DNA from: Deltaproteobacteria bacterium
Lineage (GTDB): Bacteria > Myxococcota_C > UBA6777
NCBI GenBank assembly: GCA_002731275.1
Contig: PCBK01000104.1
Span: 44,743-108,742, forward strand
Reading direction: 5' to 3'
DNA: 64,000 nucleotides
Shown here: positions 1 through 64,000 of the stretch, one piece after another
How the letters are laid out: every line of letters begins with the position of its first letter
How positions within the stretch are numbered: the stretch's first letter is position 1
The notes under the pieces: model-generated
Told to the model about the DNA's origin: nothing
The model's input: only the letters and a program-made list of their open reading frames with translations
Database searches by the model: none
Made by a program: the position numbers and the translations under genes

Positions 1-710
1 TACGCCTTTGTGACTTGTTGCAGGGGACGTTGTTTGGCGGAGGCGACGATGCGTCCGAGCTCGCGTAGGACAGGCTCATTGTAGGCGAGCAGGAGCAGTT
101 TTTCGTTTGCGTGGAATTGGACGAGCGAGGAGACAGAGTCCATGTCGAGCAGTGATTGTGCGCGTTTGTAGGCAAAGACACGTGTCAGAAAGAGATCGCG
201 TAGCGCAGGATCGTTGAGTCGACCTCCTTCTTCGACGGGGAGAAGAGGGTGGTGCTGTGTGATGATCTCGGAAAAGAGGCCTCGACCATCTCTGCGCGAG
301 GGAGAGCCTTTTGGGTTGTAGATTTTGACCCGAAAGAGTCCACAGGAGGGGGAGTTTTTGGTGAAGATAAACCCACAGATGTCCTGCTCTTCAAGCCACT
401 GCGCGATCTCATGTGCGTAGCGTTGCATTGGCGCGGTCCACTCTTGTTTTGAGCGCGTCCCAAGGAGCTTGATCTCTCCATCGTCATCTTCGACGAGCCG
501 GATACTCTCTCGTGGGATCCCCATGCCGATCGCGACTTCTGGACAAAGAGGGACAAATTCGGCGACCTGACTCAGCGCCTCTTGCACAAACACGTTGCGT
601 TTGTGCCCACCATCAAAACGTACTTCTTGTCCAAGTAAACAGGATGATATGGCGAGTTTGACTTGTTTGTTGAGTGAACATTGTTCATTTTTTGGAGATT
701 GTACTTGCAT
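1..710 (-). CDS. DUF523/DUF1722 (YbgA-like) protein, N-terminal part
   Basis: The minus-strand frame opens at an ATG at 710 and stays open to the window edge, so the C-terminus is missing and the ORF track does not list it. My translation begins MQVQSPKNEQCSL and contains ISSCLLGQEVRFDGGHKRN, then LCPEVAIGMGIPRESI and FTKNSPSCGLF. These are the hallmarks of the DUF523 domain, with conserved cysteines in SSCLLG, LCPE and SPSCG. From about residue 160 the sequence (DPALRDLFLTRVFAYKR, then LVQFHANEKLLLLAY) matches the start of DUF1722. Fusions of the two domains are common in bacteria; the biochemical role is not established, although conserved cysteines suggest metal or redox chemistry. It diverges from the TetR gene at 880, with a shared intergenic region holding a promoter and a palindrome. 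Recognition of the family is firm; the function is not. Confidence 0.85.
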   Translation of the reverse strand, partial: MQVQSPKNEQCSLNKQVKLAISSCLLGQEVRFDGGHKRNVFVQEALSQVAEFVPLCPEVAIGMGIPRESIRLVEDDDGEIKLLGTRSKQEWTAPMQRYAHEIAQWLEEQDICGFIFTKNSPSCGLFRVKIYNPKGSPSRRDGRGLFSEIITQHHPLLPVEEGGRLNDPALRDLFLTRVFAYKRAQSLLDMDSVSSLVQFHANEKLLLLAYNEPVLRELGRIVASAKQRPLQQVTKA

Positions 711-770
711 AACACACACCTCGGCGTAGAATTGAAACTATTTTCGTGTGTGTTGTGTTGTCCTCTACAG

Positions 771-799
771 AGTATGATGGTTGCGATGTGGTTTCGCAA
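771..799 (-). promoter_or_regulatory. Promoter for the DUF523 gene with overlapping palindrome
   Basis: On the minus strand TTGCGA (794-799), a 17-bp spacer and CATACT (771-776) form a good sigma-70-type promoter pointing at the DUF523 gene. The -35 box is one arm of a perfect inverted repeat, TTGCGA-N7-TCGCAA (781-799). A palindrome over a -35 box next to a divergent TetR gene fits an operator for that regulator. This is inference from position and symmetry. Confidence 0.45.
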
Positions 800-879
800 T
801 CCCCCCTGTCTTTTTTTACGTACAAGAAGACACAAGGCTACACAGCAATTTTTTAACGGGTTGATACTCAAAGGAGTTG

Positions 880-1545
880 ATGTTGTCTGTTGAGAAGGAA
901 GAAAGAAGCGATAGAACGTACCATCACGGAGACTTAAGAGCAGCACTGCTTCGCGCGGGAGGTAAGTTGCTGGTCGAAGAAGGGGTTGAAAACCTCACAC
1001 TACGTCGTGTCGCGCGTGAAGTTGGGGTGAGCCACGCCGCACCCTACAGACATTTTAAGGACAAAGAGTCGCTGCTCGCGGCGATCACCTTGAGCGGCTT
1101 TTACAAGCTCACGATGTTGATGAAGTCTGCAAAGACATCGAATCCTGGTGCGCCGAGAGAGCAGCTCGTCAAAGCAGGTGTGAATTACATCCAAATGGCG
1201 CTCGCACATCCTGAGATGATGCAGCTGATGTTTGGAGGGACGATTAAACGGGTGATCCTTGAGCAGGAGTTCGAACGTGCTGTCAAGCTTGGTGAGTATC
1301 CACGCGATGCGCTCGATGCCTTTGAAAAACTTGAGGAGATTGTGGATGTTGGGGTGGAGTCTGGGACGTTTCGCCAAAAAGATGTCCACGAGCTGACGCT
1401 CTTGGCGTGGTCGACAGTCCACGGCTTAGCGATGATCTTACTTGGCAAGCAATTACAAGAGCCACCCGAAGGACCGGAGGCTGTTGAGGCATTGACCAAA
1501 TGTCTTTGTGAAGATTTGTTGTTGGGGGTGTTGGTGCGTTCTTGA
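880..1545 (+). CDS. TetR/AcrR-family transcriptional regulator
   Basis: A protein of about 221 residues with a TetR-type N-terminal helix-turn-helix: LRAALLRAGGKLLVEEG, then LTLRRVAREVGVSHAAPYRHF followed by KDKESLLAAI. This is the usual recognition-helix region at about residues 30-65. The C-terminal part is helical and would bind a ligand; its pattern (MQLMFGGTIKR, TLLAWSTVHGLAMILLG) resembles the WHG-type C-terminal domain. The start is uncertain: the track uses TTG at 877, but AAGGAG (871-876) lies too close to that codon. ATG 880 is chosen; TTG 883 would have the best spacing. The gene is divergent from the DUF523 gene and convergent with the VIT-domain gene, ending 2 bases before that gene's stop codon. 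Its target is unknown; the TTGCGA-N7-TCGCAA palindrome at 781-799 is the obvious candidate. Confidence 0.85.
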   Translation: MLSVEKEERSDRTYHHGDLRAALLRAGGKLLVEEGVENLTLRRVAREVGVSHAAPYRHFKDKESLLAAITLSGFYKLTMLMKSAKTSNPGAPREQLVKAGVNYIQMALAHPEMMQLMFGGTIKRVILEQEFERAVKLGEYPRDALDAFEKLEEIVDVGVESGTFRQKDVHELTLLAWSTVHGLAMILLGKQLQEPPEGPEAVEALTKCLCEDLLLGVLVRS

Positions 1546-1547
1546 GC

Positions 1548-4500
1548 TTATTTGAGGGTGAAGGTCTTGATGTGTTGGGGTTTTTTGCCATACTTTTTGT
1601 AGAGTACGAACTTGTGAACCTCACGAGTTTCCTTGGGGCTTCCAGCGTTGCGCATAATGATCACTTTTCCAGTCAGCTTTTGTGGGGCACCTCTGTAGTA
1701 CACAACCTTGAAGGTGTACGCGCCTTTTTTGGCTGTCCCGAGGACATAGATCTCTGGACCAAAGCCATTGGTGATGTCGTAGTAGAGGGTTCCACCCTGG
1801 CGACTCTCGCGTTTTCTGTAAGAGACGTGTGACCCGTCAGGTTCGTAGATGTGCAGGTCGATGTCGGCGGAGGGATCGTCCCAGAACATTACGACGCTGA
1901 TGTCGCGCTCCACGGGGAGTTGGCTGACGCCTTTGGTGATACATCGACGGATGACCTGTTTGAACTCCGAGTGTTTGCGTCGTCTGTAGAGGCTCATCAT
2001 CTGCTTGAAGGTGTTGCGGCGTGCTGGGTTGAGTCTGACTGCCTGTGTGAGCTCCTGACATGCGCCGGAGACATTGCCTTGCTTTTCCAGATGTGTCGCG
2101 TATTGGATGCGGTTTCCGTAGTCTTGGGGGGAGAATTCGACGATCTCACTGAGGACGCGTTTGGCCTCTGCGAACATACCAAGTGTGCGGAGAAGCTTGG
2201 ACTCGCGAGCGATCAACTGGATGTCTTCAGGAGCATAGCGTCTCCAATCTCGAAGAACGGAGAGCGCTTGTTTGTGGCGTTTTGTGTTCATCAACAAACG
2301 GTAGAGTTGCTCGCGGCGTTGCCAATTCATGGGGGCTGCCTTGACCGCTTTGTACGCGGCACGCAAGCGATTGTTCTTGGAGGATACGCGCCGACGTTTT
2401 TTGTGGAGGTCTTTTTTCTTCCCACAAGCCTTTTTGTCCGAGCGTATGTCGAGTGATGCGCCACGTCGGCAACGTCTGTTGCTCTTATCTTTGGACAGGC
2501 TGAGTGTCAGTGTACGAGGGCGTGTCACTGTCAAACGCAATGTTCTTGTTTTGTAGCAAGTCTTGACGATGCGGAGTTTGACACGTTGTCCTTTGCGGAG
2601 CGTGAGTACGAGAGGCGTTCGTCCCATGAGTCGACGACCCATGTAAACTTTTGCGCCTGCTGGCTTGCTCTTGATGCGGATCTTAAAGGTCCGTGCATGT
2701 GGGATGAGCATTTTGGGGGCCCTACGCTTGGCTGGAGCCGCAGCCACACGTTTGACGCGTGGGACATCGGCGCCACTGCCTGGAGATGGAGGTGTCGCGG
2801 TTGTCGGTGCAGGCGCGATTTCTCTCCTGTAGCGACGTCTTGTGCGTCTCTTCGCTTTGAAGCGCATCCCGCCAGAGCCTGTTCGTGCGCGTCCGCCTTC
2901 GTCTTGTTGACGAAAACCGTCTCGACGGGCACTATCGTTGCCTTGGGGTGCTTCCGCGTCCGCTTCTCCAGGACGACCCATCCATCTTCTGATGGCTTGC
3001 TTGGCCTCTTTTTTACTCAAGGTGCCTTTGTTGGCTGCTGGTTTTTTTGCGTGAAAGACGCGCTTGTTCGCTTTTTTCTTGCGACGTGCGATGTTGTGTT
3101 TTTTGTACGCCTGCTCATTTTCGAGGACGAGGAATGAGGTGTAGCGACTCATCACACCGTACACTTTGCTCAATTTGACGATCTTCTGTCGACTCTTGCG
3201 GTCGGTCTTTTTTTGCATCCTATCGAGTGTAAAACGCGCCCAAAAGGCAGGCACAATCTCTTTGTCTTTGTCCGTCTGTGGTTCGTAGACCTGTTTGAAT
3301 GTGTAAGCAGCTTCACGGTCGATCTTTCCGGAGATGTTGACTTCAACGGCGGGGGCTGTCAGCTCACCAGCGAGCAGGAGTGTGTCCCCTGAGGAGACGT
3401 TGTTGTCGTCTGCGCGGACGATGTTCTTCATCCCTTTGACTGTGTATTTGATATCTGTGAGCTGCGGGACGTTGAGCTGTTTGGTCAGTGCGGCGACAGC
3501 AGCTTTGGGGGATTGACCGATGTGCAGACGGTGTAGACGTCCACCTGTTGCGCGAGAGAGCTTGCGCAAGAAGCCCAGATCGGGGTTGGGGCCGATCGCG
3601 ATGGCTGAGATGCGGATGTGGCGTGTCCCGATCGCTTGTTTGACCTGTGTGATCAACTTTCCTGGGTCCATTTGTCCGACAGTCGCGTGCCCATCTCCGA
3701 TATAAAAGAGTTCGGTGTTGGCCTGCGCGGAGCGGATCGCTGCGAGGAACAATCGCTCCAGGTGGGTCGCGCCACGAGGACGTTGTGCTCTCATGACATC
3801 GAGGGCTTCGGCGAGTGATTTGGAGGTAAACATCACGCCTTTTTTGACAGCACGTGGTCGGAAGGCGCGCGCTGTAAGATCACCCATCCAGACGCCAAAG
3901 CGTGCGTCTTTTGGGAGCCCTTCGAGCAGAACTTGTGCGATGTCGACTGCCTTTTGCAGACCTTTGGTCTTCATACCTGCGGAGGTGTCGAGGAGCAGCA
4001 TACGGTGTTTGTATGTCGAGGTGTGTCCTTTGATCTGGACGGGGATTTCGACGAGGCCAAACTTCTTTTTATCAACTGTGCCTGCGAGCATCAAACCGCG
4101 TGCGCGCTTGTACTGAAAGCGTACACTCAAGTGTCCACGAGGACGAAAGTGTTTGGCTTTGTATTGAATGGTCAGTGTCTGTTTGCTGCGTTTGATCGTC
4201 GCATCGTATGGCATGACCTTCGCTTTGGGGTTCCCATGTGCGTCGATTGTCAAAGAGAAGTGACCGGTAATGGGTTGCTTTTTGTTGGGCAACAGATAGT
4301 TGTAGTCGACATATCCAGGAGGTCCATGAAGGACCGTGTCGTAGCCGAGGATAATGCGCTTGGTGCCTCTTGCGGGGATTGGGAAGATCTGTGTGCGAAA
4401 GCGATTGCCTCCCTGCCATTCGAGGAGGGCGGGATCTTTCATGCGGCGTACGATCGAGTTGTAGATAGCTCGTGCGCGGGTACGCTCGACAAGTTCACCT

Positions 4501-4892
4501 TCGACGAGTTTTCCGTTGATCTGCATCGCGAGGCGTGTGATTGAGGCACCGTGGGGCAAGCGGAAGGTGAAGGTGCCTTCTGTTTGTCGTGAGGTGTGGT
4601 TGTAAAAGACTTGTTCGACCTCTGTGCGGGCGATACGACCTTTGACTTTGACACGTACGTTGATCTTACGGTTGGACAGGAGGAGGGATTTTCCCTTTGT
4701 GTCTTTAATGATCAGCTGTCCAAAGTGTCCTGGAGGTAACCTGTCGGCAGCGATCTCTGTCGCTTGGGCAGTGTTGGTGCGGAAGGACGGCAGCGCGCTG
4801 CCCTTATCAAATGAAAGGGGTCCTTGTAACCATAACATCGCGCCAAGCGCGATTGCGGCGGCTGGGACGAGCCATGTGGCCAGGCGTTTCAT
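1548..4892 (-). CDS. Exported VIT-VWA-PEGA-TPR-DUF2135 protein
   Basis: This 1,114-residue protein starts with a signal peptide (MKRLATWLVPAAAIALGAML), with AAGGAG eight bases before the ATG. Residues ~60-195 look like a VIT domain (VEQVFYNHTSRQTEGTFTF, FPIPARGTKRIILGY). Residues ~295-480 are a von Willebrand A domain whose MIDAS-like motif reads LLLDTSAGM, close to DxSxS but with Ala-Gly in place of the last Ser. A basic low-complexity linker follows (KAKRRTRRRYRRE). Next is a PEGA domain (KIRIKSKPAGAKVYMGRRLMG) at ~730-800, then tetratricopeptide-like helices at ~840-960 (ALSVLRDWRRYAPED). Residues ~985-1080 resemble DUF2135 (DDPSADIDLHIYEPDG). VIT plus VWA suggests an extracellular or periplasmic adhesion or scaffold role. 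The domain order is clear; substrates and partners are not. It appears monocistronic. Confidence 0.88.
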   Translation of the reverse strand: MKRLATWLVPAAAIALGAMLWLQGPLSFDKGSALPSFRTNTAQATEIAADRLPPGHFGQLIIKDTKGKSLLLSNRKINVRVKVKGRIARTEVEQVFYNHTSRQTEGTFTFRLPHGASITRLAMQINGKLVEGELVERTRARAIYNSIVRRMKDPALLEWQGGNRFRTQIFPIPARGTKRIILGYDTVLHGPPGYVDYNYLLPNKKQPITGHFSLTIDAHGNPKAKVMPYDATIKRSKQTLTIQYKAKHFRPRGHLSVRFQYKRARGLMLAGTVDKKKFGLVEIPVQIKGHTSTYKHRMLLLDTSAGMKTKGLQKAVDIAQVLLEGLPKDARFGVWMGDLTARAFRPRAVKKGVMFTSKSLAEALDVMRAQRPRGATHLERLFLAAIRSAQANTELFYIGDGHATVGQMDPGKLITQVKQAIGTRHIRISAIAIGPNPDLGFLRKLSRATGGRLHRLHIGQSPKAAVAALTKQLNVPQLTDIKYTVKGMKNIVRADDNNVSSGDTLLLAGELTAPAVEVNISGKIDREAAYTFKQVYEPQTDKDKEIVPAFWARFTLDRMQKKTDRKSRQKIVKLSKVYGVMSRYTSFLVLENEQAYKKHNIARRKKKANKRVFHAKKPAANKGTLSKKEAKQAIRRWMGRPGEADAEAPQGNDSARRDGFRQQDEGGRARTGSGGMRFKAKRRTRRRYRREIAPAPTTATPPSPGSGADVPRVKRVAAAPAKRRAPKMLIPHARTFKIRIKSKPAGAKVYMGRRLMGRTPLVLTLRKGQRVKLRIVKTCYKTRTLRLTVTRPRTLTLSLSKDKSNRRCRRGASLDIRSDKKACGKKKDLHKKRRRVSSKNNRLRAAYKAVKAAPMNWQRREQLYRLLMNTKRHKQALSVLRDWRRYAPEDIQLIARESKLLRTLGMFAEAKRVLSEIVEFSPQDYGNRIQYATHLEKQGNVSGACQELTQAVRLNPARRNTFKQMMSLYRRRKHSEFKQVIRRCITKGVSQLPVERDISVVMFWDDPSADIDLHIYEPDGSHVSYRKRESRQGGTLYYDITNGFGPEIYVLGTAKKGAYTFKVVYYRGAPQKLTGKVIIMRNAGSPKETREVHKFVLYKKYGKKPQHIKTFTLK

Positions 4893-4922
4893 GTTTGCAT
4901 CTCCTTGTATGGGTCAGACTCT

Positions 4923-4959
4923 CCACAGTGCTCAAGCGCAAGACCTGAGCGGACTGTGG
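4923..4959 (-). other. Bulged hairpin in the leader of the VIT-domain gene
   Basis: CCACAGT/ACTGTGG pair over 7 bp and GCTCA/TGAGC continue the stem for 5 bp, with a 2-base bulge and an 11-base loop. It lies about 30 bases upstream of the minus-strand start at 4892, so it would fold in the 5' leader if transcription starts above 4960. A separate small palindrome, ACGTTGCGAACGT, is at 4977-4989. Nothing coding is seen between 4893 and 5305. Confidence 0.4.
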
Positions 4960-5267
4960 CCAGACAATATGTTCGTACGTTGCGAACGTTGATGGGAACG
5001 TCTGGTGTACACGCAGCTGCGCAAAAGATGATCTGAATTCTTTCGATTTTTTTCCAACACAAGTCTGAGGGGCGAGATGCAAGAAAAGTATGTGGGCACT
5101 CATTTACATCTGTCGCGTCTGTGTGGTTCGAGTGCATGATGTCGGCGAAGAAGTGAATGTGCTATTTTTGCAGTTTGACGGGGATAATAAGCTGGTATTT
5201 TGCTTGAAAGAGTGCTATCTGAAAATGTGAAGAAAGTGTAAAAAGTTTAAAATACCTTGCAGGTTTT

Positions 5268-5285
5268 TGAGTATGTACTTACTAA
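5268..5285. promoter_or_regulatory. Palindrome in front of the efflux TetR gene
   Basis: The sequence TGAGTATGTACTTACTAA is nearly self-complementary around GTAC (AGTA-T-GTAC-T-TACT). It sits 20 bases upstream of the TetR start codon, where an autoregulatory operator would lie. It differs from the palindrome in front of the pump operon, so one regulator binding both sites is not proven. Confidence 0.4.
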
Positions 5286-5305
5286 TAGAGTGAAGGAGGT
5301 TGGTG

Positions 5306-5932
5306 ATGGCCAGACCCAAGAAGATCAAAAATGAGGTGCTGATACAAGCCGCACGTGAGATCTTTCTAGAGCGCGGATTTTCGGTCCCTACAAGTGAGAT
5401 CGCGAAGCACGCTGGTGTCTCAGAAGGCACGCTGTTTAAGCGCTTTGAGACGAAAGAGAGATTGTTTCGTGAGGCGATGAGACCCTCCTCTGAAGATCTT
5501 GGTTGGCTCGATGCGCTACTACTCCACGCCGGAAGAGGTGATCTAAAGGACCACTTGATGGTCGCTGCCCGAGAAGGGATCCACTTCTTTCGTCGGATGA
5601 TGCCGCTGTTTGTGATGGCCTCAAGCCATCCCTCTGTCCGCAATATCCAAGAACAACTGATGAGTGGACCACAGCCTCCTCCGATCCTCGCGACAAGAAG
5701 GTTGGTGTCCTTCTTTGAGATGGAGATGAAGCTCGGTAGACTGCGTGAGAGTGATCCCAGGATCCTCTCCAGAGTCTTTATGGCCACCCTCTCCCAATAT
5801 GTATTCTTTGAGACCCTTGTGCAGGCCCCTGCAGCCTTTCACATCCCTCTCGATGAATACGTCGAAGGTGTCGTTGAATTGATCCTCTGTGGAGGACTCC
5901 CAAGTGAACACATCACGTCACAGGATAGCTAG
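5306..5932 (+). CDS. TetR/AcrR-family regulator of the adjacent RND efflux operon
   Basis: About 208 residues, beginning MARPKKIKNEVLIQAAREIF. AAGGAGG ends six bases before the ATG at 5306, so the TTG at 5300 given by the track is not needed. The helix-turn-helix reads SEIAKHAGVSEGTLFKRFETKERLF, a canonical TetR DNA-binding domain; the C-terminal part is a helical ligand-binding domain (YVFFETLVQAPAAFH). The gene is in the same direction as a complete tripartite efflux operon that starts 126 bases downstream, and a TetR-type operator lies in that gap. By analogy with AcrR and NalC-like regulators, it probably represses the pump until a substrate releases it. That regulatory link is inferred from position and operator, not shown. 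Confidence 0.9.
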   Translation: MARPKKIKNEVLIQAAREIFLERGFSVPTSEIAKHAGVSEGTLFKRFETKERLFREAMRPSSEDLGWLDALLLHAGRGDLKDHLMVAAREGIHFFRRMMPLFVMASSHPSVRNIQEQLMSGPQPPPILATRRLVSFFEMEMKLGRLRESDPRILSRVFMATLSQYVFFETLVQAPAAFHIPLDEYVEGVVELILCGGLPSEHITSQDS

Positions 5933-5988
5933 CTGTCCGATCGTTCCACGTGAGACCTCCACACCCTGAAAACATTTTTTTTATCAAG

Positions 5989-6014
5989 TTATTGAGTGAG
6001 TGCTCATTTAATAA
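5989..6014. promoter_or_regulatory. TetR-type operator before the RND efflux operon
   Basis: A 26-bp imperfect palindrome with outer arms TTATT/AATAA and inner arms TGAG/CTCA around a 2-base centre (core TGAGTGAGTGCTCATTTA). Size and symmetry match operators of TetR/AcrR regulators of efflux pumps. It lies 45 bases upstream of the adaptor start codon and 57 bases after the TetR stop codon. Confidence 0.65.
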
Positions 6015-6058
6015 CTTCTGAGTGTCCGTGTCGTAAGTCCGGTAGAAGGAGAAAGAAG

Positions 6059-7282
6059 ATGAGTGGAGTGTGGAAATGGGCAACCATTGCGTTGGTGACT
6101 GTCGGTATTTTGATTGCGAGTGTCGCCGGGATGAGATTGATGGCCTCGATGAAGAAGCTGCCTTCTCGTAAAGAGCGCCCCACGATGGCGATCCAGGTTG
6201 AGACACAGACAGTCCACCTGAAGACAAAGCTTCTTACATTGCGAGGTTTTGGGACGACACAGGCCGCAAAGAGTGTTGAAGTTGTCCCTGAGACCTCAGG
6301 GCGTGTTGTCTACGTTGCGCCAACATTTCGTGAAGGTGGGCGTGTGCAGAAGGGGAAGCTGTTGTTTCAGGTGGACAGCCGCCTCGCACGGCTGGAGGTA
6401 AAGCGGCTGAAAAAGCAGAGCACATTCCTCCAAAAACAGCTCTCCGTCCTCAAACAGGCGCTCGCGCTCGATCGTCGCAACGTCTCCCGTAACAAAATGC
6501 TCGTCAAACGACGCGCCCTCGATCGAGGTAGCTTTGAACGCTATCAAATCAATCTGTTCGATCGAAAACAGCGACTCGAAAATATGAAGCAGTCTCTCGC
6601 CATAAACGAAGTTCAGCTTGAGAACGCGCGTGTAAAGCTTCGACAAACACGTGTGTATGCTCCCTTCGATGCGAGGGTCACAAAGGGTGGGGTGGAGCGT
6701 GGCGGGTTTGTCGCCCAAGGTAAGTCCGTTGCAACACTCGAAAGTCGCGACGCGATTGAGTTCTCCGTCAATTTTCCTCTACATGAACTCGAAAAAATGA
6801 CGAACAAGGATGGACAACACGTCGATATCGAAGACATCCCCAAACACCTTATGTCACTCCCTAGCGTCGAGATCTGGCGCCCAGGTAACACCTCGATGTC
6901 CTGGCGTGGCCGGGTGATCCGCGTTGGTGCAAAGGTCGATCTCTCCACACGTACACTCCCACTTTGGATTCGTATCCCACTTGCCCGTAAGAAGCGCGCC
7001 AAACGATCCTCGCGCTCTCTGCTGCCAGGGGTCTTTGTCAAGGTCAAGATCCCCGTCCAGCGGCTCGGTACAGCCGTCAAAATCCCAACACGTGCGCTGT
7101 ATGGGGAAGATGTCTTCGTGGTGGTGGATGGCAAACTCGTCCGACGTCGGGTCTCCGTCACGCAGCGTGGCACACAATACAGTGTCGTGACCGCGGGGCT
7201 GCGAGAAGGGGATGTGCTCGTCTCCGATTCGATGATCGATCCGATCGAGGGGACCGCTGTGCGGATCTCAACACAACAGTAA
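6059..7282 (+). CDS. RND efflux periplasmic adaptor (HlyD/AcrA family)
   Basis: A 407-residue membrane-fusion protein. The track start at 5996 would run through the operator; the ATG at 6059 is preceded by AGAAGGAG at good spacing and begins with a single N-terminal membrane segment (WKWATIALVTVGILIASVAG). Next come a lipoyl/barrel-sandwich half (VVPETSGRVVYVAPTFREGG), a coiled-coil hairpin rich in Leu, Lys and Gln (~residues 110-190), the second lipoyl half (TRVYAPFDARVTKGGVERG) and a beta-barrel and membrane-proximal part (VKIPTRALYGEDVFVVVDG). It links the inner-membrane pump to the outer-membrane channel. It is first of three genes; the pump follows 28 bases later. The substrate cannot be told from sequence. 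Confidence 0.92.
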   Translation: MSGVWKWATIALVTVGILIASVAGMRLMASMKKLPSRKERPTMAIQVETQTVHLKTKLLTLRGFGTTQAAKSVEVVPETSGRVVYVAPTFREGGRVQKGKLLFQVDSRLARLEVKRLKKQSTFLQKQLSVLKQALALDRRNVSRNKMLVKRRALDRGSFERYQINLFDRKQRLENMKQSLAINEVQLENARVKLRQTRVYAPFDARVTKGGVERGGFVAQGKSVATLESRDAIEFSVNFPLHELEKMTNKDGQHVDIEDIPKHLMSLPSVEIWRPGNTSMSWRGRVIRVGAKVDLSTRTLPLWIRIPLARKKRAKRSSRSLLPGVFVKVKIPVQRLGTAVKIPTRALYGEDVFVVVDGKLVRRRVSVTQRGTQYSVVTAGLREGDVLVSDSMIDPIEGTAVRISTQQ

Positions 7283-7310
7283 GCCACCAACGCAAAGATG
7301 AGGTGATACA

Positions 7311-10300
7311 ATGCGCAAGGTCATTGAATGGGTCGTGACCCATCCCACAGTGGTCAATTTGTTTATGGTTGGTGTCGTCGTGGCAGGGTTCTTCGCGATC
7401 GATGTCATGCCCAAAGAGTCTTTTCCCGAAACATCTTTTGACGTGATCGTCGTCGAAGCACAATACAGGGGCGCAGGTCCCAAAGAGATCGAAAATGGTA
7501 TCCTGATCAAAGTCGAAGAGGCGATCCAGGGCATCAGTGGGATCTCCCAAGTCTCCTCTGAGGCCAAAGAAAATATCGGTGTCATCCGCGTCGAATTAAA
7601 TCGTGGGACCGACGTCGCTGAGGCCTTACGCGACGTGAAGGATAAAGTCGAACAGATCAGCGGCTACCCTACTGACGCTGAAACCCCTCGGACATACCAG
7701 GCGAGTCGACGAGTTCCTGTGCTCTACTACGCGCTCTCTGGTACGTTGAAAAGGTCGCAGCTCCAATCGCTCGCACAACACGTCAAAGATGAGCTGTTGT
7801 CCACTGACGGGATCTCCCTCGTCAATGTGAATGGGATGAAAGAGCGCGAGATCTCCATCGAGATCGATGAGGTCAGCCTGCGCAAGTACCAACTTCAAAT
7901 CAGCGATATCACACAAGCCCTCAAGTTTGCCAACCTCGATCTCTCCGGCGGTGTCGTGAAGACCAAGCGGGAAGATTTTCGTATCCGCTTTTACGGCAAA
8001 AAGTATCTCGCCAAAGACCTCGAACAGATCGTCGTCCGGACGCTCCCTGGAGGTGGCTTTGTGCGGCTTCGAGATGTCGCGAAAGCTCGTGAAGCCTTCG
8101 CCGATACAGGGACGCAGTTTTACTACAATGGCAAACCCTCCATCTTGATCGAGCTGCAAAGTACGAGCGACGCCAACATCTTGAAGGTCGCAAAATTGGC
8201 GAGGGCCAAGATGGCGACGATCATCCCAACGCTCCCAAAAGGTGCTCAGGTCGACACCTACAAGGACAACACACAACCCCTCAATGAGCGCATCTCTTTG
8301 CTCGCGAACAACGGGTTTCAGGGTCTTATCCTCGTGCTTCTCGTGCTCTCCTTCTTTATGAATGTACGACTCGCGATGTGGGTGGCTTCGGGTCTGTTGC
8401 TCTCGATCATTGGCTCATTCACGCTGGCGCTTGGAGGTGGGCTGACGATCAATATGATGAGCCTGTTTGGGTTGATCCTGGTCATCGGGATCCTCGTCGA
8501 TGACGCCATCGTCGTCGCTGAGAACGTTTTCTCCCACATCGAAGCTGGAAAGTCTCCCGCGCAGGCCGCCATTGATGGGACCGTTGAGGTTCTTCCTGCG
8601 GTCTTGACCGCGGTGATCACGACTTGTCTTACCTTCTTGCCGTTGTTCTTTATGGGCGGTTTTATCGGGAAGTTCATCTACATGATCCCTGCGATGGTCA
8701 TCGCGGCGCTCGTGTGCAGTCTGTTTGAGTCATTGTTGATCTTGCCACCTCACCTCGCCCACTCACTGAAACCACGTGGGAGCGCGGAGTTTACACAGAA
8801 TCGCTTTCGCACGTTGGTGGACAAAGGCTTTGGTTGGTTGCGAGAGGATGTCTACGGACGCTCTCTCAAGTGGCTCTTGCGCTGGAGATGGCCTGTACTC
8901 GCAGGCAGCATTGGTGTCTTCTTGTTGAGTCTTGGTCTGCTTCAAGGTGGGTTCGTCAGGTTTGTGTTCTTTCCCGAGATCGATGGTGATCAGATCGCCG
9001 TTCGGTTTGTCATGAAACCTGGTACACCGCTCGAAAAGACGAGGGCTGTGGCTGAGCGCGCCGAAAAAGCAGCGGCTGAGGTCGCCAAAGAACTCAAGCA
9101 ACAATACAAACAAGAGATCGTCGAGTCCTCTGTCCGATGGCTGGGTCGTTTGACTGCGATGAGTCCCGGCTTCTCAAGCGCGACAGGTGACGAAGTGGGA
9201 GAGGTCCAGCTCAACTTGCTCTCCGGTGACAAGCGCAAGCTCAGCGCCAACGACGTGCTGCGTCGTTGGCGCGAGAAGGTGGGCTCTGTCTCCGGTGCCT
9301 TGAGCGTGAGCTTTGATCTACTTGGGACACCACCGCTTGGAAAACCACTCGAATTCCAGTTGCTCAGTGATGATGTCAAACAGCTCCGCGCGGCCTCCAG
9401 CTATCTCAAAAAACGCCTCCTCACATTCGGAGGTGTCTATACACCCGAAGATGACCTTGAAGACGGCAAAAGAGAGCTTCGTATGTCTCTCACACCGCTC
9501 GCCAAAAGCATGGGCCTCTCCATGCAAGATCTCGCGACAAAGCTTCGCAACAGAGTGTATGGACAGGAGGTGATGAACCTGCAACGCCGCAAAGACGAGG
9601 TCAGGGTGTTTGTTCGTTATCCATCCAAAGGACCTTCTCTTCTGCAATCATTCTCACAGGTGGAGATCACCACAAGGGACGGAAAACGCATCCCACTTTC
9701 CCTTCTTGTCAAGTGGAATGTGGTCAAAGATCTCAAGGTGATCAGGCGTTTGAATAGACAACGTCTCGCGACGGTCTCTGCGCGCCTTGACGAGTCGCAA
9801 GGGAATCGACAGGACATCATCCAATCGCTCAAGCGAAAGGACCTCAAGAAGCTCGCTGTGATCGCACCCAACGTGCGTGTCGTGTTCTCTGGGCAATCCA
9901 AAGAGCAGGCCAAGGTCTTTGCTGGGATGAGGTACGCGTTCCCCATGGCGATGTTCGGTATCTTCTTTGTGATGGTCTTGATCTTCCAATCTTACAGCCA
10001 GTCCATCATCGTCATGGCGATGATCCCCTTTGGCGTCGTCGGTGCGATCCTTGGTCACTGGGTGATGGGTGTACCGCTGACGATCTTGAGCTTCTTTGGG
10101 ATCGTCGGCGTCTCTGGTGTCGTCGTCAACGACTCGATCATCTTGATGGACACGATCAACAGGAAATTTGAGGAGGGATTGCCACTCTTTGATGCAGTCT
10201 GGCAAGCAGGTCAGAGCCGTCTACGTGCAATCTTGTCGACGACTTTGACGACTGTTGTTGGTGTGGGGCCGTTGTTGTTCGAGCAGAGTCGTCAGGCGCA

Positions 10301-10553
10301 ATTCTTGATCCCGATGGCGCTCTCGCTCGCTGCTGGAGTCTTTTGCGCTACCTTTGTGACGCTTGTCCTCGTCCCATGCCTGACGTTGATCAATAACGAT
10401 CTCAAGAGACTGTATCACCTGATTCGCCACAGAGAGTGGATGTCGATCAATGACTTCGCGGTGATGGATCGTTCACGTCACAAGATCGAGCTCGACGAGC
10501 CCACCAGCCAAGCTTCCCATGCACAGGGAACACAGCCACAGACAGCACATTGA
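7311..10553 (+). CDS. RND efflux permease (AcrB/HAE family)
   Basis: A 1,080-residue inner-membrane proton-driven pump, of normal length for the family. It has TM1 (VVNLFMVGVVVAGFFAIDV), a periplasmic porter domain (VEAQYRGAGPKEIENG), then a bundle of membrane helices including GILVDDAIVVAENVFSHIE, which carries the adjacent aspartates used for proton relay. The second half repeats the plan: porter segment, then TMs with IVGVSGVVVNDSIILMDTI and the closing helices LIPMALSLAAGVFCATFVTL. ATG 7311 follows GAGGTG. The C-terminal ~50 residues are a polar cytoplasmic tail. With the adaptor upstream and a TolC-like channel 66 bases downstream it makes a full envelope-spanning efflux system, probably controlled by the TetR gene upstream. 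The sequence does not tell drug from metal or lipid export. Confidence 0.95.
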   Translation: MRKVIEWVVTHPTVVNLFMVGVVVAGFFAIDVMPKESFPETSFDVIVVEAQYRGAGPKEIENGILIKVEEAIQGISGISQVSSEAKENIGVIRVELNRGTDVAEALRDVKDKVEQISGYPTDAETPRTYQASRRVPVLYYALSGTLKRSQLQSLAQHVKDELLSTDGISLVNVNGMKEREISIEIDEVSLRKYQLQISDITQALKFANLDLSGGVVKTKREDFRIRFYGKKYLAKDLEQIVVRTLPGGGFVRLRDVAKAREAFADTGTQFYYNGKPSILIELQSTSDANILKVAKLARAKMATIIPTLPKGAQVDTYKDNTQPLNERISLLANNGFQGLILVLLVLSFFMNVRLAMWVASGLLLSIIGSFTLALGGGLTINMMSLFGLILVIGILVDDAIVVAENVFSHIEAGKSPAQAAIDGTVEVLPAVLTAVITTCLTFLPLFFMGGFIGKFIYMIPAMVIAALVCSLFESLLILPPHLAHSLKPRGSAEFTQNRFRTLVDKGFGWLREDVYGRSLKWLLRWRWPVLAGSIGVFLLSLGLLQGGFVRFVFFPEIDGDQIAVRFVMKPGTPLEKTRAVAERAEKAAAEVAKELKQQYKQEIVESSVRWLGRLTAMSPGFSSATGDEVGEVQLNLLSGDKRKLSANDVLRRWREKVGSVSGALSVSFDLLGTPPLGKPLEFQLLSDDVKQLRAASSYLKKRLLTFGGVYTPEDDLEDGKRELRMSLTPLAKSMGLSMQDLATKLRNRVYGQEVMNLQRRKDEVRVFVRYPSKGPSLLQSFSQVEITTRDGKRIPLSLLVKWNVVKDLKVIRRLNRQRLATVSARLDESQGNRQDIIQSLKRKDLKKLAVIAPNVRVVFSGQSKEQAKVFAGMRYAFPMAMFGIFFVMVLIFQSYSQSIIVMAMIPFGVVGAILGHWVMGVPLTILSFFGIVGVSGVVVNDSIILMDTINRKFEEGLPLFDAVWQAGQSRLRAILSTTLTTVVGVGPLLFEQSRQAQFLIPMALSLAAGVFCATFVTLVLVPCLTLINNDLKRLYHLIRHREWMSINDFAVMDRSRHKIELDEPTSQASHAQGTQPQTAH

Positions 10554-10618
10554 GCGTACACCCTTAGGCTACTCCTGGAAAAAGAGCTGGGAAACGAGCG
10601 CACGAAAGGAACATCGAT

Positions 10619-12160
10619 ATGAGAGCGTTTATCCTTCGATCTATGCTTTTGCTGGGAGGCGTGTATATGTGCCTCCCACACCAACAAGTCAGCGCGAAAA
10701 CGAAAAAGAAAACAAACCGTTTGGGACGTCTTCACTGGAAACAACGAAAGGTGGCGCTTGCGGATAACACGCAAACAAAGCAGCCTACAACGTCTGTACA
10801 AAAGCGCGCACCAAACAGTCGCCTGAAGAGACTCAAACTGTTACCTTCCGTCTCTTGGAAGGCGATCTCTTCGAAGGGATATACTGGGCAAAAGAGCGTA
10901 CTACCCAAGAGGCACGACAAAGGTTGGCCTGTGTGGTCATTTGCCTCTGTCCTCGCTCGTGTCCGCAAGCAAAACCTCGACCTGAAGTTGTTGCGACGAC
11001 GGATCAAACAATCACAGATCATGCGTTCACAGGCCTGGGGCGCTGTGCGTCCGACACTTCAACTGCAAGGCAATTACATTCGCAACTCAAATGAAGCCTC
11101 GGTGAATATGGGCTCTGAGAGCATTGTGATTACACCTTACAATCAGTGGACGATGAGCATGCAGTTAAACTGGAACATCTTCCATCTTCCGAGTATCCCG
11201 AATATTAAGGCCGCCTATCTCGACGTCCAAAAGACCAAACAGCTCGCAAAGCAGACGCAAAGAGAGGTCGTGTATGCCTCTTTGCAAGCCTACTACAGTA
11301 TCCTATTGTCCGATGGGATGGTCGAGATCGCGCGGCAATCTTGGGCCAACGCCAAGGAACACATGCAGATCGCGAAGCTCCGCACGAGCGCTGGGATCTC
11401 GACACGACTCAATGTGATGCGTGCGAAGTTGGATGTTGTGAAAGCCCAGCAAACCTACCTGAGCGCGATCAACGCGCTGCGCAACACACGTTTGTCTTTG
11501 CTCGTGCTGCTGAATGAGCAAAATGGTCACTTTCGCGTCACCGCCCCTAGCCGCCCAAAGAGTCCCTCGGGGACCGTTGTGGCGTGGCTGTCGAGCGCCC
11601 GTAAACAGCGTCCCGAGCTCAAAGAGAAGAAGCTCGCGATCCAGTCTGCAGAGGCGAAGCTGACAGGGCAATGGCTACAATTTGCGCCGACGATCGCCCT
11701 GACTGGGGCTGTGCAGGCGAACAACGCTGGTGGCTTTGCCAACCAATATGTCCAGTGGAACGTCGGTCTCGCCGCGCGACTCCCCCTGTACAATGGTGGC
11801 GCTCGTTTTGACGCGATCCAGCAGGCCAACAACGCGCTCAAACAGGCTCAGTTGGAATACCAAAAAGCTGACTTGACGATACGCAATGAGATCAAGCAGG
11901 CAGATATCAACCTGCGCAACAGCGTGATGAATTACCGCGTCGCACGTAACCAAAAGAAGATCGCTGAGGAGACATACCAGCTCAATGTCCACCGATACAA
12001 AGCAGGTTTAGCCTCGCCGATCGCGCTCTCTGACGCTTTGACGCAGTTGACCTCTGCGCGGATCAGCGTGTTGCGTGAGCGGTTCAATATGGATCTTGCG
12101 GTCCTTCAATTGCACCGATCGATGGGAACGCTCAGCAAGATCGCCAAGACGCTACGTTAG
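10619..12160 (+). CDS. TolC-family outer-membrane efflux channel
   Basis: A 513-residue protein with signal peptide (MRAFILRSMLLLGGVYMCLP...QVSA) and AAAGGA upstream of the ATG. After a basic linker of about 90 residues come two similar alpha-hairpin repeats typical of outer-membrane efflux proteins: PTLQLQGNYIRNSNEASVN, then VVYASLQAYYSILLSDGM, and in the second half QFAPTIALTGAVQANNAGG, RNEIKQADINLRNSVMNY and YKAGLASPIALSDALTQL. The extra charged stretch between the signal peptide and the first repeat is longer than usual. Last gene of the efflux operon; it is followed 16 bases later by the stop codon of a gene on the other strand. Family assignment is firm. Confidence 0.93.
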   Translation: MRAFILRSMLLLGGVYMCLPHQQVSAKTKKKTNRLGRLHWKQRKVALADNTQTKQPTTSVQKRAPNSRLKRLKLLPSVSWKAISSKGYTGQKSVLPKRHDKGWPVWSFASVLARVRKQNLDLKLLRRRIKQSQIMRSQAWGAVRPTLQLQGNYIRNSNEASVNMGSESIVITPYNQWTMSMQLNWNIFHLPSIPNIKAAYLDVQKTKQLAKQTQREVVYASLQAYYSILLSDGMVEIARQSWANAKEHMQIAKLRTSAGISTRLNVMRAKLDVVKAQQTYLSAINALRNTRLSLLVLLNEQNGHFRVTAPSRPKSPSGTVVAWLSSARKQRPELKEKKLAIQSAEAKLTGQWLQFAPTIALTGAVQANNAGGFANQYVQWNVGLAARLPLYNGGARFDAIQQANNALKQAQLEYQKADLTIRNEIKQADINLRNSVMNYRVARNQKKIAEETYQLNVHRYKAGLASPIALSDALTQLTSARISVLRERFNMDLAVLQLHRSMGTLSKIAKTLR

Positions 12161-12176
12161 GCCATTGTGTTGGTGT

Positions 12177-13949
12177 TCACTTGTAGGAAAATTGATAGGA
12201 TGCGATGGGTTCGGAGTAGCGAGGAGATTTGACGTAGAGGTAGGCAAATTGTTTTGCGTACTTGCCGGGTTTTTTGAGGAGGTCACGCACAAAGCGATAG
12301 GACACTGCCTGATAACGCAAGTTGATATCGATTTTGTACGGTCCTTTGGGGAGAGAGGGGATCTTGTACTGGATGTCTTCTCGTCCACCGACAAAGTCCT
12401 TATCCGTCTTGGCTGCGCCGACGACCGCGATATCGTTGGGTGCCTTCTCTTTATCGAAACCCTTGGGTAACAATCTGTTGTCTTTGGCGTACTTGGCTCC
12501 ACGTAGGAGCGTGTAGGTGACCTCTTTGTCCGTGTTCTGCATGATGGCCTCATAGACTGCGACCTGCGAAGGTTTTGTGATGACCTTGTGATGGGGTTCA
12601 AAGGTCTTTGCATCTTGATCGGCGTCCACGCCTTCGATCTCACCAAAGGGTTTCTCTTTCCCCGAAAAGAAGAGGACGCGGTTGTTTTTGTCGCGTACTT
12701 TGACCTGCAAGAAGACACGGCGAGCAGGATAACCCGAGGGGAGCTTATGCCCCGTCTGGTTGACGATCCGTACAGTGAAGGACAACGTGCCTTTGGAGAA
12801 GGTCGTGTTGTGGACTTCCAGACGTGCGGCGGAGCGCAACATTTGCGCTGTCTTTTTGATCGTAAAGTCGAAGTTGTTGGCGGAAATGCCGAGCAGTTGT
12901 TTGTTGTCTTTCATCATTTGGAGCATAAACTTGTTGCCACCGACGAAGATGTGTTGTCCAAAGTGGCTACGTGTGGTGTCCAGCCAGGGGGGACGTTGGC
13001 TGATGATGACACCTGATGTCGGCGTCATGTGGCAGCTCTGACACGTCTGTTGCTTCGTGCTTTTGGCATATGCACTCCATTTCCACTCTGAGTAGACCAT
13101 CTGTTCGGGGAACTGTTGTGCATCTGTTTTGGGGATGATCTTGCCGTTTTTGTCGACGAATGGGGTTTTCAGGTTGTGGCAGCTCCCGCAGAGCTTAGAG
13201 TCCGAGATGTGGCTACTACCTGTTGGTGTGTAGTCGACGTGGTTTTGCATGGGCATGGGGATGACGTCGTTGTAGGGACCGTAAATTTTGCGGTCCACCG
13301 CGTCTGCGAATGTCTCGATCACATATTTTCCGGAGAACCCAGCGAGCGTCCCCATGGCTTTTGTCGGCTTGATTTGGTGGCACGCAGTACAACTGACGCC
13401 ATCCATCGCCTGGTGAAAGTAGGGGTTTGCTTTTTGGAACAGCCCCTTGCTTCCAAACAGGTCGTACGGCTTTTTGGCTTTTCGTGCTTCGACGTTAGCC
13501 ATGGGTGCGTGACAGCGGGTGCATTTGTCTGTGAGTAACTTTTTGTGTTTGGGGTTGCGTTGTATCTCGGTCTCGACTTTGGCGCGCCAGAGAGGATCTC
13601 GTGTCGAGTTGGCCATCATCGTCGAAGACCAGGCCGTCTCGATCGAGACGTCATCGTCGTTCTCATCCGTGATGTTGTTGTGACAGAAGGCGCAATTCTC
13701 CGAGCCTGAGAAGTGTTTGGATGTGAAGTCGTGGTTGGACGTTGGTGTGCTCTTCGGCTTGGGAAATTGGGTGGGAAACGCAGCCTCTTTTGGCACTGCT
13801 TTGATCACCACTTTGACTTGTTTTTTTGTGCTCTTTTGCGTCGTTGGTTTTGTTGTCGATGTGCTCTTCGCATTGCATTGTGTGAGGACAATACCCAACG
13901 AGAGCAACAGGACGGGGTAGATGTGCTTGTTGTTATGTGGCCAGCTCAT
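12177..13949 (-). CDS. Exported pentahaem c-type cytochrome
   Basis: Five haem-binding motifs are visible in order: CAFCH, CTRCH, CTACH, CGSCH and CQSCH, all in the N-terminal 60%. A beta-rich C-terminal part follows (VEVHNTT-like segment, SFTVRIVNQTGHKLPSGYP, RRVFLQVKVRDKNNRV). The motif TGHKLPSGYPARR is typical of multihaem cytochromes of the cytochrome c554/NrfB-like superfamily found in environmental bacteria. The track extends the frame to 14720, but the real start is near MSWPHNNKHIYPVLLLSLG; GGAG lies six bases before the ATG at 13949, and the ATG at 13961 is the alternative. The hydrophobic start ends in LTQC, so lipid attachment is possible but the lipobox is atypical. It would act in the periplasm or at the outer membrane in electron transfer. 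The partner is unknown. Confidence 0.88.
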   Translation of the reverse strand: MSWPHNNKHIYPVLLLSLGIVLTQCNAKSTSTTKPTTQKSTKKQVKVVIKAVPKEAAFPTQFPKPKSTPTSNHDFTSKHFSGSENCAFCHNNITDENDDDVSIETAWSSTMMANSTRDPLWRAKVETEIQRNPKHKKLLTDKCTRCHAPMANVEARKAKKPYDLFGSKGLFQKANPYFHQAMDGVSCTACHQIKPTKAMGTLAGFSGKYVIETFADAVDRKIYGPYNDVIPMPMQNHVDYTPTGSSHISDSKLCGSCHNLKTPFVDKNGKIIPKTDAQQFPEQMVYSEWKWSAYAKSTKQQTCQSCHMTPTSGVIISQRPPWLDTTRSHFGQHIFVGGNKFMLQMMKDNKQLLGISANNFDFTIKKTAQMLRSAARLEVHNTTFSKGTLSFTVRIVNQTGHKLPSGYPARRVFLQVKVRDKNNRVLFFSGKEKPFGEIEGVDADQDAKTFEPHHKVITKPSQVAVYEAIMQNTDKEVTYTLLRGAKYAKDNRLLPKGFDKEKAPNDIAVVGAAKTDKDFVGGREDIQYKIPSLPKGPYKIDINLRYQAVSYRFVRDLLKKPGKYAKQFAYLYVKSPRYSEPIASYQFSYK

Positions 13950-14185
13950 GTGTTTCTCCATGTCATTTATGTCGACAAAGCAAGGGCACAAGGATGCGCT
14001 TGCTTGTTTAGAGACACTATAAAGCACAGAGAGTCGACAAGGGCGGACTTTTGAGAGGCCAACGTGATTGAGTATTTTTGGGGGGTTCTTTAACGGAAAC
14101 AGATGATTAGGGATCCTCAGGGAGGGGCGAAGAGGGGGGGCGCTGCGACAACTTGCCGCACTTTGGACGTTCTTTTTGGAGGGGG

Positions 14186-14707
14186 CTAGAGTCCGAAGGA
14201 TTGTTGTGTGAACGCGAGGGAGCGTTGGTCTTTGGGGGGAGGAGGTGGCATTTTGTGTTTGGAAAAGTAAGCCCACAAAGAGATGGAGCCGACAATGACA
14301 CCGGCGGAGAGGGCGCTGAGGCCGACTGCGGAGAGTACGTTGCCCAGGTACTTTTGTTCGTCGATGTGTTGCCTCTTCTCTTCGATCGTTTTGCCTGGGA
14401 TGCTGTCGAGATCTTTGAGTTTGCTTCCGAGGCTGTTCTTTTCTATCTGGTTCCAGGTCAAGATGGCGGCACCTGTAAAGGTCAACGCACCACCACCGAT
14501 CATGCCGATGATGACGAGTTTCGGTGTCCGTCCAAAGCTTGGATGGGGGAGTGTTTGAGGGAGACTTTGTTTGCCCGATGATTTGGCGACGAGTCTTTTC
14601 TTTTTGTGTTTCTTTTTTGGAGGGGGTTTTGCATGTACTGGAGTGGCGAGACCTGCCCAGAGCAGGAACATTGTCAGGTAGATTGTCCAAGAGGGGGGAG
14701 TTGTCAT
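14186..14707 (-). CDS. Small exported/membrane protein with two hydrophobic segments, unknown function
   Basis: 173 residues from the ATG at 14707 (a GTG at 14737 would add 10 residues and has a better purine-rich upstream). It has an N-terminal signal sequence (MTTPPSWTIYLTMFLLWAGLATPVHA), a Lys-rich linker (KPPPKKKHKKKRLVAKSSG), then two hydrophobic segments (LVIIGMIGGGALTFTGAAILTW and YLGNVLSAVGLSALSAGVIVGSISLWAYF) separated by a charged stretch. The C-terminus is Pro-rich. Signal peptide, basic/Pro linker and paired glycine-rich helices are common among unnamed envelope proteins in this lineage. I do not recognise a family. The gene lies 236 bases upstream of the cytochrome start on the same strand, and may or may not be cotranscribed with it. 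Confidence 0.6.
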   Translation of the reverse strand: MTTPPSWTIYLTMFLLWAGLATPVHAKPPPKKKHKKKRLVAKSSGKQSLPQTLPHPSFGRTPKLVIIGMIGGGALTFTGAAILTWNQIEKNSLGSKLKDLDSIPGKTIEEKRQHIDEQKYLGNVLSAVGLSALSAGVIVGSISLWAYFSKHKMPPPPPKDQRSLAFTQQSFGL

Positions 14708-14737
14708 GTATTTGACCCAAAATGAATACGTGTCCAC

Positions 14738-15333
14738 GTCACCTTTGCCTTCAACAGATACTACTACAAGTAGACGTCCATTTCCAGAGTTTATTGTGGC
14801 GGATTGGTCACTTTTTTTGGCAAAAAGCGCTATCTGGGTTAAAAAAGCCGATGCACGTAAGTGATTGGGGAGAAGCTTTTTTGTGGGGTGAGAAAGGTGA
14901 ACTGAGAGCTTCTTGCGCTTTGCACCATGTCTTTTGATTTTTGGGACTTTTTATACACACGAAAACATTCGACAGTCTTGACAAAGAGTGAGTCCTCGTG
15001 CAATGCCGATGTTCGCTTTGGTGTTGAGGCTATGACTCTTCTAAAGAGTTTTTCTGTAGCCTCGACTCTATGGATAAAAGAAGTGACTGATAAAGATGGG
15101 ACCAAGATTTTTGTAAGAAGGTCCACTCCACGACGAATACAGCCTGTGTATTCACCCCACCGATGCCTCATGGAAGAGCCATTTGTATTGACAGGGATAC
15201 GTCATTTTTTCTAGCGAGAACACGAAGCAGTCGTCTTTTTTGGATTTTTTGCGACGTGCGTTCTCGAAGCTGTCTCCTTCACATTTGAGAATTGGAGACA
15301 TCACTGGCAACAGAAGAAAGGAGAAATGAAACG
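14738..15333. other. ~600 bp without a supportable gene
   Basis: Two short opposing ORFs (14839-15171 and 14927-15214) lack ribosome-binding sites, signal sequences or recognisable motifs. The stretch probably holds the promoter of the giant plus-strand gene starting at 15334 and, on the other strand, that of the 14707 gene. No strong -35/-10 pair or hairpin stands out. Confidence 0.4.
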
Positions 15334-18300
15334 ATGTTCACTGTAAACTCTTCGATGAGAGGTCTTCTCATCGCCTTTGCATTTTTGATATGGGCGTCGC
15401 CTTCGTGGGCACAAACCCCTATCAGTCCTGGAAATGTACGGGCAAATTACCAACAAGCACAAAACCGCTCGGTGCTGACGTGGGAACCTAGAGGTACCTA
15501 TCGTGTGGCCGCCGACATCACCGGAACACAGACGCTGACATGGCGTGGTTCACAAGTGTACGATCAGCGCCCTGGTCAAAACCCCAACAACTGGAATGTC
15601 CAAAACTTTGGCTCCGCGGTCTGGGGCAAAAACGGAAACGAGCTGACCGAGACAGCTAACCAGGGGGGGATCTGGCACTACAACAAAGCTTTTGGTTGGT
15701 CGGACTACAACTTCTCCTTCCAATTTAGAACGCTGAGCCGGGTGGGAGGACAAAGTAACACAGATGATGACCCTCTCGGTATCACCTGGCGTTACACCGA
15801 TCAAAATAACTACTACGCGTTGTATCTTTGTGGTTATCAACGCTACAGTAACTGCGGTACATTTGGGATGCCCAGCGGCGTCAATTTCCGTGGGAGTGCC
15901 TTTATCCGTGTGCGCAATGGACGTGGGACGATCCTGCGCTCTTGGGCTGTAACAAGAGGGACGAAGATCCCACAGTCCTGGACGTACAATACCCAATACA
16001 CCATACGTGTGCTCACAAGTGGCAACAACTTCAAGGTGTTTTTGAAGGAGGGGAGTAACAACGAAGTCCGTATCCTCAATTACACAGAGTCCAACGCAAA
16101 TAACCTTCACGCCAAAGGCACATTTGGTACATTCAGTGTCTCTCAGCCTCACCAACGCTACGACAATTTTCGTATTGTGCACACTGAGTCTGAAGTACGT
16201 GGTGTGACGTCTGGTACGCTCACGACTGTATTCAAGAGCGCGTTTGCGCGGCTGAACAACGCCAACTTCAATACGTTGCTGGCATCGCAGGTGACGACGT
16301 GGCGTAACCAATTTGGTTTTGCGGCCAATCAAGTCAGCCTGACACGAGTCTACACAGACATCGTCAACCAAGGTTCGATGTTCGAAGCCAAGCCCAGCAC
16401 AAATGGTACCAACACAACCGCGACAAACCCCGCTTCCTTCCCGTATGGTCGGCAAAAGGCCAATGCGATCCGCTACCTTGTCCTTCGCAATGGAGCACAG
16501 GTCGGTGGGATCCTGACTGCGCAAACCTATACCGATAATTACGGTGTCTGTACTGTCCGTCCTGGTACAAAATACGACTACCGGGTACGTTCCAGAAACA
16601 ACGCAAACCAGACAAGCGGGAACTCTGCGATCGCTTCCGTGACTGTTACCAACGCGACGCCAACGATCACATCACCTCTTTCACAGACAAAGGCCAAGGG
16701 GACCCCCTGGACATTGGACCTGTCTCCTTTTGTTGCAGACGCTGATTCACCAGACAGTCGATTGACGATCACCGAAAACAGCGCAAATGTCACCGTGAAT
16801 GGTCGTGTGTTGACATTCAATTATCCAACCTCTTTTGTCGGTAGCTCCCAAGTTGTCAATGTGACTGTCACTGATTGCTGGGGTGCCAAGGCGACAGGTG
16901 TCATCCGTGTTACCTTACTCAACAGTCCTCCTGTGATCACTGGTACACCTCCTAATACTGCGACGATGGGGACAAAGTACGCGTACACCGTCCAGGCGAC
17001 AGACCCCGAGAAGACAAAGCTCACGTACACACTCAAGGCTGGACCAACAGGCGCGGCGATCGATGCATCGACAGGTGCGCTCTCCTGGACGCCTGGACCG
17101 AACAACGGTGGCAAGACCTTTACATTCACTGTGGAGGTTTGTGATGCTGGCAATCCAAAAGCTTGTGCGACACAGACATGGACTGTCAAGGTCAACAATC
17201 GTCCCCCTGTGATCACGAGCAGCGCGCCGACAAACGCGACCGCGAGCAAGATCTACACATATGCAGTGAAAGCCTCCGATCCAGACGGTGACACACTGAC
17301 CTATTCTTTGCCGACCAAGCCTGCTGGGGCGAGTATCAACGCGTCGACAGGGGCGATCTCCTGGACTCCGGCACCTGCGGACGCTGGTAAAACTGTGAGC
17401 TTCCAGGTGCGTGTTTGTGATTCATCGACACCGCCAGCGTGTGTGACGCAATCCTGGAGCGTCAAAGTCTCCGCGGCCAACAATCTTCCGCAGATCGCAG
17501 GTGTGCCTCCCACACAGCTCCAAGACGGACAGACAATGGTCTATGCACCAACTGTCGTGGATTCCGATCTTCCAAATGATACACATACCTGGAAGCTCGA
17601 TAAGGGACCTGCTGGTGCCAAATTCGACACCAAAACGGGCCGCCTTGAGTGGACGCCGGCTGCAGCTGATGTCGGTAAAGAGATCGAATTCTCTGTAACT
17701 GTCTGCGATAAAGCGGGTAGCTGTGCGACACAAACCTGGAAGGTCAAAGTCATCAAAGGAAATAACCCACCGCTGATCGTGGGTACACCCTCGACAACTG
17801 CGACACCTTCGACTGTGTACACCTATACACCTGCTGTTCAGGACAACGATCCTGGTGACACACACACCTGGAAGCTCGATAAGGGACCAGCCGGTGCGAA
17901 CGTCGATCCTAGCACTGGTGCGCTCTCCTGGACACCTGCTGCGACGGACGCTGGAAAGTCCTTCGACTTCTCCGTGACTGTCTGTGATAAAGCAGGTAGC
18001 TGTGCGACGCAAACCTGGAAGGTCAATGTCTCCAGTCTCAACACACCCCCACAGATCTCTGGTTCTCCTGGGACAAGCGGAGCTGTCGGACAAGCATACA
18101 CATACGCACCCAAAGTTGTCGATCCAGACAAAGGCGACACACACTCCTGGACCCTGGTCAACGGCCCCTCTGGTGCGACTGCGGATGCATCGACAGGTGC
18201 TGTCTCCTGGACGCCTGCTGCTGCTGATAACAACAAAGAATCCACATTTGAGCTGCGTGTCTGTGATGACAAAGGCGCATGTGCCACACAGATCTGGAAA

Positions 18301-21300
18301 GTGCGTGTCGGAGCAGGAAATAAAGCGCCTGTTTTGACGGGTGTTCCTTCCACAGTTGCCCAAGAAGAGACTGCGTACACATACGCTCCCAAGGCGACAG
18401 ATCCCGAAGGTGGTGCGTTGACATGGTCGCTGAAAGGTGGTCCCAACGGCGCGAGCGTCGATCCTACAACAGGTGCGCTCTCCTGGACGCCTCCTAAAGG
18501 TTCGGGGGGACAAGTCTTCCCGTTCGAGATCGAGGTCTGTGATGCACAGGGTAGCTGTGTCACACAAAAATGGCTTGTGAAGGTCACTTCGACAGGCACA
18601 GGTAACACACCACCACGTATTACGACCACGCCTTCGACCAACGGGACCTCCGGAAAAGCATATACCTATGCGCCCAAAGTGGACGATCCTGATGCAGGTG
18701 ACACACAGACATGGACTCTCCCAAAAGGACCCAATGGTGCAAAAATTGATGCGACGACTGGAGCGGTCTCCTGGACGCCTGCTGCGGCTGATGTTGGGAA
18801 AGAGATCGAGTTTGAGGTGAAGGTCTGTGATAAAGCGGGCGACTGTGCGACGCAAACCTGGAAGGTCAAAGTCGTACAAGGTAACAACCCACCACAGATC
18901 ACAGGGACACCTTCGACACTCGCAACGACCGCCAAGCAGTACGTCTTTGCACCCGGTGTCAACGATCCAGATGTGGGTGACACACACACCTGGAAGTTGC
19001 TCCAAGGTCCGGCTGGTGTGAGTGCCCACCCAACGAATGGCGCTGTCATCTGGCAGCCTAAAGCTGCTGATGTCGGTAAAACGTACGATTTGGAGCTTGA
19101 AGTTTGTGACCAGGGTGGTCTCTGTGCGCAACGTAAGTGGAAAGTCTTTGTCACAACAGGTGCTGTCAACACCGCACCTGTGATCACGTCTTCGCCTGTG
19201 ACTGCCGGACAAGAAGGTACACCATACAATTATATGCCTGTCGCTGTTGATCCCGACTATCTCGACATTCTGACTTGGACGTTGGTCAAAGGACCGGCTG
19301 GTGCCAGTGTCGATCCCAAGACTGGAGAGGTCTCCTGGACGCCTGGTGCTGCCGATGTCGGTAAAGACGTCGAGTTCACGATCCGTGTGTGTGATAAAGC
19401 AGGAAGCTGCACAACGCAGACCTGGAAAGTCACTGTGGCCAAAGGGAACAGAGCGCCAGTCTTCACAAGTCAACCACCCAAGACCGCCTACACAGGCGAG
19501 CCCGTCGAATACACTCCGACGATCACGGATGATCCTGGTGACAAACACACCTGGAGCTTCGATCAGGCGCCTCCTGCTGCGAAGATCGATCCCTCAACTG
19601 GAAAGGTCACATGGAATCCCGGTAAATCCGACGCTGATAAACCGGTGACCTTCGTCGTGAAGGTGTGTGATGATGGCACACCCAAACAGTGTTCAACACA
19701 AACCTTTACATTGACACCTCGCCAAAAGTGTAAGGTGGACATCGACTGTGGCGCGCCCAACATCTGTATCGCCGATGCTGATGGTGAGACTGTTTGCCGT
19801 GAACCTGGCTGCGCAGATCAATCACCTAAATGTACGGGAACAGGCTTTTGTCAGGATGGTAGCTGTCATCCCAACAGTTGCCTCACAAAGACATGTGCAG
19901 CTGATACGACTTGTCGTCCTTCTGATGGCAAGTGTGTGCCTTCTTGTGCTGGCGTGAAGTGTCAGGCTGGTGAGCGTTGTGTAGACGGAGCCTGTGTCGG
20001 GAACGCCTGTTCTAATGGAGGCGTCGCCTGTAAGGCTGATGAAGTCTGCGATGAGAGCGATGCAAATAATCCCAAATGCGTTCAAAATCCATGTAACGGA
20101 CAGGCCTGTCGACACGGTCGTGTCTGTGATCCTGAGCGTTGTATCGATGATCCTTGTGCAGGCATGAAGTGCCCCACAGATCAACGCTGTCTCGCCGGAC
20201 AATGTGTCGATCTGTTGCCTTGTAATGTCGATATTAACTGCCCTGGTGACGAGATCTGTCTCGCCGGTAAATGTCGTCCCGCCGGCTGTCACACCAACGC
20301 ATGTGCTGCTGGTCAGGTTTGCCTCGACAGCGCTTGTAAAGACAATGAATGTCCCACACCTGGTGGCAAAGCCTGTGGGCCAGATGAATTCTGTCGACCT
20401 GCAAGTAACGCTTGTGTCCCAACCTGTGCGAATGCCAATTGTCCGGCAGGTGAGAGCTGTGTCGATGGTAAGTGTGCTGCCGACCCCTGCGCAAATAAGA
20501 CCTGTAACGTCGGTGAAGTCTGTATCAAAGGTGATTGTAAGACCGACTACTGCGCGGGAGGCAATAAGTGCAAACACGGTCGTATCTGTAGCACCTTCGA
20601 GAATGCCTGCCTTACAGACCCATGTGCAGGTGTGACCTGTCCTGGCCAACTGGTCTGTGTGAACGGACAATGTCTCGATAACACCTGTCAGTTCGACAAA
20701 GACTGTCCAGGTGACGAGCTCTGTGTGCAAAAACAATGTACAAAAGTCACCTGTACACAAGACAGTGATTGCGCGTCTGGTGAGCTCTGTGTCGAGGGGA
20801 CATGTGCGACAAATGCTTGTGAGAACAAGACTTGTGCGAGCGGTCAAGCCTGCCGAAATGGTCAGTGTGTTGGCTCTTGTGCTGGTGTTTTCTGTGCGTC
20901 TGGTGAGGTCTGTGTGGACGGCGCCTGTACAAAAGATCCTTGCAGCGGCGTGACCTGTCAGGCCGACGAGACCTGTCAAAACGGGACTTGTGTGAAGGAT
21001 CTTTGTAAAAGTGAGCAATCACCTTGTAAAGCTGGTCGTGTCTGCGTTGTTGATACCTGTCAAACAGAGCCCTGCAAAGGCGTAGCATGCTCCAATGGCG
21101 AAGTGTGCAAGGATGGTCAGTGCGGAGGCGATAAAGTCTGCGAATTCGACGCAGACTGCGCTGGTGATGCTGTCTGTCTCGATAAAAAATGCCAGCCCGC
21201 AGGTTGCTACAACGACAACTCTTGTCAGGACCCCAAAGTCTGTACAAAGGCCGCCTGTGTCGAGAATCCATGTGCAAATAAGAGGTGTGGTGCTGACACC

Positions 21301-21840
21301 ACATGTCGTCCCACAGATGGTGTGTGTGTCGCCAATTGCCCGAAGTGTGCAGATGGAGAGGTCTGTAAGGATGGCAAGTGTGAAGCCGATCCCTGTGGTG
21401 GAAGCTGTGCCAACGACGAGTTCTGTGACAACGGACAGTGCGCAAAAGATCCTTGCCAAACACAAGGCAGCTCACTTTGTCGTCACAAACGGGTCTGTGA
21501 CGCCGCAGAGCGCAAGTGTGAGGACGATCCCTGTGCGGGGATGAGCTGTCCTGGTGACTTCGTATGTCAGGGCGGTGTCTGCCACAACACCAAAACGAGC
21601 GGCGAACAAACCAACAGCGAGAAGACACAAACAGAGCAGACCAATGACGGTGGCACTGGCTCTGAAGATGGACCTGGCGATGGTGGAGCCGGTGACGGTG
21701 CAAACGTCGAAAAGACAATCCTGCTGGCATCTGGTGGCTGTGGTTGTCAGACACAATCACCTGCGACAGGTGGTGTGTTGTTCTTGTTGCTGTTTGTCTT
21801 GCCCTTCTTCTTGCGTCGTCGCAAAGACGCCTCACGTTGA
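15334..21840 (+). CDS. Giant surface protein: LamG-like, ~10 Ig-like repeats, Cys-rich repeats, MYXO-CTERM
   Basis: 2,168 residues from ATG 15334, which follows AAGGAG by ten bases and opens a signal peptide (MRGLLIAFAFLIWASPSWA). Residues ~40-280 look like a LamG/thrombospondin-C-like lectin fold (DDDPLGITWRYTDQNNYYAL). After a fibronectin-like part come one divergent and ten canonical Ig-like (He_PIG/cadherin-type) repeats of ~95 residues (~435-1460). Each has a core like GALSWTPAATDAGK and ends in VCDKAGSCATQTWKVKV. Residues ~1465-2090 are dozens of short cysteine repeats (CVDGACV, CPGDELC, CANKTC). The tail is Thr/Glu/Gly-rich, then GGCGCQTQSPATGG, a hydrophobic helix and FFLRRRKDASR, which is a MYXO-CTERM sorting signal. 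It should be exported and displayed on the cell surface, probably for adhesion. Ligand unknown. Confidence 0.92.
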   Translation: MFTVNSSMRGLLIAFAFLIWASPSWAQTPISPGNVRANYQQAQNRSVLTWEPRGTYRVAADITGTQTLTWRGSQVYDQRPGQNPNNWNVQNFGSAVWGKNGNELTETANQGGIWHYNKAFGWSDYNFSFQFRTLSRVGGQSNTDDDPLGITWRYTDQNNYYALYLCGYQRYSNCGTFGMPSGVNFRGSAFIRVRNGRGTILRSWAVTRGTKIPQSWTYNTQYTIRVLTSGNNFKVFLKEGSNNEVRILNYTESNANNLHAKGTFGTFSVSQPHQRYDNFRIVHTESEVRGVTSGTLTTVFKSAFARLNNANFNTLLASQVTTWRNQFGFAANQVSLTRVYTDIVNQGSMFEAKPSTNGTNTTATNPASFPYGRQKANAIRYLVLRNGAQVGGILTAQTYTDNYGVCTVRPGTKYDYRVRSRNNANQTSGNSAIASVTVTNATPTITSPLSQTKAKGTPWTLDLSPFVADADSPDSRLTITENSANVTVNGRVLTFNYPTSFVGSSQVVNVTVTDCWGAKATGVIRVTLLNSPPVITGTPPNTATMGTKYAYTVQATDPEKTKLTYTLKAGPTGAAIDASTGALSWTPGPNNGGKTFTFTVEVCDAGNPKACATQTWTVKVNNRPPVITSSAPTNATASKIYTYAVKASDPDGDTLTYSLPTKPAGASINASTGAISWTPAPADAGKTVSFQVRVCDSSTPPACVTQSWSVKVSAANNLPQIAGVPPTQLQDGQTMVYAPTVVDSDLPNDTHTWKLDKGPAGAKFDTKTGRLEWTPAAADVGKEIEFSVTVCDKAGSCATQTWKVKVIKGNNPPLIVGTPSTTATPSTVYTYTPAVQDNDPGDTHTWKLDKGPAGANVDPSTGALSWTPAATDAGKSFDFSVTVCDKAGSCATQTWKVNVSSLNTPPQISGSPGTSGAVGQAYTYAPKVVDPDKGDTHSWTLVNGPSGATADASTGAVSWTPAAADNNKESTFELRVCDDKGACATQIWKVRVGAGNKAPVLTGVPSTVAQEETAYTYAPKATDPEGGALTWSLKGGPNGASVDPTTGALSWTPPKGSGGQVFPFEIEVCDAQGSCVTQKWLVKVTSTGTGNTPPRITTTPSTNGTSGKAYTYAPKVDDPDAGDTQTWTLPKGPNGAKIDATTGAVSWTPAAADVGKEIEFEVKVCDKAGDCATQTWKVKVVQGNNPPQITGTPSTLATTAKQYVFAPGVNDPDVGDTHTWKLLQGPAGVSAHPTNGAVIWQPKAADVGKTYDLELEVCDQGGLCAQRKWKVFVTTGAVNTAPVITSSPVTAGQEGTPYNYMPVAVDPDYLDILTWTLVKGPAGASVDPKTGEVSWTPGAADVGKDVEFTIRVCDKAGSCTTQTWKVTVAKGNRAPVFTSQPPKTAYTGEPVEYTPTITDDPGDKHTWSFDQAPPAAKIDPSTGKVTWNPGKSDADKPVTFVVKVCDDGTPKQCSTQTFTLTPRQKCKVDIDCGAPNICIADADGETVCREPGCADQSPKCTGTGFCQDGSCHPNSCLTKTCAADTTCRPSDGKCVPSCAGVKCQAGERCVDGACVGNACSNGGVACKADEVCDESDANNPKCVQNPCNGQACRHGRVCDPERCIDDPCAGMKCPTDQRCLAGQCVDLLPCNVDINCPGDEICLAGKCRPAGCHTNACAAGQVCLDSACKDNECPTPGGKACGPDEFCRPASNACVPTCANANCPAGESCVDGKCAADPCANKTCNVGEVCIKGDCKTDYCAGGNKCKHGRICSTFENACLTDPCAGVTCPGQLVCVNGQCLDNTCQFDKDCPGDELCVQKQCTKVTCTQDSDCASGELCVEGTCATNACENKTCASGQACRNGQCVGSCAGVFCASGEVCVDGACTKDPCSGVTCQADETCQNGTCVKDLCKSEQSPCKAGRVCVVDTCQTEPCKGVACSNGEVCKDGQCGGDKVCEFDADCAGDAVCLDKKCQPAGCYNDNSCQDPKVCTKAACVENPCANKRCGADTTCRPTDGVCVANCPKCADGEVCKDGKCEADPCGGSCANDEFCDNGQCAKDPCQTQGSSLCRHKRVCDAAERKCEDDPCAGMSCPGDFVCQGGVCHNTKTSGEQTNSEKTQTEQTNDGGTGSEDGPGDGGAGDGANVEKTILLASGGCGCQTQSPATGGVLFLLLFVLPFFLRRRKDASR

Positions 21841-21855
21841 TATTTTCTTCTCAGG

Positions 21856-21873
21856 GGGCGACACCTGTCGCCC
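21856..21873 (+). terminator. Hairpin after the giant surface gene
   Basis: A perfect 8-bp stem GGGCGACA/TGTCGCCC with a 2-base CC centre, 15 bases after the stop codon. The downstream tract is pyrimidine-rich rather than a clean T-run, so it is only a possible terminator. Confidence 0.5.
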
Positions 21874-22010
21874 TCTGCGTCCCTTCTCTCTTCGACATTT
21901 TCCCCCCATGATATGCCTCCTTCGCTGCTGTGAATTTCCTTGCATCGTTTTGTTTTTTTGTGTCTCATTGTACAGGCAATATTCCTGGCTATGGAACAGA
22001 GGAGAAACAG

Positions 22011-22649
22011 ATGAGATATGTGATTGGAGTGCTTAGTGTATCCGTCGCTTTATTCGCGAGTGGTTGTGACAAGAAGACGAACAAGAAACAGCAGGAGAGG
22101 CGTGCTGCGCCAGCGAAAACACGGGGCGCTGCGCCTCCTGTCCGTCGTAAAGCAGCGTCTGATAAGGAGTTGATCGCGAAGGGACGCAAAGTCGCGATGC
22201 AATCGTTTAAAGCACTCAGCTCGAAGTTGATGGCTGCGATGCAAAAGGGAGGGCCACCCAATGCGCTCAAGTTTTGCGCGGCACAAGCCCAGCCTCTATC
22301 TGATTCACTTGGCGGAAAGCTTGGTGTGAAGCAGGTCGCGAGGGTATCCCATAAGGCGCGCAACCCAAAAAATAAGGCCGACACATGGGAGCTGAAGTTG
22401 ATCGCCGATTATGTCGCGAAGATGAAAGAAAAGAAGCCGATCAAACCGACACTTCGCAAAGAAGGTGGAAAGACGGTTTTTTATGCCCCGATCAGGATTA
22501 TCAGCCCGGCCTGTCTGAAGTGCCACGGCGAACCTAACAAAGAGATCTCCAAAAAGACCTTCGCGCTGATCAAAGAGCACTACCCTAAAGACAACGCGAC
22601 GGGATTCAAATTTGGTGAGATGAGAGGTCTTTGGAAGATTACATTCTAG
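22011..22649 (+). CDS. Tll0287-like (DUF3365) haem lipoprotein
   Basis: 212 residues. The N-terminus MRYVIGVLSVSVALFASGC has a clear lipobox (ASGC), so it should be an outer- or inner-membrane-anchored lipoprotein. After a Lys/Arg/Pro-rich linker the body matches the Tll0287-like DUF3365 domain: a helical segment (FKALSSKLMAAMQKGGPPNAL), conserved FCAAQAQPLSDSL and a C-terminal haem site SPACLKCHGEP followed by YPKDNATGFKFGEMRGLW, the usual end of this family. The single CXXCH binds haem c. These domains act as redox or gas sensors or electron carriers; this one has no kinase or cyclase module, so it is a stand-alone carrier or sensor. GAGGAG lies six bases upstream of the ATG. A rho-independent terminator follows. 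Confidence 0.9.
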   Translation: MRYVIGVLSVSVALFASGCDKKTNKKQQERRAAPAKTRGAAPPVRRKAASDKELIAKGRKVAMQSFKALSSKLMAAMQKGGPPNALKFCAAQAQPLSDSLGGKLGVKQVARVSHKARNPKNKADTWELKLIADYVAKMKEKKPIKPTLRKEGGKTVFYAPIRIISPACLKCHGEPNKEISKKTFALIKEHYPKDNATGFKFGEMRGLWKITF

Positions 22650-22682
22650 TGTGATGTAGGGGGCTCTCTTTTGTGTGCTTCG

Positions 22683-22706
22683 AGCCAGCGGTCGCTGGCT
22701 TTTTTT
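22683..22706 (+). terminator. Rho-independent terminator of the Tll0287-like gene
   Basis: AGCCAGCG and CGCTGGCT form a perfect stem with a very short loop, followed directly by seven T residues, 33 bases after the stop codon. Confidence 0.85.
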
Positions 22707-22724
22707 GTATCTACGACAGCCTCA

Positions 22725-23465
22725 TTACTTTGGGGAGGATGTCTTCTTGCTATCACGTGTTTCTTTGGTGGGGTAGGCGTTTTGTGTTGGGGGGAAGGTT
22801 TTCTCTCGGTGGTGTTTGTAGTCGATATACGCTTCACATAGCTCGATCAGCTTGGATGTCGCCCACGGGTATGTCTTTTTGCGCGCGTTGGCCCAAGGTT
22901 CATCGACATGTATACCTGTCCAGCGGACGACTTCCCAAGCGATGTGGTCGGCTTCTCGCCAGGAGAGCATGTGTTCAAATCGTTTTTGCCAATGTACCTT
23001 TTGTTGGTGGAGTGCGTAGGCTGCTTTGCGGCGGTGGGAGACGAGCTCCTCATGGCTGACTTGGTGCAAGGCGTATTGTTTGGCACATTCGATCGCGCGC
23101 CAACATGTTTGGGGGATGGTTTGTCCTGGCTCTCTGAAGGTTTCGCACTCGTATTGCACACACTCTGCGGCGAAGTAACGTAGCAACATCTCGTGAGGAG
23201 CGAGCTGCTGGATCGCATTGTAGATGTGAATGTGTCCATTTTCCAGGTCGTAGAGGATATCCTCAATCAGAGGAGAGGGGATATCGGAGGAGGGCGGGTT
23301 GATGTATTGATCGTAGGCGAAAGATGTTGAGCCAAAAGGATCGGTGCTTTGGCCAGCGGAGATGTAATCGAAGAGGGCTTCGACGTTGTGACCATCGACC
23401 ATCCAATACGGAAAGTCATCCCAAGGTTGAACCGTAAAATAGGTGATTGTGTTTGTTCTGGACAT
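22725..23465 (-). CDS. Protein of unknown function, cytoplasmic
   Basis: 246 residues from ATG 23465 (MSRTNTITYFTVQPWDDFPYW); the track starts at a GTG at 23504, adding 13 polar residues. GAAAGCGAGAAG lies upstream of the ATG. There is no signal peptide or membrane segment. The protein is rich in His, Trp, Tyr and Glu, with many residues in amphipathic helices (IYNAIQQLAPHEMLLRYFA, CWRAIECAKQYALHQVSHEE). I recognise no catalytic motif or named family. It sits between the Tll0287-like gene and a desaturase. Regular codon use and length suggest a real gene. The tail (TKETRDSKKTSSPK) is polar and disordered. Confidence 0.65.
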   Translation of the reverse strand: MSRTNTITYFTVQPWDDFPYWMVDGHNVEALFDYISAGQSTDPFGSTSFAYDQYINPPSSDIPSPLIEDILYDLENGHIHIYNAIQQLAPHEMLLRYFAAECVQYECETFREPGQTIPQTCWRAIECAKQYALHQVSHEELVSHRRKAAYALHQQKVHWQKRFEHMLSWREADHIAWEVVRWTGIHVDEPWANARKKTYPWATSKLIELCEAYIDYKHHREKTFPPTQNAYPTKETRDSKKTSSPK

Positions 23466-23600
23466 CAACTTCTCGCTTTCTTGTTGGGTTGTGGGTGTCT
23501 CCACAAAAGCATGCAGGAAGTGCGTGTCAGATCGTTACACAGGTGTTGATTGAGTCGATTGGATGGGGGAAGGATGTATATGGAGGGGTGGGGAGGGGGC

Positions 23601-24515
23601 TTAGGGGTTGGCGACCTTGGTCTCTGGTGCCTCTTCGCTTGTCGCGACGACTGGAGTGACTGTCTCTGTCTCTTCGCTGGTCGTGACTTGCTCTTCGGCG
23701 ACTGCGGTCTCGACGACGCTGGCTACTTTGGCGGTCTCTTTTGTCAGGTAGTCAGGGAGTGAGCGCTTTGGCACTTCTGCGATCCCGACGGTCTCAAGCA
23801 TCCTGACGAGTACGAAGCCGACGTCTTTTTCGGATTTTTGGTGTGAGTGTGTTGCAAAGCGGGGTTTGGCGTGGTGGTTGTTTTGCAGACACTCACCTGC
23901 TGTCAAGAACAACGCAAATGGGTTGGTGATATTTGCGGAGTTGTCTGGAACAGCGTAGGTTCTGTAACCATAGCCCAGGTTGCTTCCGTGTGCGAGGTAG
24001 CCTTGGAATGTCAACACAGCGATCCCGAGGACACGAAGTGTCACGTAAAAGGCAACGGACCACGCGATTGAACGGAAGAAAACGTAGGCCATCGTCATAC
24101 ATGACAGCTCACAAAGGATCCAGCCGGGGCGGCTCGCAAAAAAGCGAAATGGCAGAGATTTGAAGATGGGATCGCCTGTCATTTTTTGGATCTCTGGCTC
24201 TTGCGCGGAGGGGTTGTGCAGGATGGTGTAAATCAACCAGTCCATATAGCTCTGATTGGGTTGTTTGTCGGGATCTTTGTCCGTGTCCGAGTGAGCATGG
24301 TGATTACGGTGATCTGAGACCCATGTGCGTGGGTTGACGTAGAGGAAGCAAAGATTGCAGACGCTCATGACTGAGTACATCCACCAGCGGGGCAGCTTGA
24401 TGGCGTGGTGAGCGACACACCGGTGCAACACAACAGAGACAAAGTTGGCGACAAAAAACCAACCGACGAGAACCATGGCGATAAAGTAAATGGCTGTAAG
24501 AAGAAACGGTTCCAT
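23601..24515 (-). CDS. Membrane fatty-acid (acyl-CoA-type) desaturase
   Basis: 304 residues. The three histidine boxes of the stearoyl-CoA/Delta-9 desaturase family are present: HRCVAHH (HX4H type), HRNHHAH (HXXHH) and ECLQNNHHAKP (NNHH box). They bind the di-iron centre. Four hydrophobic segments are visible: near residues 5-30, 45-60, and two flanking VFFRSIAWSVAFYVTLRVLGIAVL. The enzyme would introduce a double bond into membrane fatty-acyl chains at the inner membrane. The last ~45 residues (VVETAVAEEQVTTSEETETV) are an acidic Thr/Val/Glu-rich tail not needed for catalysis and unusual for the family. GAGGAG lies 11 bases before the ATG. It is alone in its transcription unit; an FNR-type box is some 510 bases upstream. 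Confidence 0.9.
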   Translation of the reverse strand: MEPFLLTAIYFIAMVLVGWFFVANFVSVVLHRCVAHHAIKLPRWWMYSVMSVCNLCFLYVNPRTWVSDHRNHHAHSDTDKDPDKQPNQSYMDWLIYTILHNPSAQEPEIQKMTGDPIFKSLPFRFFASRPGWILCELSCMTMAYVFFRSIAWSVAFYVTLRVLGIAVLTFQGYLAHGSNLGYGYRTYAVPDNSANITNPFALFLTAGECLQNNHHAKPRFATHSHQKSEKDVGFVLVRMLETVGIAEVPKRSLPDYLTKETAKVASVVETAVAEEQVTTSEETETVTPVVATSEEAPETKVANP

Positions 24516-25266
24516 GTAGGCACTCTCCTCGAAGAGGAAGGAAGAGATTCACGCAATCTCTCCTCATCATAAAGAACGGATGACAACGATTCAGGGATGT
24601 TTTGTCCCTGCAGCAACAACGGATGTACACCACCACATGGATTTCAAAAATCTGTCATGTCGGGGTGGGGTCATTTGTCGCTGGCCTTCGTGAAGGTAGG
24701 TTGCTATCCCAGGGGAAATGATCAGAGAGCTCCACAATCATCTCTGATCTGTCTCAACATTGAATGTTGATTCATAACAGATCTGATGTGTAAAAATCAA
24801 TGCCCTTCTGAAGTGAAATTATGTCGCAAGGAAAGGTACTTAGAAAGGATGACTGTCCCGTTCAACGTTTGTATGATGCACGCTGTTTTTTTAATTCAGT
24901 AGGGATATTAGATGGATGGAGAATCTTTGCGAGGTCGCGAGGGGATTGTGGTGTCTCTTATAGTCAACAGGTTGTTGAATATATGAAGAATGTGACACAT
25001 TTGTAAAAGCGAGAAAACAGGCTTGATCTATATCAAGACTTCACAATGTAACGCTGGAGTGTGTGTTTGTCAAAGAGGAAAATCGTTGGTGTTCTTGTGC
25101 CAGGATCATTTGCCTCTTTGGCGACTGTGCAAAGTGGAGTGATGTGATGTGCCAGGACACAAGCTGTCCGCGCATTCATCGTCCTGCTGACAGGTTTGTT
25201 CATATCCTTTTTATCCAGCGAATTGTCTTTTTTTACTTTTGTTTTCAGTCGATTGTGCGATTTTGA
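24516..25266. other. ~750 bp intergenic region with several palindromes
   Basis: No supportable CDS. The 61-codon ORF at 24821-25006 and the opposing 108-codon ORF at 25033-25359 lack signals. The stretch holds adjacent inverted repeats: GATCAGAGA/TCTCTGATC (24720-24749) and CAACATTGAATGTTG (24755-24769). Farther on is an FNR-type box at 25023-25036. Confidence 0.5.
25023..25036. promoter_or_regulatory. FNR/CRP-family box TTGAT-N4-ATCAA
   Basis: TTGATCTATATCAA is an exact match to the FNR/ANR consensus TTGAT-N4-ATCAA. The nearest genes are the desaturase (minus, start 24515) and the membrane-protein operon (plus, start 25338), both several hundred bases away. The controlled gene is therefore uncertain. 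Confidence 0.45.
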
Positions 25267-25296
25267 TTGACAGTGTGTGAGAATGTGGTTTATATC
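25267..25296 (+). promoter_or_regulatory. Sigma-70 promoter of the membrane protein/regulator operon
   Basis: TTGACA (25267-25272), a 17-bp spacer and TTATAT (25290-25295; or 18 bp and TATATC). The -10 lies inside the first 19-bp operator, the arrangement expected for repression. Confidence 0.7.
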
Positions 25297-25322
25297 ACAA
25301 ACCAGGTTTGTGTGATAAACCA
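25286..25322. promoter_or_regulatory. Two abutting 19-bp operators
   Basis: Site 1 is TGGTTTATATCACAAACCA (25286-25304) and site 2 is AGGTTTGTGTGATAAACCA (25304-25322), sharing one base. Both fit TGGTTT-N7-AAACCA; together they make a 37-bp near-palindrome. They overlap the -10 box and end 15 bases before the GTG start. A third copy lies before the porin-like gene (26361-26379). Probably bound by the winged-helix regulator encoded at 26026-26343. Confidence 0.75.
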
Positions 25323-25337
25323 GGATAGGAGAGAGAT

Positions 25338-26033
25338 GTGAGTAAGGATGGAAAATCACAGGAACATGCAGAAGCGCTGACGATGGCGATGGAAGATGTG
25401 CGTCGCATCCGCGAGGTGTTGGATGACGTACGTGGAGATTCGGCTGTTCGTGCTGTGTTGCGACCGTCTTTGGTGCTCGGCTTTTTCTTAGCGCCGATCA
25501 TCATTTTATACGGTGTGTTTGCCCAATGGCTGTTTGACTCCGAGGGTGTGTTGCTCTGGGAGTGGCACAGAAAGACGTGGTTGTGGGTCTTCTCCTCTGC
25601 GATGATCGTATCGACAGGCCTCATCAAATGGACGGTGCTCTCTATCGCTTCCTGGAATCAAGGGTTTACGGGGTTCTCTGTCTGGCGCAAGATCTTGCTG
25701 GAGCTGCGATATTATAGAGTGACGACGATCGCGATTGGGCTGCTCGTGACATTGAGTGTGTACTGTGTGCATATCGGTCATGTCGAGAGCATTGTCGGGA
25801 TGGTTGTGTTGGTCTCCGGCGCGATTTGCTTTTTGATCCCCCTGGTCCTGCCGCTCGATGAGATGACCCCCGTCGGCTTAGCGATGTTCGTTGTCGGTGT
25901 TGTTTGTCTGTTCTATTGGCCAGCATATCCGTTTTACAAGGTGGCGGCAGTATACGGTGGGACGTGTATTTGGATTGGTTTGGTGGGGCTTCGTATCTCA
26001 CCCAACAAAGAGGAGCCTCATACCAATGGGTGA
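25338..26033 (+). CDS. Integral membrane protein cotranscribed with a winged-helix regulator
   Basis: 231 residues from GTG 25338, with ATAGGAG upstream. The N-terminal 40 residues are charged and helical (EDVRRIREVLDDVRGDSAVRA) and cytoplasmic in character. Six hydrophobic segments follow (PSLVLGFFLAPIIILYGVFA, WLWVFSSAMIVSTGLI, TTIAIGLLVTLSVYCVHIG, IVGMVVLVSGAICFLIPLVL, VGLAMFVVGVVCLFYWPAY, VAAVYGGTCIWIGLVGL). Such short membrane proteins next to a small winged-helix protein are a recurring pair in bacteria, often with the membrane protein modulating or being regulated with the regulator. I do not recognise a transport motif. The stop codon overlaps the regulator's start by eight bases, so the two are translationally coupled. 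Confidence 0.7.
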   Translation: MSKDGKSQEHAEALTMAMEDVRRIREVLDDVRGDSAVRAVLRPSLVLGFFLAPIIILYGVFAQWLFDSEGVLLWEWHRKTWLWVFSSAMIVSTGLIKWTVLSIASWNQGFTGFSVWRKILLELRYYRVTTIAIGLLVTLSVYCVHIGHVESIVGMVVLVSGAICFLIPLVLPLDEMTPVGLAMFVVGVVCLFYWPAYPFYKVAAVYGGTCIWIGLVGLRISPNKEEPHTNG

Positions 26034-26343
26034 TCCCAGCCAGGTGTTTGCGCTCTCCAAGATTTTCCATGAGCGCGCACGACTCGGCATTATGACTGTA
26101 CTTGTCTCTCGCGATTCTGAGATCGAGTTCAACGAGTTGCGCCAGATCCTCAAGCTCACCAAAGGCAATCTCGCTGTCCACATATCCAAGCTCGAAGAAG
26201 CAGGGTATGTCGAGATTCAAAAGTCCTTTGTGGGCAAAACACCACGCACGACCTATCAAGCGACGAGTATTGGAAGGCGCGACTTCTCCGCATATCTCAG
26301 CTTACTTGAGACGCTGATCTCCACTGCGCGTGAAGGTGACTGA
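26026..26343 (+). CDS. Winged-helix transcriptional regulator (HTH_34-like)
   Basis: 105 residues from ATG 26026, inside the end of the previous gene (ATGGGTGA); AGAGGAG lies 11 bases upstream. The track start at 25891 is too long. The whole protein is one winged-helix domain: FHERARLGIMTVLVSRDSEIEFNEL, then LKLTKGNLAVHISKLEEAGYVEI, then a wing (KTPRTTYQATSIGRRDFSAYL). This is the pattern of the small MarR/ArsR-like HTH_34 regulators that have no separate ligand domain. Three operators TGGTTT-N7-AAACCA lie in front of its own operon and the next gene, so autoregulation and control of the porin-like gene are likely. No signal-sensing residues (such as a cysteine pair) are visible. The membrane protein encoded upstream may supply the signal. 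Confidence 0.85.
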   Translation: MGDPSQVFALSKIFHERARLGIMTVLVSRDSEIEFNELRQILKLTKGNLAVHISKLEEAGYVEIQKSFVGKTPRTTYQATSIGRRDFSAYLSLLETLISTAREGD

Positions 26344-26360
26344 ACTTTTTTTTGCCCAGG

Positions 26361-26379
26361 TGGTTTGTAGCGCAAACCA
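26361..26379. promoter_or_regulatory. Third 19-bp operator, before the porin-like gene
   Basis: TGGTTTGTAGCGCAAACCA is a perfect TGGTTT-N7-AAACCA palindrome. A good -10 (TATGAT, 26385-26390) lies just downstream, so the operator covers the -35 region. It is the same motif as the pair at 25286-25322. Confidence 0.7.
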
Positions 26380-26534
26380 GTTTTTATGATTGGGAACACG
26401 AGATGAAGACCATGTGTGTTGATAAAGATCGTTTGTACCGGCTTGATTCGCGTCAAGGAGCGTTTGGTAGAGGTGTTGTATACAAGAATATTCCTTACAG
26501 CCAAACAAGGTGTCAGTCTCACAGGAGAAGAGTG

Positions 26535-27791
26535 ATGAAGCGAATGATGGCGTTGGTGACAGGTGTATGTCTGCTTTTGCTCCCTTTGGTAGCCCATGCA
26601 CGTTCGTCGATGAAGTTACGTGGCTATGCGGAGTCGCGGTATTCGTTGATGGCTGGGCTGGATCTGGGTTCTCTTTGTGAGGGTGATCTCTCGGATAACG
26701 TGAAGTCCTTTTGTGATCCTCACATTGTGGTCAACCGTATCCGCCCGAGTGCGTTATTCAAATTCAGTCGTAAACTGCGATTGCGTGCGGAGGCCAACTT
26801 GTTGACGACACACTTTCGTTTGCAACGAGAGGTCACAGATATCACCGACATCCTGACCCTCGCGCGGTTGTACCTGGATATCCGCACAAAATATGTGGAC
26901 ATTCGGATCGGTCAACAGGCGTTTAACTGGGGACCTGCACAACTTTGGAGCCTCACGACGCCTTTTGTCCCACAAGATCCTACAGATCTCAACGCGGAGC
27001 TGCCTGGTCTATGGGCGGTCTCCGCGCAGATCGGCTACAGCATGGTCGGCTACGTCAAACTCGGTGTCATGGCCGCACCTGATTTTACTCACACGCTCGA
27101 ATTTATCCGCTGGAAGCACACCTTCGGAGAGACCGATGTCGCCCTGACTGTCGTCGAAGGTGGCGCCAAGCGTCGTGTCAGTATTGGCGCTGAGGTGAAA
27201 GGGACACTGGGCGTCGGGTATTGGGTCGAAGCCGCATTGAATATCCCCTATGAGCAAATGGCAGACGATGACACTGTCGAGCCAAATGTCGTGGTCGTCG
27301 TTGGGATGGATTATAGCTTCCCTATCCTTGAGAACATGATCATCACACTCCAGTATTACTTCAACTCTGCTGGTATCACTGACAAAGAAAAGTATCCTTT
27401 CAATACTCCCGAAGGTCTCGCAGCCTTCGCGACACAATTGCAACAAACCAAACAGTCAAACAACGTAACTGGGATTGGCTTCTCCTCAGGTGGATTTTTG
27501 GGAGCACACTATCTCTTCTTGAGTATCAACCAGCGCATCTTCGAAGAACTCAGTGTCTCCATCATGAATGTCACCAACCTGCTCGATCCGTCCTTCATGG
27601 TTGGGGCCTTTGTCAATTGGAACTTCCTCGTCGACTTCTCCCTGACCGTTGGGAGCTACTTCTTCTTGGGAGGTGAAAAATCTGAATTCGCACCTGGAAA
27701 GATCGAGATCCCCATCCCCAACGCACCAGAGGGCGGCGTGTCCCTGGTACCGACTGCCGTCGCCTTTGCGTGGATACGATACAATTTTTAA
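26535..27791 (+). CDS. Outer-membrane beta-barrel (porin-like) protein
   Basis: 418 residues from ATG 26535, with AGGAG seven bases upstream; the track start at 26352 lies before the operator-controlled promoter. A signal peptide (MKRMMALVTGVCLLLLPLVAHA) is followed by MKLRGYAESRYSLMAG, and alternating-residue beta strands run through to the C-terminus, which ends in the aromatic residue expected of an outer-membrane barrel (FAWIRYNF). Segments such as YLDIRTKYVDIRIGQQAFNWG and LFLSINQRIFEELSVSIMN match barrel proteins of the DUF1302/alginate-export-like type. It is preceded by the third copy of the operator, so it probably belongs to the regulon of the winged-helix protein. The transported substrate is not evident. 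Confidence 0.75.
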   Translation: MKRMMALVTGVCLLLLPLVAHARSSMKLRGYAESRYSLMAGLDLGSLCEGDLSDNVKSFCDPHIVVNRIRPSALFKFSRKLRLRAEANLLTTHFRLQREVTDITDILTLARLYLDIRTKYVDIRIGQQAFNWGPAQLWSLTTPFVPQDPTDLNAELPGLWAVSAQIGYSMVGYVKLGVMAAPDFTHTLEFIRWKHTFGETDVALTVVEGGAKRRVSIGAEVKGTLGVGYWVEAALNIPYEQMADDDTVEPNVVVVVGMDYSFPILENMIITLQYYFNSAGITDKEKYPFNTPEGLAAFATQLQQTKQSNNVTGIGFSSGGFLGAHYLFLSINQRIFEELSVSIMNVTNLLDPSFMVGAFVNWNFLVDFSLTVGSYFFLGGEKSEFAPGKIEIPIPNAPEGGVSLVPTAVAFAWIRYNF

Positions 27792-27794
27792 CAA

Positions 27795-28295
27795 TGTAGG
27801 TCAGACATAAGGTTTAACGACGCAGGTCGGACACAAGGTTTGACGATGCAGGTCGGACACAAGGCCCGACCCTACGGCGTGAACGATATGTCGAATGGAT
27901 ACGGAAATATGGGCAATACTGTGAACGATGCAGGTCGGACACAAGGCCCGACCCTACGGCGTAAATGGCATGTCGAATGGATACGGAAATATGGGCAATA
28001 CTGTGAATGATGCAGGTTGAACACAATTTCGACGATGTAGGTCAGACACAAGGCTCGATCCTACGGCGTGAACGATATGTCGAATGGACACGGAGGCTGA
28101 ACCAACACTGTGAACAATGCAGATCGAACGCAAGGTTTAACGATAGAGGTCAGACACAAGGCTCGATCCTACGGCATGAACGATATGTCGAATGGACACG
28201 AAGACTGAACCGACACTGTGAATGATGCAGGTTGAACACAATTTCGACGATGTAGGTCAGACGTAAGGCCCGACCCTACGGCGTGAATGATATAT
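27795..28295. repeat. Array of five REP-like repeat units
   Basis: Units beginning near GATGCAGGTCGG start at about 27845, 27927, 28009, 28116 and 28224, with spacing 82, 82, 107 and 108 bp; partial copies precede them from 27795. The best units have a hairpin core GGTCGG-ACACAAGGC-CCGACC followed by CTACGGCG, then a constant segment (GAACGATATGTCGAATGGA) and an ATACGGAAATATGGGCAATA tail in two units. A solitary copy is at 32644-32671. No ORF is supportable. The features fit a dispersed REP-type repeat, with decayed copies where the stem bases no longer pair. Confidence 0.8.
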
Positions 28296-28296
28296 T

Positions 28297-28343
28297 GGTT
28301 GGGTGAAAACCTGACAACACATAAAGTTGGGTGAGAACCTGAC
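28297..28343. repeat. Two direct copies of GTTGGGTGAAAACCTGAC-like sequence
   Basis: GTTGGGTGAAAACCTGAC (28298-28315) and GTTGGGTGAGAACCTGAC (28326-28343) are 28 bp apart. A related inverted element (GGTTGGAT-ATAAC-ATCCGACC) follows at about 28364-28385. They lie 150-200 bases before the ABC transporter start, and may be operators for it or an edge of the REP array. Confidence 0.5.
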
Positions 28344-28495
28344 AATAGATAAAAATGTGACATCGGTTGGATATAACATCCGACCTGATAACAAAATGAC
28401 CCTTTTGCACACATACGTGCCCGAACAATCCGTCCAAACAGAGCTGCTCATGTGGAGCGCTTGTCGACGGGTGTGTACATCCCAACAGGAGGTGG

Positions 28496-29188
28496 ATGGT
28501 GAAAATTGTAGCATCAGCCAAAGACGTTTCCAGGGTCTATCAGCCTGGAGAGAACGCAGTATACGCTCTGAATGGTATGACCCTAAACATCGAGGAGGGG
28601 CAAATGGTCGCAGTCGCAGGACCTTCTGGTTCTGGGAAGACGACCCTGCTCAACATGTACGGATGTCTTGACAAGCCGACAAGCGGGAAGGTGTACGTCG
28701 ATGGTGAAGACATCACCAACATGAACAAAAAACAACTCGCGCACATTCGTAACCACAAGATCGGCTTTATTTTTCAGTCGTTTCACTTGATCCCTGTTTT
28801 GAGCGCGTATGAGAACGTCGAGTTCGCGTTGCAGATCCAGGGCAAGATGTCACCGGAAGAGCGCAAAGAGCGGATCATGCCCATCCTCGAAACTCTCGGC
28901 ATCGCGTCTCTCGCAGATCGTCGCCCCGGTGAGATGAGCGGTGGACAACAACAGCGCGTCGCGATCGCCCGGGCGCTTGCGAAAAAACCCGCGCTGATCC
29001 TCGCCGATGAACCTACCGCAAACCTCGACTCCAAGACATCCGCCGCGATCATCGAGCTGATGCTTAAGCTCAACCAAGAAGGTGCGACATTTGTCTTTTC
29101 CACACACGATCCGATGGTCATGGAGGCAGCGCCCCGTCTCGTCCATGTCCTCGATGGACACGTGCAAAGTGAAGAGAACAGGGGGTAG
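28496..29188 (+). CDS. ABC transporter ATPase of LolD/MacB type
   Basis: 230 residues. Walker A is GPSGSGKTT, the Q-loop sits in FIFQSFHLIPVLSAYEN, the signature is MSGGQQQRVAIARAL, Walker B is LILADEPTANLD and the H-loop is STHD. The sequence is closest to the LolD/MacB/FtsE subgroup that pairs with FtsX-type permeases. AGGAGG precedes the ATG closely; the GTG three bases later (28499) has better spacing. Two FtsX permease genes follow with 2- and 3-base gaps, so the three form an operon, most likely making a LolCDE-like or macrolide/lipoprotein-type exporter. The last gene of the run encodes a LolA-like protein, which supports a role in moving lipoproteins or lipids. Confidence 0.93.
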   Translation: MVKIVASAKDVSRVYQPGENAVYALNGMTLNIEEGQMVAVAGPSGSGKTTLLNMYGCLDKPTSGKVYVDGEDITNMNKKQLAHIRNHKIGFIFQSFHLIPVLSAYENVEFALQIQGKMSPEERKERIMPILETLGIASLADRRPGEMSGGQQQRVAIARALAKKPALILADEPTANLDSKTSAAIIELMLKLNQEGATFVFSTHDPMVMEAAPRLVHVLDGHVQSEENRG

Positions 29189-29190
29189 AT

Positions 29191-30426
29191 ATGTTTTTGC
29201 TCAAACTCGCGACCCGCAACCTGTTTCGGAACGTCAGGCGTTCGCTGTTGACGATCCTTACAGTTGTCATCGGGATCCTCTCTCTTGTCGCTGCCACTGG
29301 CCTTGTCAGAGGTGTCGAGAAGAGTTTCACGGATGCAAATATCAACAACGACACAGGTCACCTTCGGGTCTTTGGGAAGGGCTACCTCAAAGACGAAGAG
29401 AGTCTGCCACTCGACATCGTCGTGTCACAACCCAAAAAGGTCACCACGCTGCTCAAGAAGACTTTCCCCAAAGCCATCGTCTTCGAACGCATCATCTTTA
29501 GCGCCAAAGTCTCCGACGGTGTTCATGGTCTGAACGTTCGTGGTGTCGTGATGCCAGGTGCGTCTTCATACAAAGCGTTTCACTACACAAAAAAGAGCCA
29601 GACCAAAAAACCCATGCCGAATAAGCCTGGTATTGCTGTCATTGGTTGTCAGCTCGCCAAGACCTTCAAAAAGAAGATCGGTGACACTTTAACTGTTGAA
29701 GCTCGTACACAAACAGGCTCACTTAACGCCGTAGACGTAAAGATCCACGATGTCCTCTGTACTGGACATCAGCTCGTCGATGGATTCTCGCTCTTTATGC
29801 CTGTTGCGACAGGGCGGGCGTTTTTACAAATGCCCAAGGACGTGACTGATATTGTCGTTCGTTTTCAGCGTCGAGGGCAGTCTCTGAAGGCCGAGGCGAT
29901 GCTCAAGAAGCAAACCCCCAAAAATCGGCCCCTGACATGGCAGGAGAAAGCCCAGGAGATCATCCAACTCAATGGACCTCGTCGCAAGATGTTTAACGGC
30001 CTGCTCGCCTTGCTCTTCTTGCTTGCGGCTGCGGGCCTCGCCAACACTGTCGTGATGGGCGGATATGAGCGCAAAGGTGAGATCGGGATGATGCTCGCGA
30101 TGGGTCTTGAGCGAACGAAGATCGTCGTGCTCTTTGCGCTTGAAGCGGCGATGATGGGCTTTGTTGGCGGCTTGGTCGGCTCCGTCCTTGGCGGTTCGCT
30201 GTCCTGGTACTACTCCATTCATGGGATCGATATTAGCAGCAGCGCTAACGCGATCGGTGGCTCTTCGACGGGCTTTAGTTACGTCAACTTTCTGTACTTT
30301 GACTTCAGGCCGGAGATGATGCTGATCGGGACGTTTGTTGGTGTCGTGATTGCGATTTTGGCGGCTGTCTGGCCTGCAACACGTATCACAAGACTGGAAC
30401 CCAGAGAGATCCTGGCAGGGAGATAA
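29191..30426 (+). CDS. FtsX-family ABC permease (first of two)
   Basis: 411 residues. An N-terminal membrane helix (NVRRSLLTILTVVIGILSLVAATGLVRG) is followed by a large periplasmic MacB_PCD-like domain (~40-270). A three-helix membrane block closes the protein (LLALLFLLAAAGLANTVVMGGYERKGEIGMMLAMGL, IVVLFALEAAMMGFVGGLVGSVLG, MLIGTFVGVVIAILAAVWPATRITRLEPREILAG). This is the LolC/E plan. The C-terminal motif TRITRLEPREIL is the usual cytoplasmic end of the family. It starts two bases after the ATPase stop codon. The two permeases of the operon are distinct sequences, so they probably form a heterodimer. Confidence 0.92.
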   Translation: MFLLKLATRNLFRNVRRSLLTILTVVIGILSLVAATGLVRGVEKSFTDANINNDTGHLRVFGKGYLKDEESLPLDIVVSQPKKVTTLLKKTFPKAIVFERIIFSAKVSDGVHGLNVRGVVMPGASSYKAFHYTKKSQTKKPMPNKPGIAVIGCQLAKTFKKKIGDTLTVEARTQTGSLNAVDVKIHDVLCTGHQLVDGFSLFMPVATGRAFLQMPKDVTDIVVRFQRRGQSLKAEAMLKKQTPKNRPLTWQEKAQEIIQLNGPRRKMFNGLLALLFLLAAAGLANTVVMGGYERKGEIGMMLAMGLERTKIVVLFALEAAMMGFVGGLVGSVLGGSLSWYYSIHGIDISSSANAIGGSSTGFSYVNFLYFDFRPEMMLIGTFVGVVIAILAAVWPATRITRLEPREILAGR

Positions 30427-30429
30427 ACA

Positions 30430-31743
30430 ATGAGCTTTTTAATTCGATTAGGATTCAAAAATATCGGCCGAAACAAGCTGCGCTCTGCCCTCACGCTCGT
30501 CGCTGTGGCGTTGTGTTCAGGTGGGATCTTGATGTTCAGTGTCCTGTTTAGTGGGATCACAAACATGTTCCTCGAAGGATTGACGACCCAAAATGGACAC
30601 GTCCGGATCATCGACGCAGAGCTCGCCAAAAACGAACGCTTGAAGGCTGGTTACCACTTCGTCCAGAATGTCGATCATGTCCTCAAGACGCTCAAAGGCG
30701 TCAAAGGTGTGCAATATGTACTGCCTCGTATCGAAACAGGCGGTTATATGGAGCATTCTTTTACACGAGCAGAAGAGAAAAAGGCGATCGCGGCCAAGCG
30801 CTGTGTCCACAAGACACTCGCCGAACCGACAGATCCCAAGAGCAAAAAAATCAGCAAACAAACACCTGGTGGGGGTGTCGGGATGAATCCTGACGCCGAG
30901 AAATCCGTGACAGACCTGCACAAGCGAGTCGTACGTGGCCGGATGATGAAACCGACAGGCAAAGAGATTGTCCTCGGTCGCTTACTCGCAGAGAGACTCC
31001 ACGCTTGTACAGGGAGTAAGATCACGATGATCGGCAAAACAGTCGATGATTCGATGTCCGCTGTGACGCTGACCGTCGTTGGGATCGTGAATATGGGTGG
31101 TTCGATGTTGGACAAGCGCTTCTACATCAATCTCAAGACCGCGCAACATTTCCTGGATCTGCCCAATCAAGTCGGCTCCATCCTCGTATATGGCAAGGAT
31201 CTGTGGGAGTCTACGACATTGCGCAGACGCATCAATCAGGTCGATCTCAAGAGCAAAGTCCACGTCGCAGAATGGCAAAAGTCACCCCTCGCGGCGATGG
31301 CGCTGCCGATGTTGAAGGTCTTTATCTTTATCCTTGGTGGGATTATCATGTTTGTGGGAGGCGTCGGCCTGTTTAACACCATGATGATGTCTGTCCTCGA
31401 ACGCCAGGATGAGGTCGGTATCATGATGGCGCTTGGGTTGCACCCCGGCCAAGTCCGTAACGCCTTCTTGCTCGAAGGGTTTGTGTACGGTGTTGTCGGC
31501 GCTGTCTCAGGTGTACTGATCGCGATGGTGGCGTCGATCCCGTTGCTCACGACTGGGATCTCATTTGGGACCGACGCGACCTCAAAGATCCCCTTCCCGA
31601 TGGAGACGACGATCAAAGGCTCGCTCAGTCTTGACGGGATCTTGATCGGTCTGGCGGTCGGGGTCTTGATGACGATCATCGGCAGCATTATCCCTGCTGT
31701 GCGTGCTTCTCATCTCGAACCTGTCGAGATCCTTCGCAAGTAA
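30430..31743 (+). CDS. FtsX-family ABC permease (second of two)
   Basis: 437 residues with the same layout: N-terminal helix (LTLVAVALCSGGILMFSVLFSG), periplasmic domain (~40-290) and three C-terminal helices (VFIFILGGIIMFVGGVGLFNTMMMSVLERQDEVGIMMALGL, VYGVVGAVSGVLIAMVASIPLL, GLAVGVLMTIIGSIIPAVRASHLEPVEIL). The periplasmic part has an extra Lys-rich insertion near residue 120-160 (KSKKISKQTPGGGVGMN) compared with its partner. It starts three bases after the first permease stop codon. Together with the ATPase it forms a complete four-component half of a Lol/MacB-type exporter. Whether it handles lipoproteins or small molecules is not shown by sequence alone. Confidence 0.92.
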   Translation: MSFLIRLGFKNIGRNKLRSALTLVAVALCSGGILMFSVLFSGITNMFLEGLTTQNGHVRIIDAELAKNERLKAGYHFVQNVDHVLKTLKGVKGVQYVLPRIETGGYMEHSFTRAEEKKAIAAKRCVHKTLAEPTDPKSKKISKQTPGGGVGMNPDAEKSVTDLHKRVVRGRMMKPTGKEIVLGRLLAERLHACTGSKITMIGKTVDDSMSAVTLTVVGIVNMGGSMLDKRFYINLKTAQHFLDLPNQVGSILVYGKDLWESTTLRRRINQVDLKSKVHVAEWQKSPLAAMALPMLKVFIFILGGIIMFVGGVGLFNTMMMSVLERQDEVGIMMALGLHPGQVRNAFLLEGFVYGVVGAVSGVLIAMVASIPLLTTGISFGTDATSKIPFPMETTIKGSLSLDGILIGLAVGVLMTIIGSIIPAVRASHLEPVEILRK

Positions 31744-31788
31744 CGAATATGAGCTGGCTATTCATCTCACTTCAATATGGAGAATAGA

Positions 31789-32589
31789 ATGATATCTTCA
31801 CTGCAACGATGGACCCTTCTTGGCGCTGTAACGGTCGGCCTCTTTCTCGCCTCTGGCGTCATGGCCGAAGAGAAAAAAGAGACCAAAAAAGAACCCACAA
31901 AGGCACTCACAGCGCTTCAAATTATCGAACGTGTGGACAAAAACCAGGTCTTTGGGACACGTCAGGCGTTTGTCACAATGCGCATCAAAAAACGCGGTCG
32001 TATCCGCACTAAGAAGATCGAGAGCTTCTCGAAGGGTGCCAAGACCTCCTATATGAAGTTCACCTATCCCTCTCGTGACAAAGGCGTGAAGTATCTCCGC
32101 CTTGGTGACAACTTGTGGATGTATATGCCTTCTGCAGAGAAGACCATCAAACTCTCAGGTCATATGCTTCGACAGTCGATGATGGGAAGTGACTTCTCTT
32201 ATGAAGACATGCTCGACAACAGCGCTCTTAAAGATAGGTATCACTTCAAGATCATCAAGTCAGAGAAGATCGATGGAAATGATTGCTATCTGATCGAGAT
32301 GAACCAGAAGAAAAAAGGCGAGACGTACCCCAAACGCCGCGTCTGGGTCGATAAAAAAACCTATGTTGTTCGCAAGTCCGAGATGTACGCGCTCTCTGGT
32401 CGTCTGCTGAAGGTCATGCACATGAGCAAGGTCAAAAAGTACGGTGAAGACCGCTATTACACCACCAAAATGCGTATGCAAAACAAGCTGCGCAAAGGCA
32501 CCTGGACGGAGACTGTCCTGACCAAGATCCGCTTCAAAGTGCCCCTCGATAACGAGATCTTCAACGTCCGTAACCTCACGAGTGAATAA
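31789..32589 (+). CDS. LolA-like (COG2834-type) exported lipoprotein-sorting protein
   Basis: 266 residues from ATG 31789. GGAG lies six bases upstream; it overlaps the ATG at 31777 used by the track. A signal peptide (QRWTLLGAVTVGLFLASGVMA) is followed by a Lys/Glu-rich linker and a half-barrel domain. Recognisable parts are TALQIIERVDKNQVFGTRQAFVTMRI, SYMKFTYPSRDKGVKYLRLGDNLWMYMPS, MMGSDFSYEDM and the closing WTETVLTKIRFKVPLDNEIF. These match the 'outer membrane lipoprotein-sorting protein' family related to LolA. It starts 45 bases after the second permease and is in the same operon, so it may carry the substrate of the ABC exporter across the periplasm. Confidence 0.88.
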   Translation: MISSLQRWTLLGAVTVGLFLASGVMAEEKKETKKEPTKALTALQIIERVDKNQVFGTRQAFVTMRIKKRGRIRTKKIESFSKGAKTSYMKFTYPSRDKGVKYLRLGDNLWMYMPSAEKTIKLSGHMLRQSMMGSDFSYEDMLDNSALKDRYHFKIIKSEKIDGNDCYLIEMNQKKKGETYPKRRVWVDKKTYVVRKSEMYALSGRLLKVMHMSKVKKYGEDRYYTTKMRMQNKLRKGTWTETVLTKIRFKVPLDNEIFNVRNLTSE

Positions 32590-32643
32590 GGCTACTAAGG
32601 CTATCTTATTTTCCGTATCTTTTCCATCCGGCGACCTTTATCA

Positions 32644-32671
32644 AGGTCGGACACAAGGCCCGACCCTACGG
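32644..32671. repeat. Solitary REP-like element
   Basis: AGGTCGGACACAAGGCCCGA continuing CCCTACGG, the same hairpin core (GGTCGG-N9-CCGACC) as the array at 27.8-28.3 kb. It lies between the ends of two convergent genes. Confidence 0.75.
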
Positions 32672-32709
32672 GGGAAAATGCAACATCATACTCATACGCT
32701 TTGACGAGA

Positions 32710-33732
32710 TTATCTACGTCGAAGTGTCCCTTTGACGTGGATTTTCATGTGGATGGAGGGGATGATCTGCTTCATATCGCATGTCAGCGTGTTGAGCTTA
32801 CCTTTGCGGGTGTGGAAAACGGACACAGCGTCGACGTAGATCTTGGGCATCATACCTGCGCCGGGCATTCCTTTCCCCATACCACCAAGCATTCCCTTCA
32901 TCATCGCCGAAGGATCTTCTTTGCCACCACCCATCGAAGGCATACCACCCATCGAGGGCATATTTCCGAACATACCACCTGTTTTTTGGCCGTTACTTTT
33001 GACGGAGACGCCTGTCTTCATCGATTGTGGACGGATACGCATCTTGAGTGTGACGACGCCACGACGAACAGAGGAGAGGTGTGTGGTCATCTTCATCATC
33101 GGCATACTCGCAGTGATACGTTGTCCTGGCTTCATCTGTCCTTTGGGCAGCTCCATCATCTTCAGTAGATCTTGGGGGAGGATGTCGACGGGCTCTTCGT
33201 CTTTTTTTGTACGGAATGTGTATGTCTTATATGTTTTCAGTCCACGGCCTTTTTGTGAGATCGAGGCGTAGACTTCGACACGTCCACCTGATGTCTTGAC
33301 GCCAGCGCGGGCGGACAGCGATTGTTTTCGCATCCCCACGTAAACCCGTTCACCGCGCATGTAGATGGAGGCCATATGTCTCAATTGGATGCGACCACGT
33401 CGATCGACGATCCCATTCCAGGAGCGAGCGCGTCGGGGAATCATGCGCAACTTCAACAGTTGGATACCGTTCATCTTGAGGCGCAGTGTTTTGAGTGAGA
33501 GTTTGATGTTGGCTGCGCCATTTGGGAGCTGACGCAAGACTTTGATCGTAAAACGCGCCTTTGTGCGGAACGTCATCTTGAGGGGGTTGCCTTTGCGCGA
33601 GATGCTCGTATTGGACTTGTATTGGAAGGTCTGTGTGTCGCCTTTGCGCCATGTATATCGAAGGGTGAGAGCATGTGCGAAAGAAGGGACCATGAGTAAG
33701 CAGGCTGTGAGCAAGAGGGGAGTGATTCTCAT
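32710..33732 (-). CDS. Exported protein of unknown function with Met/Gly-rich linker
   Basis: 340 residues from ATG 33732 with GAGGAA upstream; the track start at 33774 adds 14 residues. A signal peptide (MRITPLLLTACLLMVPSFAHA) is followed by a beta-rich domain (LRYTWRKGDTQTFQYKSNTS, RFTIKVLRQLPNGAANIKL). Typical strands run to residue ~240 (TTHLSSVRRGVVTLKMRIR). Then comes a low-complexity segment of Gly/Met/Pro (GGMFGNMPSMGGMPSMGGG) of ~50 residues, and a final strand region. The beginning resembles the DUF6263-like exported beta proteins found in Myxococcota, but I cannot name a family. It is convergent with the Lol-like operon and on the same strand as the hydrolase gene at 33936-34811, about 200 bases away. 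The Met-rich stretch could bind copper or be a plain linker; neither is shown. Confidence 0.65.
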   Translation of the reverse strand: MRITPLLLTACLLMVPSFAHALTLRYTWRKGDTQTFQYKSNTSISRKGNPLKMTFRTKARFTIKVLRQLPNGAANIKLSLKTLRLKMNGIQLLKLRMIPRRARSWNGIVDRRGRIQLRHMASIYMRGERVYVGMRKQSLSARAGVKTSGGRVEVYASISQKGRGLKTYKTYTFRTKKDEEPVDILPQDLLKMMELPKGQMKPGQRITASMPMMKMTTHLSSVRRGVVTLKMRIRPQSMKTGVSVKSNGQKTGGMFGNMPSMGGMPSMGGGKEDPSAMMKGMLGGMGKGMPGAGMMPKIYVDAVSVFHTRKGKLNTLTCDMKQIIPSIHMKIHVKGTLRRR

Positions 33733-33935
33733 TGTATTCCTCGTGTCGTTGATGGTGCTGTATTTGCACAACACTGATCAGGCTTGATCATCGTGTGCAG
33801 GTGGAGATATGCACGAGGTGATAGATCGGGTTACTTTTTTTGCAGCCCGCCAAGCAAAGCGCGGCAGACCACGCCGAAGGCGTCGACAGGAGGGGAAAGC
33901 AAGCGGAGCGCGGCAGCCCAAAAAGACAGGGGATA

Positions 33936-34811
33936 TCAGTGACCCAAAAAGTCAGGGACTTCTGTTGCGATGGTGTGGCGGCCTGCGATGGTGATATCGT
34001 GGCTGGCGTTGGGGACGATCTTTGTGGTGACGTGAGGGAGGAGTTGTTCTGCACGTTGGACAGCTTTTTGTGGGTCGTAGATTTTGTCTTTGTCCCCAAT
34101 CATAAACAGTGTGGGGGTATGGATGCGTTTGAGGACACGGTCGGAGAACACGCCAGGGACGACACGTGGTCTGAGTGTCGAGTGTTTCCAGCCCAGATAA
34201 AACTGTTGAATAAGCGCTTCCATGTATTGTTGGTACGCTTCGTCCTCGTGGTTGGCGGCAGACCATCGCATGAATCGGTTGGCATACTTCAAAGATGGAT
34301 TGACCCACATCGGGGCCCCTCCAAGCAAAAAGGGCATGCTCACGCGCAAGAATGTCGCGGCAGGAGCGAGCAAGACGATTCGACTGACACGTTCAGGGTG
34401 TTCGCGAGCCATGTTGATGCTGACCCAACCACCAAATGAGACACCCATAAAGTGCGCCTGTTCGATGTTGAGCGCGTCGAGGACACCGAGCAACCAGTCC
34501 GTGTAGTGTGTGCGTTTCCAAGGGCTACGGGTGGGGATGCTGCGACCAAAATCGGCGATGATGTCGAGCGCGTAGACTCGATAATGTCGACTCAAGACGT
34601 CGATGTTCGCGCTCCAGATGATCGAACTTGAACCCAAACCGTGGAGCAAAAAGAGAGGAGGGGCGTCTTTTGGACCTGTGATGAGCGCGTACGTTTGACC
34701 AAAGTCTGTCTCGATGAATTGCTCTTCGTATGGGATGTCCCAGGTCGCGAGGACTTCGTTGTATGCGTTCATGTAGGCCTCTTTGGCCGCGTCATTCCGA
34801 AAAAGCTTCAT
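33936..34811 (-). CDS. Alpha/beta-hydrolase (esterase-like)
   Basis: 291 residues from ATG 34811; the track extends to 35003 into unrelated sequence. No signal peptide, so probably cytoplasmic. The oxyanion segment is FLLHGLGSSS (HG box), the nucleophile elbow is MGVSFGGWVS (GXSXG), the acid is in MIGDKDKIYD and the catalytic histidine in NASHDITIAG. Cap-domain helices lie between VRIVLLAPAATF and the acid motif. This is a standard alpha/beta-hydrolase fold of the carboxylesterase/YugF kind. The substrate cannot be inferred. GGGAG stands ten bases upstream of the chosen ATG; a GTG nine bases earlier is an alternative. A possible small role in lipid turnover is speculation. Confidence 0.88.
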   Translation of the reverse strand: MKLFRNDAAKEAYMNAYNEVLATWDIPYEEQFIETDFGQTYALITGPKDAPPLFLLHGLGSSSIIWSANIDVLSRHYRVYALDIIADFGRSIPTRSPWKRTHYTDWLLGVLDALNIEQAHFMGVSFGGWVSINMAREHPERVSRIVLLAPAATFLRVSMPFLLGGAPMWVNPSLKYANRFMRWSAANHEDEAYQQYMEALIQQFYLGWKHSTLRPRVVPGVFSDRVLKRIHTPTLFMIGDKDKIYDPQKAVQRAEQLLPHVTTKIVPNASHDITIAGRHTIATEVPDFLGH

Positions 34812-34927
34812 CCGATTCACACTCCCGTTTGTGGTGCAGGTCGCCTTCTTTACGGAAGAAACGTATGATACATCCCCACCCCATGTCAACTTTTGAAATG
34901 TTTGTCGAGTTTTTCCCCCACAGCACC

Positions 34928-35386
34928 TTATAGCTCGACGTTGAAGGCGACCTCGCGCTCGACACCATCTCCAGAGAAGTCTTTGATGGAGAGCTTCCAC
35001 CACCCAGGCATGTGAAAGAGCATCCCTTTCACACGGTATTTCCCGTCACCAAGATCTTCGATGACAGGCTTGGTATTCATCCCGTGCCCGTGGTCTGGCA
35101 TCTCTGCCGTGATCGTCGGCGCTTTGAGCGTTTTTGTGCTGTCCTTTGGTTTGATGGTGAGGATAAACGTAAAGTACTCATTCATCGGGATGGATGTGTA
35201 TGTTTTTCCTTCCTGGTCTGTAAACTCACCGTATTGCAGGGTAAATACACCGTCTTCTGTCGTCTGTGTCAGTGACAGATCTCGCTGTGGATTGTTATTG
35301 TTATTCTCGGATGGCTCGCCGCATCCAAATAGACCAAGCAAGAGCAGCATCATCAAATAAGCTGTGTCTCTACGATGAGGTCTCAT
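34928..35386 (-). CDS. YtkA-like lipoprotein
   Basis: 152 residues from ATG 35386, with AAGGAG eight bases upstream. The N-terminus has a clear lipobox (LLLGLFGC), followed by a Asn-rich linker, so the protein is lipid-anchored. The body matches the YtkA-like domain: MPDHGHGMNTKPVIEDLGDGKY, then VKGMLFHMPGWWKLSI. This domain is common in copper and haem-redox gene neighbourhoods; the His-rich motif HGHGM is its best-known part and may bind copper. It is divergent from the redox operon that begins at 35555, sharing the palindromic promoter region at 35437-35456. A role in metal handling for the nearby di-haem peroxidase is inference. Confidence 0.85.
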   Translation of the reverse strand: MRPHRRDTAYLMMLLLLGLFGCGEPSENNNNNPQRDLSLTQTTEDGVFTLQYGEFTDQEGKTYTSIPMNEYFTFILTIKPKDSTKTLKAPTITAEMPDHGHGMNTKPVIEDLGDGKYRVKGMLFHMPGWWKLSIKDFSGDGVEREVAFNVEL

Positions 35387-35436
35387 CTCTTCAACTCCTT
35401 TCGTGTATCTCTCCATGGACTTTCTCAAAGAATCGT

Positions 35437-35465
35437 TTGACTTTGAATAAAGTCAACAATACATT
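35437..35465 (+). promoter_or_regulatory. Divergent promoter region with 20-bp palindrome
   Basis: TTGACTTTGAATAAAGTCAA (35437-35456) is a perfect palindrome with 8-bp arms. On the plus strand TTGACT, a 17-bp spacer and TACATT (35460-35465) form a promoter for the 35555 operon. On the minus strand the other arm supplies TTGACT in front of the YtkA gene, with only a weak -10. A second AAAGTCAAC half-site lies at 35491-35499, 42 bp away. This looks like an operator for a regulator not encoded in this window. Confidence 0.65.
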
Positions 35466-35554
35466 CTGACAGTGTGGGCTTTTGTTTTGTAAAGTCAACT
35501 TTTTTTGGATCAACCCTACACCACTACTTCATTGCAAAAAAGAAAGATAGGAAG

Positions 35555-35863
35555 ATGAAAAGAGCATTTATTCTGATAGGTCGGTGCACCATGTTTGGAG
35601 CCATGTTGTTGCTCATTTCAGGGCTGGGTTTGTCCCTGACTGGGTGTGAACAGGTCGTACAGAGCGAAGAGTGCAAGGCGTATGTTGCCTGTTTAAAGGT
35701 CCGGGACACAAAGCTTGGGATCAAGACAGACGCGCTGCGGTTTGAGGCTTCGGGGGCCTGTTGGGGAAGCCCCGAAGGTGCTGGGCTTTGTACACATGCC
35801 TGCAAAAATGGTCTGACGTGGTTGAAGCAAACATATCCTTCACAAACTGCGGATTGTCAATAG
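35555..35863 (+). CDS. Small Cys-containing lipoprotein
   Basis: 102 residues from ATG 35555, with ATAGGAAG upstream; the track start at 35474 reads through the promoter region. It has a hydrophobic signal and lipobox (LGLSLTGCEQ), then a compact domain with six cysteines (ECKAYVACL, ASGACWG, LCTHACK, TADCQ). Such a pattern suggests disulfide-bonded folding outside the cytoplasm. I do not recognise the family. It is the first gene of a four-gene operon that ends with the MauG-type peroxidase, so it may assist that enzyme or its substrate. Confidence 0.7.
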   Translation: MKRAFILIGRCTMFGAMLLLISGLGLSLTGCEQVVQSEECKAYVACLKVRDTKLGIKTDALRFEASGACWGSPEGAGLCTHACKNGLTWLKQTYPSQTADCQ

Positions 35864-35879
35864 ACGAAAGGTCGATGTC

Positions 35880-36452
35880 ATGGTGCGAAAGATCCTTTAT
35901 TTTGTAGTGATATTCGTCATGTTTATGGCGTTGGCGCAGGCACACCGGCCGGGGACGCTGAAGGGGGAGACGACAGTCGACAATCCTTATGTCTCTTGGG
36001 TCTTTGCTGGCCGTCTTGAGAAGGGCGACGAGGTGTATGTCCTGAAGATGGAGATGGAGCGCCCCTTTGCGACACCTTTTGAGATGTTGGTCGGGCGCTC
36101 CGAGGCGAACAGAGATTTTCGTCCACAATACGCAATTGTTGGACCGGGCTTGCCGAAGCCTGACAGGCGCACAGAGGCGATCTTGCCACGTCCTGTCCCC
36201 GATGGGATGGGGGTCTTTTATGAGGCACATGACGCCGAAGAGCGCCAAGTGTTCTTTGAGACGATCATGAGACGCAATTACTGGTCAAGTGGGACGATCG
36301 CGATCCCCCTCTTGAAGGGCAAGTACGAGATCTGGGTCTGGTCCAAAGACCAACAGAAGGGTTCGTTTTACTTCAGCTTTGGTGTAGAAGAGAAATTCGA
36401 CGATGGCGCATTTAGTGGTATCTTCGATGATTGGGGGCTTTATGCGTACTGA
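35880..36452 (+). CDS. Exported protein of unknown function in the redox operon
   Basis: 190 residues with a signal peptide (MVRKILYFVVIFVMFMALAQA) and a beta-rich mature part (YVSWVFAGRLEKGDEVYVLKM, YAIVGPGLPKPDR, GTIAIPLLKGKYEIWVW). It carries no cysteines and no visible catalytic motif. Similar small beta proteins are found in redox operons of gamma- and deltaproteobacteria, where they are annotated as hypothetical. AAAGG lies eight bases before the start. The reading frame ends inside the start of the next gene, so the two are coupled. Confidence 0.7.
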   Translation: MVRKILYFVVIFVMFMALAQAHRPGTLKGETTVDNPYVSWVFAGRLEKGDEVYVLKMEMERPFATPFEMLVGRSEANRDFRPQYAIVGPGLPKPDRRTEAILPRPVPDGMGVFYEAHDAEERQVFFETIMRRNYWSSGTIAIPLLKGKYEIWVWSKDQQKGSFYFSFGVEEKFDDGAFSGIFDDWGLYAY

Positions 36453-37041
36453 TGTTGTGAGGAACACAAAGCGTTTTGTGTGTGTCTTGGGTGTCTCTTT
36501 GATGATGTTGGGGATGTCGGTGTTGCCCTCTGTTGTCGAGGCGAAGACGACGACGCTCACAAAGAAGACCCCCAAAAAAGACAAGTGGCTCGATCGTCTC
36601 AGTGTAGAGGTCCCTCTTCAGGTGAATCTCGTGGGGCTATCTTTTGGTATCCAACCGGAGCTGCTGTTTCGTCCTATCAGCGCAGGGAGTGGTTTTCATC
36701 TACGTGCTGCGATCGGGTTCTTTGGAGGACCGGAACTCTTTCATATCGCACCTCTCGCGCTGGGCATTCGCTATGTCTTTTTGCGTGGCTGGCGTGTGCA
36801 GCCTTTTCTCGGTCTGGGTGTGGTTTGGCAAGCCTTCTTGCCTTATGACCACGCATCCTATCATCGGATCGATATGACGTTGGAGCTGGGTGTTCGGGTG
36901 GCGATCGCGCGTGGATTTGCTGTTGGCGTGAATCTGAGCCCGGAGTTTGGACTCGCGCACATCTCATCATATGGTATAAAGAGCACCTTTGGACTTGGGA
37001 TGGCTGGACGTTTGACCTTGACCAAAGATCTCCCCTGGTAG
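36442..37041 (+). CDS. Outer-membrane beta-barrel-like protein of the redox operon
   Basis: 199 residues from ATG 36442 (MRTDVVRNTKRFVCVL), overlapping the end of the previous gene by 11 bases; the track start at 36403 is earlier. After a signal peptide (VLGVSLMMLGMSVLPSVVEA) and Lys-rich linker, short amphipathic strands follow (LSVEVPLQVNLVGLSFGIQPELLF, FHLRAAIGFFGGPELF, LGIRYVFLRGWRVQPFLGLG, MTLELGVRVAIARGFAVGVN). This is the pattern of a small outer-membrane barrel. No ribosome-binding site is strong, as expected for a coupled gene. Function unknown; it could be a channel or an anchoring partner for the exported proteins of the operon. Confidence 0.65.
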   Translation: MRTDVVRNTKRFVCVLGVSLMMLGMSVLPSVVEAKTTTLTKKTPKKDKWLDRLSVEVPLQVNLVGLSFGIQPELLFRPISAGSGFHLRAAIGFFGGPELFHIAPLALGIRYVFLRGWRVQPFLGLGVVWQAFLPYDHASYHRIDMTLELGVRVAIARGFAVGVNLSPEFGLAHISSYGIKSTFGLGMAGRLTLTKDLPW

Positions 37042-37050
37042 GTGTCAATC

Positions 37051-38451
37051 ATGAAGATGTGGATGTTTTGTTTGTGTCTCCTGTTGAGTGTGTCGTCGAT
37101 GTATGCCTGTGGTCCGATGGAGGGCGCAGATAGTGGGGTCGTCCTCGATTTGACACAGCCACCTGTCTTCACACAAAGTGAGCTGGCCCAAATCCAGACA
37201 CTTTCTCCTCTGCCTGCGCTGCCAAAAAGCCCGTCTAATCGATACGCAGATCGGGATGATGCAATACGTCTCGGTCAGTATCTGTTTTTCGAGAAGCGCT
37301 TGTCCGCGAACAAAGAGGTCTCCTGTGCGACCTGTCACGATCCCTCAAAACAGTGGAGTGATCAGCGCGCGTTCTCGAAGGGGATCGCTGAGTTGACGCG
37401 CCACTCCCCTTCACTTTGGAATGTCGCATACAATAGATGGTACTTTTGGGATGGACGGGCTGACTCACTCTGGGCGCAAGCGTTAAAGCCACTCGAAGCG
37501 GTCAAAGAGATGGGCACGACGCGCCTTCAGTTGTTGCACGTTGTAGCTGGGGACAAGGCGATGCGAACGGCCTATGAGAAGATCTTTGGAGCGCTGCCTG
37601 ATGTGTCTGATACTGCGCGTTTTCCACTGCAAGGGAAGCCAAACAAGGACAACCCCGACGATCCTCATCACAAAGCTTGGATCGGGATGAAGGAAGCGGA
37701 CCAAAAGCTCGTCAATACATTTTTCACCAACATCGCCAAAGCAATCGCTGCATATGAACGCACGATTATATCGAAAGATTCACCGTTTGATACGTTTGTC
37801 GATGGCGTAAAAGGTGGGGACAAAGAGAAGCAAAAAGAGCTCTCCATCGAGGCGCAATGGGGGCTCAAGATCTTCCTGGAGAAGGATTCTTGTGTCACCT
37901 GTCACAATGGCCCCAACTTTACCGATCGTGAATTCCACAACATCGGACTCCCCAAGCATCCCACACGATCGATTGAACCAGATATTGGTCGCTTCGATGG
38001 TATCCCCGTTGTGTTAGGTGATCCATTCAATACACTTGGTGCATATAGTGACGCGCCTGATGATGTTGCCCATAACAAGGTGCGGTATCTGAACAGCGAT
38101 CCACAGGCGACGTCTACAGAGTTTGGTTCGTTTAAGACACCGACGCTTCGCAATGTCGCACTGTCTGGACCGTTTATGCATGACGGCCGCTTCAAGACGT
38201 TGGATGAGGTGCTCTCGTTCTATTCGTTGTTTGGTGCTAAACAGCCGGAGCGTTGTCTCACGGGAGTGTCTGCGATCGATCAGCCAGCGTCTTGCAAACG
38301 CGACACTCCCGCGATTGGTCATCAAGAGGAGACGATGCGTGTGCTCAAGTTGAGTCCTTCGCAGCTTCGTGCGCTTAAGGCGTTCTTGATGTCGTTGACA
38401 GGTCAACCGTTGCCAACGTCTCAGACAACACAGCCTTCTTTGGGAGATTGA
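37051..38451 (+). CDS. Di-haem cytochrome c peroxidase (MauG/CcpA family)
   Basis: 466 residues from ATG 37051. The signal peptide ends in a lipobox-like SSMYAC, so it is probably a lipoprotein. Two haem c sites are present: SCATCHDP near residue 90 and SCVTCHNG near residue 280. The family motifs also appear: AFSKGIAELTRHSPSLWNVAYN, YFWDGRADSLWAQALKPL and SFKTPTLRNVALSGPFMHDGRF. One haem is the low-potential peroxidatic site and the other the high-potential electron donor. In MauG and MbnH the enzyme oxidises a partner protein's Trp or Tyr rather than just peroxide. Whether it is a true peroxidase or a modifying enzyme is open. Its companions encode a Cys-rich lipoprotein, two exported proteins and a divergent YtkA lipoprotein. 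Confidence 0.92.
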   Translation: MKMWMFCLCLLLSVSSMYACGPMEGADSGVVLDLTQPPVFTQSELAQIQTLSPLPALPKSPSNRYADRDDAIRLGQYLFFEKRLSANKEVSCATCHDPSKQWSDQRAFSKGIAELTRHSPSLWNVAYNRWYFWDGRADSLWAQALKPLEAVKEMGTTRLQLLHVVAGDKAMRTAYEKIFGALPDVSDTARFPLQGKPNKDNPDDPHHKAWIGMKEADQKLVNTFFTNIAKAIAAYERTIISKDSPFDTFVDGVKGGDKEKQKELSIEAQWGLKIFLEKDSCVTCHNGPNFTDREFHNIGLPKHPTRSIEPDIGRFDGIPVVLGDPFNTLGAYSDAPDDVAHNKVRYLNSDPQATSTEFGSFKTPTLRNVALSGPFMHDGRFKTLDEVLSFYSLFGAKQPERCLTGVSAIDQPASCKRDTPAIGHQEETMRVLKLSPSQLRALKAFLMSLTGQPLPTSQTTQPSLGD

Positions 38452-38481
38452 GCGGATTTGTGTGGGGGACAGGAGGGGAGG

Positions 38482-38976
38482 TTATTTTGTGGGGGTTTTT
38501 TTTGTGGCTGCAGGGGCAGCAGGTGCTGCTGGGGTCTTCTTTGTCGCCTTGCAGGCGTTGAGTGCGGCCTTTGTGAGGGCGAGTCTTTTGACGAGATAGC
38601 TGACCAGTGACTGCCGAAAGTAGAAGTACTGATTGCCCGACTTGTAATCGTACTTTTTGGCGAGTCGAGCGACGTGCTGCTCGATCTCGGCGTCGTTGTA
38701 CATGAACAGCTCCAGACCTTGAATGCCCGTTCTGTTTTGCATGATATCTGTACTCGCGAGCATGTTCTTGATGGCCGCGATCGCTTCCTTCTTGTATTTC
38801 TCACCCCAACCCTGGTGCTTCATGATCCGAAAGACCTTCATCCGATCGTCAAACTTGGGGGAGGAGAGTTTTTTGACGTCAAACGCCGCGATGTCTTCTT
38901 GAGACAGTGGATCCGCAAACCCCATCGGGATACACGAGACAAACAACAACATGCTGAGGCAAATCTTCTTGAGCAT
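38482..38976 (-). CDS. Exported small helical protein, unknown function
   Basis: 164 residues, with AAAGGAGAAAGT directly upstream of the ATG and a signal peptide (MLKKICLSMLLFVSCIPMGFA). The mature part is helical, with a pattern of short repeats (DDRMKVFRIMKHQGWGEKY, EAIAAIKNMLASTDIMQN, QHVARLAKKYDYKSG) that recalls HEAT-like repeats. The C-terminus is a Lys/Pro/Ala-rich tail (KKTPAAPAAPAATKK). I do not recognise a family. It is convergent with the peroxidase operon. Its HEAT-like character is shared, loosely, with the cluster at 55-63 kb, but similarity is too weak to claim kinship. Confidence 0.65.
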   Translation of the reverse strand: MLKKICLSMLLFVSCIPMGFADPLSQEDIAAFDVKKLSSPKFDDRMKVFRIMKHQGWGEKYKKEAIAAIKNMLASTDIMQNRTGIQGLELFMYNDAEIEQHVARLAKKYDYKSGNQYFYFRQSLVSYLVKRLALTKAALNACKATKKTPAAPAAPAATKKTPTK

Positions 38977-39210
38977 ACTTTCTCCTTTACGTGTGCATAG
39001 ACTCTTTGGCCTGTTCTCTGTGTAGGACAGGCTCTCTGTTCAACGCTGTCCATCATCCGGGGATAGACAAAGCGTCCACTGTAACATTCGAAGCCTTTTT
39101 TGATTCTGCACATTTTTTCTTCTTGTCTTTTTGTAGAACGCTTGTTATATAAAAGAGGTCATAAAGTGTATGTATGAGTATCCACATGGTTTTTGCTTGG
39201 AGGCATCATC

Positions 39211-40092
39211 ATGAATGTGCATGTAAAGGGAAGTGGGAGCGCAAAGCAGGGTCAGTCAGCGCGTCCCCCAAAAGTGAATCTGAAGGCGCCACGTGTTGCG
39301 TGGTGGACATTGGGTTTGTTTGTGGGTTGTGTGGTGGCCTGGGTGTCATTGATGGTGATGACGTTATGGGGTGTGTTGTCGTTGTGGGTGGGGTTGCCGT
39401 TGTTGTCTATCTTCTCGTTTGTGGCATTCACACCGATGCACGATGCCTCACATCGGAGCATTGCACGTGCGAGGTGGGTGAATGAGGTCGTGGGACGGTG
39501 CTGTGCGTTGTTGTTGGCGGCGCCATTTCCGGCCTTTCGGTATGTACATTTGGAACATCACAAGCACACCAATCACGACGAAAAGGATCCGGACATGTGG
39601 AGTGGGAGGGGACCAGTGTGGTTGTTGCCTCTGCGTTGGTTAACACAGGATCTGCACTATTATGTCGTATATCTTTCGAATTGGTCGAAGAGATCAAAGG
39701 CAGAGCGTTGGGAGACTGTGTTGACATTGTGTGCGCTTGTGACGCTTGTCGGTGGCTTGTTGTATGTGGGGGCGTCGTTGTTCGTGTTGTGTTGGTTGTG
39801 TTCGGCACGTGTGGGGATTGGGATCCTGGCCTACAGTTTTGATTATCTCCCTCACAAACCCCATCACATCACATCTTCTGAGGACCGTTACAAGGCGACG
39901 TTGGTGCGTCCAAGTCCATTGTTGACGCCACTCTTTTTGTACCAGAATTACCACTTGATCCATCATTTGTATCCAGGGGTTCCTTTTTATCGGTACGGCG
40001 AGATCTGGAGAGCACAAAAAGACTTCCTGATCGCACAAGGGACAGAGGTTCGCTCTCTCTTGGGCCAGCGCAGCACGCTGGACCGCATTTGA
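39211..40092 (+). CDS. Membrane fatty-acid desaturase / hydroxylase
   Basis: 293 residues from ATG 39211, with GGAGG seven bases upstream. Three histidine clusters are visible: TPMHDASH (HXXXH), LEHHKHT (HXXHH) and NYHLIHHLYP (HXXHH), the metal-binding set of the fatty-acid desaturase/carotene hydroxylase superfamily. Hydrophobic segments surround them (VAWWTLGLFVGCVVAWVSLMVM, LPLLSIFSFVAF, TLCALVTLVGGLLYVG). It would act on lipids in the inner membrane. The precise substrate (fatty acyl chain or carotenoid) cannot be told. The last eight codons lie in the first of three 29-bp tandem repeats, so the C-terminus has been reshaped by a repeat. It is unrelated in sequence to the desaturase at 23601. 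Confidence 0.88.
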   Translation: MNVHVKGSGSAKQGQSARPPKVNLKAPRVAWWTLGLFVGCVVAWVSLMVMTLWGVLSLWVGLPLLSIFSFVAFTPMHDASHRSIARARWVNEVVGRCCALLLAAPFPAFRYVHLEHHKHTNHDEKDPDMWSGRGPVWLLPLRWLTQDLHYYVVYLSNWSKRSKAERWETVLTLCALVTLVGGLLYVGASLFVLCWLCSARVGIGILAYSFDYLPHKPHHITSSEDRYKATLVRPSPLLTPLFLYQNYHLIHHLYPGVPFYRYGEIWRAQKDFLIAQGTEVRSLLGQRSTLDRI

Positions 40093-40151
40093 ACCAGCGC
40101 AGCACGCTGGACCGCATTTGAACCAGCGCAGCGCGCTGGACCGCATTTGAA
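40065..40151. repeat. Three tandem copies of a 29-bp palindromic repeat
   Basis: Each copy begins with CCAGCG-CAGCA-CGCTGG, a perfect hairpin, and continues ACCGCATTTGAA; copies start at 40065, 40094 and 40123. The third has one base change in the loop. The first copy contains the stop codon of the desaturase gene (TGA at 40090-40092). A further hairpin (AGGCC-TAGC-GGCCT) follows at 40151-40164. Confidence 0.9.
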
Positions 40152-40189
40152 GGCCTAGCGGCCTTGGGGATAGTCTGCTCAACTCAAAA

Positions 40190-40318
40190 AGAATCCCCCT
40201 ACGCTCATGTGTACGATCCTACGGAAACAAAACAGCCTCGAAGAGGCTCAACAGAGGGGGAAGGCAAGCAAAGCGCGCTTGGGGGAAATTCATTTCCCCC
40301 ATTAGGTCTTCTCCTCGC
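40190..40318. other. Hairpin-rich gap before the SBBP lipoprotein's stop codon
   Basis: It contains an AGCCTC-GAA-GAGGCT hairpin at about 40230-40244 and a near-perfect palindrome TGGGGGAAAT-TC-ATTTCCCCCA (40280-40301). A segment ACGCTCATGTGTACG (about 40201-40215) resembles ATGCTCATGTGTATG at 43470, just 5' (in window order) of the other large minus-strand gene's stop codon. No coding sequence is seen. These may be 3' ends of the two large genes' transcripts. Confidence 0.5.
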
Positions 40319-43237
40319 CTAAGGTGCAGGCAAACTCCACAAGAATGGTGCAAATCCCGACGCCGACTTTTGTAATGTGTATGTGCCAAAGTTGAGCGTC
40401 TCCGAATATGTGCCGTACACGTGGAGCATGCTGTTCGCATCGATGTAAAGCCCTAAGAGTTCTGGACCTGAGTTCAATGGATATTGACCCTCAAGACTGA
40501 TGGAAGACGTCACCTTTTGTGCATGTTGCCATGTACCACTTGCGCTTAATTTCGCCAACACCCATGACTGCTTGCTCTCGGTCAATGAGGTGCTTCCTAT
40601 GTTCACAGTGCCTTTGAAGTATCCAGTGAGGTACACATTACCCTGGCTATCTGTCGTGATATGTTTGGGTCCAATCGTTGAAGATACACCACCTGTGGAG
40701 ACTGCCCATGTGTAGCTGCCATTTGTATCGAGCTTTGCGACGTAGAGATCCTTCGTACCTACAGCAGTAAGCGTTGTGCTGCCCATTGTCCTTGAATTTT
40801 GGAAGTATCCAGCGATGTAAACATCACCACTTGGTGTTGTCGTGAGGCATTCGCTGTAGAAGCTGTGTGCGTGTGGTGTTACCCACTTCCAACTACCGCT
40901 TGCGTCGACTTTCGCGATGTAGTTTTGCGATGATGAATTCACTGAGATGGAGCCAAAAGTGGCCTGGGTTCCAGTTTTTGCATAGATGTAGGTGTTGTTG
41001 TTTGCATCGATAGAGGCACCAACGATACTGATTGCCTCAGAGGTCACGATATGTGTCGCCCACAACCACTGTCCGCTTGTATCCATTTGACCTGCCAAGC
41101 CATAAGCATGACTCCCTGTGTGAGGCAACGAGCTGCTGCCCAGGGTGACTGGGGATAAGTAAGAACCTACCAATGAAAGTTTGTTATTTGTGAACCCGGC
41201 AATTCTCAGGATGACACCAAAGCTTTTGATCCAACTGAGCGTGCCTTGTGCGTTTATTTTAGCGATGTATATACTGCCATTGGGTGCGCTTAGGCCGTGC
41301 ATCGAGCCTAAAAAGAATCCGGTGAGATAGACATTCCCCTGATGATCGACCACGTGCTCTTCGGCCGATGCGATATACTCAAAACTACCCACCGATAAGT
41401 TCATAGCCACAAAAGACCTCGCCCAAACCCACTGTCCTTGTGCGTTCATCTTTGCGAGAAAACCGGCTTCTCCAGAGACCGTGAGGGTCGTTGAACCAAA
41501 AGTGGCTGTGCCTTTGAATGTACCGGAGAGATACGTATTTCCAGATGCGTCGAGAGAGATATGTTTGATGGACTTGAGCCCTGTCGCATCAAAATCTCGC
41601 ACTGTCGCATTTCCTGGTGTTGGTGCGTTGACTTGATAGGGAATGAGCGACGACGATTCGTAGGTTTGGAGCTCTTGCGCTGCGCGTACCAAAAGCTGGA
41701 ATTCGTGATTTCCTGTCGCTGCGCCCGTTGTGCTCCATGAATACAACTGACCGCTGTCACCCCAATCATGCAGGGTCGTCCATGTCCCACCTGGAGGACG
41801 GTGCAATAGGCGATATTCGGGGTTGAGCTTGGGGTCACATGAGCTTGTGAAGGACCAAGTCACTGTGCTTCCTTCGGTCACAGGTGAGAGAGGGTTGGGG
41901 GTCGCTACTGGTTGACTGCACTTACCCACGGGAAAGTACATCGTCTGAAAGCCTTCGTGTGTTGCTGTACTCCCTTGTGCACGGATCCAGACGGAGTGTG
42001 AGTATACTCCTGTCTGGAATTGTGTGGTGTCGAGCACATAGGTATTTGATGTCGACCAATCTCGGGCCAATGTGTAATTGGAGACAGGTGTGCTCCGATA
42101 GATCTTGTACTCAGCAGTCGCACCACCCGTACACGTTGGCGTAAATTGGAAGGTGTAGATCCCTGCGTTATGGGTGTAGGAGACGGAGACTCCTGAGCAG
42201 CTTCCTCCACTCGACGATGGTGTTAACGTGAATGTTCGTATGATAGAGGCTTCCTGGTACGTCACGTTGTTCCCCCGTCTTCTGAGCCACACCTGCACGT
42301 CGTAAGAACCTGTGGCTTGGGATGTTGAGTCCCAGGAGAAGCTGCCTGATAGATCCCAATCTCTCGCGATGATCCAGCTACCATTGGGTTGGCGTAAATA
42401 GTATTTGTACTCGGGCGCACCTGCCACACAAGAACCATTTGCCACGAAGGAGACTGCAGCTCCTTGTGTTTGTTGTTGTGTGGGGTATGTGCTCAATGAG
42501 AGCTGACAGGAGTCATCAGAGGGACGATCTGCGAGCTCAAAAGAACGTGTTGTTGAAGCATCTTCCTGGGAGACCGTTTGTCCTTGTCGGCGGATCCAGA
42601 CCTGTACAAGGTACATACCTGTGGGCTGATTTGCGCTGTCCCAGGAAAATGTGTCGGAAACATCCCAATCTCTCGCGATGATCCAGCTCCCATTGGGTTT
42701 GCGCAAGTAGTACTTATATTCGGGGGTTCCAGATGTACAAGAGCCTGTTGCTGCGAGAGGGACGAGTCCCCATTTGGCTTGTTGTTGCGTTGGGTACGTT
42801 GTCAATTCGACATGACAGGAGTCGGCGGCTGCACCTGTGAGCGTAAAAGAGCGGGAAATGGAGGCACCTTCATATGCGACGGTTTGTCCCTGTCTTCGCA
42901 CCCAGACTTGTACGTTGTACGTCCCTGTTGCGCCACCTGTCGAGTCCCAGGAAAATGTGTTGGATGCATCCCAATCTCTCGCGATGATCCAGCTCCCATT
43001 GGGTTTGCGCAAGTAGTACTTGTATTCAGAAGTTCCGTCAATACAGGTGGAAGAAGCATCAAAAGGGATACTGCTCCCTACGTTTTGGGTTGTCGTGGGG
43101 TAAGTTGTGAGTTGTACAGAGCAGTCCCCAACAAGCTCCTGACCCATTATACTGTGTGGTTCGGGTGCTGCTGAACACCCAAATAGGACGAACGACCACA
43201 TGACATATATGGATATCCATGTTCTACGTTGCATCAC
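40319..43237 (-). CDS. Lipoprotein with Ig-like repeats and SBBP beta-propeller repeats
   Basis: 972 residues. The signal peptide ends in the lipobox-like LFGC (Cys21), so it is probably a lipid-anchored surface protein. Residues ~35-510 hold five related domains, each with a first Cys, the phrase EYKYYLRKPNGSWIIARDW and the end GTYNVQVWVRRQGQTV. Residues ~540-970 are about seven SBBP-type repeats (DASGNTYLSGTFKGTATFGS, QGNVYLTGYFKGTVNIGS), which fold as a beta-propeller. The start is GTG 43237, seven bases after AAGGAG, or ATG 43234. The gene faces the same way as the giant MYXO-CTERM gene but is separated from it by 258 bases. Its role is probably structural or adhesive; the ligand is unknown. 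Confidence 0.88.
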   Translation of the reverse strand: MMQRRTWISIYVMWSFVLFGCSAAPEPHSIMGQELVGDCSVQLTTYPTTTQNVGSSIPFDASSTCIDGTSEYKYYLRKPNGSWIIARDWDASNTFSWDSTGGATGTYNVQVWVRRQGQTVAYEGASISRSFTLTGAAADSCHVELTTYPTQQQAKWGLVPLAATGSCTSGTPEYKYYLRKPNGSWIIARDWDVSDTFSWDSANQPTGMYLVQVWIRRQGQTVSQEDASTTRSFELADRPSDDSCQLSLSTYPTQQQTQGAAVSFVANGSCVAGAPEYKYYLRQPNGSWIIARDWDLSGSFSWDSTSQATGSYDVQVWLRRRGNNVTYQEASIIRTFTLTPSSSGGSCSGVSVSYTHNAGIYTFQFTPTCTGGATAEYKIYRSTPVSNYTLARDWSTSNTYVLDTTQFQTGVYSHSVWIRAQGSTATHEGFQTMYFPVGKCSQPVATPNPLSPVTEGSTVTWSFTSSCDPKLNPEYRLLHRPPGGTWTTLHDWGDSGQLYSWSTTGAATGNHEFQLLVRAAQELQTYESSSLIPYQVNAPTPGNATVRDFDATGLKSIKHISLDASGNTYLSGTFKGTATFGSTTLTVSGEAGFLAKMNAQGQWVWARSFVAMNLSVGSFEYIASAEEHVVDHQGNVYLTGFFLGSMHGLSAPNGSIYIAKINAQGTLSWIKSFGVILRIAGFTNNKLSLVGSYLSPVTLGSSSLPHTGSHAYGLAGQMDTSGQWLWATHIVTSEAISIVGASIDANNNTYIYAKTGTQATFGSISVNSSSQNYIAKVDASGSWKWVTPHAHSFYSECLTTTPSGDVYIAGYFQNSRTMGSTTLTAVGTKDLYVAKLDTNGSYTWAVSTGGVSSTIGPKHITTDSQGNVYLTGYFKGTVNIGSTSLTESKQSWVLAKLSASGTWQHAQKVTSSISLEGQYPLNSGPELLGLYIDANSMLHVYGTYSETLNFGTYTLQKSASGFAPFLWSLPAP

Positions 43238-43495
43238 CGGGCATCTCCTTCGTTTCTTGCCGTTTTGTAAAAGATTTGTCGATCATACTACGTATGTCTC
43301 ATCTGATCATCACACCACAATACATATTATTTTCCAAACTCGAAAACGCCGAACTCAAAAATGCCGAACTCCAAGACATAAGTTATCATTCTGACACCAT
43401 TTGGCCCGAAGGATTCGATCCCACAATGTCAGGTGCTCGTCTCGTTACTCATCAAGAATAAGTTACCCCTCTATGCTCATGTGTATGGCCCTCTT

Positions 43496-46400
43496 TCAAT
43501 CGCGAGATCGTCTCTTTCGATAACACACCCCAAAGAAGACCAACATCCAGAGAAGCCACTGTGCATCAGGAAGCCCCATCGAGGAAGCCGTACATCCACA
43601 ACCTGGACGGGCTCGTGGGTCATCCGGCTCACCTCCATCTGGGAATTGGCCTTCTCGGTACTTCTCTAGAGGCTCCCCGTCACAGTGAAGTGGGCCTGTC
43701 CGAAATCCCCAGACTGTCCGATCTGTCACGACCCAATGATGTTCTCCTACTGTGAACACACCCTGAATGCCTGTCGGCAATGTGACCCATTTTTTACTCT
43801 CTTTTCCGGTGAACAATTGGCCCGTTTTGTGTTTTGAGACAAAGCTCCCATCTTTCCCCTTCGTGAATGGACCCGGCACAAAGGACAACGACATCACGCT
43901 AGTCAATGCACCATCCTTCACCTGCCACAGTGCCTTGCTCTTTGCGTCGGAGATGTACAACAGATCTTCCGTGCGATCCCAGTGGAGCGCTGTGACGTCG
44001 TACGATTGAAGGTCGATGTAAGTCTTCCAGGTCCCATCTTGTCGTACATAGACAATCTTGTCTTTTCCATAGACATAGGGTCGTCCCTGTGTGTCCAAGA
44101 CGAGCTGTGTGGGGGCTGTCGTGACAAACGCTGAGGAGATCTCCTTCTTGTTTTTGAACGCTTTGAGCTGCTGTGTATCCGTCTCGATGACCCATAAGGT
44201 CCCATCTTGGATTGCGAGCGGACCTGGAGTGCCTGTGAGCTTGATGTATTCTTCGGGCTTGCCAAAGACGCCGCTCTTCAAGTCGAGAGAGAGGATCTGT
44301 TTGGTCGACGCGACAGAGACATAGAGCGTGTCGTTTGTGAAGGCTGCGCCTGTGATCGCCGCACGTGTTGGATGTTCCCACTGGGCATGACGGAGAGGGG
44401 CTTGTGTTGATGTCGTCAATTGAATGGGGAGCGTTTTGCTCACCCGAATACCTTCCCACTCTGCGGTCACTTGCACCTCCAGCTGACAACGTTGAATGTG
44501 GACCACGCCCTCAAACATCCCATCTGTCGAGACGTCGACTGTGATGCCTTCTATCTGGACGTGGGCTTTTGGTGCAGAGACCTTCCCTTTGAGGGTGAAT
44601 TGATGCTCCGTAAATTGTGCGTCCTTCTTGGGAGAGAGGATGTCCAATGAGAGCTTTGTCGACTGGACAAGCTCGAAGGAGACGATCTCCTCACTTGTGT
44701 TTCCTGCTTTGTCCCAACCTCTCACAAGTAACGTGTACTTTCCTGGTGTGTCGATCGAATCGCCCTTGTTGTAGGGGTTGCCGTTGAGTGTGTATGCCTC
44801 TCCCTTGAGATATTTGTCCGTGACTTTGATCGTCGGTGTGAAGGACGTCGTCTTGTCGCCTTCTGAGACACCATTGATGTGTATCTCCGGTGGGGTCATG
44901 TCCAACACAAAGGAACGTTTTGTCTCGGCTGTTTTGCCCCAGGCATTTTGGGCTTTGGCGTGGAGCGTGTACTCCGCTTCCTGCTCAACTGGTGAACCAC
45001 TCGCGAAGGGGAGCCCATTGAGCAGATTCGCGCTGCGATCCTTGACGATATGTACACCTGTCACGACGATCTGTGGCCACACTTTCTGGTTGTAATGCTC
45101 GCCTTCTTTGACACCTGTGATCTCGATGAGTGGCGTCGTTCCATCTGCAACACGTAGCGTATTGATGGCTCTCCCTTGGCGTTCACCTACCACAAAGGTC
45201 GCCTCAATGAGATACACACCGATCCTCGGAAGGGAGGTCTTGGAGACTGGGATCTTGATGGTCGCGAAGCCATCAACTTCGTGCTCTTTGTCGTAGATCT
45301 GTGCGCCTTCGATGGAGACACGTAAGGAGCCCTTCACTTTTTTCACACTGTGCAGCTCAACACGAAGCTCCGCGTCTTCCAATTGAAGGGCGTACTCCTG
45401 TTTGGAAGGGTGGACACCACGAACCGCAAAGTCACCCAGCTCAAACCGCGCGAGCGCACGACCCATTGGCATACTCTTGTTGCCCTTCACAAAGACCTCC
45501 GCCTGTAACACCAATCCACCTTGCGCGGTCGCAGGGGCTTTCACATCTGCGAGGACGAGATTCATGCCCTTTGTGACCTTGGTGCTGACGACGACACCTG
45601 TCTGGAGCGCGACACCTGATGACTTCAAGATGGTGTACACAATATCGACGTCGTATGTCCCACGAGCTTCGAGGATGAGTTCCGATTTGATGGTCTCTTC
45701 TGGTTGGTAGGTCTCGCGGTCGAGAGAGAGCGCCTTGGCATAGACAAAAGGCCCCTTCACGTCGAAGAAAAAGCGTCTGGTCTCCTTGCCGAACGTGACC
45801 TCGACGGTTTGTGTCCCGCCAGGGAGCACGGCTGGTAAAGCAAATGAACCTTTTTGCTCGACACCCTTTTTGAGCACATACGCTTTTTGATGGACCACTG
45901 GTTGGTGCAAGGGGATTGCCAGGACAGAGACATTCATATCGCTCGATGCACCGATGGTATAGGAGACTGTCTCTCCTGGTGAGTACACATCCTTGTCCAT
46001 CTTGAGCCACATGTCATCGTAGGCCCAATGCACAAAGATCGAGTCGATGTGGAGTGAACGCCCCTTCATGGAGAGACATTGGATCGTCATGTTGTGATGG
46101 CGTCTTTGTCCGAGAGGCATCTTCACAGTGAGGCTCTGTTTTGTCGCGGAGAGCTTCAGCGTTTTGTGTTCTTGGTGAAGACCATAGCGGATACGACATT
46201 GGATCGTCGCCTGTTGGGTCGTCCCGATAGAACGGACCTCCAATGAGAGGAGCGCGGTCTCGCCTGCTTTGTAGCTGCGTTTGTCCAATGAAGCTTTGAC
46301 GTCGATTTTGACACCTGTGACCTTGAACTTCGTCAGTCCCGCTCTGCTCGGTAAAAGTGTCGCGTCAGGGGCGCTGCTCCAGCGATGGAGCGCTGCATAG

Positions 46401-49400
46401 GTGTTCTCTTCGAGGTCATCGGGGATCGGGACCTTCAAGGTAAATGACGCCGACTGACCCGCCTTGACGGAGACCTTTTGTTGGTAGGTCTTTTCGAGGA
46501 CTTTGATCTCTATGTCGGCGATCTGGTCGAAGATTCCCTGGTTTTTAACGGTGTAGGTGAGCGTCGCGTGTGTCCCTGCGGCGAAGGCCTGTCCTGCAGC
46601 AGGTGGGATGAGCTTGAGCTGTGGGGCCGGACGGGTGAAGCTGACTTCTTGCTCTGCGCGTGTCGCCCCTGTTGTGTCGCGCAATTGGACGGACGCTGTC
46701 CGTTTGCCAACTGGTGCCATGACGAGGGGGATCGAGATGGTGTAGGTCTGTGTCTTCCCGGCAGCGACGGAGACTGGAAGGTCTGTAACAAAGAAGCCCG
46801 CGTGGATATACAGAGAGCCTTTGAATGGATCGAGACCGGCGTTGGTGACTTCTACATCGAAGACATAGGCCGTGTCTTTGCGCGCACCTGTGAGGACCTT
46901 CATGGAGATAGAGATGGGGTTGATGACCTTGAAGGTGTGCTTCACGACCACGCCGCTCCCTGGTGTCACAACGCCTGAGAGAGTGTAATTGCCTGGCGCG
47001 AGGCGAGGTTGCGTGTATGTTCCTGTCCCTTTGGTGCTGGCGTTCAGTGTGTGGGAGAAGGTCTTCTCGTCGAGCTCCCTCGTGTCATCTGAGAGAGAGA
47101 GGTACACTTCATAGTTGGCCGCGAGTGCGACGAGATTCGTGACCTCGTAGGGGATGTTGATCGGTTCATCACTGCGGAAGGTCTGCTTTGCACCCACAAA
47201 TGACAGAGAGGCTTTGGGGGCGACGATCTCGATCTGGTAGGTCTTGCTGTCACCGTATGTTTCGACCTTGATGGTGTGTGTTCCTACTGGGAGATAGAGG
47301 GCACCTTCGCCTTTGACCACCTGTGCAGGCTCGCCTTTTTGTACACCGGGCATCATGTGGCTCGTCGAGAAGGACTCTGTCACTGTCGCACTGACAGGTG
47401 TGATCGAGACGATGTATTCGCCTGCGCGCTCACCTGTGACGGAGAGTGTGTAGGGGATGCGTATCAATCCAGAGGTCGCACGTGTTGGTGGTGTCGCGGT
47501 GATCGTTGCCTTCAGGCAGAACCCTACTTGTTTGGTCACGGTTGATTGTAGATCTTGTGTGCTCGTCAATGTGAACGTCGCGTTTGACGTGACCCGTTCA
47601 TGAAAGACGAGCTCAATGGCATCACCGGCGGGGATGGTGACGGTTTGTTGTTGAGGTGTTGCGCCACCAGAGAGGGTGAGTGTCACGAGGCCTTCGACGC
47701 TGCCGTCGTTGGTGATCGTCGCACGCACGGTGAAGCTCTCAGCGTTGACACAAGAGGGCGCGCTGACCGTTATCTTGAGACCCGGCTGGAGCGTTGTGAA
47801 GGGTAATTCTAAGGTGGTCGTTGTCAGCCCGTTGGCGGTCGCAGTGATGACAAATGAGTGGTTGCCGGCTGTTTGTGGTGACCAAGAGGCTGTGAACAGA
47901 TGTTTGCTTTGTGAGGCGAGGTTGAGTTGGGTTTGGGTGCTCAAGTTGTTGCCATCGCTGTCATCGATCTTGAGTGTGATGCCCTGGATGGCTGTGGTGT
48001 TGAGATTGATGAGCGAACCTTGCAGTGTGACTTTGCCACCGACACGGACGAGTTTGACGTCGAGCTGTCCTTCGAGCTTCCAGTCTTTCGCGCCAACACT
48101 GAAGGTCGCGTTGCTTTTGGCGAGCTGAAGATTTTGGTCCGTTTTGAGGACGCCTTCGACAAAATATTGCCCTGGTTGTTTGGGCATGGGGAAGGCTTGT
48201 GTTCCATTACTTGTTTGTCCGGGCGAGACATTCACAGGGGCGACGACATGGGTAAAGAGGACCTGTCGTGTGTTGGCGATTCCTTTGCTGTCTGGTGTGG
48301 GTGTGGAGCCATCGTCTGTTTTCTCTGCGCCCTGGAGAACGAAGAGCTCACCTGTTGCGTTTCCTGCGATAATTTCGGAGAGTCCATCGCCATCGAGGTC
48401 GGCGATCACTGGTGGCATCATGCTGGAGCTATAAGACAGGATGAAGGGCGCCGTTCCATTGGCGACATCGACCATGTAGAGTTGACCTGCGAAGGGGTCG
48501 TCGTGCTTGCCTGTTTGGATCAGGAGGTCGGGTTTGTGGTCACCATTGAGGTCGGAGACACGTACACGAGCTTCCAGTCCTTGTGTGTTGGGGATGGTGC
48601 TTCTCTTTTTCACCTGTCCGGTGTGATCGTATAGGATGTACTCGATGTCGCCGTTGGATGATGTGGCTGCGAGGACGACGATCTCAAGGGTCTTGCTGTT
48701 CGATGAAGAGGGATAGACTGCGAGGCCTTCGTATTGTCCGGTGCCGATCTGTTTGGACCACTTTGTGGCACCTGTGTGACCATCCATCACGATGAGTGTG
48801 CCTGGAGTGACTGTGTCGATATAGCTCCCTGCGTAGTATCCTGTGAGGAAGATGGCCTCTTCTTTTCCGTCACCGTCGATGTCTGCGGTGATGGGTGTGG
48901 AGGAGACTTTTTGTAATGAATCGCCAGGTGTCGCGGCTTTTTGGATGAACCGAGTGGTGCCGTTGTGATTGAGCAGGCCTGCGATATCTCGTGCCGAGCC
49001 TGGATAGCTACCCGAGGTGACTGTCGCGGCGAAGGCACCATTTCCGGCGACAAGTTCGAGTTTCCCATCTTTGGTGCTGTTGGAGGTGTTGCATGTCCCT
49101 GTTGTGCAGAGGCCTCCGAGATCGGCGACGGCCAGGGGCATCGGTGGATCCCAGGAGAGAACAGACGTCCCAACAGACCACTTGACTTTGCCTGTCGCTG
49201 CGTCGAGGAGTGTGACGATGTGGTTGGAGGGGGCACCTTGAGAGGGCGGCCTCGCTGTCATCCCGATGTCTAGTTTTCCATCGTTGTCGATGTCTGCGAG
49301 CAGTGGTCGTCCGACGGCTTCACAGCCTGTACCGAGAGAGGTCGTCCAGAGGACAGCGCCTTTGCTACCTGAAAGGGCCTGAACACTACATGAGGTCGTG

Positions 49401-52400
49401 CCGATGATGACTTCGAGGCCTGGTTTTCCATCGATGTCGGCGACGGCGACGCTGCCGGCTGCGTTGACGATGGCGCGCCAGAGTCGTTTTCCATCTTTAT
49501 CGAGCGCGACGACTTCGCCAGCGTGGGAGACGGTGATGATCTCTGGTTTGTTGTCGTTGTTGATGTCTGCGACGACAGGTGCGCGTGGTGAACGATCTGT
49601 GCTCCAGTTGGTCGGTGAGATGACAGTCTGCCAGAGCTGGGCGTTGTTTTGTGGTGAGAAGAGCGCCGTTCCAAAGGATGAACCCCAACGTTTGGGGGAG
49701 CCTCTGAACATCGGCCAGGGCGCGGTGGGTGATTGTGTGGGGTAGCGGCTTTTGATGTTCTTTGTGTCGACGCGGCGCTCTTTGGAGATGGTGAGTGTGA
49801 GTGTGCTGTTTGTTATTTCACCGTTATTTGCGGTGAGTGTGTAAAGGAGCTTGCCGCTGTCTGTGGGTTGGTAATTGTTTTTGTCCGTCGAGACAGAGAG
49901 CGTGGTCTGGAGACCTGTCAGGGTGATACTCTCTTTAAACGTCTTGCGTAGCTGGTTGTTTTCTCGCAGCTCGACTGTGAGCGTGTACGTCCCGCTGGGG
50001 GTGTTGTTGGGTGGGATGAGCTGGAATGTTTTCGTATGTTTGGCAGGGAAAGCCGCGCCGCCATCGGTGTGGATGATGTATGTACCATCAGAGGAGAAGA
50101 GTGTGGCGATCCATCCGACAGTCGCGGCGGTACCACCTTCGTTTTTGACAGTGGCGATGATGGGTGTACCTGCGTTGACGCTGTTGGATTGCAGATGGAG
50201 TGTAAAGCGGGCATCTGGCAAGGAGAAGTACTGTGTCTTTTTGGTTGATTGGCCAGAGGGGAGTGTGAAGGTGGCTTCGAGTTTGTGTACGCCTGCAGGG
50301 AGTGATTTGATGGGGACAGTGAAGGTATGGGATTGGAGTGTCGCAGAGGAGAAGGTCAGTGGTTTGCTTTGTGTGAAGGACAGCGCAGGTGCAGAGAGTG
50401 TGAGTGTACCTTGTAGTGAACCGACAAAGCAGCAGAGAGGATCGACTGTGACGGAGACTTCGGCGTCTTTGCCGACTGCGAATGCGTTACCAGTGACGTA
50501 GATGGAGAGGGATGGGTCGGGGACAACGACGATGAGTGTTTGTTGTCGTGTGTCGTTGGTGCCGCCGACGTTGATCTCTGTTTGGAGTTGGAGCTGTCCG
50601 CCTTTGTGGTTGTATGGGATCTTGTATTGGATGGTGAAGGATTTTTCTTCGCCGACGTCGAGTGTTTGTTTTGTGATCTGCCCTTTTGTGAAGCCAGTCA
50701 ATTGCCATGTCGCGGAGGGGGTGAGTTGAAAGCGTCCTGTGTTTTTGAGTGTGAGTGTTCTTTGGACGTCTTCGCCGAGACGGACAGCGCGTGTGTTGGG
50801 GGTGAGTGAGATAGACATCGAAGCAGGGAGTTTGATGGAACCATCATTACGACCATCCACTGTTTCGACGTAGTATTCAAGAGTATACTCTCCAAGGGGA
50901 AGGGCATTGGGGAGAGGTTGCAAAGAGATCGTTTGTGTACTGTTTCCCTTGAAGGTCGTGATATTTTTTGTATCGGACTTTAGAACACGACCCTTTATGT
51001 CCTTGAGGGCGGCGTAGACTGTGGCATCGACATCAAGGCTTGAGAGACTTTTTAGTTCGAAGGTGATGGGGGTGCCAGGGGAGAGTTGAGCGGTGAGCTT
51101 TGGTTTGATTTGGATTGTACGACCTGCGACAAAGACGGGGTGGGTTATTTGTTGGAGCTTGAAGGTTTTGCCTCCACTCAGATCGTACAGAGATATATGA
51201 AGTGGGAGTGAACCTGTTATTCTTTTTGGGAGAGATAGAGTTGTTTTCAGTGTAAGTTTTGTGTTGTTATCGAAGGTTGTGTTGAGGGTTTTTTGGGTAA
51301 ACGTTGAGGTACAGTCCTCATTGAGTAGCTCAATCATCAACTTACCTGGAAAAGTGATCGGGATTTTTGTTGAGATATTGACTGTGAGGTTGATTTGTTC
51401 ACCTGAGTGGTAACGTAGTTTGTCCGTTTGTGGTGTGAGGGTGATGTTTGGTTCTTCCCGAACAAGAGGAATTTGAACGGATTTTGCGAATGGCCATGGG
51501 TCTACAAAGCCTGAGGCAAAGGGGGGCTTTTGTACGTTGGGAGCGTCTTTGTCGAAGGCGACGAAGGTGAGAGTTTCATTTGTAGATGAATTTGTAGGTA
51601 TGGTGAGGGTTTGTGTTTGTTTCCAACTCTTGCCTTGTGTGAGTGTCGTGGGAAGTGGTTTGTTTGGGTCTTGTACATACAGATGGAATTGGCGTGGGCC
51701 AGGAAAGAGGGGCGGCAATAGGTTTTGCAGTTCGGCAGTTAAGGTGATGGTACTTTGTCGTGGTGTGTACAAGGGGTGTTTTGTGTACAGGCGCATTTGT
51801 AAACCGGAGAGATAGCGAAGTGCAGAGAGTCTTTCTCCGAGGATAAATCGTCCTTCAGGTAATTCGATCGGGCCAACAAGTGCATTCCCTTTGCTTGAGA
51901 AGATGGTGAGTTCTGTGTGGTAAATTCCGTGCTGTGGGTTGTCGGAGTTTTTTGGAAGTGTGAGGGAGTAGCTTAACTGTGTCACATCATTAGGTGAAAG
52001 AGTTTTCGCGATTTGTTTGTGGTAAAGGATTTTGTCTCGGTTGGGTGAGAGGACTCGAATTCGTATGTGTGAGGCTTTTTGTGTGCCCTTGTACGTATAA
52101 GAGAGTTTTTGTTCAAGTTTCTTTTCAGGGGGATTGTACGTGATGGATTTGGGGTCTTGTAACCAAGTGAGCGTATCACGAATGATATCTCTGTCAGTTT
52201 GTGTGGATTGTGACCAATAGTGGCCCCAATCAGCATAGGACGTGGAGAGTACGATTGTGCCTTTGTCGTGAGGGTATACTGCGCTAATGGGGTGTCCTGT
52301 TAGGGTATGTCGTAACAAGATTGTGGCAGTTTTGGGGAGTTGTGTGAAGTAACCATCGAGGGGGATGTCCAATCTCTGGCTTGTGAGAGATGAGAGGGTT

Positions 52401-55400
52401 TCGTGTTCGGTGCTAGCTTTGCTTGAGTCAAAGAAGCATGAGATGGCTTCGTTCCAGCCCTTTGCTTTGATGTTCCCAGGGAGGACAGACCACTCCTTGC
52501 CCCAGGCTTGTGAGAGGACGAAGAGGCGTCCACCTTGTTTGACGTAACCATCGAGGGCGGCTTTGAGTGCTCTGTTTGTGGATTGGCCGCCAAGTGCGCC
52601 ACTGGGAATGAACAAGATTGGATATTTTTTGTGGATTGTGGGAGCAAATGAACGTGGGAGGATGGCTGCTTTTTCACCGAATGTAGCGAAAAGTTTGAGT
52701 GCGTGTGGAGCGTGTTCAGAGTCTAGGATTGCGATGTGAGCGTTTGGGTCGATGTTTTTGGCATCTTTGTAGCGAGGTGCATGTGTGGAGGTGTCGACAT
52801 TTTCGTCGGGATTGTCGCAGGAGGGGACATTTTTTCGGATGGTTGACACTGATTTTACGATACAAGCATTGACTTTGGGTGAGCAGGTTTGATTGATGTC
52901 TGTACGGCTACATCGACTATCGTATTTTGAGGAGTTACAGGCGATGGAGGGCAGTTTGACCTGAAAAGATACGAATTGTTGGTTTAATTGCTGTGTGCTA
53001 TCTGACCAGTTTCCGGCACAGTCACGTGCAGAGACTCTGAATGAAAATGTCTTTCCCTGACAATCCTTGGGAAGTGTGATGGTTATTGATTGTGGTGTTT
53101 TTGGGCATGAGCCGTTTTTGATGGGGAGATACTTTTCTTTTCCACCGTCTATTTGCCAACTTCCAGATGTAAGTCCAGTGAGGGGATCGTGGTATGTGAT
53201 GGTGACTTTGTTGTCTTGTCTTTTCCAGGTGATGACAGGACGTTGTAGGTCTGCATAGAACTTAAGTGGTGTGCTGGAGAGTTTGCCGAATGTTGTTGTT
53301 GGGAGCATTTCATCGGCTTTTGCGTTTGGTGCTTTGCTGTGTTTGAAAGCGCCAATCCCCTGTGCTCCGGAGACTTTTACATTGAGTTCGAGTTGGGTTT
53401 GTTGTTGGAATTCCTTGAGTTCAAATGCCCCCTCAAGAGTAGCCTTTTGGAGGGGAGGAGAGAGAGTATCAGTGAGTTTCCAGGTAAGTGGCTGGGATGT
53501 CCAAAGACCTAAAGTGCCGGAGAGGACTTGTATTTGTGGTCCTGTAGAGAGCATTGGTTGATCAAAGGAGAGTTTTGCATAAAGAAGGTCACCAATACAT
53601 GCAGGGTTTGAAGGTGTAGTACCTCTCTTTTTGATAAGCGTGTTATTGGCAAGTTGCGTTCCCAAGAATTCGGCATTTGTGAGGATGGGGGGAGTGTTGT
53701 CAACGATGACTTTTTGTATCGTGGTTTTTGACCAATCCCTTGAACCAAACGCTGAGCGGACTTTCATTTGGATTTCATAGCTGTCGTCTGGAAAAAGTTT
53801 TTTGTTTAATTTCATTTGGTTCGTGTTCCACGAGCCTTCCTTACTGAAATACTCAACGTTTCCACTTGGTGACAAATTGTTCGTGAAAATCAACCAATAC
53901 TGGTTTGGTGTTGTGAGATCATTTGTTTTGCTCCCTTGAGCAAAAGAGAATATAGTCGTTGGAGGGATCGTCTTTGGTGAAGATCGTTTGGTTGGAAGGC
54001 CTGCTAGGAATTCTGAACTTGTGTATAGTGAGCGCCATTGGAAGGGAGATGCCGAACCACCATTTTTGTGGTATATCCTGTACCAAGCTTCACCGACTCC
54101 AGAGTAGTCATCAAGGCATTTTTCGGTGCATACTTTTGTGTTTGCATCACATACTCTTCGGAAAATACATGTTGGGTCACCAACTTGTCCCACGATGTCT
54201 ACTTTTCCCTTGACTGTGAACAAAACTCCCGTTGCGCTTTTGTTTGTGGATACTGCACTTTTATGTGTTAGGGCCTGTTTACTTTGGTAGTCATCGGGAA
54301 CAATGGTATGGGATATGATCAATGGTTTTTTGGAAGGGTAAGGATCTGGATTTAATAAGAATGTGTTGTTTTGATATGTTCCATCAGCATTTTTTTTGAC
54401 TCCAATTGGATCTCGTCCTGATTTGGAGTTGTCACGAATTCCACTTCCACCGGCTGTATTTTGCGTTCTTTTTTGAATTGAAAAATGCAAATGCCTTCGA
54501 GGATGATCTGCTGTAATTTCGCCGAGCTTTATATGTTTTGGGTAAGAATTGGATGTGCGGATAAAGTCAGAAACTCTGATGTGTGAGTATATGAGAGGTA
54601 AACCATTTGAAAGAACAGTGACTTCCTCAAAGGCCAACTGTGTTGGACTTGTAGCGCCTGCGGATAGAACTCTACCCGCACTCACAGCACCTACAGTGGT
54701 GCCAGAAGGGGCTGTGATATCAATTCCTGCATGGTAAAGGCCTTGTTTGTATGTTCGATACGATGGATATATGTCCGAAATTTTCCCCATAGCAGGTATC
54801 TGCTTTCCATTCTCTGTTTTTAGCAGAGTGGCTGCATCCGTTGAAAACGTGATAGCATATTTACTTGGTAGGCAGTCTGTTGATGTCGGGCTATTACTGC
54901 ACTTCCAATTATTAGTCTCAGCAAGCCGATGCTTATTTATGAGATATGGGATTGCAAATGGAATCTCTGTTGTACCACCTGTTGTTTTTTGTATGAAGAT
55001 AGCCGGGTCCAATTGTGTGTTTTTTGTAAAGTTTGTAATGTCGAGCGATTTCTTTGACATAAAAACAGACCAGGTGTTCGCTCCTCTTTTCTTGAAGTAG
55101 ATAGTAACATCGTAGTTTGAGTTTTGATCTTTCTCAAAGAGAATCCTCCAGTCCCGGGCTTCTTTATGAGCATCAAGTTGGTATACCTCTATTTTTTTCA
55201 AACCACCAGATTTAGGTCGAATCTCTTTGGTGCAGTTTTTGATTTCGAGTTGTTTTGTTTTTGGATCAATGCCGTGAGTACAATGTTGAAAATTTAGGAT
55301 GCTCCCACCACTCCATAGAGGCCATTTTGGTACAGAGCTGTTTGCATATAGCTTCGTAGGTGGAAGATAAATCAATAGGAAAAGAATTAGGAGCTTTCTC

Positions 55401-55402
55401 AT
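43496..55402 (-). CDS. Giant MYXO-CTERM protein with M23 peptidase-like, amidotransferase-like and FG-GAP domains
   Basis: 3,968 residues from ATG 55402 (MRKLLILFLLIYLPPTKLYA), which overlaps the upstream stop codon as ATGA; AAGGA is upstream. The track start 23 codons earlier lies inside the neighbouring gene. Residues ~205-310 match an M23/LytM metallopeptidase with both zinc motifs, HAGID and HLHFSI. Residues ~870-1090 look like a ThuA/GATase1-like fold (AHIAILDSEHAPHA, LFIPSGALGG, KQGGRLFVLS). Long runs of Ig/CARDB-like strands separate the blocks. Residues ~1900-2340 are FG-GAP/PQQ-like propeller repeats (ADINNDNKPEIITV, ADIDNDGKLDI). Further Ig-like domains (~3420-3580) and an NHL-like propeller follow. 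The end is PGCGCTASS, a hydrophobic helix and YRKRRSRD. It is probably a surface-displayed peptidoglycan-acting or adhesion machine. The M23 site looks intact. Confidence 0.9.
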   Translation of the reverse strand: MRKLLILFLLIYLPPTKLYANSSVPKWPLWSGGSILNFQHCTHGIDPKTKQLEIKNCTKEIRPKSGGLKKIEVYQLDAHKEARDWRILFEKDQNSNYDVTIYFKKRGANTWSVFMSKKSLDITNFTKNTQLDPAIFIQKTTGGTTEIPFAIPYLINKHRLAETNNWKCSNSPTSTDCLPSKYAITFSTDAATLLKTENGKQIPAMGKISDIYPSYRTYKQGLYHAGIDITAPSGTTVGAVSAGRVLSAGATSPTQLAFEEVTVLSNGLPLIYSHIRVSDFIRTSNSYPKHIKLGEITADHPRRHLHFSIQKRTQNTAGGSGIRDNSKSGRDPIGVKKNADGTYQNNTFLLNPDPYPSKKPLIISHTIVPDDYQSKQALTHKSAVSTNKSATGVLFTVKGKVDIVGQVGDPTCIFRRVCDANTKVCTEKCLDDYSGVGEAWYRIYHKNGGSASPFQWRSLYTSSEFLAGLPTKRSSPKTIPPTTIFSFAQGSKTNDLTTPNQYWLIFTNNLSPSGNVEYFSKEGSWNTNQMKLNKKLFPDDSYEIQMKVRSAFGSRDWSKTTIQKVIVDNTPPILTNAEFLGTQLANNTLIKKRGTTPSNPACIGDLLYAKLSFDQPMLSTGPQIQVLSGTLGLWTSQPLTWKLTDTLSPPLQKATLEGAFELKEFQQQTQLELNVKVSGAQGIGAFKHSKAPNAKADEMLPTTTFGKLSSTPLKFYADLQRPVITWKRQDNKVTITYHDPLTGLTSGSWQIDGGKEKYLPIKNGSCPKTPQSITITLPKDCQGKTFSFRVSARDCAGNWSDSTQQLNQQFVSFQVKLPSIACNSSKYDSRCSRTDINQTCSPKVNACIVKSVSTIRKNVPSCDNPDENVDTSTHAPRYKDAKNIDPNAHIAILDSEHAPHALKLFATFGEKAAILPRSFAPTIHKKYPILFIPSGALGGQSTNRALKAALDGYVKQGGRLFVLSQAWGKEWSVLPGNIKAKGWNEAISCFFDSSKASTEHETLSSLTSQRLDIPLDGYFTQLPKTATILLRHTLTGHPISAVYPHDKGTIVLSTSYADWGHYWSQSTQTDRDIIRDTLTWLQDPKSITYNPPEKKLEQKLSYTYKGTQKASHIRIRVLSPNRDKILYHKQIAKTLSPNDVTQLSYSLTLPKNSDNPQHGIYHTELTIFSSKGNALVGPIELPEGRFILGERLSALRYLSGLQMRLYTKHPLYTPRQSTITLTAELQNLLPPLFPGPRQFHLYVQDPNKPLPTTLTQGKSWKQTQTLTIPTNSSTNETLTFVAFDKDAPNVQKPPFASGFVDPWPFAKSVQIPLVREEPNITLTPQTDKLRYHSGEQINLTVNISTKIPITFPGKLMIELLNEDCTSTFTQKTLNTTFDNNTKLTLKTTLSLPKRITGSLPLHISLYDLSGGKTFKLQQITHPVFVAGRTIQIKPKLTAQLSPGTPITFELKSLSSLDVDATVYAALKDIKGRVLKSDTKNITTFKGNSTQTISLQPLPNALPLGEYTLEYYVETVDGRNDGSIKLPASMSISLTPNTRAVRLGEDVQRTLTLKNTGRFQLTPSATWQLTGFTKGQITKQTLDVGEEKSFTIQYKIPYNHKGGQLQLQTEINVGGTNDTRQQTLIVVVPDPSLSIYVTGNAFAVGKDAEVSVTVDPLCCFVGSLQGTLTLSAPALSFTQSKPLTFSSATLQSHTFTVPIKSLPAGVHKLEATFTLPSGQSTKKTQYFSLPDARFTLHLQSNSVNAGTPIIATVKNEGGTAATVGWIATLFSSDGTYIIHTDGGAAFPAKHTKTFQLIPPNNTPSGTYTLTVELRENNQLRKTFKESITLTGLQTTLSVSTDKNNYQPTDSGKLLYTLTANNGEITNSTLTLTISKERRVDTKNIKSRYPTQSPTAPWPMFRGSPKRWGSSFGTALFSPQNNAQLWQTVISPTNWSTDRSPRAPVVADINNDNKPEIITVSHAGEVVALDKDGKRLWRAIVNAAGSVAVADIDGKPGLEVIIGTTSCSVQALSGSKGAVLWTTSLGTGCEAVGRPLLADIDNDGKLDIGMTARPPSQGAPSNHIVTLLDAATGKVKWSVGTSVLSWDPPMPLAVADLGGLCTTGTCNTSNSTKDGKLELVAGNGAFAATVTSGSYPGSARDIAGLLNHNGTTRFIQKAATPGDSLQKVSSTPITADIDGDGKEEAIFLTGYYAGSYIDTVTPGTLIVMDGHTGATKWSKQIGTGQYEGLAVYPSSSNSKTLEIVVLAATSSNGDIEYILYDHTGQVKKRSTIPNTQGLEARVRVSDLNGDHKPDLLIQTGKHDDPFAGQLYMVDVANGTAPFILSYSSSMMPPVIADLDGDGLSEIIAGNATGELFVLQGAEKTDDGSTPTPDSKGIANTRQVLFTHVVAPVNVSPGQTSNGTQAFPMPKQPGQYFVEGVLKTDQNLQLAKSNATFSVGAKDWKLEGQLDVKLVRVGGKVTLQGSLINLNTTAIQGITLKIDDSDGNNLSTQTQLNLASQSKHLFTASWSPQTAGNHSFVITATANGLTTTTLELPFTTLQPGLKITVSAPSCVNAESFTVRATITNDGSVEGLVTLTLSGGATPQQQTVTIPAGDAIELVFHERVTSNATFTLTSTQDLQSTVTKQVGFCLKATITATPPTRATSGLIRIPYTLSVTGERAGEYIVSITPVSATVTESFSTSHMMPGVQKGEPAQVVKGEGALYLPVGTHTIKVETYGDSKTYQIEIVAPKASLSFVGAKQTFRSDEPINIPYEVTNLVALAANYEVYLSLSDDTRELDEKTFSHTLNASTKGTGTYTQPRLAPGNYTLSGVVTPGSGVVVKHTFKVINPISISMKVLTGARKDTAYVFDVEVTNAGLDPFKGSLYIHAGFFVTDLPVSVAAGKTQTYTISIPLVMAPVGKRTASVQLRDTTGATRAEQEVSFTRPAPQLKLIPPAAGQAFAAGTHATLTYTVKNQGIFDQIADIEIKVLEKTYQQKVSVKAGQSASFTLKVPIPDDLEENTYAALHRWSSAPDATLLPSRAGLTKFKVTGVKIDVKASLDKRSYKAGETALLSLEVRSIGTTQQATIQCRIRYGLHQEHKTLKLSATKQSLTVKMPLGQRRHHNMTIQCLSMKGRSLHIDSIFVHWAYDDMWLKMDKDVYSPGETVSYTIGASSDMNVSVLAIPLHQPVVHQKAYVLKKGVEQKGSFALPAVLPGGTQTVEVTFGKETRRFFFDVKGPFVYAKALSLDRETYQPEETIKSELILEARGTYDVDIVYTILKSSGVALQTGVVVSTKVTKGMNLVLADVKAPATAQGGLVLQAEVFVKGNKSMPMGRALARFELGDFAVRGVHPSKQEYALQLEDAELRVELHSVKKVKGSLRVSIEGAQIYDKEHEVDGFATIKIPVSKTSLPRIGVYLIEATFVVGERQGRAINTLRVADGTTPLIEITGVKEGEHYNQKVWPQIVVTGVHIVKDRSANLLNGLPFASGSPVEQEAEYTLHAKAQNAWGKTAETKRSFVLDMTPPEIHINGVSEGDKTTSFTPTIKVTDKYLKGEAYTLNGNPYNKGDSIDTPGKYTLLVRGWDKAGNTSEEIVSFELVQSTKLSLDILSPKKDAQFTEHQFTLKGKVSAPKAHVQIEGITVDVSTDGMFEGVVHIQRCQLEVQVTAEWEGIRVSKTLPIQLTTSTQAPLRHAQWEHPTRAAITGAAFTNDTLYVSVASTKQILSLDLKSGVFGKPEEYIKLTGTPGPLAIQDGTLWVIETDTQQLKAFKNKKEISSAFVTTAPTQLVLDTQGRPYVYGKDKIVYVRQDGTWKTYIDLQSYDVTALHWDRTEDLLYISDAKSKALWQVKDGALTSVMSLSFVPGPFTKGKDGSFVSKHKTGQLFTGKESKKWVTLPTGIQGVFTVGEHHWVVTDRTVWGFRTGPLHCDGEPLEKYREGQFPDGGEPDDPRARPGCGCTASSMGLPDAQWLLWMLVFFGVCYRKRRSRD

Positions 55403-57531
55403 CTGTTTGTCCTTTTCTTTTTGAGCATTCTCAAAAGGGCTTTGTCTATATAGTTTTGCATTTTGTTCCACTTTGGAGCCTGTCGGAGTTGTCTCAGAAG
55501 AGAGATAACTTTCTTGCCTCCGATGCCACTGAGGGCACTTATGCTTGCTCTTTTTTGTTGAGCGCTTGATTTTGGATCATTTAAGATCCTAATAAGATCT
55601 GGTGTTGCAGGCTTTGCTTTTTCATCAAAGTAACACAGGAGCCAAGCTGCATCGGCTTTATGCTTGGGGTATTGCAATAAAGATATTATGTTTGGAATGG
55701 ATGAATGAGTCAAGGCGGGAGCTCCTGGAGTTTGGACGATTTTATTGAATATTGAGATTGTAGTTTGTCGAATACGCGTATTGGGATGGGTGAAAAACTG
55801 AGAGAGGAAAAAAGCATGTTTGATTAAGAAGTTTCTCGATATTGGATTCACGTGTAAACTTTTTAGCTGCTTTGTCAAAAGCGGGGATGTGGATATCTTC
55901 CTTTTCAAGAAACTTCCCAAGTCTACTGAGTGAAGTATTGCCTTCAGAAGGATGTACTTTCCGAGAACGCCTGCTTGTGGTAGTTTGGCTAGTATTTGCT
56001 CTCGATATTTGGGAAAGGCTGCTGTGAAGTCTGAGAGTGTGTATATCATTGGGAATAGAATGTATTCAATGATATGATCGCTGTGAGATTTGCGAATGTC
56101 ATTTCCCGAAATCAATTGTTTGGACAGGTTTTGAAAGTTTGCGTACTTTGTTCTATTGTTGAAGAGTTTGCTCAATAAATGGGGGCTTACTTTTGATTTC
56201 CACAAGACATAGTTAAGCAAGTATTTGTATACATACAAAGAGGGCCATTTTAATTTTTCATCTGACATCATTTTTTTGAACTCAGGCAAGTACTTTTTGG
56301 GATGTTTGAAGATGAGAAGTGCAATCAGTTCTCCCAATGAACGAAAGGAATTCGTTGCTTTCTTTTTCGTCTTATTGAGCTTTTCTATGTCTGAGTCATA
56401 TGCTCGGAGCATTTTGATGGATTCAGAGAGCAACATATTCGGATATTTCTTGGATAGATCTTGCATGACAATTTTGCGTACAAAGCTGGATATGTAGGGT
56501 CTTTCAGAGAATGTTTGGAGCAAGGGGATAACATACTCTTTTGGGAATGGTGGCTTGAATTTGAAAATCTCTTTAAGTGCCATTCGTCTGTAGTGTGTAT
56601 TTTTTTCTTTTTGTGCTTCTATCAAGAGCATCTTTCTTTGCTTTTCATGTGTTTTTGTTTTCATCCTTACGAGTGAGAAGGTTGTCCAATACCGGGTGTT
56701 TTTGTTTTTATGATGAAGTAGAGTCTTCATGTGCTTCATTGCTTGTTCTGGAATGTTTGCTAGTGTCAGCGCTGCATAACGCTTTAAATAGTCTTCTATG
56801 TATGGCAAGGTTTTTTTTGTCATTGCTTTAAGTGCAAGTGGTAGAAGCATTTTGTTTGTCTTGTCTGTTTTGGAACTCACTAGAAGTAGCGTCGTTGTTG
56901 CTGCGAATGGTGGTTTCCACTTATTGCTAACCAGTTTTTTTTCGAAAGCTTTCAACATATGAGGGGTCGATGATTTTGCGTAGGAGCCGAGAAATCCAAA
57001 CAAGATTGCGAGATTCATTTTATCATAGTTTATTTGTTCGTATAGCTTGCGGTCTGGTGGCTTTTTTGTAAACATTGCAAGTAGAGTTGGGTAAATCTTC
57101 TTGAGCAAGGGGATATTCTTTTGCCTGACCAGACTTTCTAGCGTCATATACTGATATGACTTGTGTTTTAGGAGTTGAACGACAGCTTGTGGGTTGTTGA
57201 GCTTTATATTGTAGATGATTGCTCTCAGCTTTGAAAAGTCATTTGAGAACTTTTTACAAGTGGGGCAATACTTTAAAATGATTGGGATCAAGCACTTTCC
57301 TTCTTGATCCATCTGTGCGAGCTTTGCTGCTTGGGATCGAGAGCTTGCTAAAGCCTTCTTGAACGCACGTTGAAGCAAGTTCTTCCTTGCAGGGGTGCAT
57401 TGTGTTTGAGTTGTTCTTGTTTTGAGGTGTTTTGGAGTGACACAACAAGTTCCAATAAGAGCAGTCAAACCTAGTGCCAGCATCCAAGTGAGACGGCTCC
57501 ATGTTGGTTTGCTTTTTACTTGTTTCTCCAT
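55399..57531 (-). CDS. HEAT-like repeat exported protein A, coupled to the giant gene
   Basis: 710 residues. A hydrophobic signal sequence ends in LIGTCC, a possible but atypical lipobox. The mature protein is almost entirely alpha-helical pairs in HEAT style (PEQAMKHMKTLLHHKNKNTRYW, KPPFPKEYVIPLLQTF, HPNTRIRQTTISIFNKIV, AKPATPDLIRILNDPKSS). A Cys pair motif near the start (QEGKCLIPIILKYC) recurs in protein B. The C-terminus (LRQAPKWNKMQNYIDKALLRM) also resembles that of B. It is driven by the duplicated promoter at 57635-57663, and its stop codon overlaps the giant gene's start (ATGA), so the two are translationally coupled. It probably binds or stabilises the giant protein outside the cytoplasm. 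Function is unknown. Confidence 0.78.
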   Translation of the reverse strand: MEKQVKSKPTWSRLTWMLALGLTALIGTCCVTPKHLKTRTTQTQCTPARKNLLQRAFKKALASSRSQAAKLAQMDQEGKCLIPIILKYCPTCKKFSNDFSKLRAIIYNIKLNNPQAVVQLLKHKSYQYMTLESLVRQKNIPLLKKIYPTLLAMFTKKPPDRKLYEQINYDKMNLAILFGFLGSYAKSSTPHMLKAFEKKLVSNKWKPPFAATTTLLLVSSKTDKTNKMLLPLALKAMTKKTLPYIEDYLKRYAALTLANIPEQAMKHMKTLLHHKNKNTRYWTTFSLVRMKTKTHEKQRKMLLIEAQKEKNTHYRRMALKEIFKFKPPFPKEYVIPLLQTFSERPYISSFVRKIVMQDLSKKYPNMLLSESIKMLRAYDSDIEKLNKTKKKATNSFRSLGELIALLIFKHPKKYLPEFKKMMSDEKLKWPSLYVYKYLLNYVLWKSKVSPHLLSKLFNNRTKYANFQNLSKQLISGNDIRKSHSDHIIEYILFPMIYTLSDFTAAFPKYREQILAKLPQAGVLGKYILLKAILHSVDLGSFLKRKISTSPLLTKQLKSLHVNPISRNFLIKHAFFLSQFFTHPNTRIRQTTISIFNKIVQTPGAPALTHSSIPNIISLLQYPKHKADAAWLLCYFDEKAKPATPDLIRILNDPKSSAQQKRASISALSGIGGKKVISLLRQLRQAPKWNKMQNYIDKALLRMLKKKRTNR

Positions 57532-57590
57532 TTATCTCCATACTCCTTGTTTTTGATAGGTTCTATCTCTTTTGAAATAGAATCGCTTGG

Positions 57591-57677
57591 TTGTAAACGG
57601 CTCTTTTTCAACCCAGGCCGTGTATGATTTTACGAGTATACTCAACATCTTCTTTTCCTGCAACGCCTTTTTTATGC
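57591..57677 (-). repeat. 87-bp duplicated promoter/leader, copy 1
   Basis: Almost identical to 60099-60185 (one visible difference, tcttttcctg versus tctttttctg). It carries TTGCAG (57658-57663), a 17-bp spacer and TATACT (57635-57640) on the minus strand, plus a leader with GTTTAC and an ACGGC/GCCGT pairing. The -10 is inside the palindrome GAGTATACTC. Transcription would start near 57628 and give a leader of about 97 bases for HEAT protein A. Confidence 0.85.
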
Positions 57678-57776
57678 GGCTTCTGTTTCCGTTCTGTCCG
57701 ATGTTTACTCTTCTCGTGTTCTCCTTCCATTTTTATCTTCAAACTTTCCATCTTGCGCTCAAACTCTCTTTCTTCG

Positions 57777-57938
57777 ATCCTTCAAAATAAAACCCTATCA
57801 ACCAAGCAAACATCTCTTTTCTGCTTCCCAATCAATTCCTTTCAAACCATGCGTCCAGAATTTCCGCCGAGGAAATTCTATCCAAGAAAACCGCGAGGTT
57901 TTCAAGGGGGATGCAACGCCCTGCGTTGCTATGTGGAG
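57777..57938. repeat. ~160-bp triple-hairpin repeat, copy 1
   Basis: Three hairpins in a row on the plus strand: GAATTTCC-GCCGA-GGAAATTC (57858-57878), GAAAACC-GCGA-GGTTTTC (57886-57903) and GCAACGC-CCT-GCGTTGC (57913-57929). The same repeat is at 63727-63886. It lies just after the 3' end of HEAT gene B (stop codon at 57966) and upstream of HEAT gene A's promoter. No coding potential is evident; a transcribed structured RNA or a mobile REP-type element are both possible. Confidence 0.75.
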
Positions 57939-57965
57939 TGAAAAAACAGAATGTAAGGGCTGTTG

Positions 57966-60077
57966 TCATTTTCCTCTTTGCTTTATTTGTTGGAGTGTTG
58001 ATTGTAGCTCTCTCTTCCATGGAGACCATTTTTTTTCTCTTTGTAACCTTTGCAACAAGGGGATGTCGTTCCTTCTTGCAAGTTTGCCAATGACAATTAA
58101 AAACACTGTTCTTTTCTGTGGGGCTGACGGCTTTAGTAACTCGTCAAAGATAGCCTGCAAAAAATCAGAGGACCTTTTTGGATATCGTGACAATACAGCC
58201 GCAGCTCTTGTCTTAATATGTAGAGCTGGATGTGATAATTGATGGCGAATCAAAGGAATAGACTTCTTGCTGCGTGGAGCAATTCTTTTGAATAACCCAA
58301 GGGTCATAAATTTCACACGAGGGTCTTTTTGTTGAAGAAGCTTATGAAAGATGGGAGTGTTTTTTACGAGCAACGGAACGGAGAGCTTCTTCAAGGAGTT
58401 TGTGAGTACCTTCAAAAGGAAACGTTGTTTTTTGATGTTCATTGCTTGATGACCAAGCATTGAAATGATAAGACCCTGAAATTCTTGTGAGTGTTGTGTT
58501 ATCGAGGAGTAAAGGAAGAGCCTATCCATAAATTTCTTACTTACTTTCACTTGAATGAGTTGACCCACTTCACTTTTTACAAATGCCATGAGTTGAGGTG
58601 CTGCTTTGATTTCTTCTTTGTTGACGTTTTGAATGGAGTGAAGAAAGATGTACTTTCCCTTTTGGGATGAAGTGAAGAGTTTGTACAGGATTGGAAAGAA
58701 CTTTTTTCTGTTTTCCTGTAAAAGGTTTGTTAATGTGCTGCAGAGTGAGTATTTACAATCTTCCTCTGTCACTGCTGAAGGCTCTGTATGTAGTGCTTTT
58801 AGGGCAAGCTTACATACGAGGTTTGGTGCTCTTTTTTGCAGCAGATCCAGTCTAAGGACTTTCAGGTATTGTATCCTGTACCAACGTTGTTTTTTTTGAA
58901 AAAGCTGTGAGCGATTGTATAAATGCATGAGAGGTCTCAGCAATTTTTTTGTAGGTCTTCTTTCACTTGTGAGTCCATACCAGGCCAAAGCACGTATTTT
59001 TTTTACTTTGTCAATCAACCCTAAAAGAAGAATCTTTTGCCTTTCACTCTCGTGTGCTTCGGACTTTGTGACATTTTCTATCACACTGTATCGCAATGGT
59101 TTGCATTGGCTCTTCATGAATCGAGCATAGTGTGTATAGGCTTCTTTTCCAGCCCGAGTCAGAGCCAATAATGCGATCGCTGAGAGTCTATGTTGATTTC
59201 CATCCCTGTGTGAGCTGGGTGGGGAGGGGACTGAGTGGAATTGACATTTTTCGATAATGTGGGCCAAAAATGAGGTTACCTTTTTGTTTTCTGCTCCAAT
59301 TGCAGCACAGATGTTTATGAGAGTTTCAAAGTATCTGGTGTTGCTGTGTTGTTCTTTTTTCGCCAATGACAAGATGAAGGGTGCCACTTGTTTTGCCTGA
59401 AGCTCTAGCTTCATTAGGATATACCCAATGTTCGAACGGATAGATTCGACTTTGTGCTTTCTGAATTGATGTTCCCACTTCATTTTGATGAGTGAAGATA
59501 GTATCGGTATGATTGTGTCAAACTGAGCTTCGCTCAACTTGCATTGCATCAACTCAGGAGATTGTTTTGTCATATAGTTTATCAATTTTTCCATACGACT
59601 TCCTTTAAACCAAGAGGCCGCGGTACGTTTTTTCCAGTAAACAACTCCCGCACACTTTTGTAAGAGAAGGAGGGTTCCATCTACCCATAGTTTAGAATAT
59701 CGAGGTCGTAGCAGTATTGCTACGGTTGTGGCATACTTTGGTTGTAAGTGGATGATGAGCTTTTTGAAAAGTCGATGCTCTCTCTCTTTTTGAGGGTTAT
59801 ATGAGCTAAGTAGAACGGGGACTAAACATCCTCCCTCTGAATCAAGTTTTCGAAGTTGATTCAGGTGAAATTTTCTTCTCTTTCTTGTTGCTCGAAGAAA
59901 TCTCTGAATTTCTTTCTGGATGTTTTTTTGCCTTCGAAGTGAACAATGGAGAGCAGGCTTGATTTTTTTGGGGATACTCACCTTTTTTCCACTTGCAGAG
60001 CTACTGAAGCAAACAAGGTATGCAAAGAGAAGACTTCCAATACATTTCCAGACAAAAGAGTATGTTTTTTTTCTCAT
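57966..60077 (-). CDS. HEAT-like repeat exported protein B
   Basis: 703 residues with a signal peptide (WKCIGSLLFAYLVCFSSSASG). The mature protein is helical repeat throughout (HSNTRYFETLINICAAIGAE, KEIQRFLRATRKRRKFHLNQ, DPRVKFMTLGLFKRIAPRS, SHPALHIKTRAAAVLSRYPK). It shares motifs with protein A: LDSEGGCLVPVLL near the start and IPLLQRLQREKKWSPWKREL at the end, so the two are paralogues. ATG 60077 is 66 bases downstream of the -10 of the duplicated promoter. The gene is rich in Lys and Ser and visibly AT-richer than the first half of the window. Role unknown; like A it should lie outside the cytoplasm. Confidence 0.78.
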   Translation of the reverse strand: MRKKTYSFVWKCIGSLLFAYLVCFSSSASGKKVSIPKKIKPALHCSLRRQKNIQKEIQRFLRATRKRRKFHLNQLRKLDSEGGCLVPVLLSSYNPQKEREHRLFKKLIIHLQPKYATTVAILLRPRYSKLWVDGTLLLLQKCAGVVYWKKRTAASWFKGSRMEKLINYMTKQSPELMQCKLSEAQFDTIIPILSSLIKMKWEHQFRKHKVESIRSNIGYILMKLELQAKQVAPFILSLAKKEQHSNTRYFETLINICAAIGAENKKVTSFLAHIIEKCQFHSVPSPPSSHRDGNQHRLSAIALLALTRAGKEAYTHYARFMKSQCKPLRYSVIENVTKSEAHESERQKILLLGLIDKVKKIRALAWYGLTSERRPTKKLLRPLMHLYNRSQLFQKKQRWYRIQYLKVLRLDLLQKRAPNLVCKLALKALHTEPSAVTEEDCKYSLCSTLTNLLQENRKKFFPILYKLFTSSQKGKYIFLHSIQNVNKEEIKAAPQLMAFVKSEVGQLIQVKVSKKFMDRLFLYSSITQHSQEFQGLIISMLGHQAMNIKKQRFLLKVLTNSLKKLSVPLLVKNTPIFHKLLQQKDPRVKFMTLGLFKRIAPRSKKSIPLIRHQLSHPALHIKTRAAAVLSRYPKRSSDFLQAIFDELLKPSAPQKRTVFLIVIGKLARRNDIPLLQRLQREKKWSPWKRELQSTLQQIKQRGK

Positions 60078-60098
60078 CCCTTATTTCTCCTTTGTATG

Positions 60099-60185
60099 TT
60101 GTAAACGGCTCTTTTTCAACCCAGGCCGTGTATGATTTTACGAGTATACTCAACATCTTCTTTTTCTGCAACGCCTTTTTTATGT
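60099..60185 (-). repeat. 87-bp duplicated promoter/leader, copy 2
   Basis: TTGCAG (60166-60171), 17 bp and TATACT (60143-60148), with the same leader as copy 1; start near 60136 gives a leader of about 59 bases for HEAT gene B. It occupies almost all of the short gap between HEAT genes C and B. Confidence 0.85.
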
Positions 60186-60223
60186 GGCAAATGAACAACA
60201 AAAGATGAATGTAGATGCCGGAA

Positions 60224-63200
60224 TCATTGTCTTCTCCGTAGAGGTTGAATGGTTCTCTTTGTTATGGTCACTACGTTTTTATGTGAACTTCGTAAAAGCA
60301 TTTTGTATAATTTGAGTGAGGATTCAAATAGGCCGAAGTGTGTGATTGTGCTCTGAAGGGAATGTGCAAAATAAAGTTGTTCCCGCTCTCGTTGGGCAAG
60401 AACGTGTTTTCCCACTAAGTGATCAATAGATGTAATGATTTCATAAAAGGTGTGTTTTTGTTTTTGTGATAATAGACAGTGTATTTTTTGAGAAAGGTAA
60501 AATCGAAGAAGGGAGTATATGATGGAGAAGAACGAGTCGGAAGGCTGATGTTTTTTTGCGAGCTGCATTCGGATTTCTTTCAACAACAAATTAAAATTGT
60601 CTTGTGCAATAAAAGAACAAGAGGTCTTTTTCGTCACCTGTATGAGAGAGCTAGATAAACGAAGACGTGAGACCGTTGTTAATATCCAGAATCCGTGAAG
60701 GGTGATAGTTTTCAAATGGCTGCGTCCGAGCTCTGAAAGAAAAAGAAGTACAAGTTGTTTTTGTAAAATGCCGTTGGTGGAAAAGCTCGATGTTGAGCTT
60801 GTTGCAGAGGAGGATATTTGCTCGAAGAAGTGCGTGGGAAGTTCAGTTTTGTATTTTACATAGAGTTGCAACGTTTGCTTTTGGATGTTTTTTTTATAAA
60901 AAGACAATGCAAAGAGTGTGTCTAAAGAGCGACTTCTGATGTGGCGAGTCAACATACGATTCTCGACAATCAAGAAGAGTTTACGTTGCAGAAGAGGAAG
61001 TGTGGAGAATAGCTGTCTTGTAAAGGAAGCCGCGAGAGAATGCTTTTGCTGAAGGCTTGATTTCAAGAAGAAGAGTAGTCTCTTCAATGTGGCCTCAGAG
61101 TATTTTAATGGGTTGGATAGCATCTTGAAGGCATTGGACTTGACATGAAGATAGTAACCATTCATGATATATATGGTGACAAGCACTTTCCAGATTTCAG
61201 ACCTAGAGCCTTTTATGTATTCGAGATTTTCGGTGTGAGGGTGTTCAAAAAAACGGATAAGGACTTGTTCTAGTCGTTGGAGTATCTGGTTCAGTTTTGA
61301 ATTTTGTGTGCTGGGAGGAAGTTCTGTATTTCTTGGGCAAAGCTTTGATACGTTTGAATCAGAAGTTTTTTGACGTATAGCACAGAGGTTTTGTTGCGTG
61401 ATAGATAGAGTTCTCAGAATCATTGGTTTCAAGAGCGTCGTTGAGCAATATAGTTGAACGATGTTCTTAAGAAAGCTGCATTTGTTTTGAATAAGGATGT
61501 GTTTGATTGACCTGAGGATGAGTTTATCAAGGGCTGGAGGTGTTTTCTTGAGCTGTTGGTTCATGAGCTTGACTTGAGCGCTCAGTATTTTTGAGCGATG
61601 CTTGGGATGATATGTATGCAGATGCTCAAAGATTTTTAGGATGTAGTATTTCGTATTGATGTTTTCCGTAGAAAGATACTTTTTCATCAATGATGGAATG
61701 ATCTGAACACCAAATTCTTGCAAAGCATTCATTGCTATTTCGGGGATCGGAAGATTGCTGGTGAAAAATCTGTGTAAAAATAAATCATGTCGTTCAAGGT
61801 GCTGAATAAGAATAGGTATTGCATTTTTTAGTTTCAGCTTTCCGAAGAGGTAGAGGACTGCTGAAGCTGTTTGTGAATAATTGGGACTGTTCTTTGACAA
61901 CTCTATTGTTTTGAGAAGTTCGGGGTATGGGTTATGGTTGTGGCTCATTCTGATGAACTGCTTTAGAACTTTGGTGTTTCCTAAGGCTCCTTTTTTCAAG
62001 CAAATACTCAGTGCTGCAAGAGCGGGCTCTTTTAACTTCTGCAATATGCGAAGGAGAGCTGTCTCTTGGCAAAGAGCCCGATGTTTTGTTTGCAGGAGTT
62101 TCTTGATGATTGGCAGAAGAAACGTGTTTCTTCTGTTTGGTGAGGTGTTGTTAAATAGAATTTTTATGATCTGTACATAGTCTGTTGCAGGCCTTGGGAT
62201 AGACATGCGGGTGGTTTGTGCATGAGGGTTCCCTCGTTCAAATAGTATTCGTTTGAACAGGGGAAGAAATTCTGGTGAGTAAAGGTTCAAACATTTAAGC
62301 AGGTGGAGTGCTTTGGAAAGAACCTGTGTATCCGCATGGTTTTTCTGCAGAACTTTTTGAAAGAAAAGTCTCATTTGGGGACGTTTTAAAGACGTCCATA
62401 GAAAAAGACACTTGCAAGTTAAGGTATGACCAATGCTGTATGTGTTGTTGGCTTTTAAAACTGCTAGGGAAATTTGGGAGTATTTTTTACTCACTCTGAA
62501 TAGATATTCTCCAAGCTCACGAGAGTCACATTTGATGTATCCTTTTGCAATAGAGCGTTGAACTGTTTTGAATAACGTAAGCTGAAGATGTTTCGGTAGG
62601 TTCTTTGTTAGAAGAAGTGCTGTGTGGGCGGCTGGGCCAGAGAGTAGTTTTTTTAGGACATGAACGTCTAGATAGAGGTCTTTGAATTTTTTGCGTAGGA
62701 TTCTCATAAACTGTCGGGTGCAAAGAGAAGATGTCGCTGTTTTTGTGTGAGAGTGGACTAGATGTAATGAGAATGTGAAGAGAGATTCGTTTCTGGGCAA
62801 AATAAAGTGATTAAAGAATGAGGCAAACTCCGGATGCGGAGTGCAGGTTTTGTCTGAAATGATTGGGTATATTGCTTTTAATAGTTTGCGTTTGCTCCGA
62901 AAGAAAACGGTGGATTTTTGCAACAAAAGAATTTTGCATTGGGACTTTGTACTGCCAAAGCAAGGTGAGTTTGGGGATGCCAAGTACTCGAAGATAGGAG
63001 ACGCCTTCTCTCCAAAGGCGACGATGACGGGGAATATCTGAAGAATGATATGCTCGCTTGTTTCAGCTCGGATTTTTTTTGAAAGCAACGATAGTAAATG
63101 TTCGTTTGTATCGCGTGTAAGGAATTTTCTGAGAATTGTTCTTGTGCTGGGATTGTTGTTTGTTGTAAATAGGTTTTCTAAAGCTTGCTGTTCGCAAGTT

Positions 63201-63553
63201 TTTGTTGTGCTTCCTGAAGGTAGAGTTTTTTTCAGGAGTTCAGAATATTTCTTGTGTACCGGAAGGGGCATAGTCTTTAAAAGGATACGAGAGATACAAG
63301 AGGAAACTTGCTGTTTGTACTTTTGTTGTGGAGGAGCTTTCTTTCTTTTTCCCATACATGCTGCATTCATTGCAAAAAGCAAGGCAAGATAAATGAACAG
63401 TATGAGCTTCTTCTGCTTGAATGTACGAGTTGTTCTTTGTTGAAGAGAGATTTTCAAAAAAGTTGAGAGTTTTACAACAGTTTCAAACAACATTTGTTGC
63501 TGGGCTGGTTTCGCGAGGACTCCTTTCTTTTTGTTTTTTTTTGATACGTTCAT
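60224..63553 (-). CDS. HEAT-like repeat exported protein C (long)
   Basis: 1,109 residues. GGAAGGA lies six bases upstream of the ATG at 63553, giving an unusually long polar N-region (~50 residues) before the hydrophobic stretch LILFIYLALLFAMNAACMG, whose NAAC end is a possible lipobox. The rest is alpha-helical repeats (PVIVAFGEKASPIFEYLASP, RFMRI-like pairs, KLKLKNAIPILIQHLERHD, NINTKYYILKIFEHLHTY, FEQISSSATS). It is longer than A and B, and its similarity to them is lower, so paralogy is likely but not certain. It is the first gene of the cluster in transcription order and has its own TATACT-type promoter. The end of the gene touches the promoter of B with only 38 bases between. Function unknown. 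Confidence 0.75.
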   Translation of the reverse strand: MNVSKKNKKKGVLAKPAQQQMLFETVVKLSTFLKISLQQRTTRTFKQKKLILFIYLALLFAMNAACMGKRKKAPPQQKYKQQVSSCISRILLKTMPLPVHKKYSELLKKTLPSGSTTKTCEQQALENLFTTNNNPSTRTILRKFLTRDTNEHLLSLLSKKIRAETSEHIILQIFPVIVAFGEKASPIFEYLASPNSPCFGSTKSQCKILLLQKSTVFFRSKRKLLKAIYPIISDKTCTPHPEFASFFNHFILPRNESLFTFSLHLVHSHTKTATSSLCTRQFMRILRKKFKDLYLDVHVLKKLLSGPAAHTALLLTKNLPKHLQLTLFKTVQRSIAKGYIKCDSRELGEYLFRVSKKYSQISLAVLKANNTYSIGHTLTCKCLFLWTSLKRPQMRLFFQKVLQKNHADTQVLSKALHLLKCLNLYSPEFLPLFKRILFERGNPHAQTTRMSIPRPATDYVQIIKILFNNTSPNRRNTFLLPIIKKLLQTKHRALCQETALLRILQKLKEPALAALSICLKKGALGNTKVLKQFIRMSHNHNPYPELLKTIELSKNSPNYSQTASAVLYLFGKLKLKNAIPILIQHLERHDLFLHRFFTSNLPIPEIAMNALQEFGVQIIPSLMKKYLSTENINTKYYILKIFEHLHTYHPKHRSKILSAQVKLMNQQLKKTPPALDKLILRSIKHILIQNKCSFLKNIVQLYCSTTLLKPMILRTLSITQQNLCAIRQKTSDSNVSKLCPRNTELPPSTQNSKLNQILQRLEQVLIRFFEHPHTENLEYIKGSRSEIWKVLVTIYIMNGYYLHVKSNAFKMLSNPLKYSEATLKRLLFFLKSSLQQKHSLAASFTRQLFSTLPLLQRKLFLIVENRMLTRHIRSRSLDTLFALSFYKKNIQKQTLQLYVKYKTELPTHFFEQISSSATSSTSSFSTNGILQKQLVLLFLSELGRSHLKTITLHGFWILTTVSRLRLSSSLIQVTKKTSCSFIAQDNFNLLLKEIRMQLAKKHQPSDSFFSIIYSLLRFYLSQKIHCLLSQKQKHTFYEIITSIDHLVGKHVLAQREREQLYFAHSLQSTITHFGLFESSLKLYKMLLRSSHKNVVTITKRTIQPLRRRQ

Positions 63554-63619
63554 CTTTGATCCTTCCCTATGTGCATAGTAAACAGTTTTTCTAAGCCCAA
63601 GCCATGGGGGATGTGAAAG

Positions 63620-63648
63620 AGTATACTCAACTTCTCATACGGACGCAA
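63620..63648 (-). promoter_or_regulatory. Promoter of HEAT gene C
   Basis: TTGCGT (63643-63648), 17 bp and TATACT (63620-63625) on the minus strand; the -10 again lies in GAGTATACTC-like symmetry and the spacer ends in GTTGAG as in copies 1 and 2. The flanking leader is diverged but keeps GTTTAC. Transcription would start near 63613. Confidence 0.75.
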
Positions 63649-63726
63649 TCCTCTTTCTTCCTTTTCTTTCACCTTTTGTTCTTCTCCAGGCATTCAGGCT
63701 TTTTTCTCCAAAACCCAAATCCAACA

Positions 63727-63886
63727 TCCTTGAAAATAAACCCCTATCAACCAAGCAAACATCTCTTTTCTTCTTTCCAATCAATTCTTTTCAAACCATG
63801 CGTCCAGAATTTCCGTTTAGGAAATTCTATCCAAGAAAAACGGAGTTTTTCAAGGGGGATGCAACGCCCTGCGTTGCTATGTGGAG
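63727..63886. repeat. ~160-bp triple-hairpin repeat, copy 2
   Basis: GAATTTCC-GTTTA-GGAAATTC (63807-63827), GAAAAAC-GGA-GTTTTTC (63835-63851) and GCAACGC-CCT-GCGTTGC (63861-63877). Compared with copy 1, hairpin 1 differs only in the loop, hairpin 2 has one paired C-G to A-T stem change and a loop change, and hairpin 3 is identical. Confidence 0.75.
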
Positions 63887-64000
63887 TTGGGCATCAGAAT
63901 AAAAAGGACCGCTCTTGATGGATTCCAGGGTCTTACCTGACAAGGACTTGTATTAACGATGAGAGTAAAGCTTTTCCTCTTCGTCGTGTATTGTGTACAT

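Follow-up and report, generated by a model that had tools for sequence, protein, structure and literature searches.

The window, that is, the whole 64-kb stretch of DNA that was analysed, contains at 43496-63553 a row of four ORFs on the minus strand, with 1109, 703, 710, and 3991 codons, the first three coding for basic proteins with a hydrophobic leader (H1, H2, and H3) and the last for a giant multidomain protein. The locus raises the question of whether these genes work together, and what they might do. The reading preferred here, to which we give a probability of roughly 0.4, is that of a small co-regulated gene set that would serve one giant M23 protein, anchored in the outer membrane and accompanied by helical partners that are expressed with it and reside in the periplasm.

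Gene layout and the shared promoter

The ORF list and the translations bear out the four consecutive genes claimed in the preliminary description, together with the length of 3968 residues given there for the giant, which holds when counted from the ATG in the H3 stop overlap, and the overlap between the last of the HEAT-like genes and the giant gene. This overlap is 4 nt long: H3 ends in ...AGATGA, and the ATG of this sequence is the start codon of the giant. Such an ATGA overlap is a typical sign of translational coupling. Upstream, the contig end coincides with the window edge, 447 nt from H1; downstream of the giant, the next gene (40319-43237) encodes a secreted protein of 972 aa that has Ig-like repeats in tandem as well as an SBBP propeller and resembles Leptospira LipL53-family lipoproteins. 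A very basic VIT/VWA/PEGA/TPR protein (pI 10.9) is encoded at 1548-4892. The features of the locus are collected in Table 1.

Table 1. Positions of the genes, upstream elements, and domains of the locus, ordered in the direction of transcription
Feature	Position	Strand	Remarks
Dispersed intergenic repeat	63726..63907	-	upstream of H1
H1 promoter	63620..63648	-	TTGCGT-N17-TATACT
H1 5' leader	63554..63619	-	shared element (GGCyTGGGyT...GTTTAC)
H1	60224..63553	-	1109 aa, internal hydrophobic leader (residues ~48-67), pI 10.3, no family match
H2 promoter	60143..60171	-	TTGCAG-N17-TATACT
H2 5' leader	60078..60142	-	shared element
H2	57966..60077	-	703-aa secreted helical protein, H3 paralog, HEAT_2 below cutoff, pI 10.5
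Dispersed intergenic repeat	57777..57959	-	upstream of H3, not a specific promoter
H3 (and giant) promoter	57635..57663	-	TTGCAG-N17-TATACT
H3 5' leader	57532..57634	-	shared element
H3	55399..57531	-	710-aa exported HEAT-repeat protein, HEAT_2 35.6 bits, pI 10.2
Giant	43496..55402	-	multidomain, 3968 aa from the ATG overlapping the H3 stop (ATGA)
M23 peptidase domain	54461..54736	-	residues 246-337 of the 3991-codon frame; H247, D251, H329 (zinc), H297, H327 (catalytic)
Possible amidotransferase-like (DUF4159-like) domain	52142..52804	-	candidate
FG-GAP/PQQ beta-propeller	48272..49699	-	
A2M bait-region-like segment	45914..46297	-	24.9 bits (cutoff 22.7)
Two tandem OmpL47/Y_Y_Y-like Ig repeats	44669..45175	-	
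Second propeller-like repeat region	43652..44374	-	assigned by eye
Divergent MYXO-CTERM anchor	43499..43624	-	GCGC, hydrophobic stretch, RKRR

The regions upstream of H1, H2, and H3 can be aligned, and consist of TTGCnn-N17-TATACT followed by a leader that contains GGCyTGGGyT and GTTTAC. The promoter and leader that had been proposed as common to the HEAT-like genes are thereby confirmed and sharpened, as TTG-N20-TATAHT occurs on the minus strand of the window three times, once before each helical gene, and does not precede the giant. The shared element is a predicted locus-specific sigma-70-like promoter with its 5' leader. Since the giant has no separate promoter of this kind and shares 4 nt with H3, it is probably translationally coupled to H3; co-expression of the helical genes and the giant is supported by the promoter common to the former and by the H3/giant overlap.

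Other regulatory roles were considered and rejected. Across the 10.75-Mb genome there are six copies of the 12-mer TTGAGTATACTC, and the three outside the locus all lack the leader, which dismisses the palindrome GAGTATACTC as a genome-wide operator. Likewise, the leader found no Rfam match as a structured RNA, with a folding energy that is ordinary for H1 and H2 and moderately low for H3 (z = -2.3). The dispersed repeat located further upstream has a core of ~54-140 nt that includes GCAACGCAGGGCGTTGC, and about 27 further matches across the genome, many copies being near contig ends; it was discarded as a HEAT-specific promoter because its copies adjoin unrelated genes (e.g., a purE-like gene, named by inspection), and, being dispersed genome-wide, it is not to be counted as promoter evidence.

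The helical proteins

H3 exceeds the cutoff of the Pfam HEAT_2 model (27.7 bits), H2 stays below it with 16.9 bits, and H1 matches neither HEAT nor any other Pfam family. H2 and H3 can be aligned end to end with 24% identity and a score about 17 standard deviations above that of shuffled sequences (z = 16.9), which identifies them as diverged paralogs, while the global alignment of H1 gives no signal with H2 (z = 0.3) and at best a weak one with H3 (z = 1.5). Judged from their sequences, H2 and H3 are therefore related, with clear HEAT repeats in H3 only. Of the three HEAT-like proteins announced in the preliminary description, H3 stands and H2 is retained as its sub-threshold paralog, but H1 is not: its helical character was an impression of that description, and its assignment as HEAT-like is not supported. 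The single-sequence structure model of H3 is all-helical, with a confidence (pLDDT 49) too poor for interpretation, and a fold search with this model returned generic HEAT solenoids only, with low TM. The 91-nt promoter/leader copies of H3 (57590-57680) and H2 (60098-60188) are 98% identical, and this value, compared to that of the proteins, suggests recent copying or strong constraint.

All three proteins are extremely basic (pI 10.2-10.5), and their translations start with a hydrophobic leader, which in H2 resembles a normal signal peptide by inspection. In H1 and H3 the leader is followed by a cysteine in a poor lipobox (NAAC, GTCC), and a motif search for [LVI][ASTVI][GAS]C at the leader end of both gave no match, so that their status as lipoproteins is uncertain. 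The leaders mark the helical proteins as exported, as would be expected if the gene set remodelled the wall of its own cell, for example when it divides or sporulates, with the HEAT proteins activating M23 in the way that EnvC and NlpD, which are activators of amidases, do with their partners. Indeed, Gram-negative M23-type proteins often act on their own wall. However, the MYXO-CTERM tail would direct the giant to the outer surface, away from its own periplasmic wall, and this explanation is regarded as very improbable.

Homologs of the helical proteins are scarce. H3 retrieved only itself from its own genome, four phylum relatives, GTDB r220, and plasmids, H1 retrieved only itself from its own genome, and H2 found only weak HEAT-type matches (E ≥ 0.006) in the phylum comparison set of five genomes, namely its own and the four relatives. 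Searches of defence and phage libraries yielded nothing specific. As H1-H3 have no convincing homologs, what links them to the giant is that they adjoin it in a single genome, and the helical genes might be functionally unrelated to it, forming a co-regulated, AT-rich, lineage-specific family that happens to read into the giant. Their GC content of 0.39-0.40 agrees with this idea, as does the fact that each has its own promoter, so that no long operon is needed; nevertheless, both the ATGA overlap and the lack of a separate copy of the shared promoter before the giant oppose it, and we hold it to be unlikely.

The giant protein and its anchor

At its N-terminus, the giant has a signal peptide and then an M23 domain. 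A possible amidotransferase-like domain follows, flanked on both sides by Ig-like segments, and after these an FG-GAP/PQQ propeller. The C-terminal part has further Ig-like and A2M-like segments, two OmpL47-like repeats, and a second region of propeller type before the MYXO-CTERM-like tail; some of the boundaries were set by inspection. The M23-like zinc site (HAGID, HLHF) reported beforehand is borne out by the motifs HAGID, YSHI, and HLHF, at 247, 295, and 327, and by the Pfam score of the excised domain (31.5 bits, cutoff 28.7), which falls below the cutoff (26.5 bits) when the whole protein is searched. The five functional residues, which we assign to the lysostaphin/zoocin sites partly from knowledge of the family, are all present and most of them align with zoocin A; the turn that precedes HLHF is divergent. 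The N-terminal end of the giant thus likely carries a wall-cutting enzyme domain of the M23 type. M23 domains can also be inactive regulators. A known wall-binding domain such as SH3b was not found in the giant. The amidotransferase-like domain is possible, its DUF4159 score (15.2 bits) being below the cutoff of 25.9 and its structure model unusable (pLDDT 37).

Further along the chain, the propeller repeats noticed at the outset are recovered by FG-GAP/PQQ with 69 bits, and a search of the giant for the alpha-2-macroglobulin thioester motif C[GL]EQ gave no match. The C-terminal tail, GCGCTASS...WLLWMLVFFGVCYRKRR, is tripartite, with a Cys signature, a hydrophobic helix, and a basic cluster. 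The TIGR03901 model for MYXO-CTERM does not match it even at E ≤ 1, and a model built from the MYXO-CTERM tails of the same genome does, with 26.7 bits; together with the tripartite structure, this match supports the surface anchor claimed for the giant. At least 30 MYXO-CTERM proteins of the genome are above cutoff, and their true number is probably higher because divergent tails like that of the giant escape the model. A 2182-aa Ig-rich surface protein encoded at 15292-21840 has a MYXO-CTERM tail above the TIGR03901 cutoff.

An alignment-based GTDB scan with the giant found one ortholog and four propeller-only matches, the latter in two Deltaproteobacteria MAGs, a Herpetosiphonaceae MAG, and an Anaerolineae MAG. 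The ortholog, from a Myxococcales MAG (JALTMC010000117), is collinear with residues ~1486-3970 (the C-terminal 2,480) at 35% identity and keeps the motif GCGCxASS, which indicates that stalk and anchor are under selection. The N-terminal third, which bears the M23 domain, found weak M23 matches in two genomes and no convincing homolog when compared with the four relatives at E ≤ 10, and one 100-residue M23-region match, from Paenibacillus, among plasmids.

One alternative is that the giant serves adhesion or recognition, as other surface proteins of the MYXO-CTERM class do; the conserved propeller and Ig stalk would then do the work, and M23 would be a lineage-specific or degenerate appendage. 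The limitation of the known conservation to the C-terminal two thirds fits this explanation, as do the divergent turn before HLHF and the low GC content of the N-terminal part (0.39-0.48 vs 0.52-0.57, within a rise from 0.39 to 0.57 along the gene). Yet the five M23 residues are intact, and the contig of the ortholog (7.6 kb, 1.58x coverage, with nothing else on it and the gene running off both ends) stops exactly at the N-terminal boundary, so that the missing third may be an assembly gap. Furthermore, the step in GC content falls near residue 1600, within the portion shared with the ortholog, and so speaks against a simple fusion at this point. We consider this alternative rather doubtful, if the most credible of those weighed against the anchored M23 giant.

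Proposed working of the gene set and known systems

According to the preferred reading of an anchored M23 giant with helical partners, H1, H2, and H3 would each be transcribed from their own copy of the sigma-70-like promoter and leader, while the giant would be exported by Sec and retained by its MYXO-CTERM tail. If TraA is a guide, the cysteine of this tail would then be lipidated, the helix removed by myxosortase, and the protein carried to the cell surface by the type II system. The Ig-like, A2M-like, and propeller segments would form a long stalk with putative binding sites, and the M23 domain at the distal tip may cut peptide cross-links of the peptidoglycan, most likely that of a neighbouring or prey cell. 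The helical proteins, made alongside the giant, would stay in the periplasm, where H2 and H3, as exported basic alpha-solenoids, might be scaffolds or partners of the giant or of its substrate.

Several sequence features speak for this reading: the complete M23 site and the score of the excised domain, the fit of the tail to the MYXO-CTERM set of the genome, the conservation of stalk and anchor in the ortholog, the occurrence of the common promoter and leader at exactly three sites, and the ATGA overlap. Against it, none of the four relatives has a convincing counterpart of the N-terminal third, and thus of the M23 enzyme; 430 kDa is very large for a type II substrate; the M23 domain might be an inactive regulator, and the amidotransferase-like fold is only a candidate. 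A bolder version seems quite unlikely. It would be a dedicated machine for cutting walls on contact, in which the M23 giant, anchored in the outer membrane on a 0.4-MDa stalk, owes its export or arming to two HEAT paralogs in the periplasm and to a third helical partner, with a single type of promoter and leader for the whole set.

If the link between the genes holds, the locus would encode a very large surface-anchored peptidoglycan hydrolase together with solenoid partners dedicated to it, in a myxobacterium-like lineage of which few members have been sampled. It would also offer a testable example of wall attack on contact that is distinct from killing by Tad, T3SS-like, and T6SS machineries. 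Even without this link, the giant appears to be a conserved surface protein missed by the standard MYXO-CTERM model, so that surface-protein counts for the lineage are likely too low.

Among known systems, the HEAT-repeat alpha-solenoids (Pfam HEAT_2) resemble H3 in its score above cutoff and its low-confidence all-helical model; the proteins described here differ in being exported, unusually basic (pI >10), and without a close homolog, with H2 sub-threshold and H1 unmatched. Like the M23 peptidoglycan endopeptidases zoocin A, lysostaphin, and DipM, the giant has HxxxD, the catalytic H, and HxH, whereas its M23 domain is part of a giant anchored protein and has a divergent turn before HLHF. 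MYXO-CTERM proteins are exported by Sec and anchored through their C-terminal helix; their Cys is predicted to be lipidated, and they are cleaved by myxosortase and brought to the surface by the type II system (PMC11980579). With those sorted by myxosortase, such as TraA of Myxococcus xanthus, the giant shares the Sec leader, the long extracellular part, GCGC, the hydrophobic helix, and the Arg-rich tail. It departs from the TraA type in its much larger size, its N-terminal M23 domain, a tail too divergent for TIGR03901, and the adjoining helical genes, and is best read as a variant within the known MYXO-CTERM class of surface proteins.
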